From the NCBI RefSeq assembly GCF_002105155.1, contig NW_019029027.1:124001-188000 (forward strand): 64,000 bases of DNA. The letters are read 5' to 3'. Below, one piece after another: positions 1 through 64,000 of the stretch. The stretch's first letter is position 1, and every line of letters begins with the position of its first letter. The notes below the pieces were generated by a model. It made no database searches, was not told the origin of the DNA, and worked only from the letters and a program-made list of their open reading frames with translations. Made by a program: the position numbers and the translations under genes. The DNA is from Lobosporangium transversale (Eukaryota; Mortierellomycota; Mortierellomycetes; Mortierellales; Mortierellaceae).

Positions 1-1043
1 ATGTCAAAGTATCGACGATGAATCCATCTACACCCTGTCTTTTGGCAGTCTCTTCTGCACTTCTAATTCTTTCCTGTTCAATTTGAGCTCCTCCGACATG
101 TGCAAAAACACTCACATCCGTCCATGCTTTTGCCGTGGTTGTGGTTGTAGCTGTTGATATAGCTTCGTTTACTATATCATTAGAATTGGCAGCAGTAGCA
201 TTGGTGGTATGGCTTGTTTGATGCTCTCCAACCGTCTTCTTTCTAGCTTGCCCTTTTACACGATCCTCAGCCAAAGTGTCAATGCCTTGTCTCTCTTTCA
301 AGATCTGATCTAACCATTTAAGACTTCGATCAACACTCTTTCGTACACGTTTTTGTCCAGTACTTGATCCTAACAGCTTGCCCTGTTCCGTCAATTCTAG
401 ATCCGAGATGGAATCCGTGAATGTTGCCATAATGTCGGGCGCATATGCCCTAACAATCTTGAGATACTCTTCCAAAGTGAGTTGACGAACACCTTGATGG
501 GTCATCATGGAAATATAACGATCCGTGTTGATGGGAACTCTGAAGTATCGAGACGTATCCCGAACATCACAAAAAAGAATAAAATCTTGAAGGTTCAAGA
601 ATTTGGAGAGTGAAAATGACCATTTATCGAACCCTGCCGGTTGGTGATCCTGCCTGGAAATATATATATATAAGAGGGTGAGGAAGGGAGAAAGAATTGT
701 GAATGGATAGAAAAAAATATGAGTTCATTATCTGCAGAACCTTGTTAATGTTCAATTTATGGACATACAACATATGTTCGATGCTGACACTGACGCCACC
801 GAGCTCTTGCTGTCGAAGTGTGTCCGGGGTGAAATGTGGAACCGATCCCTTGACAGAGTACATGAAGCAACCAGGAGTTTCAATCATTCGCTTTTTTGGT
901 GATACAGCGACCGTCCTGTCTGGTATAATGGGCTCTCTGTCACCAGAAGTTGTCGAAGCCTGGTTACTCATGACCACAGTGCCGCGACGGGCGGCGGACC
1001 GCTGGGTGGATTGGCGGATAATGTTGAATGTCAGGGGCGACAT
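1..1043 (-). CDS. QTRT2: Queuine tRNA-ribosyltransferase accessory subunit 2 (QTRT2), 5' part
   Basis: Non-catalytic partner of the eukaryotic tRNA-guanine transglycosylase, which exchanges G34 of GUN-anticodon tRNAs for queuine. Two exons are visible: 1043-769 and 653-1; the C-terminus with the expected zinc site lies beyond the left edge. The intron has a GTATGT donor and a TTTCCAG acceptor, and the join restores a Leu codon. Seen motifs: ETPGCFMYSVKGSVPHFTPD near the N-terminus (the family's start of the TGT fold), KRVRKSVDRSLKWLD, and FAHVGGAQIEQERIRSAEET followed by AKRQGVDGFIVDTL, which aligns with the metazoan motif of the form GVIEGG..EERLRSARETAKR. The start at 1043 is chosen because homology begins soon after it and the upstream codons are low complexity. 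A Thr/Asn-rich insertion separates the last two motifs. Family assignment is firm; exact start less so. Confidence 0.85.
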
Positions 1044-1243
1044 GGTCCTGTTTTCCAAGTTAATGAAACAATGTTTGGTTGTTTTTATTTTTATTTTATT
1101 TTTTTTTACCTCCATTGGACAACGTGACAGCATTATCATTTTCTGTTATGGTGTTGTCTATTGGGATGGCTCTAAAAGTCTATTATACTCGTAAAGGTTA
1201 TTCTATGCTGAAGATGCGAGTCTACTTTTCTTCTATCCTCTCC

Positions 1244-2915
1244 TTAATATCCAAAGTCCTCGTCATTTTCCTCCTCCTCCTCCTCCCCATATGCACTGCT
1301 ACCATCTTCTTCCTCCTCTTCATAGAAACCATCAACGGGTGATTCATACTCCTCTTCCTCGCCGTCATCCTCAAGAGAAGTCTCGGGAGTATCCTCATGT
1401 TGATCGTCGTCGGCGGTTATTGAAGGATCCTCTTGGTCATCCTCAGGGACCGCAAACGTCTCCACGTTTTCAATGGTAGTATCAGGGGACTCTTCGGTCT
1501 CTTCCTGCACACCGTCAGTGGTAGTTTCAGGAGACTCTTCAGTATCTTCCTGCATATCGCCCCCAGTCGTTGTATCGGGGAATTCTTCGGGTTGCTCTTG
1601 CACATCACTGTAAATGATTGTATCAGGAGACTCCTCAGGCTGCTCTTGCACATCGTCAGTGGTGGTTTCAGGGAACTCTTCAGTATCTTCCGGCATATCG
1701 TCATAAGTGGTGGTTTCAGGAGACTCTTCAGTATCTTCCTGCATATCGCCCCCAGTCGTTGTATCGGGGAATTCCTCGGGTTGCTCTTGCACATCACTGT
1801 AAATGATCGTATCAGGAGACTCCTCAGTCTTCACTTGCACATCGCTATCACTGGTAGTCTCGGGAGACTCTTCAGTATCTTCCTGTCCATCGCCATCAGT
1901 AATGGTATTAGGGATCTCATCGTCCTGTCCCTGCTCCTGCTGCTCCTGCTGCTCGAGCTCTTCCTCAGGCAAGCCAGGATCCTGGTCATCCTCGTGCTCA
2001 ACCTCCTCGTTCTCCTCGTCCTCGTATTCCGAATTGTTTTCTCCACCCTGATTCTGATGCAATTCAGTCTCTTTTGGGATCTCAATTTGTTCATTCGGTT
2101 GATCTTCCTCAGTCTCGACAGGGATTTCAACGTTAGTCTCAACAGGGGTCTTAATTTCAGTCTCGACCTCAGTTTCGACTGGAGCCTTAACTTCAGTCTC
2201 AACAGGAGTCTCGATAGGAGTCTCGGTAGGGGTCTCGACAGGGGTCTCGACAGGGGCCTTAACTTCAGTCTCAACAGGGGTCTCAACAGGAGTTTCAACA
2301 GGAGTTTCGACAGGAGTTTCGACAGGGGTCTCAACAGGAGTTTCGACAGGGGTCTCGACAGGAGTTTCAACAGGAGTCTCAACAGGGGTCTCAACAGGTG
2401 GTTCAACAGGTGGTTCAACTTCAGGAGGAGGAACCCTGGGGGCATCAATTTCAGTCTCGATTATGCACTGAGAATGACAGTCATCAAAGGACTGAACACA
2501 GGGTCCCATGCTGTACGAGTTGAGTAAGCACTCTTCTTCTTGCTGGAGACAGGACTCCAAGCATAGGAACTGGGTTGCTAATAGAGTAAAGATATTATAC
2601 ACGTCGTTAGCTTCGAGTCATCGGGAGGAATCGAAGGAATGGCACTTGAGGGAAAAGGGAAACATTAAATTTATTTCTTGATTTATAGTTTGGATCGTTG
2701 GGTTGGGAAAAATATAATAAAAATAGTGTGGCATATCCATTTTTCATCCGTTCCAGGCTCGATCTTCTTTTAATATTTTATAATCATTACTAATGTTAAT
2801 GAAACTGAATGAAGAAAAACCTACATTCGTCAGGAGCTGGAAGAGGCAAAGGTGCAGCGGAAGTGACAGCGACAAGAGCCAAAGACACTGCCAGGGTGAG
2901 AGAAAGGACACGCAT
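1244..2915 (-). CDS. Secreted protein with TPVE repeats and acidic repeats
   Basis: Two exons, 2915-2825 and 2577-1244 (donor GTAGGT, acceptor ATTAG), give 474 residues. Residues 1-20 (MRVLSLTLAVSLALVAVTSA) are a classic signal peptide with an AXA-type cleavage site. A short Cys-rich stretch follows (CLESCLQQEEEC, then GPC, DDCHSQC: six Cys within about 36 residues). Next comes a long run of a dozen or so T-P-V-E repeats, then KAPVETEVETEI variants, a Glu-rich segment, and at least eight imperfect repeats of the type EDTEESPETTTDD, ending in a strongly acidic tail. No GPI signal or membrane segment is seen, so a secreted or wall-associated protein is inferred. No family is recognised; the repeats could be O-glycosylated on Thr. 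The repeats also keep other frames open; those are shadows. Confidence 0.7.
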
Positions 2916-4483
2916 TGTGTGTAATGTATTAGTTAAGCGTGTGTTTAATAGAAGCGTGAAATAGAGTGGGAAAGAGATAGAGAGGAGGAAAGAGAGAAGT
3001 AGGAGATTAATAATATAAGAGGAAGGGTAGAGTAGGTTATACCGTGGTATGGGTAAGGGAGATGGGTTCTTGAATGGACAAGAGATGTAAGCAGATGTGC
3101 AACATGCTGCCATTTTATATAAAATTCTCTCTTGATATGCCAACGAAATGCTCAACCAATCCAATTCATCTTGAGAGCAATTCACAAATTTAGCGAGCGA
3201 TGATCAGGGGCTTCTTGTCTGGGCCAGGTCGACTGGTTTGAATACATGGAGGGATTCAGACTGTTTGTGCACTTTAATGTGTTGTCGTAGTGACAGTTTT
3301 ATGTATATATTGATCAATGGGAGTTGTGCCATATCACTCGCTTCTGAGGATAAATAAGGGTAATGTTAATGCTGGTCGCAGGTGCGGTACTGATGCTCAC
3401 AAAGTTGGTCATAAATGTCAGGCTCCAGATATTTCCATAAAAAATCGGGTCCACATTAAGCAACTGTTCCTGAATAGGAGACATGTTTCTGGAATAGAGC
3501 TATAATTGATATGAAACAACCAATTGTTATTACAGGCCGACAAAGAACCATGAACCCTGATGGCTAAAAACTCTACAACCAGACACTATACGAGAAAAAC
3601 ATAGTTACACAATATCTCTCTTTTTTAATTTTTTCGAATAAAGACAGGGCGACTTCGAAGCCTACATCACAACATTCCACAGCATACAACTGATATTGTG
3701 TTGTATACAGCTCTGCTTCATTTTTTTCTTTTAACACCCTTGATAAACAAAGACCTAGTCAATCGTTATAACACAATATAGTTTCATTAAGGAGGTCCTG
3801 TATATTATTTATTGATGTATTGTCTAAATGATAAGGGCGTTATGTGGGTTATATTACGACTGATGAACTATTTTAAACTTTTATTCGTCAACAACACCTT
3901 GTATATGATTGTACTGCTGCATAGTTAAGTAGCAAAGGTCTTTTGCTTAATAGTGTTATGGTCATCCACGTGCATTATATCTGAGAATATGAAAGCTATC
4001 AACCTTGATTTGTCTATGATGACTCGCTTTCCATTCATAGAATACAAGGACTGTTTTCAATCCATGGTGATAATTGAGCGGAAGGGAGTCGCAGACTCTG
4101 GTTTTGCATTCACGTACAGTCCTTTACGTTTTCTTCATCATATGTTCTTTGTGGTCATTACATCTATTTGGTTTTTGACAGGGTGCAAACCCTTAGTCGA
4201 ACGAGCACTTCAGCAGATCAAAGAGACAACATGATTTCCTCGCTTCGCTCACTTTTTTTTTTTTTTTTTTTTTTTTTTACTCTTCAACCTCCTGAAAATG
4301 CGTTGGAATGGCCTCTTCTTAAAAGCGCAAAGACATGAATGCAGCTATACTAAATTAAATGGTCATTGCTTGTTTATTCAAGTTTACGCGTTGTAGTAAT
4401 GTTGCTTAGTATCTGGTGGCTTGAGGAATGTTGACGAGATCAATGGATGGTTTAGCAATGTTCACCAGCAAATAGTTAGTTCT
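2916..4483. other. Intergenic region, no convincing gene
   Basis: Short ORFs only (for example 3317-3505 and 3953-4234 on the plus strand) without recognisable motifs, signal sequences or splice-supported extension. A T-run of about 25 bases lies near 4253-4277. Probably the upstream region of the secreted-protein gene and the 3' region of QCR9. Confidence 0.5.
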
Positions 4484-5235
4484 TTATTCATCGCTGTATT
4501 TGGCGGCGATGTCCTTCCATTGGCGCTATTTTGTGGTATAAAAGTATCAAGAAAGATGAAGAACATTATATAATGAAGTTAGTCATATCTTGTCAGTGGA
4601 GTAAATAAAAAGATTAATCCACTAGTTCAATGGATATCGATAGAAACTTTCTCCGACTGCTAACATTTGCTCTGTTATAAAAGTAATCGTGTTAATCAAT
4701 ATCTGGGTAGATGCTACGTTCGTGTGGACTTCGCATGTTTCGATTGCCGAACAATAATGAGCACTGTGGTGAATTGGTTTATGGCGAGTGAAAAAGCACT
4801 TGGCTTTGTGTAGAATTGTATGGATACTTATTACTACCCGCACTATGATTGCGATTGAATCCTGCAAGCGCTCTATCAAGTCATATTCAAACTCCAGTTT
4901 TGGTCGCCTCAAGTGATCGATATCCAGAGCATCATGTGCAGTAAAATATTCTTATCAATTGGTCGCAATCGGTGGTCTCACGTATAACCAAGCCTAAGTT
5001 TAGTCCAGACAACTAGCATCAAAGGAGAGAAACAATAAAGGTAATAGAGAAAGCAACGTACACCTTTGTTGATATTGTCCCAGATGCGATCAGAGATAGT
5101 ATCGAAAGCCATCTCGACAGCGAATGCAGAGACGAAAATGGTGGTCAAGAAGATCGAGTTGCGCTTGACGATGGTGTTATAACCAGCGCGAGCGAATTTA
5201 TTGGCAGCAGTGCCGTTGGCGGACTTGAAGGGCAT
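4484..5235 (-). CDS. QCR9: Cytochrome b-c1 complex subunit 9 (Qcr9/UQCR10)
   Basis: Small single-span subunit of respiratory complex III, in the inner mitochondrial membrane beside cytochrome c1 and the Rieske protein. Exon 1 is 5235-5062 and exon 2 is 4525-4484, separated by a 536-base intron (donor GTACGT, acceptor AAATAG, phase 0); the product is 71 residues, close to the usual 55-70. The core reads YNTIVKRNSIFLTTIFVSAF, then EMAFDTISDRIWDNINKG, then RQWKDIAAKYSDE after the intron, matching yeast Qcr9 position by position (FKRNSVF..TIF..F.FD...WD..N.GKQWKDI). The 13-residue last exon is too short to be found as an ORF and was located by this match. The N-terminal MPFKSANGTAANKFARAG is a plausible short extension. 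Divergently transcribed from RPS21. Confidence 0.88.
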
Positions 5236-5539
5236 GACGAATCTGGCGTGATGGAGAAAGGCGAGAAGAAAATTGATGAAATGATCCGGTCTAATTATTC
5301 CTTTAACAGTGCAAAAACACATGCTCGGATCAATTTCGGAATTCGGAGTCTAATCACGTGATTTCTAGCGTCATAGAAACCCTGTTTTATCGTATGTCTA
5401 ATCAAATAATTTTTTTTGTTTGGGATGCTTGGGATGCTTGGGATGCCTGGGATACAAGAGAGCTCCTCAAGTTGGACCACTGTTGGTTCCTCCTCTACTC
5501 TTGCTTGAAAGAATCATCCTAAGGAACCTATTCGTTGCC
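5236..5539. promoter_or_regulatory. Divergent promoter region between QCR9 and RPS21, with a 9-base tandem repeat
   Basis: The 304 bases between the two start codons must hold both promoters. At 5422-5448 three tandem copies of GGGATGCTT are seen (third copy with CT for TT changed at one base), followed by a partial fourth. A bidirectional promoter for a respiratory and a ribosomal protein gene suggests growth co-regulation (inference). Confidence 0.5.
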
Positions 5540-6480
5540 ATGGAGACCCCTCAGATCACTCTCGAGACCTACACCCCCCGCAAGTGGTAATAGACCTTCT
5601 ATCCCTTATCAGGGGTCAAATATTTATATCATTTTCAACTGTCAGGATCATCAGGATGTTCATGCATTACAAGATCTGGAATTATTATCATCATTTATTT
5701 TTATTTTGAAAGATTTAACAAGGATCTTTTGATCAGATTCATAATGATTAATGGATCATGGTTGTTGTAACCTACATGTCGAAACTTTGATTTTACATTC
5801 AAGATTCTGTTTGATTTTTATCAAAATTATCCATTCAGGCACTCGCTCATTCTGATGTCATGTGCCGTGCGGGGTCTTTTTTTTGTGGAATATTTTGCTA
5901 TTACAAGGAATGCATGTTTGCCTTCATCAAATTTCAAAGGAATTTGGGTCTCGGGTCTATGTGGATAGGTCTGGATAACCTTTCACCAGTGGCAACTATA
6001 ACGAAAAAGTTATATGCAATATTCATTCAGCATCATCTTATTTATCAGGACTTCTTAAGAAGCCTTTTTTTTTTTTTTTTTTTTTTATTTTTTTAATCGA
6101 AACGGTATACTTAGCGATTCTTATTTTTTTACCCGCATTTAGCTCCGCCACTAACCGCCTCATTGGCGCCAAGGATCATGCCTCCGTCCAGATCAACATC
6201 GGCGATGTTGACGAGAACGGCCGCTACACTGGATCCTTTACCACCTATGCCCTCTCTGGTTACGTTCGTGCCCAGTCTGAGGCTGATGACTCGATCAACC
6301 GCCTTGCTACCAAGGATGGTCGTAAGTGATCATATGTATATTTTTTCTTTAAAATACGATAAGTGAAAGGTGTTCGTTTACGACAAAAGCTTTTGGAAAT
6401 AGGAAATTGACCAAGGTTCTTAATTTATTTTCAACTTCACTTGATTAGTCTTGTCCATGGTCTGGAGCTACCAGAAGTAA
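5540..6480 (+). CDS. RPS21: 40S ribosomal protein S21 (eS21)
   Basis: Component of the small ribosomal subunit. Three exons, 5540-5586, 6143-6321 and 6449-6480, give 85 residues, the normal family length (83-87). Introns have donors GTAATA and GTAAGT and acceptors TTTAG and ATTAG; the first join completes a Cys codon exactly where eS21 has YVPRKCS. The product reads [36 protein letters not shown], then [20 protein letters not shown] and [12 protein letters not shown], with a short C-terminal exon ([10 protein letters not shown]). The motif [12 protein letters not shown] is the eS21 signature. Exons 1 and 3 are too short to be found as ORFs. Intron 1 is 556 bases; I looked for a snoRNA in it and found no clear C/D boxes. 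Confidence 0.93.
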
Positions 6481-6620
6481 ATCATATAGAGCTGAATAAA
6501 ATGTTCTTGATTTATTTTACTATCACTATCATTATAACTATCATTTTTTCTTTCTACTTTGTTTCTTATGTCAGTCTTTCTAATAATGAATGAATTATTG
6601 GCTCCTTCTGTTGATTATTT

Positions 6621-7043
6621 TCAAAAACGAAAAACAAAATGCTGTTTTTCAGTCCTCAAGAGGCTGCAGGAGAAGACTTTCAATTGTTTACCTTTTGAAG
6701 AATGTAATATTAATCTCCTAACAATCGATATCCTCCTGAGAAGCATGGCCTTACACGGACCCAAATCATTACCAATTGCAGCCGCACGATCCGTCCAAAC
6801 TTCGAAGGACTTGTACTCCAAGTTTTCCTTGAACCACAGAACGACGTTGCCATTGTCAGTTCTAGCCTCCAAGGCCTTTAATTCCATAACACCACGCCCA
6901 ACCATCTCAAATGCCTTTAAGAGCGGCATTTTCTTGTTTTTCAATGATTCACTTGCATGCTTTAACATGAATTTGAAGATACTGATTGCACACAGTTCCT
7001 GCTCTCCAAGCTTGCTGCTGCTGCTGCTGCTGCGGGAAGGCAT
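6621..7043 (-). other. Unrecognised ORF, possibly a gene remnant
   Basis: A 140-codon open frame with a Ser run near its start, then segments such as LKAFEMVGRGVMELKALEAR and NVVLWFKENLEYKSFEVWTD that look protein-like in composition. No family is recognised, no splice-supported extension was found, and the surrounding 6.5-8.0 kb is otherwise without genes. It may be a remnant of a repeated element or an orphan gene. Confidence 0.2.
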
Positions 7044-7998
7044 ATATATTCCATGTTCAATGACAAACCATTTCTGATTCCAGGTTAAAAGTCGAGTCCG
7101 AATTTCATATGATTAAAAATGAGTGGTCTCCTTCTTGAACCACATTTGATTACCACCGAGTACAAACACAATTTTCTGCATTGGATGCAATGGTAGTATA
7201 CTGGGACCCAGTAGTGATGTTACGAACTTGACACGAGCTTTTAGAATGTGATAAACGAAACAATGGTGGAGCTAGGATTGATTCGATACTTTTGTATGCT
7301 TCTACAAGCATTCTATACATGTACTCTCTTTTTTTTTTTTTTTTTTTTTTTTTCACCAACTTATTTGAAAAGTGGAAATTGAGGTTTACATCATCCAACC
7401 AAACACGTTCACGGATAACACTTGTATCCGTAGGTTTGACCTGGAAGCCCTCTCCATGTCGGATCGAATATAACTACATGACCGCAATGCGAAGACCCAT
7501 CCTCGCATGAAACGCACCCAGCAGCGACTTGAAGTTTAGTAAAAAGATCAACAGGACTAAATAACAAACATGTTTTCGGAGTATGGTTTGATGTGGTTGC
7601 TCGTGCTGGAAATAGAACGAGCTGAGGTTAGCCATACACTGTAATATGGCTGCTGGCATGATTAAAATCTTGTTCATGGTCGAGGGCGGCTTGACGGAGA
7701 TTGAAGGGTGAGAACTTGATGGATGGGATGTTTTCATTGAATCCCAATCCCGTTTATGACTAGCAAAGGTAAAGAGCAGCTTATATGCGCTGATGTTGTG
7801 TAGAAAGCAAGTAAGCAACCATTTGGCTCTTACCCACATGGTACTATCACATGAAGGCTTCAGACAAAGCACAGCAGCCATTCAATAACATTCTTTAGTA
7901 ATTTTTTTCTGGTATGACTTTCAGTCTTTTTAATGTACTATGAATGAAAGAATAGCTTATCTAGATCTGACATGGTGTCTCCTGCAAGTCTTGAGATC
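7044..7998. other. Intergenic region, nothing convincing
   Basis: Holds a T-run at about 7330-7353 and several short ORFs on both strands (for example 7474-7881 minus) with no motif I recognise. It is the 3' flank of SF3A1. Confidence 0.45.
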
Positions 7999-10950
7999 TT
8001 ATTTCTTCACCGCAAGGCGCAGCTCTCCGCGTTGCCCAATTCTAAACCCGTATTCTCCTAATGTGCTTTGGTTCTTGGTTACTGTACCATCAGGTAAGAT
8101 TAACTTCTGCTTGCCTACAGGGAAGCCCATGGTAGCAAAAATGCGGTCCTTGACTACTGATATTTTTGTGCCATTTACAAGATTTTCTACGGTTAAACTC
8201 GACAATTTGTCCCTATTCCACTCTGGCTTAAACTCATCCGGATCTGCAAACTGAATATCAAGAGTAATCCAGCTTGGTCCTGATGCTGTTGGTAATGCAT
8301 TAGAGGACGATGCAGGCGGTGCTAGTGTAGAAGGTAAGGACGAAATATGTTCAGACTTGAGGCGTTTTGAGTCTCTATCTGAGGTAGGGAAATCTTCTTC
8401 TGGATGGCGTCCAGAGGGTGGCGTTTGTGCAGGTACAGTTCCAGGAGCATGAGGTAAACCTGGCACTGCCGCAGGTGGTCGTAGAGGTAAATTAGCAGAT
8501 GCTGGAGGAGCTGGGAGACTGGATACACCTGGAGGAATAGAACCAAGCAGGCCAGGGAAAAGATTGTGTGCACCTGGCATACCCGGCGGAGGCTGCTGTC
8601 CATAATGTGGCGGAGGAATTCCAGGCATCCCTGGTGGTGGGACCATACCAGGAATTGGAATAGAAGAAGACACATTAGGTTGGACACGGAATGTCTGGTT
8701 GTATGTCCCTGGTTGGCGGTATAAAGGTGGCTGCTGAATTGGCGGCTGTGCGAATTGAGGACCAATAGATGACTCTAATTGCGCCTTGGAACCATCCTGG
8801 TTGTATCCTCCTGCTGTGGCAGCAGCAGCAGCATTCCTCTGGGCCGTTATCGCTACAGTGCTAGTTTGACCATCCCAAACATTCCTCTCCTTTTCAATTT
8901 GTCGTTTCCTCTCCTCTTCGGCATTCTTCTTTTCTTCTTCCGTGCTAAAAATATCCGAGCGGTGAGCCTTCAGCAAGTTCAGGTTTCTAGCCACATCAGT
9001 ACCTATTCGCAAAATAGAAAAAGGTGTTATAAAATGAAAGGCATGGGTTGATCGGAATACCTGCTGCAAATAAATAATAGCACTGTCATTTCAATATTTA
9101 AAGTAGGGCTTTCAATATCTCTCTCCTGTCTTTACCATCTGTAAGCATGTTGCTAGCCTTAGTTTTGGCTTCTGCTTGCTCACGTTGCTCCTTCCATCGG
9201 GGGTCCAGTAATTCTACACGCACATGCTCCTCCATCTCTGAAACCTTAACTTGCTCGCCACAGCGGGGACATGTCTGTGTTGCCTCCTCCAATGCAGCGC
9301 CCGTACGACCTTTAAATGCCTTTGGAACATAATCTTCTCTGATCTTCATTGGTGCCGTCAGCTGAGGAGCGGTCATTACAACTTCATTCACGTTTTTAAC
9401 TTCTTCCTGAGTGCTGCTTGCTGGTACTGAAGTCTGCTCCTGCTCGTCATCAGAGTCCTCCATGTCCACATCATCATTGTCATCATCAATCTCAATATCC
9501 TGAGGCATGTCTGGTGCGCTTTCAGTCTCAGCTAATACTTGCATCATACGCTTCTGTGTTAATGACATTGTTTCTAGCTCTCTCAAACTCTTCGGAAGTG
9601 GAAGCTCAACTGCATCATCAGCTTCGGTGAATTCAATTGTTTGAACTACGACAAAGTCCTGCCAATTGATGCTCAAGAATGCCTCTAAATAAGGTAAAAA
9701 TAAAGTGAGATTGACGTTAGGGAGATACTGTGATGGAAATACCGTTGATACACTAGTAGTATTGGCAACTGACTAACTCAATCCTTAGAAATAAGATCAG
9801 ATCCGCGAGGCTAAGCTTACGTCTTTCAGCATCTTCCTTTTCATCCTTCTTCTTTCGGAGCTCTTGTTGATATGCAGTATACTCGACTCGTTTCATGACA
9901 ATATCCTGGACTGCGTATTTGTTGGCTGATCTTGAATCAATCTGTTCCAACATATCTGGCGTAGGTACCAGGATCTTGGTGTATTGTTCCACCAATTTTG
10001 AAAAATAACCGAAAAGACTGTGGTTGGGGCGAAGGAAATCAAATTGATAATTACGTGCCTCTCTCTGCGCTAGAGATACCATGAATTGTCGCCCATTTCT
10101 AGCCACAAACTGCGCTGTAAGCTTCAAAACATCCCTGATGATTGTGCAAAGCCGAAAAGAAACTTATTAGCAACCATAATAGCAAAGTTGATAAGTAAAT
10201 AACAATATATATTTATCTGGTAAGACGATCAACTTACAGATCCTGAGCAGACACTGAAGGCATAGGTGTCATAAATTCAAGCGCTGGGGGTTCTGCTGGA
10301 GGAGGCTTGATCGCTTCTTCTACTTTTGCCTCCACCTCTGCCTGGATCTCCGCAGCAGCGGTAGCTATAGGATGTAGGGCGATTATAGTCAATAGAAATA
10401 CGTATCACTGTCATTCATATCGTCATGATATTTCCAAATTTGTTCCACTAGAGTTCATTTAACATACCATTTCCAGATTTCGCTTCTTTAACCTTGAAAG
10501 CATAGTACGCGTGATATGGGTCTGTAGGATTAAGGAAACTGAATTTTGTACTGTTCTTCTCCTTTTGTCGAAGACGTTCCTCTACAATGGCTCCCAACTC
10601 GCTTCCTGCTACAAATGCAGCTGTCCTGTCCGCGAGAACTATTGACATCATTGAGGCAAAGATAAAAAGCATGAAGCAATGAGATAAATATACGTTCATT
10701 CGTGCCTGTGTTTGTTCTTTTCAGGATCTGTCGTTTAACATGTATTTTTGGATTCTCGTCTTGCTTGATTCAATGATCTGTATATGAATGTGATTAGTAC
10801 CTCGAATATGGGGGGGGGATAGATAATTCCAACCGATGCAACATCCTCTGGTCCATTTTCCATATCTTGTGCAGGCTCATTATTCCCAATTCCATTCTGG
10901 GTGCCAAAGCCGCTGATGGCAGCAGGTAATGGTGGCGGTGCGATCGACAT
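7999..10950 (-). CDS. SF3A1: Splicing factor 3A subunit 1 (SF3A1 / Prp21)
   Basis: Subunit of SF3a in the U2 snRNP, needed for prespliceosome assembly. Six exons: 10950-10801, 10638-10468, 10364-10238, 10134-9821, 9684-9136, 9002-7999; about 771 residues (human 793). In order: SURP1 (ADRTAAFVA..LNPTDPYHAYYAFKVK), a Pro-rich linker ending PSVSAQDLDVLKLTAQFVAR, SURP2 (FVARNGRQFM..NYQFDFLRPNHSLFGYF, then LVEQYTKIL), a charged segment KDEKEDAERQAFLSINWQDF, an acidic stretch, HVRVELLDPRWKEQR, a long Pro/Gly-rich region, and a C-terminal ubiquitin-like domain (GFPVGKQKLILPDGTVTKNQ). All junctions from exon 2 onward keep phase. The exon 1 to exon 2 junction does not: exon 1 ends after a run of nine C (10810-10818), and one additional C would give the expected IIYPPPHIR joined to VLADRTA. 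An assembly error is the likeliest cause. Confidence 0.9.
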
Positions 10951-11631
10951 TGAGGAACGAGTGTAAGTGGAAGCTGTCTGTCACTTTTGTGGTTTATTTG
11001 GTTATTTGAATCTAAACAGAATCTGCTTATAGTACACTACTTCTCTGATTGGCTGAACAAAGTGGATATGTAAATCATGTGATGTACTGTGCCCTACAAG
11101 CTAGGCGCGTTCGAAGGCACTTTTAGAGCTGGGATCCCCATGGTGTTTCCTCAGTGCCACCAGTGGGTATACAAGGAAAGATCCGTGATTTTACCTTTTT
11201 CTTCAGAGCTACTGCCAGTTCTTAAAGGTGGCATTGCAAAGACTCTACCGAGATGCATCAACATGTGCACATTATAAATGAACCTTGCGGGTGTCCTCCT
11301 TATGCTTTCTGATTCAGGAGGTTGTGTTTGTCGAGAACATCCCGCACTATCATTGTATCTGTATATGTAAGATGACAATTTATGCATCTAGCATTTTGAG
11401 TGACATACTCAGGGCCCATATGTAGTAAAAACTCTTGCAAGTATTTCAGAGTCCTTGATTTCATTTCTGTCATATTTTTGGTATACAACTAGGGAGGAAG
11501 GGAATTTTTGGGCAATGATGTCCTTATTGACATAAAAATAGAAGACGTTGACAGTTGTCCTCTCCTCCCCCCCTTTTTTTTTATTACTGTTATTATTATT
11601 TGCTTATTATTACAAATACACCTCTTCAAGC
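10951..11631. other. Intergenic region between SF3A1 and the GPI-protein gene
   Basis: Contains overlapping ORFs of 60-80 codons on both strands (11089-11277 plus; 11151-11387 and 11300-11488 minus). The minus-strand stretch with CINCHLTYTDTMIVRDVLDK is vaguely protein-like, but it is interrupted and unrecognised. Confidence 0.4.
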
Positions 11632-12348
11632 CTAGAGCATAATGGATGCGAGGACTGCAACCATTACCAACGCTACGCACGAACCAGTCTTGACTGTGCC
11701 AGCCTGATTTGTTCGGATGGGAGAAGGGGCACTTGTTGTTCCCGTTGTGATGGTAGGGAGACGTGCTGCTGTTGTAGTTAAAGTCGTAGTTAAAGTCGTA
11801 GTGATGGGTGCTGCGGATGTAGTCGTAGGAATCAGCGTTGCAGAAACCGTGCCAGTGCTAGTAGTATTGGATGGAGGGATAGTACTCTCGATAGTGAATT
11901 GAGCAGAATAACTCTGAGTTGAGCCATTGGTCACTAAGATGGAGTATTTTGATCCTTGTGGGACCATGGGAACTTGAACGGTGACAGTGCCTGGCTTAGA
12001 GCAGTCCAAATATCCGAGAGGAGGGATGCCGGGATAATCGACCTGAAATTGCCCAACTTGGTGATTTAGCATAATAGGGAATGTCGTATTTCCGGTCACC
12101 TCTGTGCAAGCATTAGACCAAGTAACTTCTCCGGTTCCTCCGGCCCTGCATAACACGAGCGATCACGAGAAAAAAAAAATTAGTACGCGAGAAAGGAAGA
12201 AAAAAGACAATTAAGGCTCAAAATTTTAGAAGAAATATACTAACGTCCAACGATCTGCAGAAATGGGATGAGCATAAGAAAGAACCTGTGCAGAGGCACG
12301 GGCGACCAAGGCAAGGATGGTAACGGTAGTGAGAGCAATGGACCTCAT
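11632..12348 (-). CDS. GPI-anchored Kre9/Knh1-like cell-surface protein
   Basis: Exons 12348-12245 and 12145-11632 (donor GTTAGT, acceptor TGCAG, phase 2) give 205 residues. Residues 1-20 (MRSIALTTVTILALVARASA) form a signal peptide. The mature part starts QVLSYAHPISADRWTAGGTG and continues EVTWSNACTE, typical of the Ser/Thr-rich GPI-anchored family with a Kre9/Knh1-type N-terminal Ig-like domain (P-I-x-x-D-x-W-T-A-G). The domain ends near YSAQFTI, followed by a Thr/Ser-rich stalk (TTTLTTTLTTTAA) suited to O-mannosylation and a hydrophobic C-terminus (CVALVMVAVLASIML) fitting a GPI-attachment signal. Likely plasma-membrane or wall-bound. Only two Cys are seen in the domain (NACTE, LDCSKP), which could pair. 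Function within the family is not fixed. Confidence 0.82.
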
Positions 12349-13598
12349 ATTGTGAATGCTTAAAGGAAAGGCTAAAGGACTTTAAAAGGGATTTGTGGAG
12401 ATGTGAGAAGTGAAAAAGTAAAAGAGAGAGGGTACTTGCGTGAGTGTGTGCGTGTGAGTGAGGAAATGAGAGGAAAAAAAAGGGAAGTGGAGGGGAAGTC
12501 GGTTGGATTTTATACCGCTGATCTGATGACGAAAAAGAAAAAAATAGAAAAAAAAATTAAAAAATCATATGAAGGGGACATGCCAACCGTTATGTTTTTA
12601 CACTTACAAGTGTAGGCTTTTTTCCAAAGGATCTATTGACGGACAGGTACGGTTGCTGAGCCCTTCAATCCGACACTCCCCTTCATCTCCTTCATAATGA
12701 GCATGTTTAAAATAGAGGAGAAGGAACATGTCAGCACAACAAGCTAACCGATCTGGTGCTTTCTTTGTCAAAGGGAATGGATCTTTGGAGGTTGTAAGAA
12801 CAGGATATCTCTATCACCTATTATTATAATTTTTCTTCTTCTCCTGCATATTGAATCTTCTGTCCCAAATACCTTTGCGACTTGGACTAGAAGTCATTGC
12901 TTTAACTGCAAGGATGTCTCGGGGTACAGATCATCTCCTAATGGTGTTTGAGAGTTCTGAGAGTGCCAAGGAAAAACTTTTTGATGATCATGATAATGTC
13001 AGCCAAAATGTACTCTGAGCTCTTGTTTGATGAACATGGGGGCGATGTAGACACAGCCGCGGCCACAGCCACAACTGAAATGATGCACTAAACCTTTGGT
13101 TAAGTTATTTTCGTTTATCTACTTTTAGAACGGAACACAAGAACACATTGAGAATATGAAGAATGTGATGATGTGGTTAGCTGATACAGAGCAGCGTACA
13201 TTCTCTCTACGTCTTTTTTTTTTAAGTATGAAACTAATTACTTTGGCGATTTAACAAGTCAGTTATTACACTGGGACACACAACCAGATGCATGTGGATC
13301 CTTCTTCTTAATCATCAGAATGTCGCCTTTGACACCACAGCTTTGTCCTCAACTATTGGGTCGTTTCTAATGAATATCGAGTGCAAAAAGGAAAAAAAAA
13401 ATCCACAGTTGAGGCAGGAGATGGCCCCTCTACAGTCAGTCCAGTATATGCGTTCTGAGGGCTCCAATCAACACAATGGTAAGTCTTTAAAATGCACGTT
13501 CTCCACTCATCTCGCTCTCTCTTAGTCATAAACAAACACCTACCCAGCATACCTAAATACTCATCATTCTCACACAGTGATTTAAAAGCGGGAATACC
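12349..13598. other. Intergenic region
   Basis: A-rich stretch at about 12470-12570 directly upstream of the GPI-protein gene; no ORF with recognisable content. Short ORFs at 12403-12615 and 13292-13525 are lysine-rich or anonymous. Confidence 0.45.
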
Positions 13599-14899
13599 AT
13601 GACAACGGAATCAAAGTCGAAGGCACACAGTGACACAAATGTACACAAATGTCAGGAGGGCGATCAACAATGCACCAACCTTCAGCCTACAGGCCAACGG
13701 AAGACACATGATGAAGATTACAGGGCTCAAACTGGCCAACCCAAAGGGGCTGAAAATAGTCAGGGAGCAAACGAAGAACGAACAATCGAACAGGCCACGG
13801 GCGATGAAGAGTAAGAGGAGGATGGTAAAGACAGCCTTCAGGCGGAAAGAGTCAAATCTTCTAAGCAACAAAAGACTCAGGTTCAGAGTGATGGGACTTA
13901 TTCCTACATCGAGATGATCATCGTGGGTTCACTGTTATTACTGTACTATTTCATTTTTTACATCTGTTCATGCTTACTTTGCTGTATGATCCTCGTGGCT
14001 CATGCTTCGATCAATTACTTTCTTTTGGGGTGAGTGGGAGGACGTTTTGGTTAGAATGGAATAGAGGCTGGGAGAAACATTAGTGGTTCAACTCGAGGTT
14101 ACCTTAAGAACTATATTCACAGCACATATGAAATTGAATATTCAGTTCTGGAATCCTTGTTCAATGCTGCCATCAAGGTAGGAGAGTACTTTATATCACA
14201 CTCGTCCCTGTATGACTGTTGCCTATCCTTCCCAGTAACACTTTTTATTGACCACAACCATGGTTTATTTCCTTCAGAAGGAGTCAAGGCGAAACTCTTC
14301 AAATACATGAACAGTAAGTATCTTTTTATTTTTTTTATTTTTAAGGGTGGTTAATACTAATAACCAATACCTTATAGTGAATAATTCACACATCGGGCTT
14401 ACGACTGAGTCTTCCACTTCGACTTCTGAACCTGACATGAATAATACTGGTAAGACTGGCCGCAACTCGAAAGAGGCTGTCAACATTGGGCCAAAAGTTA
14501 GTACGACGGCCGAGCCAAATTTAGCATCTATTTTTGCCTCTGGTCAGGACTATTGGTATACCATCTAGAGGGATTGAAACAAGCACTTCTGTAGAGGGGA
14601 TGCCTACTACTGTATCCACTAAGAAGACCACCCTCAAGAAGGTCCCGCGCAAACACACTAACAAGCGGAGCATTCATTCCGTTCTGGGGAACAGTAACAG
14701 TAAAGGAAACGGCGTTGAGAATGAGGTAGAGGGAGGACAGCGCGTCTCTACTAGCATACTGTTTAAGAGACCTCGCTAAGGAGCCGTCGACAACCACAGT
14801 TGCTACTACAACTACGACCGGGCCTGCAAGCAATCCAAGAAGCGTTCTTGAGATTGGAGAGAACTCTGTTATTATTCAATACCCATGTTGTTTATAAAT
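13599..14899 (+). pseudogene. Degenerate or mis-modelled membrane-protein-like gene
   Basis: From ATG 13599 one frame encodes a hydrophilic N-terminus (MTTESKSKAHSDTNVHKCQE...), is closed by TAA at 13812-13814, and then runs on in the same frame (EEDGKDSLQAERVKSSKQQK) into a strongly hydrophobic span (MIIVGSLLLLYYFIFYICSC then LLCCMILVAHASI) up to a TGA at 14031-14033 that overlaps a possible GTGAGT donor. Further protein-like pieces follow in changing frames: GYLKNYIHSTYEIEYSVLES at about 14098-14157, a Ser/Thr-rich piece 14380-14565, a Lys-rich piece 14566-14779, and TTTVATTTTTGPASNP near 14800-14840. I could not join them with good splice sites. Either a decayed gene or one with unusual small introns. 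No family recognised. Confidence 0.35.
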
Positions 14900-15086
14900 T
14901 TCATTTAAAAGTACGCGTCTGAAGTCATAAAAAACATGGTCCTGGCTCTTAGATTAAGCTCAAGTCGTCATGTTATTCGAAAATCAAAACAACAAATATG
15001 TTTTTTGTGATGCTTACTTTCTGTCTTGTCTCAAAATACTACCAGCTTCAATTCAGAAAAAGTGTCAATTCATTCACCCCTTCACA

Positions 15087-18000
15087 ATGGCATCTGGAAT
15101 GGACAAGAGTCTCATGGCACTAATGGGCATTGAGGATGACGAACCTAAGGACCAGGGTCTTCTTCAAACTCATAATCTACAAACAGACCAAGACTCGGAG
15201 CAGGAGGATGCTTCTCAAGAGGTTTCAGAAGGACAACGAAGGCTCATTGACAACCTAAGTAGTACTTCGCCTTCTGATCATGGCACAATATCTGGAACCA
15301 ATAGATCAAGCGAGTATATGACATTGCAAGCAAGGCCCGGACATCTTGGCAAGGATAGGGTCTCTTTCTTGTCTGATAATGAAGCTGACACGGAGATGGA
15401 GGACTACAGGAGTAAGAAAAATTGGCCAGCACGCTCAGAACGCTCAACAATTCATGGAGCTGTACCGCGTGCCAGCACTTCAGCACTCTTTGCTTCAAAT
15501 TCGTCCCAAGTGCAGGAGGTGGAAGAAACCTCTTTGTTTCCCGCAAACTTTGATCCTCCTGAGGAATCTCAGCACAGTTTCTTCGAAGCTGATTCATACA
15601 GCAAACTCTCACAGAAAAAGACCACTGTTCCAAAGCCAGCACCCTTGCCTTCATCTCGCTCAATCTTCTCGTCTGAATTCAATCCATTTAGTCACTCATC
15701 TCCCGACAAAATCCGGGTCAAGAAGAAACCAATTACGGAATCAACTAAAGAAGGATCCTCTTTATTCAGTCCGACACTCAGCCCTCGTAAAGCACAGCAA
15801 AGCAAGCCAGTGTTCATCCCAAAGTCAATCTCGCCAATGAAAACTAGGATTGATTCACCTACAAGTAATGCATCCCCACAATCATCGGATATCACTAATT
15901 TCAGATATGATCTCTCTTCCCCAGTCACTTCATTCGCGCTGAATATGAAAAACTCGAGCATGTTTTCGGATAGTGATTCTGATATCAGCTCTCTAGAAGG
16001 CAGTATCCATGCGAACGATAGTTGTACAACCGACATTATCTTGAAAGCTTCTATTCCCGCAGATGCAGACATAGAAATGCTGGTACCAAAAAGAACTTCG
16101 AATACACATGCAAAGTATTCATTAACATCAAAAGACCTCGGCGATCTTGAAGGCCCTTTAGAAGGACCTATCAATGGTTGGAATCTTGATAAAGAAATGT
16201 CCCAGAAGCATCAGCCCAAGGATCGCATCAAACCTCCATCAAAAAAGGAACTTCTACAAACGAGAAAAGACATGGATCGCTTGATGCGATCAGCTTCGCT
16301 TCCGGTTCAACCACGCATGGGCAAAGCAATGGATTTGCGATCGCTTTTGCAGAAAAGTCAAGCCATGTTGTGAGTATTGTCTATATTTACTGAATGCTGT
16401 ATTGTTTTCGGGCTCTAGAAGAATTTCTGACTGACCTTGTATGTACACTTTTTTTTTTTTTTTTTTTTTCTTTTTTTAAGGGACGAAAGGAACGCCGCTT
16501 ATGAAACGCCATTTTTAAAAAGCGACATTTCGCCTGATACTGACCCAGCTCACTCCATATCTTCCAAACCCTGTCCTGGGATCAGGACCATATCTTTAAA
16601 TGACAGCTCAGAGGATGAATTCGAGACAGAAGCCTCCAGCGAATTCTCTCAGGCCAGACTTGCAGCAACCAAAGCTTTTCTTCTTTCACCTAGACGTAAG
16701 CGTTTATCGGACGAGGCATCGGCGCAGATCCTCCCTTTATCCAGCACTGTTGGTAAACTATCTATCAGTAATTATTCAAATGGGTTACAGCCTCCTGCCG
16801 CCTCCGCTGATCGAGGCCCTTTAACATTGTCTTCACCCCCAAAAGCCACAAAGTCTGCTATATATACGGATGTTGCTAAACATAATATCGAAATGAGGCG
16901 GAGACAGGCAAAAACAAATATGAAACTCCGTAAGAAACTACTAGAAGAAGCCCAGAAATCAGGAATCTGGATGACCCCTGAGGAGCGTGCCGCAGAGCTT
17001 ATGGCGCTCGAAGAAGGTCAACAGGATGCTGATGATGAGGGTAGCGCAGATAATACTTCCAAAGCAAACCGTGCGACTAGTCCCACAGGCGAAGATATTG
17101 ATGACAAGGAGATGGAGCTTGGCAGCGCGGATGAAGATTATGTGCTGTCAGGAGTGTCAGAGGACGAAGACAAAGGAAGAAGCGTGGATGAGTACGGAGA
17201 GGAAGAGGAAAATAACAAAGGGGAGGAAGGGGAGGAAGGGGAGGAAGAGGACGAAGAGGACGAAAAGGACGAAAAGGACGAAAAGGACGAAAAGGATAGT
17301 GGGCAGGAAGATGACGACAAGAATCGGGAGCAGGATAGTGGTGATGATGCGTTGGTGGTTAATGTTAAACGCTCAATAAACAAAAAGGCGCTTATTGAAG
17401 AGGAGGCTGATGTCAAGGTCGTAATCATCGATCGGAGCGCTCTAGCGCATCCTGATAGTGATGATGAAGGAGAAAATACTAGAGAAAACACCGATGATGA
17501 AGTTATTGACGAAGAAGATATTGATACGCAGCATAATGAACACAGGGAGAGTGTATCACAGTTTGAGACCATGAGTCCGAATGATCTGTCAACGTTACCT
17601 AGCGGTTCAGTTTTTCCTTTGGATGGCGAAGATGGCAGTGTGCCATTGACCATGTCGTCAGATATCCTATCAGGAAAGTTTGTCTCTGAACAACCAGTCT
17701 CTTCAACGACTAGTATGACTGGAGCAGTCAAAATGAACAACGCTTTTGACATCTTAACCAATGCAGCACAGGGTAACATTTCGGCTCTCAGACGTCTAGA
17801 AAAGAAAGCTCCTCGTGTCTCCCTTCCCAAGAATCAGAAATCGGCATTCATTGAATATGAAGCCGAGGAAGAGGAGGACGAGCATATGGGGAAGGGAGGA
17901 ATTGACTATGAGTCCGAGAATGATCAGGATGATTACGATTTAGACGATGGTATGGTCGACACTGCAATTACGCTGAACAGCCAGGATGTAGAAAATATCC

Positions 18001-19527
18001 GTCAGTTGCATATGTAAGTAGGGAATGATCAAGGATGAACCATAGCATTACTGAAGCAGGATCTATGCTGACATTTCGCGTGCAATCCAACTAGGCAGCA
18101 AGAGCAAGTTCAGCATGACAAGGAAATTTCAGATTTGGTTTATGGAATTGCTGCTGGTAATCTTTGGAAGCGTCGCAACGGTCAGGGCGAGGACCTCGAT
18201 ATTTTCGATGAAGATGATATAGATGGCCGTTTTAGCCGAAAAAAGAGGCTGAAAGTCTCTGAGAAGTTTGAAAAGCTCGGTACGTTGAGACTTTGTCCTT
18301 ATGAGTAACATATTCTATAACATAGGGAACTTCAGCACTAAACTGGATTCATGATTGCATATCGTAGCGGACAACCCATCGACGGCTGCATTCGCGAGGG
18401 CGCTTGAGAAGCAAGCAGATGATGAACATCTCATGTTCTTGAGCGATCCTGATGAAAGTAACGATGAGGCAAACGTTAATTCTAAGAGTAAGAGAGAAAA
18501 GGAGAGTGAAACTGCAAACGAGGACGAGGATATGGGGTGCACAAGTGCTGATTCTGGTAATAATAACGCACAGGATCTGAACCGAATGTATCTGCAAAAT
18601 GGAGCGAGTGAGAATGATGAAGAAGAGCCGTTAAATATAGATAAACGGAGGGAAACTCTTTCCAGAGCTAAAATGCTCCGCTTCAATAACACCGGAGCGT
18701 CAATCATGGGAAGCGATGCCAATGTTACTAGTGGAGCCAAATCGCAAGCATTGCCATTCGCACCCAGCTCCAATATGCCATCCTTCATGGCCAATACCTA
18801 TAGGGCTGAGGTAGAAAAGCCATTGCAGGTTGTGACAGATATATATGAAGAAGCAGAGAAGGGTAACTCTATCGAAGACTACAATACTATTTTGAAGCGG
18901 AGCAAATTCATTCGTGATATCGTTGATGGGGTGGAGGACCCGGTAGACAGTGCAAGTCAATTGTCTTCCAGTCAATGGAGGATACCATCGCTGAGAACCC
19001 CGTCTGTGGCCTTCGATGTGGTGGACAGGATTGTTGATAGACAGTCTTCTGCGGAAAATGAGGGGATCGCCGGCTTGAGCACAGCAGATGCGGATGTGAG
19101 GTCAATCGCAAAATCACGGGTCTTGAATCGACAGCGCTCGACCTTCTTGGCGGACGAGCGAAAGAATCACTTCCTTTCCGCTATGGGCGAAGAAAGCGTT
19201 GCCGGCAGGGCTGTAGTGGATGTCAATAGGCGCAAAAAGACTTTTGCGGCCCCTAGTAGGCAGTCATTAGCAGCAACATCGCTTGCAGCATCCGTGTCTG
19301 CGCCTTCAGAATCGACTTTGGATCAGAGCTCGACTGCACAGATTACGACTACGAAGATCACGATAGAGGATAATACCATCACAAGCAGTACGCGATCTTT
19401 GAGTAAAGACAAGGTGGCAAACCACGTAGTCTCATGGGTGACAACGGTGAAGAAAGTTGACACAGGAATCGAGAATCAAACTGAACCAAGTCAGCTTCTG
19501 GACTTTTATTCCCACCGACAAAAATAG
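15087..19527 (+). CDS. MRC1: DNA replication checkpoint mediator MRC1/claspin-like
   Basis: Mrc1/claspin travels with the replisome and relays Mec1/ATR signals to the effector kinase. Four exons, 15087-16369, 16481-18013, 18095-18279 and 18368-19527, give 1,386 residues with all phases consistent (donors GTGAGT, GTAAGT, GTACGT). The ATG at 15087 sits in a good context (TCACAATGG); the longer ORF upstream is not homologous. Seen: Ser-rich disordered N-terminus with several SQ dipeptides (possible ATR/ATM-type sites), a basic stretch RRRQAKTNMKLRKKLLEEAQ, a very acidic block around residues 660-760 with a KDEKDEKDE run, then the conserved MRC1-like domain: KKAPRVSLPKNQKSAFIEYE followed by AEEEEDEHMGKGG and DLDDGMVDT, then ISDLVYGIAAGNLWKRR. 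The C-terminal exon is Ser-rich and ends SQLLDFYSHRQK. Intron 1 carries a T-run of about 20 just before its AAG acceptor. Confidence 0.85.
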
Positions 19528-19808
19528 GGTCGTGAGCAGAATAATATGTCATGATGTATCTCCAGCTATAGTCTTTTCATAACCTTGGCAATAGTTGTAA
19601 TGCATTGAGGAAATTTTAGAATAGGGCCCATGACACAGATAAAACAGCCGTCATCTTCAAGCAATAAAAGATATGAGTCGCTTATGAACATGTTTTACTT
19701 GCGTGGCTGTGCTGGGGCTGTGCCAGAGGAATTAGGGGATAGAGTCCTGACTAATTGCATCGCCTCCCTATCCACCAACTCGTCTCATTTCTTTTCTGCC
19801 ATTAGATC

Positions 19809-22800
19809 ATGTTTAAGCGTACTCCAGGAAGCAGAAAGGAAAAGAACAACGACGATGATGAGTCTACATCGCCCACCATCACTGTCTCTGTACCCCATGA
19901 CGCGTTGGAGCCACCATCTCCCAGCAGAATAAGCGAGGATTCAACCTACTCTGGCAATCATCGCAGCAGTAGTGATCGTCCTAAGGTGCAGCCACATCAG
20001 CCGTGGAAACCATGGGATCCTCGGAAATTAACCAAGACCGCCAGCAATAGGCCTCACTTACATGGGGCCCCCGATGCTGCAGTTCCTGGAGTCTTATCGC
20101 CCCCATCCACAGTCGTGTCCCCCTCAGATACGTCAAAGAAAGCTCAAAGCATGATGTTGAAATTACCTGGTATATTTTCTTCAGGGAATCCGAATACCAG
20201 CGGGAAGACGCATTTACACGGCTCCTCTAGTAAAAACCAACAGCAACAGCCTATTGAGGCTCGATTATGGAATGCAGATTTGACTGTCACCTCTCCACTT
20301 TCTCCAGCTGGGCCTCGTTATATTTCCGCAATTGCTGGTAGAGGTGCCAGTCGCAAAATAGGAAACGATAGTACTGGGCGGTTCACCTCAACTTGGAGAG
20401 GTGGGGGAGGGCATTCCAGCCCAACAGATCATGGATCGCCCACATCTCTGTCGGGATCAAGATCATCGCCTACATTTTCAATAGCCAATGATAATGATAG
20501 TAGGCCACGGTTCAAGAGCATAGTCTCATCTAGGCCCCAACCAGGAAACCAACGAGAATTCACTCCCTTAAATATACCCGCCAGCAACCAAGGCAATAAT
20601 GACGTTGATTACAGTCTCGATGAAGAATGGGAACATGTTAAAGCAGTCAGCCCGGAAGGTACAAATACAGGATCACTTGAAGTGACATTTTTCAACAGTA
20701 AAAGTTCGGACCATGGGGCGCACCAGCATCACCACCGTCGCGATGAAGGTTTGCTGTATCAAGACAGACATCCGCATATGAGACAGCATACGGGTCGAAA
20801 CCAATATCCAGTGTTTCTCAGTAATCCTAGGAGAGCTCTCCGAGCGCGGTTGTTCTGCTTGCGTCGAAGTCGACGATTACATCCTGTAGTGCGGTTAATT
20901 GTTTTCTTGTTCCTGGCGGGGTCTGTATGCTTTACTACTTTTCATATAATCTTTAAAGCTTCTAGGAGCAATAACCGATTGCGGAACAGTTTTGACTATA
21001 CAGAACAACAACTACGGGTTCGACGGATACTGGGCCAGTCGTCTACAAAAAAAAAAACTCTGTCTGTATTCGATGTCGAGGCACAGAACTATAGCAAGCA
21101 TCAATGGGCCTTGAATACTTACGATATCAATGGCTGTGAGTTTTTTTTTTTTTTTTTTTTTTTTTACTATCAGGAAGTAGCAAATACGTACAATTTATTT
21201 ATTTATTTAATCACACTGTTTTGCTAGCAAAGGCAATCGTACATGTAGGAGAAGACTACATGTTATCAAAAGCGTTCAGTGGGGCGATACATCCGACACA
21301 GGTGATACCGTTCTATTTTAAAGCATCCTTTAGGGACGAGGAGGATGATGATGACTTGCCTATGGATGATGATGGATTACAAGGATCACAACCGATAGCA
21401 AGGGGAGATCACACCAATGACGATACTCCAGTCCATGTGGATCCATCCTTAGTCACGATCACTACACTTATCACACCAGATCGTTATGGTGTCTTCTTGA
21501 AACTCGTAAAGCAATATAGAGGCCCAATATCAGTGGCAACTCATATCCGGAAAGGTCCTGATCAGGATGCCAGGTTTCATGAGTTAAATCAATTCTTCAA
21601 AGAACACTCTATCTTGCGGAAATACGTCGATCTTCATGTTATTGTGGATCAGGTGGATCTTCAGCTTAATATGTGGCGTAACGTTGCGAGGATGTTTGCG
21701 AGGACAAATTATTTTATGATGCTTGATGGTAAATAGTAAATGGAGCACATGAAAAATACTTGACTGCCGATTGACTTTACAGGATTTATATGGCATGAAT
21801 TGTTCGCTAGTTTTCTAATAATCCGCTTCTGTCTCTGCTCTTTTGATATTACATGTGAGCAGTAGACTTTCACATCCCCTCAGGCCTCAAAAATCACATG
21901 CATCATGATCCACGAATACAGGAGTTATTGTCATCCGGAGCGGCGTTGGTCATCCCTGCGTTCGAGTACGATATTAAGCACGATCCGAAGGATTCTAAAT
22001 ACTTTCCGGACACCAAAGCTGAGCTCTTGCCCCTGCTGGAAAAGAAACACATCAGAGTCTTTCATGACTCCTTCCCACCTGGCCATGCTGCCACAGATAC
22101 GCCTCGATGGATAAAGATGAGTAAACGAGCAATCGAGAATGCTGAACGTCCCGTCGGATGGCAAATCGGAGAAGTGGAAGAAGACACTATTGAAGATACT
22201 ATTAAGGACACTGGGCGTATCACTGAACATGAGCGCGAGGAGTATCTTGAGCAGGAAGCTGGAGGAGAGCGGCCTTATAAGGTCACAGCTTTTGAACCCA
22301 AATATGAGCCTTACATTATATTGAAGCGCGAAGGCACGCCATGGTGTGATGAACGGTTTGTAGGATATGGGGCTAACAAAGCGGTAAGTATCTGATCACC
22401 TAGCATTTGGGCAGTGCTATGCTTAACCATAATACTTAGAACGCCATTTGTCCTCTATGCTAACTGGACCCATCATTCCTGCATTTACCAATAGGCATGC
22501 TTGTTTGAGATTTATATCTCAGGAATTGATTTTTGGGTAATGCCACAAGATTTTTTGATCCATCAGTACCACGACTACCCAACCACAAACCGGAAGAATG
22601 GGCGGATTTTGAACAAGCAGCTCTTCGTCCATTTTCAACAAGAAATTTGTTTTAAGACACTGCAGCGCATGATTGTCACTGGCGAGTGGTATACTAGCAA
22701 GGCCGATAATCTTCGACATCAATGTAGCGAGTTTGACAATTTTCTAGCGTCTGCAGACCAACTCGCAAAAGAGTATGAGGAACGAAATTCAAACAGCTTG

Positions 22801-23586
22801 ATGGAAGAACCCATTTATGTGTCCGAGGCGGATAGTGAGCAAAGACGATATAGAGCAAATACGGACTGGAAACTGAAATCACCGGCTTCACAAGCTGATG
22901 ATAATTCTGACTCTAACTCTGGCGAAAAATATAGAAGTAATATTGTTGGGAACGATGGTCGAAACAACAGTCATAGCGGCGATGGACATACAAATGTTGA
23001 TAAACACATTGTGAATGATGGATATCAAGACCGTTTCATGTACCGACCTAAAGGGAGGATCTGGGGTGGTATCCAACCAAAGACTTTTTACATACCACCT
23101 CCTGATACTGAAGAAGACATACCAATTGATGGGATTGGCATTGATGAAGCTCTAGCTGTAGATGTGGATGAAACCAAATTCAATGAATCAGACGAAGGTC
23201 AAGAGGCCAGCGTGAGAGATGAAGAAGGAACCAACTTGACCGGGGAAAGGCTTGAGCAGTTCCGACAGGGTATTATCTTCCCGTATGGGCATGATATCGA
23301 TCCATTCGGTCCTCCAAAGTCAGACAAAGATAAAATTAAGGATAAAGATGGTCTGGAAGATAAGGCAAAGCATGACAAAGTGAACACTGTTCCCAATGGA
23401 GCTAATGACCAGAATAGTCGTGATCAGTATGTAGAAGAGGATTTGGGTGACCAAGATCAGGAGCATGATAACCCGTCTCCAAAGGGATGGCCCTCGATAA
23501 AGGATGGTGAAAGATATACATCGTTTGAAGAAGCTGCAGGGCAACTCGAGGCGCGTTACCAGTCATTGGGCGTAGGCTCAGTGTAG
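19809..23586 (+). CDS. Type II membrane glycosyltransferase, LARGE/B4GAT1 (GT49)-like
   Basis: Four exons, 19809-21135, 21228-21728, 21863-22383 and 22495-23586; 1,146 residues. A long Ser/Pro-rich cytosolic N-terminus ends in a basic patch (RARLFCLRRSRR) before one membrane span at about residues 360-382 (VVRLIVFLFLAGSVCFTTFH), as in Golgi type II transferases. The lumenal part holds LVTITTLITPDRYGVFLKLV, RGPISVATHIRKG, HVIVDQV, NVARMFARTNYFMMLDVDFH with a DxD motif (D609-V-D611) split by an intron, IPSGLK, ALVIPAFEYD, YEPYIILKREGTPWCDERFV, GYGANKA and LFEIYISGIDFWVMPQDFLI then HQYHDYP. This order matches the Glyco_transf_49 family, whose animal members add glucuronate in matriglycan synthesis; the fungal sugar substrate is unknown. 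A charged C-terminal tail of about 230 residues is extra. The exon 3 acceptor is a tandem CAGTAG. Confidence 0.83.
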
Positions 23587-23914
23587 AATATTCGATACTA
23601 GAAGAAATAAAGTTATCTACACTCATTAAAGCAAGCGGCATAAAATATGCTGAGTGCAGGGGCCACCCAATTGCAAGCCGTGGAGAGTGGAGCAAGCGAA
23701 GGGGCCATGAAAAAGGACTGAGAGCTTTTTCCAGACAAAAAAACAAATGTCATCCAGGGACTTTTTTTATTATTTGTTTGCACTGTTCCTTGTCCTTCTT
23801 CATGTTTTATTTACGAGGAATCATTCATCAGTAGTTCATCCTTTATAAGCATCATTCATTCTCACACCCATCCAAGTTAAAAGATTTGAAAACTCAAGCG
23901 TGACATTCACTAAT

Positions 23915-26900
23915 ATGCCTGCACAACGACAGTCTCTACAGGCTTCTCCTATGGAGCATAATACACAGCGCAAAAACCAGACCTGGACACGCCACCAAAG
24001 TAATAACAGCCCTACCATGGTATCCAACCAACAATCGCAACATTATTTAGCTCCACAAGCTCTGAACGGTGATAACGGCGCTCATGGTCATGGCCGCTCG
24101 GCAGATACTGAAAAGGGCTTCTTTATGAAGCCGCTAACATACGCACCGGACTATCGATTTAACTTATACGTTCAAGGGTTAGAACCTACAACCACAACTA
24201 GGCAACTCTTTCATTTGTTTGAACCGTAAGTCAAGTTGTATCTTTTGCTCATATTTCAAAAGCGTTTCATCCTGTTTTTCCCATCTCTCTTCTGTTTCTA
24301 AAAAAAAAAAAAAAAAAAAAAAAATCAATGTGGCGATGTATTTTTTTTAGGTTCGGGAATATCCTTGCTTGCAAAATTAATCGTGATGTTGGGACAGGGT
24401 TATGCAGAGGAGGCTTCGTATTGTTCGATAATCAAGACAGTTGCAATCAAGCACGCAGAGAGCTTACACTCCAAGGGCTTTATGTTACCCCTGCAAATGA
24501 ATCAGCATGCATCAAAAACCTGCCTCCTGTAGAAAACGGAATACTTGGGGCGAAAAGGCAAGAGGTGCCAGAAGTAAGATAACAAGATCAACATTTCCAC
24601 GCTGCTATCTACCGCTGAAAACAACTTTAAGGGCATCAATTGGATTATAAATGTATTAACTAGTCCAACACTTGTTTCTATGCGTTTTAGATTGACAATA
24701 ATGAAAACTTTCCTAGTCTCCCAACAAAACCTTTAAGCAAAAAATCTTCATCCGTGAAAACGTTATCGGATGCACCACCTTCTATCTCATCCTCTAAAAC
24801 TGAATTAGCTGCCAATCAAGCACCCGCTGATCAACTTGGTAGCCCCTTGGCCAAGAAGCAATATGAAGAAGCTATATCATCGTCCAACACTACTCCACCT
24901 AATGTAATTGATGAGATGAAAATGCCAATGTCATATAACAACTATGAGCTCAGCAGCACATTCGGATTAGGACAAGCTTACCTGGATTTTGACAGTGGAT
25001 TCATTGGCCATCACCAGCAGATCCTATCTAACGGCTACAATGATTTTGGTAGATTTGAGCGTCACACATCGTTCATAGACGAGAAGCCATTTGAAGGTAT
25101 CGATGGCATTGATAGATACATGGTAAGAGCATTCTCATGGCTGCTTCTAAATGACACGTCATATGTAGATCAAATTGAGAAAATGAGAGGAAAAAAAAGA
25201 AAAAGAAAAAGAGAGAAGGAGTATGTGAGTGAAAGCGCCAAAAAAAGGGAAAAAAAGGAAAAACTCAAATATCAATGAAAAATTAGCAGAACATGCTTGA
25301 GCTTAGTGCAGCTGCAGCTGATGCTATCCCCCAATCATCTGGAAATTCGGACGAGCGTCCGCCAATGCATCCAAGCGACGCACATATCTCAAACACGACA
25401 CTACACGACTTTGTGCTCGAAGCTCATCCTCGACGAGATTCAACATTACATTTTGAAAACTTGCCTGACGGACTCAAATACCAAGAAATGTTTGAAATCT
25501 GTGCTTCGTATGTGTCTTGCCTGTTCCGCCACAATGCTTCTTTCAAGTCGGTATATCGCTTCACTTGCACTTTTAATAATGCTTTTTCTAAAAAAAAAAA
25601 AAAAAAAAAAAAAAATGGGCGTTAGATTTGGCTCGCTTGTGCTTTCATCGGTTGATATCCGCTATATCAATGAAGATTGTTTTGGCCAGGGGCGTGTGAC
25701 TTTTGAACAGTATGAAGACTCCAAGGTTGCTCTGGCATCTCTTCTCGAACGGAAGTTTACCGTGCGTCACGGTGATTCCGAAGATACAGGCCCAAGTGAA
25801 CCTATCATAGACGATCTATTGTATGATCAATATTATCAACAGCACCAAGATGATCTTCTCCGACTCGGACATTTGAAATCCCTGGGGATTTCAGATGATT
25901 CATTGGATTTGGGGCGCCAAACTGGTTATTTTTCAACAAGCCCTGTGACTACTCCGCTGTTGCCTATTCAGGAAGACTTTGGTGACCGTGGGCGCTCCTG
26001 GAACACGCCTACATCTCGCCCCCCGCAGCAGTTTGACTTTATGGCTCGAGAGCTTGAGCTCTCACAGGGTAGATGTACTGAGTGCAATGGTGTGTCGGAC
26101 CAAAATGATAAAGGCACTCCGCAGGTCATGACACCTCATTCAATTTCGAGTTTACAATCTTCGTCTCCAACGTGTTTGCTTCCGCCATGTGAATGTACAG
26201 GTCAAGGACCATTAGTCTCTCGGGAGGGATCATTTGAAGACTTTTATCCACAAATGTCATCCCCTAATGCTTCCATATCAAGCAAGTCCGAGACCTGTGC
26301 TGATACCTATCCTCAAGGCTCCTCAAAGTTTCTGTCGTATTCAGATATTGTCAAGGTCCCGCCCAAGCCTACAAGCAAAAGTCCTAATAAGGAAGATGCG
26401 CTCTACCAGGACCTGAAGCGCCGAGGGAACACGAACACGTCGTTGGACGAGTCAGAATATCGACTCAACCTGTTCCTTAGAAATCTGGAGCCAACTATGA
26501 ATGAATACAAGCTCTATGAGATTTGTGTACAGTATGTACAGTAAGCCACAAGCCGCTATGATCAGCGCTTTGAACTTTTAGTAGGGTTTGTAGGCATGAG
26601 GTGGCTAATAGCCTGACTGCTTGACTTTTTTTTTTTTTTTTTTTTTTCTTTTTTTTTTGGGGGGGGGAAATGAAAAATATGACATGGATAGATTTGGGCC
26701 TGTCATGTCATGTAGGACTATTACAAGCCATGGAGCCTGTGTAGGCCTTGGTTTTGTTATGTATATTGGTAAAAAGAGTGCAGATCGTGCGATCGAGGGA
26801 TTGAAAGAGCTAGGATACCATGCTGAGGTTGCTGTGGAATCGGCCACAGAAAAGTTACGCTGCAAGGTACTGTCAGACCTACTCTTTATTCAGAATATTC

Positions 26901-27365
26901 CACCTCATATCAAAGAAAACAAGGTATATAGTTTATTTGATCTTTGCTGTCATCAGCAATCGATGATGAATGTGGATAATGAACTTGAGGTAAAAATCAA
27001 AATCTAAAAAAAAGAAAAAAAAAAAAAATTACAGCTTCGTGATTATTTCAGGCCTTTTAATCTCTTGTCGTGTAATATCCTCCGAGATCCTAAGACAGAG
27101 AAGAGTAGAGGCGTGGGATTTATTAAGTAAGTTATGGCTGTCATATCAAGTGTGCCTGTTTCCCATTGTCATGCATTTGCATTATCGAATCATCCTTGGT
27201 CACTAACGAAAGAAAGATTTGTTGTGGATTTTTTTTTTTTTTTTTTTTTTTTTTACGAATAGAGTAAAAGACGTTAGGACCGCTGAACGACTTATTGAAC
27301 AATTCCATGGTCGAGTACTGGGCAAGGATTGGAAAATGCCCATTCAGGTCTCTCCTGCTAAATAA
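23915..27365 (+). CDS. RNA-binding protein with four RRM domains
   Basis: Eight exons: 23915-24225, 24351-24573, 24691-25122, 25287-25507, 25626-26531, 26692-26923, 27035-27126, 27263-27365; 839 residues, all phases consistent. RRM1 about 82-150 (RNP2 LYVQGL, RNP1 CRGGFVLF), RRM2 about 373-440 (LHFENL; GQGRVTF), RRM3 about 674-745 (LFLRNL; GLGFVMY), RRM4 about 760-836 (LFIQNI; SRGVGFIKV). Linkers are Ser/Pro/Gln-rich; the one between RRM2 and RRM3 is over 200 residues with a few Cys (CTECNG, PPCECTG). The general layout suggests an mRNA-binding regulator in nucleus or cytoplasm; I cannot name an orthologue. RRM1, RRM2 and RRM3 are each interrupted by a phase-2 intron at the same place, just before Phe-Gly. 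Exon 6 could also extend to 26990 through a second donor, but the 26923 donor gives the better RRM4. Confidence 0.82.
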
Positions 27366-27551
27366 TAGATAGCCACTACAATGCAAAGGCTTTGTAGGTT
27401 ATAAGTTTGCGCATCATATCATTAATTCTTGGCACAACTACACGAATTCGCTGTGAATAATAACATTATTAAAAAAAAATAAAAAAAAAAATCCAGTTAG
27501 TCTTAAGCAAAGTCAGAGCAAGCATATGCGAATGTTTAGTTCAAAAGCTTC

Positions 27552-27722
27552 GCAGGTATTCTGGGGAACACAGGAGACAAAGCAGAAGCTCTGTCTCACG
27601 TCCAAACTTCTCACCTAAACCCATGCGACTCGGAAGCATAGGGGAAAGATCCCGGAGTAGAGGCTTGTGACTAGCGCGAAAGGCCCCTGCTGCGTAGAAG
27701 CAGTAGACAGCCAGATACTGCC
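27552..27722 (+). ncRNA. Candidate structured RNA, RNase MRP/P-like layout
   Basis: A GC-richer island in A/T-run DNA with no coding potential. GCAGGTATTCTGG (27552-27564) can pair with CCAGATACTGCC (27711-27722), about 11 pairs with small bulges, closing the domain. Inside: a hairpin 27574-27597 (GAGACA/TGTCTC with an inner AGC-AGAA-GCT), the string GGGGAAAGATCCCGG (27641-27655) resembling conserved region I of MRP/P RNAs, a hairpin CTGCT/AGCAG (27687-27703), and TAGACAG (27704-27710) directly before the closing strand, where conserved region V would sit. A clear P4 pairing between the two conserved-like strings is not seen, and the domain is short for this family, so the identity is tentative. 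Strand is inferred from the motif order. Confidence 0.3.
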
Positions 27723-30375
27723 ATGACTCTCAGGTCTGCTACATTTATAATCACAACATCAAGAATATCACTACGCGATATGTCTCTCACGTACAACATC
27801 GCCTGGCACAGTATCTTTTCTTGAGGCCAATAGGACCGGAATCTTGAATGAAAGTATCAGACAGGTGATATTGTCATATTTCTTTAATGATTTCTTCAGA
27901 TCAATGGAAGCTTTAGCGTGGGGGCTCCTAAAGCCATTGAAGTGCTTAATATGTACAGGTACCCCACGCCAACTGTCTTTGTTTCTATTCCTGAAGAAGC
28001 TCCAGAAAGTATATAGATATTTATACTGTGTACGTGTATATATATAATACATTTACACATATAAAAGATGGTTTTATTTTTTTTTTAAAGAAAAAGAAAA
28101 AAAAGATCATGTCAAGCTCCTCTTTTTTTATCTGTGTATTAGTAGAGTATTCTGGTAAATTGGAATTGAATAGGGATTTATTTATTTGATGGGGTTGATG
28201 AGAGCATGTCAACCAACAGTGCGTTCGTTGATACTAGTGAGATTTTGTGTAAATAAAGATACGATTGCCATCATCGGCTCAGATTTTACTTACAGGCAAA
28301 TGTGACGAATGCATGGAAACAATGAAAGGCCTCCCCCTCCAAGGAGGAGGAGGCGAAGGTGAAGGAGAAGTGAGAGAAAAAAAAAACACGGCAAAGATGA
28401 AAAGGTGTCGTAAGCAATATTTTTCGAGTGTAAAACGATTCATTTGGGGTAAAAATGGATAAAAATGGAAATGAGCACCCCTATTTGTATCATGCTCTCT
28501 CTCTGTCCTCTCAAAAAGTGTTTTATAAATGAGATTTTCAAATAGGAGAACCAAGTCAGGAGGGAGGAGATCTCTGTTAATAACCTACGGTTCGTTGCAA
28601 ATGATTACAAGGGGAAAGGTAGTGGGGTCCCATGCAAAAAAATAAAATAAATAATATAAAAAATAAAAAGCATAGGGTTCATCTTGGACAAGGGCTCATT
28701 ACACCAAAATGTTGATGTCTTTAGAACAAGGAAGCCTATATGCTTTGAAGAGTAAGCAAGTGTTTACTCCAGCATCTGCATAGACCTTGTAGTTTATGAA
28801 CTTGCTCGCGACTGTGCTGTAGAAGGATGGAAAAGGATCTTCTCTATGCTACCGGAGAAATGCCTGATGGCCGATGAAGCATCGCCACTTTCGATTGAAC
28901 GTCAGGAGTGGAAGAAAAAAAAAAAAAAAAAAAAAAAAAATTCCCGCCAATAGTAAAAAATTGGTGCATGCATCTCCTCAAACTTTCAGACTTTAGGATC
29001 AAATGCAAATGCAGATGCAGATGCAGAAAATTCAGACAACACAGACAATGCCAAAAGGAGTGGCGATCCTCAATTATTTTCCTGTCAAAGAAAAAAGTAG
29101 AAGCAGGAATACAACAAAAGATTGATAAACACGGGGTTGACCACTTTTTCTTTCTTTCTTTCTCTCTCTCCCTCTCTCTCTCTCTCTCCGCGCCTCCTCG
29201 TATTTTTTTTTTTTTTTTTTTTTTTTCATCGGTGCAATAAGTTTGTGATCTGTCACAATATTATATAAACTAATTTCCTTCTGAACGGTCTCTTATTGGT
29301 TGTCTTGTCTTGCGCTGCTCCTGTCCATGATTAAAGCAATAAGACGCTCTCTTTTTTTTTTTTTTTTTTTTTTTTTGGCACGAGCACATTTATTTAATAA
29401 TATTGATGTTCCCCTTTTCCATCTCTTGTAAGGTTCAGAAAGATGAGTGAAATACTTTGTGTTTCCCGCCAAACGAGCCTCGAATAGATTCTTTTCCTGT
29501 CAAGCATATCAATCAACTACTAAGAGGAAGAAGAAGAAGAAGAAAAGGAAGAGAGAGAGAGAGAGAGAGAATCTAGAGCAAAAAAAAAAAAAAAAAAAAA
29601 AGAGCGGGATGAGCTTATTGGGGATTGAATATGTATGGGACTAATATTTATGTACATTGATTGCACAGTGCATACATACATTTAGAGATGTACGTATGTT
29701 TGGTGTAAAATGTAATGCAATGATCTAGGGATGAACTATGCATGAACTATCGTGGACAATCAACAATCAACAATTCACTCTCAATTATCAACTACGCATG
29801 AACCTCCACTGCAGACCATCTTTTTTTTTTTTTTTTTTCTTTACAAAAAGAATGTCCATTGTCTGTTCAACTATTATTATAATATACTTTTCAACAAAAT
29901 AGTGCTCAATTCAGTTCTGCTCTGCTCTTGCTCTGCCTTGCTCTGCTCTGCTCTGCTCTGCTCAGCCCAGTCTAGCCATTGGACTGACATGATATGATCT
30001 CTTTCCTTCTCTTTCTCTTTCTCACTCTCACTCTTCATCTCACTTTCACCCTCATCCTCATCCTCATCCTCTTTCTTCTTCTTCTTCTTCTTCTTCTTTG
30101 TTCATTGCATCCCTTTTTTCTTTTCATTTTTCATTTATATATCCCTGTATTCTTTTGCTTCTCAACCTTGTCCTCCATTGCTCTCAAACAGACAAACGCC
30201 ATTGCATTTGTTTTGCTTTGCTTTGCTTTGCTTTGCTCTAAAATATTCCCCAGTCTGACATCTGAGAATCTGTCTGACATCTTTTTATATAAGCCAAGCC
30301 TAGCAAAACTCTCTTCTTTTTTCTTTTTCTTTTTCTTTTTCTTCTCTTTTTTGCAACTCCCACTTTCTCCTCTCC

Positions 30376-30406
<31 letters not shown>

Positions 30407-30873
30407 GCTCTCTCCTCTTCCTTCTTTCTCTCTCTCTCTCAACCTTCCTTCCTTCCTTCCTTCCTTCACTCTTTCCCTCACTTCCTTCTCTCCTCCTATC
30501 CTCTCACCTTATTTGTTTCTTGATTATTTATATTATTATACCCCATAGCATCTTATTAACAGAAAAGGATGTCATGGCTCTCTAAACTCTCTTCGCTTAC
30601 GAGACCTTCCTCACCCTCTCTTTCTTCTGCTTGAGAACTCCTTCGCATCCTTCTCACGTACATTTCACTATCATCCCAAGCTATGCCGTACCTTCTGTCT
30701 GCATCTGTTCAATCAGCAAGCACTCTCTGCTATTGCATTCATCTCAACACCCTCTCCACTACAGCTCTTTCTCTTCAGCATTATAACCTCTAAAAAAAAA
30801 AAAAAAAAATCCCTTACCCCGCAATCTCTTTATCTTTCTTTTATCGTCCTTGTATTATTTTCTTTCTTTTTTT

Positions 30874-30905
<32 letters not shown>

Positions 30906-31376
30906 TCCCATTGTAAATTGACGCAAAAAAAAAAAAAAAAAAAAAAGCAAAAACCGAAAAAAGAAAGAAAAGAAAAAGAAAAAGAAAAAGAAAAGCACGG
31001 TTACAAAATCAAAAAGCTTTAAAAACATCATCTGGTGTGTGTCATTCAAAACTACATATTATTCCATTCTCTTGTACAAAAGCCCTCACAAAGCTCCTCC
31101 GTTTTTCTCTTTAATCTCTTGACATACTGAACAACTCCCAGTAGGACACTTGGTTCGCTCGGTCGAGTCATTCAATCCAACCGTCCCTTCATTTTTGTCT
31201 CCGCTTTTTGTCTCCTTGAAAAAGATCCTTTTCTCTGCGAAGCAAAAAAAAAAAAAATAAAAAAAAACATCATCTCGCACATCAAACCTACGCTGTTCCC
31301 CCCCCTCCTTTTTTTTTTTTTCTTTTCTTTTTTTCTTTGCTTTCAGCTATACATTCCACACGATCCTGCATCTACT
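27723..31376. other. Long intergenic region upstream of the kinase gene
   Basis: About 3.6 kb without a supported gene. It contains many A/T runs (28917-28940, 29205-29226, 29350-29376, 29580-29601, 30793-30809, 30925-30946) and, towards the kinase, pyrimidine-rich microsatellites. The short ORFs here are low-complexity translations. It probably holds the promoter and 5' UTR of the kinase gene. Confidence 0.5.
29921..31050. repeat. Pyrimidine-rich microsatellite cluster
   Basis: On the plus strand: CTCTG units at about 29941-29962, TTC units about 30073-30098, TTTGC units about 30209-30236, CT dinucleotides about 30381-30412, TTCC units about 30443-30467 and TTTC units about 30873-30906. All are C/T on the same strand, leading to the kinase start at 31377, so they may lie in a transcribed 5' leader. 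Confidence 0.75.
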
Positions 31377-33203
31377 ATGAATCAATTGTCCACTATCGAC
31401 TCAATGACTAGTCCAAGAGAAAGAATCGGAGAGCTCTTGCGTGATAGTACCAAGCAAGTCTCGTATCAAATCCTGAACATCCTTGGCTATGGTACCTATG
31501 GTTGCATATATCTTGCAAAAATCGTCTCTAACAACGCTCGTTCCGTTCCCGAATACAAGGCTATCAAATGTCTTTCAAAAAAGGGCTTGACTGGTACTCA
31601 ATTGCTTCTTCAACGTCAGGAAATCGACATTCACCTTTCTCTGTCATCTGTTCATAACGGCTACCATCCTCATATCGTTGATATGGTCTCTGTGATCGAA
31701 ACCAAAGACTCCCTTTACTTGGTCATGGAGTACTGCTCCGGCGGTGATCTTTACGACGCCATCACATCCCAACATGCTGTCGTACGTGACTCTGGCGTGG
31801 ACTTTACTCCGTTGGCTAGCCCGCCCGGCCGCTTCCTCAATGTCCATTCAGATAGCTCCGTTCTCGATGCCATGATCCAAATCGCCTCTGCCTTGGCACA
31901 TGCACATAGTCGCCAGGTCTTCCACCGCGATATCAAGCCCGAAAACATTCTCGTTGCCAGCGATGGTACCTTGAAGCTCGCCGATTTCGGCTTAGCAACC
32001 AGGGAGCGGGTTTCTTCTGATTTTGGCTGTGGTAGCTCGTTTTACATGGCTCCTGAGCAACAGCCAACCAGATCCCTAGTCGGTCGACGTCCCTACCTCC
32101 CTTCGAAATCCGATGTCTGGTCCCTGGGAATCATTTTTTTGAACCTACGGTTCGGTCGTAACCCCTGGAAGCTGTCGCGCGTAGACATGGACGCGACATT
32201 TGCTGCATATGTTCAAAACCCAAACATTCTCCGTGACATGTTCCCAGAGTTGTCCTCGAGTGCCCTCCATTTCCTGCAGCGTGTCTTGTGTGTAGATCCG
32301 AACGAGCGCGCGGACTGTTTTGAAGCCTTGGAGCTCCTCCATCGTATTGACATCATTTTGGGTGAAGATCTATTTATCAAGGACTATGCTGCCATGGAGA
32401 ACTGCAGTGAAGAACGTGTTGACTCTGACTTGGTCTTTGACGCTTCCTCAATGGGCTCCTCTCCCTCATCCGAGTCCTCCACCGAGGAATACGTCACCGG
32501 CTCTGCCGATGAGGAAGAAGAGGCAGAAGACGAAGAGATTGACTCTTTGTTCCGTATGGAGGATGACTATGGAGCCGGTCGATCCTCATCAAGTTTTGTT
32601 GAACAGACTCGTTCTTCTTCCAGCTGGCCGATCACCTCCTTGCTCCAATCTGGCAAGTCTTGGTCCGATATGATCGAAGAGGATGAGATGGATTTTTCGT
32701 TGCCTGTGGAGTTTGATGAGACAAACTCTGCAGCTCTAGAGAGCACCCCTCCAATTGTTTGCATTACAGGCAGCAACACTACGCAGTCTACAAAAGACGC
32801 GAATCTTAATCCTGGTGACATCTTATGTGCCATAAACCCTAATGACCCCGATGATGACTACACCCCCACCAACTATCTCCAATATCCTTTTGAATGTTAT
32901 GACTCTAACTATCTCAATCCTCAACAGCAACAACAACAGCAACAGCATAAATTTAAAGACAATACCACCACGAAAACAAACACAAACATGACTGCAACCT
33001 TTACTGACCACGACAACACCCATAGTTCTCGACTGAGCTCATCTTGGTCGGCGTCCTCCTCAACATGGATGAATGATGATCGGTGCTTTGATTTTGCACT
33101 GGCGGGGTTCAACAAACTCTCGGAATTGATGTTCCTTGGGAGTCGTCCAAGTTCACCTTCAATACCGCCCATGGTTCATCCTAGCCGATTTTCCTTTGGA
33201 TAA
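31377..33203 (+). CDS. Ser/Thr protein kinase, Ran1/Ksp1-like
   Basis: Single exon, 608 residues. Kinase domain about 30-330: Gly loop LGYGTYGCIYLAKI (36-49), Lys64 in YKAIK, HRDIKPENIL (183-192), DFG (203-205), MAPEQQ (224-229), DVWSLGIIFLNL, so all catalytic residues are present. The N-lobe reading LNILGYGTYGCIYLA, the YKAIKCLSKKGL stretch and the C-lobe text FGRNPWK are like the fungal Ran1/Pat1-Ksp1-Sks1 group, which acts in meiosis and nutrient control; subgroup placement is by memory of motifs. A Pro/Gly insert (residues 141-153) lies between the hinge and helix E. The tail is acidic and Ser-rich (DEEEEAEDEEIDS), has a Gln run near residue 520, and ends in hydrophobic/Pro motifs. The long C/T-rich leader upstream may affect its expression. 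Confidence 0.87.
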   Translation: MNQLSTIDSMTSPRERIGELLRDSTKQVSYQILNILGYGTYGCIYLAKIVSNNARSVPEYKAIKCLSKKGLTGTQLLLQRQEIDIHLSLSSVHNGYHPHIVDMVSVIETKDSLYLVMEYCSGGDLYDAITSQHAVVRDSGVDFTPLASPPGRFLNVHSDSSVLDAMIQIASALAHAHSRQVFHRDIKPENILVASDGTLKLADFGLATRERVSSDFGCGSSFYMAPEQQPTRSLVGRRPYLPSKSDVWSLGIIFLNLRFGRNPWKLSRVDMDATFAAYVQNPNILRDMFPELSSSALHFLQRVLCVDPNERADCFEALELLHRIDIILGEDLFIKDYAAMENCSEERVDSDLVFDASSMGSSPSSESSTEEYVTGSADEEEEAEDEEIDSLFRMEDDYGAGRSSSSFVEQTRSSSSWPITSLLQSGKSWSDMIEEDEMDFSLPVEFDETNSAALESTPPIVCITGSNTTQSTKDANLNPGDILCAINPNDPDDDYTPTNYLQYPFECYDSNYLNPQQQQQQQQHKFKDNTTTKTNTNMTATFTDHDNTHSSRLSSSWSASSSTWMNDDRCFDFALAGFNKLSELMFLGSRPSSPSIPPMVHPSRFSFG

Positions 33204-33238
33204 AAGGCACTTTTCAAATCCATCATAATTCCTTGGTG

Positions 33239-33270
<32 letters not shown>

Positions 33271-33743
33271 CTTTTCTCCAACTATTTTTTTTTCTTTTCC
33301 TTTTTTTTTTTTTTTTTTTTTTTTTTAATAGTTGGGAATGATTCTCGATTTTTTTTTTTTTTTTTTTTTTTTTTTGATAGTTTTATTGTTGCTTTTCTTT
33401 AGTACATGTCCACTTTATTTCCAATGAACCATCTAATAGAAATTGTCAATAATAAAATGAAAAACGAGAAAGTCTCGATCCGCTTAAACCTGTAGTTTGT
33501 AACCTGAATTGTGGCAAAATGACCAATCCGACCGAGGTTGCCATGTGTGACTATGACTAAGCATTGCCACCTAAGAGAAACATCACAACACAAAGTCGTG
33601 GCGGTGCCAAACATTTGTTTGAAATTTTTATTTTTGAACTTGTCACGAAAATCCAAAATTATAAAATGTAACATTTTTGTTTAATTCTTTTTTCCTCAAA
33701 CTCACCATCACATTTTCTTTTTTTTTTTAATAATCATTTCCAC
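33204..33743. other. Kinase 3' flank and annexin promoter with three long T-runs
   Basis: T-runs of 29 (33242-33270), 26 (33301-33326) and 27 (33349-33375) bases follow the kinase stop codon; the remaining bases up to the annexin start hold no ORF of interest. A short T-run (33717-33729) lies just before the annexin ATG. Confidence 0.6.
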
Positions 33744-34623
33744 ATGTCCTACTACCCACCAAACCAAGGAGGCTATGGCTATCCCGCCTATCCTCCGCAA
33801 CAGCAATATGCTGCTGGAACTCCCATCCCAGGACCTGGATACCCTCCAGTCCCTGCTTCTGGCGGATATCCTGCTCCCGCTGGTTATCCAGGATATCCTC
33901 CGCAGCCTGCCTCGGGTGGATATGGATATCCTGCTGCAGGTGCACCAGCCTATGGATACCCACCACCACAAGCGCCCCCTGCACATGGATACCCCCCACC
34001 ACAGGCTCCTCCTGCATCAGCAGGTTACGGATACGCTCCTCCTACAGCTACTTCTCCTGTGCCACCTCCTACAGCGCCTTTTCATTCAACGATGCAACAT
34101 GCTCCAACACTACAACATGCCCCTACAATGCAACATGCTCCTACAATGCAACATGCTCCTACAATGCAACATGCCCCTACAATGGCACCTGTAGGATCTA
34201 GTTATTTCCAACCAACGGGCATGAGCAATATACCAACACCACAACAGGATGCAGAGACCATTCATGCTGCATGCAGAGGCTTTGGCACGGATGAAAAGCG
34301 TGTCATTAGTGTTGTTGGTAAGCGTCATTTTATAATTACTTTCAAAAAAATAAATAAAAATAAAAAACAAAGTCGATTTACATGCATATGCTCTTATTGT
34401 TTTATCTGACCACAGCCAACAGAACACCAGATCATCTGGCTATGGTCACATCGGTCTATAGGCAGTTTTATGGTCGAGACTTGGTGGAGGTGCTACAAAA
34501 GGAAACCAGTGGACATTTTGGAAGAGCACTACACTATTTGATTTTGCCACCAATTACTCTGGATGCTGAACTTATTCATGAAGCAGTTGTCGGTGCAGGA
34601 ACTAACGAAAGAGTAAGTAACAT

Positions 34624-34678
<55 letters not shown>

Positions 34679-35206
34679 CGCAAAAAAACATGACAATAAG
34701 CTTGACCCCAAGAGTATGTGGGCGAGAGTGGTGAAAAAAAAAAAAAAAAAATCTGGAAATCTGGAGTAGCTCTCTCAACATGAACAGGAGAAGGATATAA
34801 AAAGAGTCCAAATGCAAATTTTAATCTAAAAACAGTGAATATCGTCATGGTCGGCAATTTACATACCTCGAAAACAGCTCAATAGGCTCAGTGCAAGGGA
34901 AAAATATAATATTGGCATTGCAAGCAAAACCCATTTTAACAAATCCTATAATGCCATTCCTTCATTTTATCTTATAGTGCTTGATCCAAGTCCTGGTCGG
35001 AAGAACGAATGCAGATATGGCGCAGCTCAAGGCAATGTACTATGCCCGATACCATAAATCATTGGAAAGTGATGTCAAATCGGATGTGAGCGGGTATCTT
35101 GAGAAGTTGTTTATGGTCTGTATGCAGGTGAGTTTTTTTTTTTTTTTTTTTTTTTTTCTCTTTTTTTTTAACGTTGCTCTTAACAAGTTGGCAAATATGT
35201 CTTTTC

Positions 35207-35241
<35 letters not shown>

Positions 35242-35903
35242 AAATAAATAAAACAAACTAACGGCCACATTTATTTTAATGCCAGGGTACGAGGGATGAG
35301 GTTGGACATTATCAATATAATGTGGAAGCAGACGTTCACAGTCTATACAAGGCTGGAGAAGGACGCATGGGCACAGACGAATCGCATTTTATCCATATTC
35401 TCACCAACAGACCCGATGCTCATTTGCGCCTTGTCTTCCAACAATATCAATCACGATACAAGAAGAAATTCACCAAAGTTATCAAGAAGGAGTTCTCGGG
35501 CTGGATTAAGACTGCACTTTGCTATTTAGGTAAACAACTCGTGACAACATGAACAAGCCATTTATAGACATTTATTGAACATAAACCTTGTAATATGTGC
35601 TAACATCTCGTTCTCTGACCTTTTATGTTTTTCTTTTGAAATAACACAGTCAATTGGATCAATAGTCCTGCTCATTGTATTGCCAAAAACCTGGAGAAGG
35701 CCATGGAGGGTATGGGAACGGACGATGCATCGTTGACACGCCTGCTCGTTAGGAACAGGTCGCAACCATTTATGAATGACATTAAGGCCGCCTACGCTGC
35801 AAAGTATAAGAAATCTCTACGCGACAGAATCAAAGGCGAAACAAGTGGAGATTATCGCCGCACTCTCCTCGCTATCATTGGCGAGCCAGAGCGCTCTGCT
35901 TAG
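33744..35903 (+). CDS. Annexin with Pro/Tyr/Gly-rich N-terminus
   Basis: Calcium-dependent phospholipid-binding protein. Five exons, 33744-34317, 34416-34612, 34978-35127, 35286-35529 and 35650-35903; 472 residues. Residues 1-120 are rich in GYP/PPQ motifs as in annexins A7/A11 and fungal annexins, followed by five tandem QHAPTM-type units (about 115-145). Four annexin repeats follow: CRGFGTDEKRVISVVGANRT, then HEAVVGAGTNERCLIQVLVG, GEGRMGTDESHFIHILTNRP, and AMEGMGTDDASLTRLLVRNR. The G-x-G-T loops needed for type II calcium sites are kept in repeats 1, 2 and 4, with R-M-G-T in repeat 3. Helix E endings (ETSGHFGRAL, ETSGDYRRTL) are typical. Introns 2 to 4 carry long A or T runs. The stop at 35901-35903 is followed by a T-run of more than 30 bases. 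Confidence 0.92.
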
Positions 35904-35908
35904 TGTGT

Positions 35909-35945
<37 letters not shown>

Positions 35946-36115
35946 CCTTTTTTTTTAATACGAAGCAAATTAATAAAATTTAATAAAATTTTAACTATTG
36001 ATTTATTCAAATACAAATATAAATATTCCTATCTTTTTTTTTTTTTTTTTTTTTAAATATGTAAATATCTCTTTTTGCGATTACTCAAATTATTGGACCA
36101 CCATGAACTTGTTCT

Positions 36116-36873
36116 TTAACCTCTGTGAGGCCCCAGGGCGCTCAGACGCTCAAAAGATAGCTCTTCGGGAAGCTCCTCACCAAAATGTCCGTACAACTTC
36201 TGAGCAAAGAGAGCGACAATCTCAGGTAGACGGAGGTTATCAATTCGAGTAGCCTCTTGCGCCTTACCATGGGCCGCATCACGAGCTTGCTCCATCAGAT
36301 GCTGTCCAGACTGGTCGTCGAGACGCATAAATCCTTGCAACTCATGAGGGGCATTCTGCCAGCCTCCAACGTGAAGAGAGACCCAGGCGCGAGGGCGCGA
36401 TTGTGTGGGCATTGATTCTCTCTGGATCTCTACAGTGCTAGAGGTGAATTCAGACACTTCCACCTTTGCTCCGGTGTTGGGATCAATGCCGGCTTCGATA
36501 GGTAACGAAGGCAAGGTATTGATGTCAAAGACATTCTTCTTAATGACTGTCGAGCTCGAAGAAGAACCAGCACCTCCAGTACCGGCGGTAGCACCTCCAG
36601 CACGGGTCAGAGTTTCGTACTGGGCCTGAGAAAGCACCTTAGAGTCCATGGTGGAGCCTCCTTCCTGGAAGAGAGTCCTCTCGCTGACTGTGCTGGCGAC
36701 AGTGTCATCGTGAGTTGTAGTGATTTTCTGAGTAGTCGACTGAACGCTACCATCCACGATTATTTGTTGCTGATGAGCGGTAACCTTCGAAACCTCAAAG
36801 TCCTCCAGAATCTCCTCAACCTCTTCAAGTTCTTCAATGGATTCATAGGTTCTGATCTGATACATCCATCGAT
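36116..36873 (-). other. Giant gene exon 31: unique C-terminal region
   Basis: Starts with the same entry motif as the modules (DRWMYQIRTYESIEELEEVE) but lacks the KETSWFRR signature and the WGR-like core. Instead it has a Gly/Ser-rich linker (GGATAGTGGAGSSSSS) and a C-terminal region RAWVSLHVGGWQNAPHELQG then FMRLDDQSGQHLMEQARDAA and LPEIVALFAQKLYGHFGEEL. No family recognised. It may be a capping or targeting domain. Confidence 0.75.
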
Positions 36874-39800
36874 CTATCGAAACATAGTATAGTAATAAAT
36901 ATTATTAGTGATCAGAAAAACTATACCCAAAATGAATATTTTCATGTGAACTGTGCCAAATTCAACCTACCACTGTGCTGAGTCTGGCGTTGAGACCACT
37001 CCAATCCGAACCACTGTTTGAAGATGAGATAGAACGAAGCCTTGGCGTCCTCGATCGTGGCATGGGGTCCCTTCAACTGGTAGTCCTTCTCACCCCAACG
37101 GATGTAGATGTAGTAAACCTTAGCCTTGCTGTCATAGATCAGTTGGATAATATGGATCACACCACTGCTCTTGTCTACAAGAACCGAGTCGTAGACTTCA
37201 TCATCATAATAGACGTAAGAAGTCTTGGCAATGGGGCAGAGTTCATCTACTTTAGCCTTGCGAGTAGTAAGGACTTGGAAAGTACGCTTCCAGACGCCAC
37301 CGACCTGAGTCAAGGCTCCAGTAGCAGCAGTCGCAGCTTCGGAAGGAATGCGACGGAACCACGAAGTCTCCTTCGAGACAGCAGGTTGAGCAACAACACC
37401 GGTTTGCTGAATTGTGATGATCTCCTTGGTAATCTCCTCTTCATCAAGGACGGGAACATCCTCCTTCTGGGCGGTTGTCGTGGTGGTCGTAGTCGTAGTC
37501 GTAGTCGTAGTCTGGGCTTCGATGGCATTGTCTTTCGTAACCTTGGCTTCCTGCTCGCGCACAATGGTTACCTGAGTCTCAGTTTCATCCACCACCTGTT
37601 CAATAACCTCAGTTTCTTCAATGGTCTCATACTCTGTCTTCACATAGATGAATCGACCTATAGAAGCATGCAGGATACAGTTAGTCAGAAATGAACTCAC
37701 CCAATAGTGTCAGTCCCCTGAAAACTTGAAGAAAATTAATCAGTGTTTGATATTAAAACTTACCAGAACTGGCGGTCTCACGCTCCTTCCAGTCAACTTC
37801 GAACTGTACTCTGTATGTGATCTGGAAGGCCTCCTTGGCTTCTTCAACTGTCCTATAAGGTCCATCCATCTTGTATTCAGTTTCACTCCAGCGGTAGTAG
37901 ACATAGTAGACCTTTTCATCGCTGTCAAAGAGCAGTTGAGTGACATATTTCTTGCCAGTGTCCTTTTCAATCAAGACAGCATCATAGACATCTCTCTCGT
38001 CGTAATAGACGAACGAATGCTTGGCAATAGGAGCAACTGCGTCGACATGAGCCTTACGAATAGTCAATACCTCAACGGTTCTCTTCAAAACTCCATCAAC
38101 CCTATGGAGGGCACCAGCAGCGGCGTCTCCAGCAGTGGTGGCAACAACATTAGCGGCGTCTCCAGCAGTGGTGGCAACAACATTAGCTGCGCCACCAACG
38201 CTAGAGATGACCCGACGGAACCAGGAAGTCTCCTTGGGCACAACGGGCTGGCTGATCTTACCACTCTCCTGAACGATAACAACTTCCTTAGTGAGACCAG
38301 CATCAACACCAGCCACAGCTGTGTGATCAACTACTGTTTCAATTGTTGCCTCGATGGTAACACCTCCATTGTCCTGGTCAGTACGCGCAGCTAGAACCTC
38401 CTTGGTCTGGGTTTGATTATCAACTTCAACAACCGTGGTCTGAACTTGCTCGATAACTTTACCGCCCTCGACAACGATAGTCTCATTCTCCTTACGAATA
38501 GCGTTGTCCTCAATGACAACAACCTGTTCCAGACTGATCATCTCCCTGGCTACAGTTTCCTCCACGACCTCTTCGACCTCCTCAACTTCCTCGATGGTCT
38601 CATGGACTGTGGTTTGGTAGACCCAGCGTTCTATAACCATCAAAGAGAGAATTGTTAGATCAACTTCCTCTATAAACAGTATCAGTCAAATAAATTAAAA
38701 ACTACAATCTATACCTGTGACAGCTGTCTCGCGCTCCTTCCATTCGATGCCGAACTTCTGAGTGTAGCTGATCTTGAAGGCTTCCTTGGCACTCTCTACA
38801 TCCTCATGTGGTCCATCAAGTGTGTACTCAGTCTCGCTCCAGCGGTAGTAGACATAGAACACCTCCTTCTTAGTGTCATACAAGAGCTGCGTAACGTACT
38901 TCTTGCCAGTGCTCTTCTCAATAAAGACACAGTCATATACTTCATCTTCATCATAGTATACGAATGAGTGCTTGGCAATAGGAGCAACTTCATCAACCTT
39001 GGCCTTACGGATGGTCAGGACTTGAACTGTGCGCTTCCAGACACCGTCAACCTTCTGCAAAGCGCCATATGCAACACCTTCAGCTCCAGTGGCAACATCC
39101 TGGGCAACTTGACCAACACCATGAGCAGCGCTCTCTGCAGCACCAGCGACAGCTGATCCAACTCCCCTGATTGTGTCTTCACCTGATTTGACAACACGGC
39201 GGAACCATGAAGCCTTCTTGGGGACGGCTGGCTGAGTGACAACTCCTTTTTCAATCTTGGTGGCAACCTCGATGACCTTCTTCTCTCCAGCTACAGTCAC
39301 TTCCTTCTCTTCTACTTCATCCTTGGGTTCAATGACTGTCTCCTTCTGCTCGTGGTGCTCAAGGATGATCTCCTCTCCTTGGTTGATGGTCTTGGTTTCC
39401 TCTTTGATAATGACATCACCAGTGGTACTCTTTGTTTCTTCAGTGACAACAGTGGTAACTTCTGTCTCTTCGATTACTTCCTCAATCACCTCGGTTTCTT
39501 CGACTACCTCATGTGTGATTGTTTGGTAGGTGAAGCGTTCTATAATAGAGTGAACATTCAGTAGATAGATTAGTAAACATCATTCATATATAGCCTCACA
39601 GTACATAGTAGAGATGGTATAGATCCTTACCAGAAACAGCTGTTTCGCGCTCAGTCCAAGTGATGCCAAAGATGGTTACATAGGTGACCTTGAAGGCTTC
39701 CTTGGCTTCCGCAATTGTCTTGTGGGGTCCATCAAGCTTGTAGTCGGTCTCACTCCAGCGGTAGTAGACATAGTACACATTCTCCTTAGTGTCATACAAA

Positions 39801-42800
39801 AGCTGGGTGACGTGCTTCTTGCCAGTGTCCTTCTCAACCAACACAGAATCATATACTTCATCATCATAGTACACGATAGAGTGTTCGGCAATGGGTGCAG
39901 CCTCATCGACCTTACCCTTGCGAGTGACTATGACCTCGACAGATCTCTTCCAAACGCCATCGACCTTCTCCAATGCTCCACTAATGGCTGCTTCAGCTCC
40001 AGAGGCAATGCGACGGAACCATGAGGTCTCCTTAGAGATGGCAGGTTGAGGGACCTCTCCCACATGGGTAACAGTGGCAACTGCCTTGATGACCTTCTTG
40101 TCCTCATGAGTGATGACCTCGGCCTTATCGGTCTGTTCAACCTTAATCTCACCAGTAACGGTCTCTGTGGTGGTAGTGGTAGTCTCCTCCTGTACTGGGA
40201 TTCCTTCAATGACTGCTTGTCTCTCCTCCACGACAGTGACCTCGACATCCTTCTCCTCCACGATCTCTTCGACCTCTTCGACTTCCTCATAGGTCTCATA
40301 GATCTGGTGGACATAGGTGAAGCGATCTATTACACACATCCAAAGACATAACAGTCAGTATCTTTGACACTCTCTGGCCCTATTCTTTTAGCACAAACAA
40401 ATACTGAGCAACTACTCCTTATCCTTACCTGAAACAGCATTCTCACGGTCCTTCCATTCGATGCCGAACTTCTGAGTGTAGGTGACCTTGAAGGCTTCCT
40501 TGGCACGATCAACATCTTCGTGAGGTCCATCGAGTGTGTACTCGGTCTCGTTCCAGCGGTAGTAGACATAGTAGACCTTCTGCTTAGAGTCGAACAGCAG
40601 CTGAATGACATACTTCTTGTCTGTACCATTCTCAGTCAAGACACAGTCATACACCTCGTCATCATAGTAGACAAATGAGTGCTTGGCAATGGGAGCAACT
40701 TCGTCAACCTTGGCCTTACGAGTGGTCAAAACCTGGACTGTGCGTTTCAAGACACCGTCAACCTTCTGGAAAGCGCCATATGCAACACCTCCAATTGTGA
40801 GAATAGCACCCTTTGTGACAGCCTCACCAGCTGGAAGAATACGACGGAGCCAGGAAGTCTCTTTAGGAACAGCAGGCTGAGTGACGATACAAGTCTCCCT
40901 GACGCGAGTGGTCTCTTGGACTTCATCTTTCTTCGTCTGCTCGACTACAGGGGCTTGCTCCTCAACTTGAATCGTAACAGTTTTCTCAGTGATGGTGGTC
41001 TCTGTGACATTATTGTCATCCTTCTTCTCGGCAATAATGACACCCTCCTTGGCCTCCTCACTTGCAGGAATATCCTTCGCTTCTGGAGCTGTAGCAATAG
41101 CCTCCTTGCTAATGATGATCTTCTCGACAGTGGTTTGTTCCTCTAGAGTTTCAACATCTGTAGGGACTTGTATCTCTTCTACAGTCGTGACAGTCTCACT
41201 AATGATGGTCGTTGTTGTGGTGTCTTTGTCTTTCACTTGTTCAGGGATGATAGTTCCTTCCTTGGTCTCCACATCTGCTGGGACCTCCTTCACATCCGAG
41301 CCTGAAGCAATAGTCTTCTTGATGGGAACAGTCTTATCGACAGTATCGACCTCCTCTTCATCGACAGTGCTTTGTTCTTCTGTAGTTTCCACAACTGTAG
41401 TGACTTGCTCTTGTTCTTTAATCGTAATAGTATCCTCAGTGATGATGGTCGTCGTGGTGTCTTTGTCTTTCACTTGTTCAAGGACGATAGTTCCTTCCTT
41501 GGTCTCCACATCTGCAGGAACATCCTTCACATCCGAACCTGAAGCAGTGGTCTTCTTGATGGGAACTGTCTTATCGACAGTATCGACCTCCTCCTCATCG
41601 ACAGTGATTTGTACTTCTGAAGTTTCCACAACTGTAGTGACTTGCTCCTTTTCTACAATCATAACAGTCTCATCAGTGATGATGGTTGTTGTGGTGTCTT
41701 TGTCTTTATCTTGTTCAGGGACGATGACCTCTTCCTTGACCTCCACAACTGCAGGGACCTCCTTCACATCTGGAACTGTAGCAGTGGTCTCCTTCCTGGG
41801 AACAGTCGTATCGACAGTATCGACCTCCTCCTCATAGACAGTGGTTTGCTCTTCTGTAGTTTCAATAACTGTAGGAACTTGCTCCTTTTCTACAACCGTA
41901 ACAGTCTTATCAATGATGGTGGTTGTTGGGGTGTCTTTGTCTTTATCTTGTTCAGGGACGATAGTTCCTTCCTTGGTCTCCACATCTGCAGGAACATCCT
42001 TCACATCTGAGCCTGAAGCAGTAGTCTTCTTGATGGGAACAGTCGTATCGACAGTATCGACCTCCTCCTCATCGACAGTGATTTGTACTTCTGAAGTTTC
42101 CACAACTGTAGTGACTTGCTCCTTTTCTACAACCGTAACAGTCTTATCAATGATGGTGGTTGTTGGGGTGTCTTTGTCTTTATCTTGTTCAGGGATGATA
42201 GTTCCTTCCTTGGTCTCCACAACTGCAGGAACATCCTTCACATCTGAGCCTGAAGCAATAGTCTTCTTGATGGGAACAGTCGTATCGACAGTATCGACAG
42301 TATCGACCTCCTCATCGATAGTGGTTTGTTTTTCTTGGCTTTCCACATCTGTAGTGACTTGATGATCTTCTACAACCGTAACAGTTTCATCAGTGATAGT
42401 GGCTGTTGGGGTGTCTTTGTCTTTCACTTGTTCAGGGACGATAGTTCCTTCCTTGGTCTCCACAACTGCAGGAGCATCCTTCACATCCGAACCTGTAGCA
42501 GTGGTCTCCTTGATCTCATCATCTTCCTTCGTTTTATCAATGACAGTGACTTCGTTGATCTTGCTTCCTCCAATCACAGGGGTCTTATCCTCTGTTTTAT
42601 GGATCGTAACAGTCTCAGTGATCGTGGTCGTTGTGGTGTCTTTGTCATTCTCAACAGGAACGATGTCCTTCTTGATCTCCTCCTTTGTCTCAGTCACAAC
42701 AACGTCCGTGATAACTTGTTCAACAACTTGCTCAGAGGTAGGAATTGTAATATCGGGCTTAGCCTCGATCGTCTTTACAACGTGATCTGATCCCTTCAAA

Positions 42801-45800
42801 ACAACGTGTTGGTCCTGCTCACGAATGATGATGGTTTCAGCGGTGGTTTCATCCACGACTTCCTCAACCTCTTCAATTTCCTCGATGGTCTCATGGACTG
42901 TGGTTTGGTAGACCCAGCGTTCTACAACCATCAAAGAGAGAATTGTTAGATCAACTTCCTCTATAAACAGTATCAGTCAAATAAATTAAAAACTACAATC
43001 TATACCTGTGACAGCTGTCTCGCGCTCCTTCCATTCGATGCCGAACTTCTGAGTGTAGCTGATCTTGAAGGCTTCCTTGGCACTCTCTACATCCTCATGT
43101 GGTCCATCAAGTGTGTACTCAGTCTCGCTCCAGCGGTAGTAGACATAGAACACCTCCTTCTTAGTGTCATACAAGAGCTGCGTAACGTACTTCTTGCCAG
43201 TGCTCTTCTCAATAAAGACACAGTCATATACTTCATCTTCATCATAGTATACGAATGAGTGCTTGGCAATAGGAGCAACTTCATCAACCTTGGCCTTACG
43301 GATGGTCAGGACTTGAACTGTGCGCTTCCAGACACCGTCAACCTTCTGCAAAGCGCCATATGCAACACCTTCAGCTCCAGTGGCAACATCCTGGGCAACT
43401 TGACCAACACCATGAGCAGCGCTCTCTGCAGCACCAGCGACAGCTGATCCAACTCCCCTGATTGTGTCTTCACCTGATTTGACAACACGGCGGAACCATG
43501 AAGCCTTCTTGGGGACGGCTGGCTGAGTGACAACTCCTTTTTCAATCTTGGTGGCAACCTCGATGACCTTCTTCTCTCCAGCTACAGTCACTTCCTTCTC
43601 TTCTACTTCATCCTTGGGTTCAATGACTGTCTCCTTCTGCTCGTGGTGCTCAAGGATGATCTCCTCTCCTTGGTTGATGGTCTTGGTTTCCTCTTTGATA
43701 ATGACATCACCAGTGGTACTCTTTGTTTCTTCAGTGACAACAGTGGTAACTTCTGTCTCTTCGATTACTTCCTCAATCACCTCGGTTTCTTCGACTACCT
43801 CATGTGTGATTGTTTGGTAGGTGAAGCGTTCTATAATAGAGTGAACATTCAGTAGATAGATTAGTAAACATCATTCATATATAGCCTCACAGTACATAGT
43901 AGAGATGGTATAGATCCTTACCAGAAACAGCTGTTTCGCGCTCAGTCCAAGTGATGCCAAAGATGGTTACATAGGTGACCTTGAAGGCTTCCTTGGCTTC
44001 CGCAATTGTCTTGTGGGGTCCATCAAGCTTGTAGTCGGTCTCACTCCAGCGGTAGTAGACATAGTACACATTCTCCTTAGTGTCATACAAAAGCTGGGTG
44101 ACGTGCTTCTTGCCAGTGTCCTTCTCAACCAACACAGAATCATATACTTCATCATCATAGTACACGAGAGAGTGTTCGGCAATGGGTGCAGCCTCATCGA
44201 CCTTACCCTTGCGAGTGACTATGACCTCGACAGATTTCTTCCAAACGCCATCAACCTTCTCCAATGCTCCACTAATGGCTGTTCTAGCTCCAGAGCCAAT
44301 GCGACGGAACCATGAGGTCTCCTTAGAGATGGCTGCCTTAGGAGCAGTTCCAGTCTCAATGTGAACAACCTTCTTGGTGACCTCCTTCTCTTCGTCATCG
44401 ACTGCGATTTTGGTCTCAACTGTAGTAACATCCTCGACAATAACCTCCGTGGTCTTATCGATTGTGGTAGTTATCTTGGTGACATTGGCATCCTCAATCT
44501 TAATCTGCTGCTCGCGAGAAAGGATCAAATCAACTTCGGTCTGTTCAACAGTCTCCTCAACTTCCTCAACTTCCTCGATGGTCTCATGGACTGTGGTTTG
44601 GTAGACCCAGCGTTCTATAACCATCAAAGAGAGAATTGTTAGATCAACTTCCTCTATAAACAGTATCAGTCAAATAAATTAAAAACTACAATCTATACCT
44701 GTGACAGCTGTCTCGCGCTCCTTCCATTCGATGCCGAACTTCTGAGTGTAGCTGATCTTGAAGGCTTCCTTGGCACTCTCTACATCCTCATGTGGTCCAT
44801 CAAGCGTGTACTCAGTCTCGCTCCAGCGGTAGTAGACATAGAACACCTCCTTCTTAGTGTCATACAAGAGCTGTGTAACGTACTTCTTGCCAGTGCTCTT
44901 CTCAATAAAGACACAGTCATATACTTCATCTTCATCATAGTATACGAATGAGTGCTTGGCAATAGGAGCAACTTCATCAACCTTGGCCTTACGGATGGTC
45001 AGGACTTGAACTGTGCGCTTCCAGACACCATCAACCTTCTGCAAAGCGCCATATGCAACACCTCCAGCTCCAGTGGCAACATCCCGGGCGACATGACCAA
45101 GGCCATGAGTAGCGCTCTCTGCAGCACCAGCGACAGCTGATCCAACTCCCCTGATTGTGTCTTCACCTGATTTGACAACACGGCGGAACCATGAAGCCTT
45201 CTTGGAGACGGCTGGCTGAGTGACGACTCCCTTCTCCTTCTTCTCCTTCGTAATGATGGTCTTGATCTCTTTCTCTCCTTCTACATCCACTTCAACGATG
45301 ATAGGAGTTTTCTCAACATATTCGATACAGATCTGTGGCTCTGTGATGACAGTAATAGTCTCAGTCTTGATGACTGTGTCATTTCCGGTGCCCACATCTT
45401 CAGTGCGTTGAACAACGACCTCTTTCTCGTTAATGATCTCCTCAATTGTTTCGGTTTCTTCAATTGTTTCGTAGGTGATCGTCTCAACCGTGTAGCGCTC
45501 TATTTTAAGGCACATTTGGCACAAAAGCAGTTAGTACTTGGCAACCTTTCAATAGCATAACGATTTAAATACTTTGGACACTTCCTTATCTATACATACC
45601 GGAAGTACTGATCTGGCGCTGTGACCATTCTAGTCCGAACCACTCCTTGTAAATGAGATAGAAGCTAGCCTTGGCATCCTCGATTGTCTTGTGGGGTCCA
45701 TCAAGCTTGTAGTCCTTTTCACCCCAACGGTTATACACATAGTAGGATGAGCTCTCGCTGTCGAAAATAAGTTGGATGTGATGGGTCAAGCGGCTGTTCT

Positions 45801-48800
45801 TGTCAACAAGAATCGAATCATAGACTTCGACATCATCGAAATAGACATATGAAGTCTTGGCAATGGGTGCAACTTCATCGACCTTGGCCTTGCGAGTGGT
45901 CAACACCTGGACAGATCTCTTCCAAACACCATCGACCTTCTCCAATGCTCCACCAGCGGCGCGACGGAACCATGAGGTCTCCTTAGAGATGGCAGGTTGT
46001 GGGACCTCTCCCACATGGGTAACAGTGGCAACTGCCTTGATGATCTTCTTGTCCTCATGAGTGATGACCTCGGCCTTATCAGTCTGCACAACCTTAATCT
46101 CACCAGTAACGGTCTCTGTGGTGGTGGTAATAGTCTCCTCCTGTACTGGGATTCCTTCAATGACTGCTTGTCTCTCCTCCACGACAGTGACCTCGACATC
46201 CTTCTCCTCCACGATCTCTTCGACCTCTTCGACTTCCTCATAGGTCTCATAGATCTGGTGGACATAGGTGAAGCGATCTATTACACACATCCAAAGACAT
46301 AACAGTCAGTATCTTTGACACTCTCTGGCCCTATTCTTTTAGCACAAACAAATACTGAGCAACTACTCCTTATCCTTACCTGAAACAGCATTCTCACGGT
46401 CCTTCCATTCGATGCCGAACTTCTGAGTGTAGGTGACCTTGAAGGCTTCCTTGGCACGATCAACATCTTCGTGAGGTCCATCGAGTGTGTACTCGGTCTC
46501 GTTCCAGCGGTAGTAGACATAGTAGACCTTCTGCTTAGAGTCGAACAGCAGCTGAATGACATACTTCTTGTCTGTACCATTCTCAGTCAAGACACAGTCA
46601 TACACCTCGTCATCATAGTAGACAAATGAGTGCTTGGCAATGGGAGCAACTTCGTCAACCTTGGCCTTACGAGTGGTCAAAACCTGGACTGTGCGTTTCA
46701 AGACACCGTCAACCTTCTGGAAAGCGCCATATGCAACACCTCCAATTGTGAGAATAGCACCCTTTGTGACAGCCTCACCAGCTGGAAGAATACGACGGAG
46801 CCAGGAAGTCTCTTTAGGAACAGCAGGCTGAGTGACGATACAAGTCTCCCTGACGCGAGTGGTCTCTTGGACTTCATCTTTCTTCGTCTGCTCGACTACA
46901 GGGGCTTGCTCCTCAACTTGAATCGTAACAGTTTTCTCAGTGATGGTGGTCTCTGTGACATTATTGTCATCCTTCTTCTCGGCAATAATGACACCCTCCT
47001 TGGCCTCCTCACTTGCAGGAATATCCTTCGCTTCTGGAGCTGTAGCAATAGCCTCCTTGCTAATGATGATCTTCTCGACAGTGGTTTGTTCCTCTAGAGT
47101 TTCAACATCTGTAGGGACTTGTATCTCTTCTACAGTCGTGACAGTCTCACTAATGATGGTCGTTGTTGTGGTGTCTTTGTCTTTCACTTGTTCAGGGATG
47201 ATAGTTCCTTCCTTGGTCTCCACATCTGCTGGGACCTCCTTCACATCCGAGCCTGAAGCAATAGTCTTCTTGATGGGAACAGTCTTATCGACAGTATCGA
47301 CCTCCTCTTCATCGACAGTGCTTTGTTCTTCTGTAGTTTCCACAACTGTAGTGACTTGCTCTTGTTCTTTAATCGTAATAGTATCCTCAGTGATGATGGT
47401 CGTCGTGGTGTCTTTGTCTTTCACTTGTTCAAGGACGATAGTTCCTTCCTTGGTCTCCACATCTGCAGGAACATCCTTCACATCCGAACCTGAAGCAGTG
47501 GTCTTCTTGATGGGAACTGTCTTATCGACAGTATCGACCTCCTCCTCATCGACAGTGATTTGTACTTCTGAAGTTTCCACAACTGTAGTGACTTGCTCCT
47601 TTTCTACAATCATAACAGTCTCATCAGTGATGATGGTTGTTGTGGTGTCTTTGTCTTTATCTTGTTCAGGGACGATGACCTCTTCCTTGACCTCCACAAC
47701 TGCAGGGACCTCCTTCACATCTGGAACTGTAGCAGTGGTCTCCTTCCTGGGAACAGTCGTATCGACAGTATCGACCTCCTCCTCATAGACAGTGGTTTGC
47801 TCTTCTGTAGTTTCAATAACTGTAGGAACTTGCTCCTTTTCTACAACCGTAACAGTCTTATCAATGATGGTGGTTGTTGGGGTGTCTTTGTCTTTATCTT
47901 GTTCAAGGACGATAGTTCCTTCCTTGGTCTCCACATCTGCAGGAACATCCTTCACATCTGAGCCTGAAGCAGTGGTCTTCTTGATGGGAACAGTCGTATC
48001 GACAGTATCGACCTCCTCTTCATTGATAGTGGTTTGTTTTTCTTGGCTTTCCACATCTGTAGGGACTTGATGATCTTCCACAACCGTAACAGTTTCATCA
48101 GTGATAGTGGCTGTTGGGGTGTCTTTGTCTTTCACTTGTTCAGGGACGATAGTTCCTTCCTTGGTCTCCACAACTGCAGGAGCATCCTTCACATCCGAAC
48201 CTGTAGCAGTGGTCTCCTTGATCTCATCATCTTCCTTCGTTTTATCAATGACAGTGACTTCGTTGATCTTGCTTCCTCCAATCACAGGGGTCTTATCCTC
48301 TGTTTTATGGATCGTAACAGTCTCAGTGATCGTGGTCGTTGTGGTGTCTTTGTCATTCTCAACAGGAACGATGTCCTTCTTGATCTCCTCCTTTGTCTCA
48401 GTCACAACAACGTCCGTGATAACTTGTTCAACAACTTGCTCAGAGGTAGGAATTGTAATATCGGGCTTAGCCTCGATCGTCTTTACAACGTGATCTGATC
48501 CCTTCAAAACAACGTGTTGGTCCTGCTCACGAATGATGATGGTTTCAGCGGTGGTTTCATCCACGACTTCCTCAACCTCTTCAATTTCCTCGATGGTCTC
48601 ATGGACTGTGGTTTGGTAGACCCAGCGTTCTACAACCATCAAAGAGAGAATTGTTAGATCAACTTCCTCTATAAACAGTATCAGTCAAATAAATTAAAAA
48701 CTACAATCTATACCTGTGACAGCTGTCTCGCGCTCCTTCCATTCGATGCCGAACTTCTGAGTGTAGCTGATCTTGAAGGCTTCCTTGGCACTCTCTACAT

Positions 48801-51800
48801 CCTCATGTGGTCCATCAAGTGTGTACTCAGTCTCGCTCCAGCGGTAGTAGACATAGAACACCTCCTTCTTAGTGTCATACAAGAGCTGCGTAACGTACTT
48901 CTTGCCAGTGCTCTTCTCAATAAAGACACAGTCATATACTTCATCTTCATCATAGTATACGAATGAGTGCTTGGCAATAGGAGCAACTTCATCAACCTTG
49001 GCCTTACGGATGGTCAGGACTTGAACTGTGCGCTTCCAGACACCGTCAACCTTCTGCAAAGCGCCATATGCAACACCTTCAGCTCCAGTGGCAACATCCT
49101 GGGCAACTTGACCAACACCATGAGCAGCGCTCTCTGCAGCACCAGCGACAGCTGATCCAACTCCCCTGATTGTGTCTTCACCTGATTTGACAACACGGCG
49201 GAACCATGAAGCCTTCTTGGGGACGGCTGGCTGAGTGACAACTCCTTTTTCAATCTTGGTGGCAACCTCGATGACCTTCTTCTCTCCAGCTACAGTCACT
49301 TCCTTCTCTTCTACTTCATCCTTGGGTTCAATGACTGTCTCCTTCTGCTCGTGGTGCTCAAGGATGATCTCCTCTCCTTGGTTGATGGTCTTGGTTTCCT
49401 CTTTGATAATGACATCACCAGTGGTACTCTTTGTTTCTTCAGTGACAACAGTGGTAACTTCTGTCTCTTCGATTACTTCCTCAATCACCTCGGTTTCTTC
49501 GACTACCTCATGTGTGATTGTTTGGTAGGTGAAGCGTTCTATAATAGAGTGAACATTCAGTAGATAGATTAGTAAACATCATTCATATATAGCCTCACAG
49601 TACATAGTAGAGATGGTATAGATCCTTACCAGAAACAGCTGTTTCGCGCTCAGTCCAAGTGATGCCAAAGATGGTTACATAGGTGACCTTGAAGGCTTCC
49701 TTGGCTTCCGCAATTGTCTTGTGGGGTCCATCAAGCTTGTAGTCGGTCTCACTCCAGCGGTAGTAGACATAGTACACATTCTCCTTAGTGTCATACAAAA
49801 GCTGGGTGACGTGCTTCTTGCCAGTGTCCTTCTCAACCAACACAGAATCATATACTTCATCATCATAGTACACGATAGAGTGTTCGGCAATGGGTGCAGC
49901 CTCATCGACCTTACCCTTGCGAGTGACTATGACCTCGACAGATCTCTTCCAAACGCCATCGACCTTCTCCAATGCTCCACTAATGGCTGCTTCAGCTCCA
50001 GAGGCAATGCGACGGAACCATGAGGTCTCCTTAGAGATGGCAGGTTGAGGGACCTCTCCCACATGGGTAACAGTGGCAACTGCCTTGATGACCTTCTTGT
50101 CCTCATGAGTGATGACCTCGGCCTTATCGGTCTGTTCAACCTTAATCTCACCAGTAACGGTCTCTGTGGTGGTAGTGGTAGTCTCCTCCTGTACTGGGAT
50201 TCCTTCAATGACTGCTTGTCTCTCCTCCACGACAGTGACCTCGACATCCTTCTCCTCCACGATCTCTTCGACCTCTTCGACTTCCTCATAGGTCTCATAG
50301 ATCTGGTGGACATAGGTGAAGCGATCTATTACACACATCCAAAGACATAACAGTCAGTATCTTTGACACTCTCTGGCCCTATTCTTTTAGCACAAACAAA
50401 TACTGAGCAACTACTCCTTATCCTTACCTGAAACAGCATTCTCACGGTCCTTCCATTCGATGCCGAACTTCTGAGTGTAGGTGACCTTGAAGGCTTCCTT
50501 GGCACGATCAACATCTTCGTGAGGTCCATCGAGTGTGTACTCGGTCTCGTTCCAGCGGTAGTAGACATAGTAGACCTTCTGCTTAGAGTCGAACAGCAGC
50601 TGAATGACATACTTCTTGTCTGTACCATTCTCAGTCAAGACACAGTCATACACCTCGTCATCATAGTAGACAAATGAGTGCTTGGCAATGGGAGCAACTT
50701 CGTCAACCTTGGCCTTACGAGTGGTCAAAACCTGGACTGTGCGTTTCAAGACACCGTCAACCTTCTGGAAAGCGCCATATGCAACACCTCCAATTGTGAG
50801 AATAGCACCCTTTGTGACAGCCTCACCAGCTGGAAGAATACGACGGAACCAGGAAGTCTCCTTTGGGACAGCAGGCTGGCTAACGGTTCCAGTCTTCCTG
50901 GTAACCACACTCTGCTTGACATCCTTGTCCTGAACAACGGCTACATCAGGGCTCTTCTCTTTCTCCTTTTCCTTTTCAAAGATAATCTCATTTGAAGAGC
51001 TTTCGACAGCAGTACCACTTTCGTGAGTAATGGTCTCCTGGGTTTTCTCGGTATGGACACTGATATCCTTGATTTCTCTCTGTTCTCCGCAGGTAATGAT
51101 AATCTCAGCTTCCTTTTCATCCACAATCTCTTCGATTTCCTCGATTTCTTCGACGGTTTCGTATTCTTGGATGATGTAAGTATAGCGTTCTATTAATTGC
51201 AATAGAGCAATATACTGTTAGCATGTCTTAATAACGATTAATTAAGAACCCAAAAGTTCATTTGAATTGGATTTACCAGAAGTAACATTTTCGCGCTCAG
51301 ACCAGGTAATGCCAAAGGTGCTCTTATAGATGATCTTGAAGGCTTCCTTGGCTTCCTCAATTGTCTTGTGGGGTCCATCAAGCTTGTAGTCGGTCTCACT
51401 CCAGCGGTAGTAGACATAGTACACATTCTCCTTAGTGTCATACAAGAGCTGGGTGACGTGCTTCTTACCAGTGTCCTTCTCAACCAACACAGAATCATAT
51501 ACTTCATCATCATAGTACACGATAGAGTGTTCGGCAATGGGTGCAACTTCATCGGCCTTAGCCTTGCGAGTGGTCAGCACCTGGACAGATCTCTTCCAAA
51601 CACCATCGACCTTCTCCAAGGCTCCACTAGCAACTCCCTCGGCTCCAGAGGCAATGCGACGGAACCATGAGGTCTCCTTTGTGACTGCAGGCTCTGCAAT
51701 GACTCCTGTCTTGATAGTTTTAACCTCTCTGCGATCCTTAACATCATCAGCAACAGCAATGCTTGTGGCCTCTTCTACTATTTCCTCAATCGTAACACTC

Positions 51801-54800
51801 TGAGTTTGCTCGTCATTCCTGGAGACAGTAGTTTTTCTACTCTCTACTTGGTCTCCTGTTACAATCGCAACATCCTTGACTGTCTCAACAACGACATCAT
51901 TCTGAGTATTGACGATTGTCGTTTCAACCTTGGTAGTCTCATCGTCAACTTTGATAACACGATTTTGAGCCATGATGGTGGCAACCTCCTCTTCATCAAT
52001 GTCTTCCTCAATCTCTTCGATTGTCTCGTAGACTTCGTAGACTTGTGTTTGGTAAGTCCATTTATCTAATAAAGCAATAGAGTCGTTATTAGTTAAAAAA
52101 ATGCAAAGATATTCGGTTTTTTTTTCTCCTTGTCATTAGAATTAAACATACCATTGACGCAAGTCTCGCGATCTTTCCATTCAACACCAAATTTATCGTG
52201 GTAGGTAATCTGGTATGTCTTCTTAGCCTCCTCGATGGTATTGATAGGTTCGCTGAGACGATAGTGTGTCTCATCCCAGCGATAGTAGATGTAGTAGACG
52301 TGTTGCTCGGAGTTATAAATAAGTTGTACTACATGAGTGGCACCAGTGCTCTTCTCTGTAACGACAGCATTGTAGACATCCTCATCGAAGTAGACAACGG
52401 AAGTCTTAGCAATAGGACAGACTTCGTCAACTGCAGCCTTACGAGTGGTAACAACATTTGTCTTGCGCTTCCAGATGCCATTCACTTGCAAAAGGACACC
52501 GACAACAGCTCCAGCCGCAGTACTGCCAGGTGTAGGGGAGATTCTACGGAACCATGAAGTCTCCTTGCTGACTGCAGGCTTGGTGATAGTTAGAGTTGTG
52601 TTGCTAATTTCCTTAACTGTGGATGTCTCCTTTGTACCCTTATCCTCCACAGTTGTCTCGACCTCGTGGGCTACAATGACATTGCTACTTGTAGTGATAT
52701 CTTTGACCTCCTCAGTAGCAATAGTAGTGCTGGACTCGACATGCTCGTCGTCAACAACCTGGATGATATCTTCCTCAAAGTTGATTTCATGATGGACAAC
52801 ATCCCACTCAGTGGTGGTGGTAGTTTTGCGAGTATCCCAGGAAATACCAAAGGTCTCAACATATTTGTTCTTGAATTGAGACTTTGCGATTTCAACAGTC
52901 TCGTAAGGTCCATCAAGGGTGTAATCAGACTCACCCCAACCAAGATAGACATAGTAAGTCTTGGTGACAGTGTTATAGAGCAGCTGAGTAGTGTAAATGA
53001 TGCCAGTAGCACGCTGTGTAAGGATAGTATGGTAAACTTCGCTATCCTTGTAAACCTCAACCTCATCGGCCATAGGGTTAACAGTGTCAATACGAGGGTT
53101 TGAATCAGATCTTGGGAGGCTACGAGTTGCTGAGGTATCAGCAGTGCCCTTCTTGGTGACAGTTCCGGTGACAGTTCCGGCGCTATCGCTTTCAATCACA
53201 ATAGTGTCGTATTCAAAGTCAACAGTAGTCCATTCCTCACCAGATGAAATGACAGCCTCCCTCTCGGTCCACTCAATGCCAATCTTGGATGAGAAGATCT
53301 CCTGGAACTCCCTTGTTGCGATCTCTGCACTATCATAAGGGCCTTCGAGCTGACCTTCGGTGGATCCCCATTGAACGTAGATGTAGTAGACGTTCTTGGT
53401 GTTATCGGACAAGAGCTGCATCTCATAGTCGACGCCAGTACCAGCTTCAACTAAATGGCAAGCCCAGATGGTGCCGTCAGTCTCCAGGACAGTGGCATTC
53501 TGGATAGGGCTTTGTCTGTGGACGCGGACAATGCGACGGGTTCTGGTGATTGTGGTCGTCGTGATAGTGTATCGAGTGAGATATTGGATATAGCGGGTGT
53601 AGACAGTCTTGTACTCAGTGACTTCACGCTCAATCATATTGACATCGTACGACTGGTTGACCTCCAAGGTGGTGAGCCAAGTAAACTTGACAGCATCATA
53701 TGCCCAGACAGTCTTGCTGATAGAGCGCTCGACGAGAACAGCCTTATTATCTACAAAGTCGACAACTTGATTAGAGTTGGAGATCAAAGACAAGGAACCA
53801 TCCTCTGAGAACTGCCATTGCTGGCGCGAAGCATCTGTCTGCTTTTTGGCCAAGACCAGAGAGCCATTGCTGTCGACGGTTAAATAAAGACCAGTGAAGC
53901 GGTTGATAATATAAGAGTCCTCAAGCTTCCAGAGTTGGAGATCAACCAAAGCATGGCGTTCGTTTGAACCGAATCGCTTCTGGACAGTGGTGTGGATCGT
54001 CGCTCCTTCTGCTCCGCGTTCGAGCAATTGAGTAGTAGAGATGGAAGCAACCTTGTTACCGACAACCAAGTAAAACCAAGTCTCCTTGGGAGCGACAAGG
54101 GATTGCTCAGTCTTGGCATATTCAATAACTTCATTAGTACCAGCGGATGAACGCAAGACAATCTCTTCAAACTCTTCATAGAACTCCAAGTCTTCCTGTT
54201 TTTCAACCTCAAGAAGGACAACCTCAGTAAAGATGAGCCATGAGAAGACGACCTCAAATACAGACCAGGTGATGGCAACAGAGCGGTTGACAAGAACGAC
54301 ATGTCCATCACGAATATTTAGAGCCAAGTGAGTATGTGTGATAGGGGAGATGCGACCACCTTCGATTGTCCACTTGATTGAGTTCTTGGGGAGAGCCTGG
54401 ATGAGGCGGGCATTCTCCTTAATATCACTCTCAATAGTCAAGGCAAGACCAGTGCGTTTATTGATCAAATATCCATCCTTGAGGGTCCAAAGCTGAATGT
54501 CCAGAAGAGCATGCTGATTGGACGACGCAGCAGTTGTCTGAGGGTGGACCGTAGCATAGGCACCTACGCGCATGTGATTGATAGAGTAGCCATGCTCGAT
54601 ATCAATAACATACCCGTTGGAAGCACGAAGGAAGAAATAGGCGACCTGCGAGAACTTGTCCAGCTTGCGGATTTGGGCTTTTTCCTTCTTAAGGTAAGTG
54701 ATTTCGCTCTCACTGATGACATCCATTTGCACCTCTTCTTCCTCTTCCTCCTCGACCTGCTCCGTGGTAGAGAGTTCCAAGGTCAACCATGAGAAGTGAA

Positions 54801-56964
54801 CCTCGCCGAATGCCCCTAATGATAAAAATTGTAATATTATAATTAAGAGCTCGTTCACGACTCGAATATATATAAAAATAAAGAGTTGTTGTTAAGAAAC
54901 TTACAGGTCTGAAGAATATCTCCTTGGCGAACCTTGCGGATGAAGGCGTGTGAGCCTTGATGACCATAGGCCAAGAACAGAGCGAACTCCTTGTGAGCAG
55001 CCAGGCGAATGACACCGTTCTCGACGACCCAGCGCTGAGTCGAAGCGTTAGTACGACTCGATTGGATGAGCTTGGCGTTGCCTTCGACTATGTGGGTATT
55101 TAGTTAAGAGATGATTAAATTAGAAGTGTTAGAGTCGAGTTTGCAAGAAAATCAACAATGCGCTCTAAATGATACTATGCGATATAACCTTCTGTTTCAC
55201 TAGCTTACCCTTATCAACAGACAGAACAAGACCTGAGCGACGATTGATGATGTAGCCATCCTGGTATCTCCAGAGCTGAAGTTCAAGAAGAGCATGGGAC
55301 TTCTTACCAGACTTGAGCCTCTGATGACCCAATTGAATAAGAGTGCCGGATTTCAAATGGCTGATGCCACGGCCATGCTGGATTTCAAGGACGAGGTCAC
55401 TGATACCGGACTTGAGATAGAACCAGCAATCAGTTGGTACGCTCTTGTGCTCCTGCACACGTGCGAGGTGGCTGGTCTCGTATTCCTTAAGGAGCTCAAC
55501 GTCATCTTCAGTAGAAACAGTGCGTTCCTCAGTCAGCCATTGGAACTGGACGGACTCGAAGGACCCTAATAGTTGTCAAAGAGATGAAAACAAATGATGT
55601 TATTATTAGATATGGGGCTGCTGTTTTATTTGACAGAAGCGACACGTGCATATTTGCGCTTATGCAATGTAAACTTACAACGCTGGTCGAGGTTCTTCTT
55701 ATCCTTGCGTTCATTGAGCGAAATACGAGCTCCATCGCGAGTACCATCGCCGTCAACGTCCAAGACAAGATCAGGGTTACTCTTCAAATGAATGAAACCG
55801 TTGGAGACACCCCACTGTTGGTTAGCATTGTCCTCAGTCTTGCGGGTCCATTGAATAAGACGGGTGCCTGGCTTCAAAGCGCCTTCACTGGCATCTAGAA
55901 CCAAACCAGTACGACGGTTGATAATGAAGCCGTTCTCGAAGCGCCAAAGTTGCAATTCCAAGAGGGCGTGTCTCTTTGCAGAGGCAAACAGTTTTTGGTT
56001 GTTGAGTTCCAGGTATGCGCCAGGCTTGGTGTGGTCGCGGAAAAAGCCGTGCTCGACATCAAGAACAAGGGCAGAAGCTCTGGACTTGATGTAGAACCAT
56101 TTTTGAACGGGGAAATCAGTGTGGACGAGAATCTTGGCTTCCTCGAGACCCTCGTCAAAAGTCGATGAGCGGGTCATGACGCGAGATTGCTTGAGCCATG
56201 ATGTCTGAGCAAGCTCGAGAGTCCCTGCGGATCAAGAAATGAATTTAAAAAAAAAAAAAAAAAAATCAAAGTTCGCTTGCAATCCTTCTCTATCTTCTTC
56301 ATTACTCCACCCTTTCTTTGATTCACACACTTACAGGTATTAGCAGAGGCCAAAGATGACTTGAGTTCAACCAATTGGACACGGGAACCCTCCTTGTTAG
56401 ATTCGACATTGACAACGAACTTGGGCTTGTGTACCAATTGAATATTGCCATCCGTAACATTCCATAGCTGATTATGACTACCTTCCGCCTACAAAGATGA
56501 GATAAGATATTAACAATCTATAAACGGAAAGCAAGTGATGCAACTATCAAAGGAAAGTGTATTGGCAGCATTTTGAGGGAAGCAGATTTTACCTCAGTCA
56601 AAGCCTTGTGCTGTTGGATCAGCTTAACACCGACAACGGCAGTGCGGCCATAGATGTCAAAAACAAAGCCGGTTCTGCGGTTGATAATGTAACCATCTTC
56701 GTATCTCCAGAGCTGACGCTCCACTAGGCTCTTATCTGCATCCTCCAATGGGCGCTGCTTCTTCATAGAAATGTAGGCACCGACATCAGTAGCTGAAGTG
56801 ATCCAGCCAGCTTCCAGATCCATAACAAGGCCAGAGGCACTAGACTTGATGTAAAACCAGTCATCCTTCTGAATGGGGACCACTTCTTTTACGATGGTTG
56901 TCTCTGATATCCGTAAAGAAAATAAATAAAATTAATACGTAAAATAAAACCAACCATGGACTTT

Positions 56965-56999
<35 letters not shown>

Positions 57000-59900
57000 T
57001 GCTTTTTACCAGTCCTAGTAATAGTACGGTCGTATTTGAGCCATTCAAAGATGGCAGGTACGAACTCCCCTATAAAAAAAAAAAAAAAAAAAGTGAACCA
57101 AAGGTAAGTAAATATATTTCGTTCTATACTAACGTTAGTTTTATAGAGTTAATAGCTTACACTGCTGGTCAAGGTTATTCTGTGACTTGGGACGCTGGAG
57201 TGAGAGACGTGCACCTGTCTTGGAGCCATCACCCTCAATATCAATAGCAAAGTTAGGCTTGCCTTGGACGATCAAGCTACCATTCACAGCTTCCCAGCGC
57301 TGATGGTGGCCCTCCTATTTTTAGTGGAGTATGAAATGATGAATAATGAGCATAAACTCTTTTTCTTTCTTTTTTCTTTTTTTTTTTTCTTTTGGGAAAA
57401 CTGTTTTGTTTGCTTTACCTTTCCTTCCTTACGGACGCCTTGCATGAGACGAGCGCCATAACGGACAACACCCTGTTTGCAATCAAGAACATACTGAGAT
57501 CTTCTGTTGATAAAATAGCCGTTGTCATAGCGCCACAACTGCGACTCGATCTTGGAGTGATCATCGCCAGTGGACTCGGTGATCTGGGTGTTCATGTTGA
57601 CAAGGACATTGGGAGACATAGGATCGGAGAGCAGGCCCTGCTCAATATCAACGACATGACCAGATGATGATGACCGGATGTAGAACCAACCATTGGTAGG
57701 AGGGACCTTGACGGGAGCCAAAGTGACAGGGGCTGGAACTAATGACCATTTCGAATGCATAACCATAATGGGTTAGATTCTGATGTATGTATTGTATCTG
57801 ACTAAATGTTTCCCAATCACTTACTCTCACGGTCTGCAATACTCTCAGCGGTAGATGGGCTACCAAGCCATGTGAATCGAGCTTCCTCAAGAATCCCTAC
57901 AAGTTTTTTTTTTTTTTTTTATTTTTATTTTTATTTTTTGAAAGTTGATTTTAATATTAGTACAAGACGCATTCTTTTAATCAACATAATGAAGACATGT
58001 CATAACGTTGTAGTCAGGCTTACATTGTTGATCGGAGTTTGAAGTAGAAGGTTTGCGCTCCCCGATCGCAATCTTGGCGCCATCTTTGGTTCCGTCGCCA
58101 TCAATATCAAGGACCAGACGTGAATTGTAGACGTTGGCAATGAAGCCATTCTCGTAAAACCAGTGTTGGTTGCGAGCATCCTATATATAGGACCGGATAC
58201 AACAGGTATTGTTGATTAGAAACCATAAACATAGAAGTGATTGTCATTGTTAAAATGTATTTCTCGCAGAGTCACTTGCCTTGCCAGCCTTGCGGTGCCA
58301 TTGAATGACTCTTGCAGAAAGTTTGATGGCGCCTATAAACGAGGGAGATAAAGATACAAGGAATCAGTCAATAAACAGTGTCTTGATTACTCACTCGTTA
58401 ACCAGCAACGTTGTATGTATGAAGAGCTACGTTTAATATTTAAAAATAAAAAGTAAAAAATAAAAAATACTAAAAAAAAAAAAAAAAAAAAAAAAACATA
58501 CCGCCCTGAATATCAAGAACAAGACCGGTACGTCGATTGATCAAGAAACCAGCTTCATAGCGCCAGAGTTGAAGTTCCAAGAGGGCATGGCGATTTTCTC
58601 CATTGTCGATCTTCTGGTGGTTCATTTCAGCGCGAGCACCAGCCTTCATTGGATCTGTGAAGATACCATGCTCAATATCAACGACGAGACCAGAGGCAGC
58701 TGACTTGATGTAGAACCAGTTAGTGGGGAAGTTGTCAGGACGAACAGAGATAGACTCGGCTCTAGAGGGTGTGGGTGAGGCTGGGCGGTTGTTACCACCG
58801 GCGGGGAATGACCCTAATTTTATTTTAATGTTTCAATGGTCAATAGAAATAAAAAAGATCAGTTTTTCCTTCTCTGCCATTGGTCGGTTGGGTTTATGAA
58901 TTCAGCAGTACAAAAAGAGGCTTTACATTTCTGTTTCTCGTTATTGGGCTTCTTCTCTTGAAGAGTGATCTTGGTGCCATCACGGGTGGCATCGCCGTCG
59001 AGGGTGATGACAAGCTTAGGATTGCTTGCCAAAGTCAGAACACCATCCTCGTTCAACCACTGCTGACCAGCAGCATCCTATTAGGATTCAATAGAGTGTA
59101 CAGTCAAAGATGATCAGTAATGGATACATACATAAAAGCATTAAGCACGATTTTTTTTTTTTTTTTAACCAATTGCGTCTTGGTGATGGCCAGACTGTGG
59201 CTACATTACCTTGCCAGTCTTGCGGACATTCTGGATGATACGCGAGTTGGCACGGAGAGCACCTGGATTATGCAACAGAAAAACGAAGAGATAGAGATTA
59301 ACAAAAGTACATGGTCAACAATGGATTCATCTAGGCCTTGACGTGGTTCAGAAGCATGCAACAAACACATTTTGACCCTTGACCCCATCTCCCTTTGGAA
59401 AAATCTTGAGAAAAAAAAAAATCTACTGACAAACTAATCATTGACAAACTAGACTTTACTGATCCTCGATTGCTTTCCAAAGGAAAGTTTTTTTTTTTTT
59501 TTTTTTTATATATATATCTAAACTTCTATAGTGTTTTAAGGCACCATAATAGAGATTTATATAATGATGGAGAGAGTATTCCGATTCGATGCTGACGGAG
59601 TAAGAGCATCTGGCGGCTCCTCCAATTGTTGAACCTAGTATTATAATAGGACAACCCCTTACCCCTTACCCCTGTCCCGCCCCCATCCCATTTCGCCTCC
59701 CGTCTCCAATTTCTCCAATAAAATTAAAAAACTGTTTATGTATAAAAAAAAAAAAAAAAAAAAAAAGACTTGCCTCCTTGGACGTCCAAGACATAGCCAG
59801 TTCGGACATTGACGAGATAACCCTCCTCGGCCCTCCAGAGCTGCAATTCCAGCTGAGGGGTGACTTCAGCGTTCTTGGTAGCTTTGGAATGTGCGAGCTC

Positions 59901-60023
59901 GATACGGGCACCGGCCTTGGTAGGATCTTTCAAGAACCCGCTCTCAAGATCAAGAACGAGGCCTGCAATGCCTGACTGAATGAAAAAACTTCCTTTGGGG
60001 AATGACACATTGCTAGAAGCCAT
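36116..60023 (-). CDS. Giant modular protein: eight beta-trefoil-like modules plus 17 WGR-like modules
   Basis: One 24-kb gene of 31 exons; the joined frame is 20,442 bases, about 6,813 residues (roughly 750 kDa). Every junction has a GT-AG or GC-AG pair and preserves phase. No signal peptide (starts MASSNVSFPKGSFFIQSG), so cytosolic by inference. Residues 1 to about 1,400 hold eight ricin-B-type beta-trefoil-like modules; about 1,500 to 6,560 hold 17 WGR-like modules separated by acidic Thr/Val/Glu stalks; the last 252 residues are unique. WGR domains are known from PARPs and bacterial proteins, where they bind nucleic acid ends or proteins; trefoils bind glycans or proteins, so a multivalent scaffold is a fair guess but not shown. 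Alternative: several separate genes. Against that, each exon begins at an acceptor, lacks its own promoter-sized spacer (introns about 90-110 bases in the array) and continues the previous exon's phase. Exon coordinates are given in the four sub-entries. Sister modules are nearly identical, so assembly of the array should be regarded with care. Confidence 0.85.
38590..40870. repeat. Duplicated block copy 1 (offset 9,999 bases)
   Basis: Near-identical to about 48589-50869: exon 28, exon 27, the introns, and the 3' end of exon 26 match exon 20, exon 19 and the 3' end of exon 18. Introns match as well as exons. Identity ends near 40850, inside the KETSW signature region. Confidence 0.85.
40010..44330. 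repeat. Duplicated block A copy 1
   Basis: Near-identical to about 45960-50040. The offset is 5,951 bases up to roughly 41990 and 5,708 bases beyond it; the 243-base difference is one extra stalk repeat in exon 26 compared with exon 21. Covers part of exon 27, all of 26 and 25, and the 3' half of 24. Confidence 0.85.
41090..42540 (-). repeat. Stalk repeats of exon 26 (about seven 79-residue units)
   Basis: Units of the form KKTTASGSDVKDVPADVETK, EGTIVPEQDKDKDTPTTTII, DKTVTVVEKEQVTTVVETSE, VQITVDEEEVDTVDTTVPI, 79 residues each, with the last unit degenerate (KEAIATAPEAKDIPASEEAK). The sister exon 21 has one fewer unit. Thr/Val/Glu/Asp-rich, probably extended and unstructured or weakly beta. 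Confidence 0.8.
45960..50040. repeat. Duplicated block A copy 2
   Basis: Partner of 40010-44330; covers the 5' half of exon 22, all of 21 and 20, and the 3' half of 19. Overlaps the 9,999-offset block, so the array was built by successive unequal exchanges. Confidence 0.85.
48589..50869. repeat. Duplicated block copy 2 (offset 9,999 bases)
   Basis: Partner of 38590-40870. The encoded residues of exons 19 and 20 are the same as those of 27 and 28. Confidence 0.85.
52152..54815 (-). other. Giant gene exon 16: trefoil-like modules 7-8, coiled stalk, WGR-like 1-3
   Basis: A single 2,664-base exon bridging the two halves of the protein. It starts WAFGEVHFSWLTLEL, then an acidic run, trefoil-like module 7 (YFFLRASNGYVIDIEHG, NQHALLDIQLWTLKDGYLIN), linker WSVFEVVFSWLIFTE, module 8 (TWFYLVVGNKVASIS, RHALVDLQLWKLEDSYIINR, QQWQFSEDGSLSLIS), linker AVKFTWLTTLEVNQ, a Thr/Arg-rich segment (TRYTITTTTITRTRR), then three WGR-like domains at about 53460-53240 (YYIYVQWGSTEGQLEGPY), 53070-52810 (YYVYLGWGESDYTLDGPY) and 52420-52160 (YYIYYRWDETHYRLSEP). 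The first KETSWFRR signature appears just before the third. Domain borders are approximate. Confidence 0.8.
58181..58279 (-). other. GC-AG intron 5 of the giant gene
   Basis: The donor is GCAAGT after the AAG of HRKAGK and the acceptor is ATATATAG before GATGCTCGC. The equivalent intron of module 1 (59209-59078) has a normal GTAATG donor at the same codon, so the GC form is a derived change. Confidence 0.75.
59263..59773 (-). other. GC-AG intron 1 of the giant gene
   Basis: The donor is GCAAGT after GGA-G; the acceptor is AATCCAG. Use of GC is supported because joining at this site gives VLDVQG-GALRANSRIIQNV, parallel to VLDIQG-GAIKLSARVIQW of the next module. Confidence 0.75.
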
Positions 60024-63000
60024 ATTGAATAAAACGTGTGTGTGTGTTTTTTTTTTTGGAAATTTACGAAGGGGTTTTCTTTTTTTTTTGTTTTTTTTTT
60101 TTACAAAATTGGTGAATCAATTGTTCCGGGAAAAAGAAATTGAACCAAAGACTTGAATGGGTTGTTCGACTTCCTAAATAGTCCTATTTTGTTATATACA
60201 ATAAATACAGAAAAAGAAAAAGACAGAATGCAATGTTCCTTTTTTTCCTTCTTCCAAGGCGTTTCTCTTTTTTTTTTCTTAAAAAAAAAACTATATCGTT
60301 AGTTAATGGTTAGTAAACGTTTTTTTTTTTTTTTTTTTTGTTAATTTGATACTTGATTATTTGGGAAAAGATGGGGGGATGATAAATGTTAAAGAAATGT
60401 GACAGTGGGAGGGTGAGAGAGCTCTTTCTTTCTCAATGAGGAATGAGAATGGAAGATGGAGGAGGAATTGCGGATGGAGTTTCCTTTCTTGAATTCAAAC
60501 ACAGTGTCGAAACAAGGTGGGGCGAAGAAGAAGAAGAAAAAGAAAAAGAAAAGGAAAAAGAAAAGAAAAGAAAAGAAGAGAAAAAGGGAACAAAACTAGC
60601 AAGCGCATAGGCATAGAAAGCCTCTCTTTCTTTTCCCCTACACTTTTCCTTTCCAATGAGAAGAGCAGGCGATTGGCAAGAGAAAGTATGGATGGGACAA
60701 TGGAGCTGAATTGGTTCGATATTTTATCAATATCAAGAAATAAAAAGTATTGAGGATTGTATTGATTATGTTCATTTGAATACTTTTTTTCTTTTTTCTT
60801 TTTTTTTTTTTTTTTTTAGTTTGTCATGTTGGCTATGGTTGGATGAGATGGGACCATTCCAGTGCCTACCCTGTATAAATGGAACTATAGTAGACACGAA
60901 AAAGAAAACGCGTTGTGTGCAAATCCATCGCGCAAAGGAGCGGGAGCGTTGGAGTGCATTGAATATGCATATAATGCATTGAATGTGTATTAAGTAAGTA
61001 TCGATTGAATATGGATTGATGTTTTGGGTTGTTTGTTGTTGTATGTGCGTCTGTGAGTGTGTGGTAAGCAAAGAACCAGCAGCCAAAAAGGCCATCTGAG
61101 ATTCAAAAAAAAAAAAAAAGTGTCCCAATGGTTGCACAAAGCATTGCTTTTTTTTTTTTTTATTTTTTTGTATCTTTTTCGCTTTGCCATGGTGGGGAGG
61201 AAAAGGGTCGTTTCTCCTATTCACATTCACAATGCATTGCAAGAACAGCATCCGAGGACAGATTTGTATCTCACAGATCCTAAAGTGAATTTGTAAAAAC
61301 ACAAGCACTGAAAGTGTTCCATTCATCCCATGATTTTCCTTGTTACGGCTTTGTACATGTACAAGGAATCTCTTTTCGCTTCAAAAGCGTTTCCGCACCA
61401 ATTGAGACAAGGATAAAAAATAAACCATATTCTTTTTTTATTTCAGGGGCGATGTTCATTCGACGGCTCTAATCTATAGTCTAACCAACCAGGGGATAAC
61501 CAAAAGAGTTTGGGTAGTTTGCTCGCCCTCGTACAAAAGTGGAACCGTTATGTATCTGTCCACATGAAACCGAATGCTGTGCTAAACTACTGTCATCTTG
61601 AAGACCGGCAGTGGCATCTGTATCCACAGCACCATCTTTTTCTTTCTTTTTTTTTTTTTTATGAATATGTTTATTCTGTCAGTAGAACATAAAAATGTTA
61701 TTCCATGTCGTTGGTCATATCATTGGAAAGATTTAAAAGAAAGAAATGAAACCTGGATGGATATATCTAGATGATGAGTATATCGACCTAGACCATTCGC
61801 TTTTTCTTTTTTACCATTATTATTTTTTGCTTCACCATTTGCTCAACGCTTTGTCTCACTTTGAATTGTTCACTCCCATCGCATGTTGATCCTTTTTTCA
61901 TTTTTGGCCCTTTTTTGTCTCGCGCCGGTGTTCCAAAAATGTGCGCGTAAACATCTCCTGGGATTCCCTTGTGGGCTCTTCTTTGGATGGTAAAAAAAAA
62001 AAAAAAAAAAAAAAAAAGGAAACGGACGGGAGACGAAATAGAACAAGCTGAGGATATATCTGTTGTAGCATTTGCATGCGTCAGAAAGATCGAGATTTTT
62101 TTTTTTTTTTTTTTTTTTCCTTTGTATCTTTGTACATAAACATGTTTGCTTGAATGCGCACAATTGATCGTGACCCGTGCATAATCACCTGCACTGCAAC
62201 TCAATGCTGCATATAGACAATTCGGTGTATATATCTGTAATATGAACCCATCATCGGCCTATTTGGAACTGAATTCGTATCCAAGATATGCCATTCCCCT
62301 TGATTTTGCATCCGGCTAAAGTAAAGTAGGCAAGGTCAATAAAAAAGAATGCTATCTTGTAAAATATTAATAGTAAGGAAAAAAAAAAAAAAAAAAAAAA
62401 AGATGGCAAACCACATATCGTCATTCTCATTGTGGGATATGATATGGGACTATTGGACACCAGATCCAAACCACCTCCAATGAATCAACTATAACCAAAA
62501 ATCCTGAACGCCCAACCAAACGGCTTTTTCCAAATCATCCTGTCTATGAAGTGCCTAGTCATCTGTTCATCACTTTATAGACTTTCAAGCGGAGAGGAGA
62601 GAAGGGAAGAGAGGGGAAAGAAATAAGGAGGAAGGAATGTCGAGGGGATTGAGAGAAAGAAAGGAAGAAAAGGACAAAAGAAAAACATTAAAGAAGTAAC
62701 GGAAAAGACTCATGCACATCACCTTCATGGCCCAATCTCATGACCAGATTTTCACACAATGAGCGGTTTGATGAACCAGTTCGGCATACGTTTATCTATC
62801 CATCCTTTTTACCTTTCTGTTGTCATGCGCGACTCTACTGGAACTACGCGCCCTGAAAAATGTGAATGTACATGTACATGGATATAAAATGTAGTACGTA
62901 TAATTCAAAGACTTTTTTTTTCTTTGATGGAAAATACACGAAAAATGGGGAGAAGAAGAGAAGGTGGCACAGACACATATTCATTCAAGTGTGCTCAGCA

Positions 63001-63188
63001 CCACAACAACACAACAACAACAACAACAATATCAATCCGTTTTTTGGATTCATGCGGCTGACAGTGCACTGCATGGTGATCACGATGCACGCCTAGACAA
63101 GGGGAAGGTTGTTGTTGCTAGACTAGAGACATTAATGTTAATCGCTTTGTAAAAAAAAAAAAAAAAAAGGACTAGTCTACTGTATCTG

Positions 63189-63221
<33 letters not shown>

Positions 63222-63930
63222 GCCTCGTGGGTCAAGTGAACAATTGTTTTCTTTTGTTCATGTATGCAGGCCAACCATTTCATGTGCAACAAGCTGTGGG
63301 AGAGGGGAAGTACCTCCCCTTGTTCCTTACTTGTTTTATAACGTTACTGCCAGCTTACATGTTACAACTTTCACAAGATGACCCAAAACATCCACATGAA
63401 ACACGAAAATAAAGAACAGGCACATACACACGCGCGAATCGAGCTGGTCATGCCCACAAAGCAAAAAACAAGGGCATTGGTGTGGCGTTAGTCTCGCTGG
63501 CTGTCAATAGGCTTCTGTTTATATATATTACGCGTCTTGCTTTTCTTTTCTCTTTTTTTTGCCGATAGAATCAGGAACGAAAGACCTTGGTTTCATATTT
63601 GTACGACTCTACTCATCTCTAACCATGTTTCCGTGCTTCCATCTTTCAATTGGCGATCAAACAAGTAAAACAAGTACGGTTTACCATATCCAATCCTGGA
63701 TTACCAAAATAAATATATATAAAAAATCCTTGGTTGTCTTCTCTCTCCCTCTCTCTCTGTTCTCTCCCGTGCCATTAAAGATACTATATGTATGTGTATA
63801 TAAATATATATATATATATTTGGATAACTAGACTTAAAAGTCATCGTTGCTAATGGCTTGCTCCCACATGATGAACAAGTTACTTTTATAGGCTCCGTAG
63901 ACAGCATCTTTCCCATTGGATAAGCAGAAC

Positions 63931-63961
<31 letters not shown>

Positions 63962-64000
63962 ATTGGATTTTTGGGTTTTGTTGGTTAGGCAAAAAAGAGT
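60024..64000. other. Intergenic region right of the giant gene
   Basis: The first few hundred bases (T-runs, a GT-rich stretch near 60040) presumably include the giant gene's promoter. The rest holds A/T runs (60798-60818, 61141-61160, 61991-62017, 62097-62118, 62378-62401, 63189-63217, 63932-63957), an A/G-rich stretch 60526-60590, a CAA repeat near 63005-63029 and a TA repeat near 63798-63820. The short ORFs show no recognisable motifs and no tRNA-like folds were found. Confidence 0.5.

What the first reader, a model, noticed from the sequence alone, without database searches (positions are those of the whole stretch)
36116..60023. A single 31-exon gene for a giant beta-trefoil/WGR-like modular protein
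Hand-joining the minus-strand exons gives an uninterrupted frame of about 6,813 codons over 24 kb, with consistent splice phases at all 30 junctions. Eight ricin-B-type trefoil-like modules precede 17 WGR-like modules. I know of no described protein combining these two families, nor of one with this many WGR-like copies. A multivalent cytosolic scaffold is the inferred role.
Basis: partly seen in the sequence, partly recalled or inferred. Interest (0 to 1): 0.92.

Follow-up and report, generated by a model that had tools for sequence, protein, structure and literature searches.

The report
Giant fungal trefoil-and-WGR repeat protein
A soil fungus carries one very large gene whose protein strings eight sugar-lectin-like domains to seventeen copies of a domain known from DNA-repair enzymes; relatives keep the same layout, and it may work as a clotting or scaffolding protein of the cell fluid, which has not been tested.

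Summary
A spliced minus-strand model, 60023-36116, has 31 exons and one open frame of 6,811 residues (767 kDa), with 28 GT-AG and 2 GC-AG introns. HMMs find 8 trefoils, then 17 WGR-like modules. It is one gene: trefoils 7-8 and WGR modules 1-3 share one 2,664-base exon, and 27 of 30 junctions are spanned without a gap by at least 7 of 13 chosen homologues. The source is Lobosporangium transversale or very close (99%). Of 43 homologues found, 28 have eight trefoils followed by WGR modules. Both domain calls are confirmed: R-type trefoil and PARP-type WGR fold. The WGR arginine needed for DNA binding in PARP2 is absent from all 144 modules counted. The best solved trefoil relative by sequence profile is 6lci, "mdaA-1", which I infer, unproven, to be a domain of the Gellins, wound-gelation proteins of Mucorales. 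Best reading: a Gellin-like cytosolic gelation scaffold with a variable WGR tail. Gene, folds and conservation are shown; function is inferred.

The parts
36116..60023 (-). whole gene, 31 exons, 6,811 aa
58949..59990 (-). trefoil 1 (aa 12-144, exons 1-3; GC-AG intron after exon 1)
58052..58721 (-). trefoil 2 (aa 183-316, exons 4-6; GC-AG intron after exon 5)
57186..57688 (-). trefoil 3 (aa 365-497)
56360..56862 (-). trefoil 4 (aa 540-672)
55704..56102 (-). trefoil 5 (aa 722-854), modelled
54936..55428 (-). trefoil 6 (aa 909-1032)
54292..54639 (-). trefoil 7 (aa 1102-1217), exon 16
53743..54081 (-). trefoil 8 (aa 1288-1400), exon 16
52152..54815 (-). exon 16: one open exon holding trefoils 7-8 and WGR modules 1-3, which shows the linkage without splicing
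53242..53508 (-). WGR-like module 1 (Pfam WGR 25.2 bits, 21.8, cut-off 22)
52801..53076 (-). WGR-like module 2
52153..52416 (-). WGR-like module 3
51278..51541 (-). WGR-like module 4
50429..50692 (-). WGR-like module 5
49631..49894 (-). WGR-like module 6
48715..48981 (-). WGR-like module 7
46381..46644 (-). WGR-like module 8
45601..45867 (-). WGR-like module 9
44700..44966 (-). WGR-like module 10
43923..44186 (-). WGR-like module 11
43007..43273 (-). WGR-like module 12
40430..40693 (-). WGR-like module 13
39632..39895 (-). WGR-like module 14
38716..38982 (-). WGR-like module 15
37765..38031 (-). WGR-like module 16
36972..37235 (-). WGR-like module 17
47070..48222 (-). 237-base (79-aa) acidic/Thr-rich tandem repeats inside exon 21, 4.9 copies
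41124..42514 (-). 237-base (79-aa) tandem repeats inside exon 26, 5.8 copies
36119..36463 (-). C-terminal 115 residues, no Pfam match; 89 of 115, 88 of 106 and 90 of 112 aligned positions identical in P0006, P0007 and P0042

Best explanation
A single gene of Mortierellaceae fungi makes a 767-kDa, acidic, multivalent scaffold, most likely cytosolic. Eight positionally conserved R-type trefoils form the N-terminal head. A series of WGR-fold modules on charged linkers, amplified in this lineage, forms a long tail, closed by a conserved C-terminal stretch. Most likely it works like the Gellins of Mucorales: in hyphae with few septa it stays soluble until wounding or flow, then unfolding or association of trefoils, with many tail contacts to organelles or to each other, turns the protoplasm into a plug. 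Shown: gene, domains, conservation, repeat amplification, loss of the WGR arginine. Inferred: cytosolic location, relation to Gellins, gelation role, what the tail binds.
For: Single spliced frame and homologue support. 8 trefoils + 17 WGR modules. 28 of 43 homologues have 8 trefoils; the best cross-protein match of each trefoil is at the same position in 232 of 232 (some of the 29 proteins are from one species, so these are not independent). A profile of the family puts 6lci (mdaA-1) first in the PDB at 4.8e-12, the next trefoil at 3.6e-6. As a query, a 139-residue piece of 6lci matches only trefoils of this gene in the 42.7-Mb genome: 5 of 5 matches, three at 3.2e-8 to 2.1e-5 and two weak at 0.06 and 0.12. 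Gellins cause protoplasmic gelation in Mucorales (passage in PMC12712441). No obvious secretion signal at the N-terminus (my reading), and only 17 cysteines in 6,811 residues, in line with the cytosol. The WGR arginine is missing in every module counted, so a PARP-like DNA role is unlikely.
Confidence: 0.45

Rival explanations
1. A giant cytosolic lectin-type defence or sensing scaffold: trefoils 2 and 5 bind sugars, and the modules are exchanged with immune-type NTPase proteins.
For: Trefoils 2 and 5 keep a D-Q-W-N-Q set in the second subdomain (alignment; ligand positions recalled). Homologous trefoils or WGR modules occur in predicted ARM-NACHT (P0038, P0041), GTPase (P0036, P0037) and VIT-VWA proteins (P0005, P0008).
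Against: The NACHT and GTPase cases may be fused gene models; three of the four are annotated as partial. Trefoils 6 to 8 have lost the ligand residues (positions recalled). No sign of secretion by eye.
Confidence: 0.25
2. A nuclear or DNA/poly(ADP-ribose)-linked scaffold using WGR modules as in PARPs.
For: Fold matches are PARP WGR domains: 13 of 13 Foldseek matches with E up to 0.001.
Against: The third residue of W-G-R is R in 0 of 144 modules, whereas R140 of that motif is needed for DNA binding of PARP2 (PMC9023293; PMC7608914). The PARP-like gene of the same genome keeps WGR.
Confidence: 0.05
3. Another structural role: lattice around septal pores, organelles or lipid bodies, or a storage or spore protein, without wound gelation.
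For: Repeated, acidic, low-complexity linkers and WGR copy number that differs between species fit many bulk scaffolds.
Against: The conserved order of eight different trefoils argues for specific work by each.
Confidence: 0.22
4. Several adjacent genes that were joined by hand.
For: No transcript data; exact repeats can mislead; three junctions have little or no homologue support.
Against: Exon 16 joins both domain types; homologues span 27 of 30 junctions; P0042, annotated without 'partial' (2,663 aa), runs from trefoil 1 to the same C-terminus; only 15 Met after residue 1043.
Confidence: 0.03

Closest known systems
Gellins of Mucorales (Nguyen et al. 2021, Curr Biol; seen only as citation and passage in PMC12712441; details recalled)
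   Same: Tandem related beta-trefoils in early-diverging fungi with few septa; the probable Gellin domain 6lci is the best sequence match in the PDB
   Different: Eight trefoils rather than ten (ten is recalled); a WGR tail (17 modules here, 5 in P0042), charged linkers and a conserved C-terminus follow, which I do not recall for Gellins and could not check
WGR domains of PARP1/2/3
   Same: Same fold (TM up to 0.76 to target) and profile match at 1e-7
   Different: No W-G-R arginine, stretch after it four residues shorter than in PARP2, no catalytic domain found by Pfam in the exons scanned, many copies
R-type (ricin B) lectin trefoils
   Same: Pfam PF00652 at 9.9e-25 and PF14200 at 2.4e-22 on the first 525 residues
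   Different: Eight in a row, apparently cytosolic, ligand residues kept in only some (positions recalled)
VIT-VWA proteins with WGR modules (P0008 of Mortierella sp. AD094; P0005, unnamed)
   Same: Carry one (P0008) or two (P0005) of the same WGR modules before their C-terminal tail
   Different: No trefoils; the two VIT-VWA genes of this genome (C62) have no WGR module by the profile

Membership tests
Ricin-type beta-trefoil (PF00652/PF14200) | profile match over curated cut-off | tested here: met
   87.6 bits against 29 and 79.9 against 25.6 on residues 1-525
Ricin-type beta-trefoil (PF00652/PF14200) | trefoil fold | tested here: met
Ricin-type beta-trefoil (PF00652/PF14200) | sugar binding | not testable with these tools
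   full residue set seen in trefoils 2 and 5 only (positions recalled)
WGR domain (PF05406) | profile match over curated cut-off | tested here: inconclusive
   module 1 at 25.2 bits and 21.8 against 22; P0003 27.1; the five other module exons scanned (17-20, 30) gave no WGR match
WGR domain (PF05406) | WGR fold | tested here: met
   13 of 13 Foldseek matches with E up to 0.001 are PARP WGR; profile of ten modules finds PARP2 at 1e-7
WGR domain (PF05406) | W-G-R motif with DNA-binding arginine | tested here: not met
   R in 0 of 144 modules (one has a gap there; matches of 61 residues or fewer were dropped before the count, their number was not printed)
Gellin | ten Gll trefoil domains (recalled) | tested here: not met
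   eight in the window gene and in 28 homologues
Gellin | sequence relation to Gellin trefoils | tested here: inconclusive
   6lci is best by profile, but that it is a Gellin domain was not confirmed; no full Gellin was available
Gellin | wound-induced protoplasmic gelation | not testable with these tools
   needs live hyphae

The most novel reading that the evidence does not exclude
Mortierellaceae have a clotting system of their own: a giant protein in which Gellin-type trefoils that react to flow are joined to a tail of WGR folds that have given up DNA binding to become cross-linkers, with copy number differing by species. The same trefoil and WGR modules are swapped onto NACHT, GTPase and VIT-VWA proteins, which would link hyphal wound clotting with intracellular immune-type switches.
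Probability: 0.2. Interest if true: 0.85.

Novelty: new variant of a known kind. Interest (0 to 1): 0.64.

Why it matters
How fungi with few septa stop bleeding after wounding is, as far as I know, worked out only for Mucorales. This gives a candidate that is single-copy in this genome and has homologues in 12 of the 18 named genera listed for Mortierellaceae (names; genera; whether genomes of the other six were in the database is unknown), so it can be knocked out and watched. It also shows the PARP-type WGR fold used as a repeated module without its DNA-binding arginine, and a giant gene that grows by exact copying of exon-intron blocks (1,612 identical bases across two exons and an intron).

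Tried and rejected
Automatic gene models without GC donors misplaced exons 1 and 5. Rfam gave no match, and NCBIfam only a lectin model far below its cut-off. A second trefoil-WGR gene in the genome was sought with single-exon queries and not found (one stray match on C42 at E 0.5; only the best candidates are scored there). Other ricin-B genes on C52 and C81 were fetched, and the trefoil profile gave only E 0.014 and 0.084 on C81 and nothing on C52. Amphipathic helices before the modules were tested against shuffles and are only suggestive. PADLOC: none for exon 16 or P0008; P0037 matches LeoBC at 1.5e-11 over 53 residues and P0038 weaker models, which I read as generic P-loop matches. A DNA-binding role was put low on the missing arginine. 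Paper searches listed nothing on the combination, and 69 and 86 nothing on mdaA or 6lci; the library holds open-licence papers only. Papers seen: passages only of PMC12712441, PMC10023807, PMC11842775 and PMC7608914; abstract and passages of PMC9023293.
Full report
OBSERVATION. The window lies in contig C72 of an unnamed 42.7-Mb genome. A protein named from Lobosporangium transversale (P0009) is 99% identical over 94% of the query of residues 1-1400, so the source is that species (Mortierellaceae) or one very close. Splicing the minus strand gives 31 exons, 20,436 nt, 6,811 residues, 766.9 kDa, pI 4.75, no internal stop. Exons 13 to 30 are all phase 1 to phase 1. Two introns, after exons 1 and 5, begin with GC; they lie at the same place of trefoils 1 and 2, each followed or preceded by a 53-base exon (exons 2 and 5). 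Three automatic models that allowed only GT gave 32 to 34 exons, and I set exons 1 and 5 by hand. Across 30 junctions, 27 are covered without a gap by 7 or more of 13 chosen homologues; junction 10 by one, junctions 6 and 7 by none.

ONE GENE. Exon 16 (54815-52152) is open for 2,664 bases and holds trefoils 7 and 8 and WGR modules 1 to 3, so the two families are joined without any splicing argument. Homologues P0001, P0003 and P0004 also carry a trefoil directly followed by WGR modules. P0042 from Mortierella claussenii, annotated without 'partial', runs from trefoil 1 through 5 WGR modules to the same C-terminus; the last 115 residues match it at 90 of 112 aligned positions. Only 15 methionines follow residue 1043, which leaves little room for separate starts.

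DOMAINS. Trefoils: Pfam Ricin_B_lectin 9.9e-25 and RicinB_lectin_2 2.4e-22 on the first 525 residues. The model of trefoil 5 has low confidence (pLDDT 57.5) but its structural matches are mainly R-type lectins. WGR: Pfam scans of single module exons are weak or empty, but a profile of ten window modules (10 of 17; near-copies left out) finds PARP2, PARP3 and PARP1 WGR domains at 1e-7 to 3.4e-4. The model of modules 1 to 3 has 287 of 457 residues at pLDDT 70 or more and 154 under 50, mostly linkers, and all 13 Foldseek matches with E up to 0.001 are PARP WGR domains. The third residue of the name-giving motif is R in 0 of 144 modules from window and homologues (matches of 61 residues or fewer were dropped; one module has a gap there; many are near-copies within one protein). 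In PARP2 this is R140, needed for DNA binding (abstract and passages of PMC9023293; passage of PMC7608914). The genome's own PARP-like gene keeps WGR. So these are WGR folds without the arginine by which PARP2 binds DNA.

CONSERVATION AND GROWTH. Three protein searches gave 43 proteins. 28 of them have eight trefoils (the first is only partly present in P0041 and P0043); each of these 28 also has WGR modules after the trefoils, and P0041 has one before as well. The rest are fragments or other architectures. In 29 proteins with the window's own, the best cross-protein match of each trefoil is at the same position in 232 of 232; several species are there more than once, so these are not independent, but the eight are clearly old and distinct. 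WGR modules 1 and 2 are mostly matched by position in the seven proteins printed. Later modules of the window gene (5 to 17, with 9 a tie) and of M. alpina P0040 (3 to 13) are closest to copies in the same protein, but those of P0042 and P0031 are closer to other proteins, so amplification is recent in some lineages only. In the window, exons 19-20 with the intron between them equal exons 27-28 over 1,612 bases without a difference, and exons 20-21 differ from 25-26 by 6 substitutions and 243 gap positions, about one 237-base unit. An assembly error in the number of copies cannot be excluded. WGR counts: 17 here, 14 in a partial Mortierella alpina protein (last one cut), 7 in partial Actinomortierella ambigua, 5 in M. 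claussenii.

OTHER ARCHITECTURES. The same modules occur in VIT-VWA proteins (P0005, unnamed; P0008, annotated without 'partial') and in predictions with GTPase (P0036, P0037, partial) or ARM-NACHT parts (P0038, partial; P0041). P0036 and P0037 are alike over most of their length at 54% identity, and the P0038 trefoil is 87% identical to its Mortierella alpina counterpart in P0041, so some may be real paralogues; fused gene models are the dull alternative. This genome has two VIT-VWA genes, without WGR modules by the profile, and no second trefoil-WGR locus was found.

MECHANISM. The family profile puts 6lci, 'Solution structure of mdaA-1 domain' (released 2020-11-25), first, 4.8e-12 against 3.6e-6 for the next trefoil. 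By structure it is tied with many trefoils and it is not in the 50 Foldseek rows shown. A 139-residue piece of it, as a query, matches only this gene in the genome: 5 of 5 matches, three at 3.2e-8 to 2.1e-5, two weak (0.06, 0.12). I infer that 6lci is a Gellin domain from its title, its date and authors of the Gellin paper (reference seen) whom I recall as NMR workers; no source in hand says so. A review says that Mucorales have Gellins which on disturbance cause protoplasmic gelation, and that they were not detected in Glomeromycotina (PMC12712441, passages). From my memory of the Gellin abstract, they have ten trefoils, some unfolding under flow and some binding membranes. The window protein fits such a role: apparently cytosolic, acidic, with eight different trefoils and a long multivalent tail. 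I put this at 0.45. Segments (SWFRR...VDGVWKR) before 14 modules might be membrane-binding amphipathic helices, but only 6 of 14 exceed 95% of shuffles, and four of these are near-identical copies.

VERDICT. It is a conserved architecture of Mortierellaceae for which the paper searches made here gave no description, best seen as a Gellin-like multi-trefoil scaffold with a WGR tail; membership among Gellins is not claimed.

Noticed in passing
P0005, P0008: VIT-VWA proteins (P0008 from Mortierella sp. AD094, P0005 unnamed) with one or two of the same WGR modules before a C-terminal tail.
   Followed up: partly
P0036, P0037, P0038, P0041: Predicted proteins with GTPase or ARM-NACHT parts joined to trefoils or WGR modules like those of the giant; real paralogues or fused models.
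   Followed up: partly
L060 2364-5357 + and L061 2201-5287 - (contig C62): Two long VIT-VWA open frames, alike over most of their length, about 100 kb apart in opposite orientation, with different low-complexity linkers and no WGR module by the profile.
   Followed up: partly
L049 3446-4054 - and L050 668-1276 + (contig C52): Identical 203-residue ricin-B-like frames, with a secretion signal by eye, in an inverted pair; several relatives on the same contig.
   Followed up: no
L055 2203-4619 - (contig C41): PARP-like gene (by eye: BRCT-like start and catalytic part) with an intact WGR motif and the strongest Pfam WGR match of the genome; served as control for the missing arginine.
   Followed up: partly
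window 59773 and 58279: Two GC-AG introns at homologous positions of trefoils 1 and 2, next to 53-base exons that gene finders may skip.
   Followed up: yes
window 30001-32000: Strongly pyrimidine-rich plus strand (GC skew -0.43) with TC-rich microsatellites just before and into a protein kinase frame (31131-33200).
   Followed up: partly
window 1470-2410: Long minus-strand frame (1247-2617) with tandem repeats of 12 to 189 bases, no Pfam match.
   Followed up: no
window 16431-18014 +; 9101-9772 -; 21859-22392 +: Neighbouring frames with MRC1-like, PRP21-like and Glyco_transf_49 domains: ordinary chromosomal surroundings.
   Followed up: no
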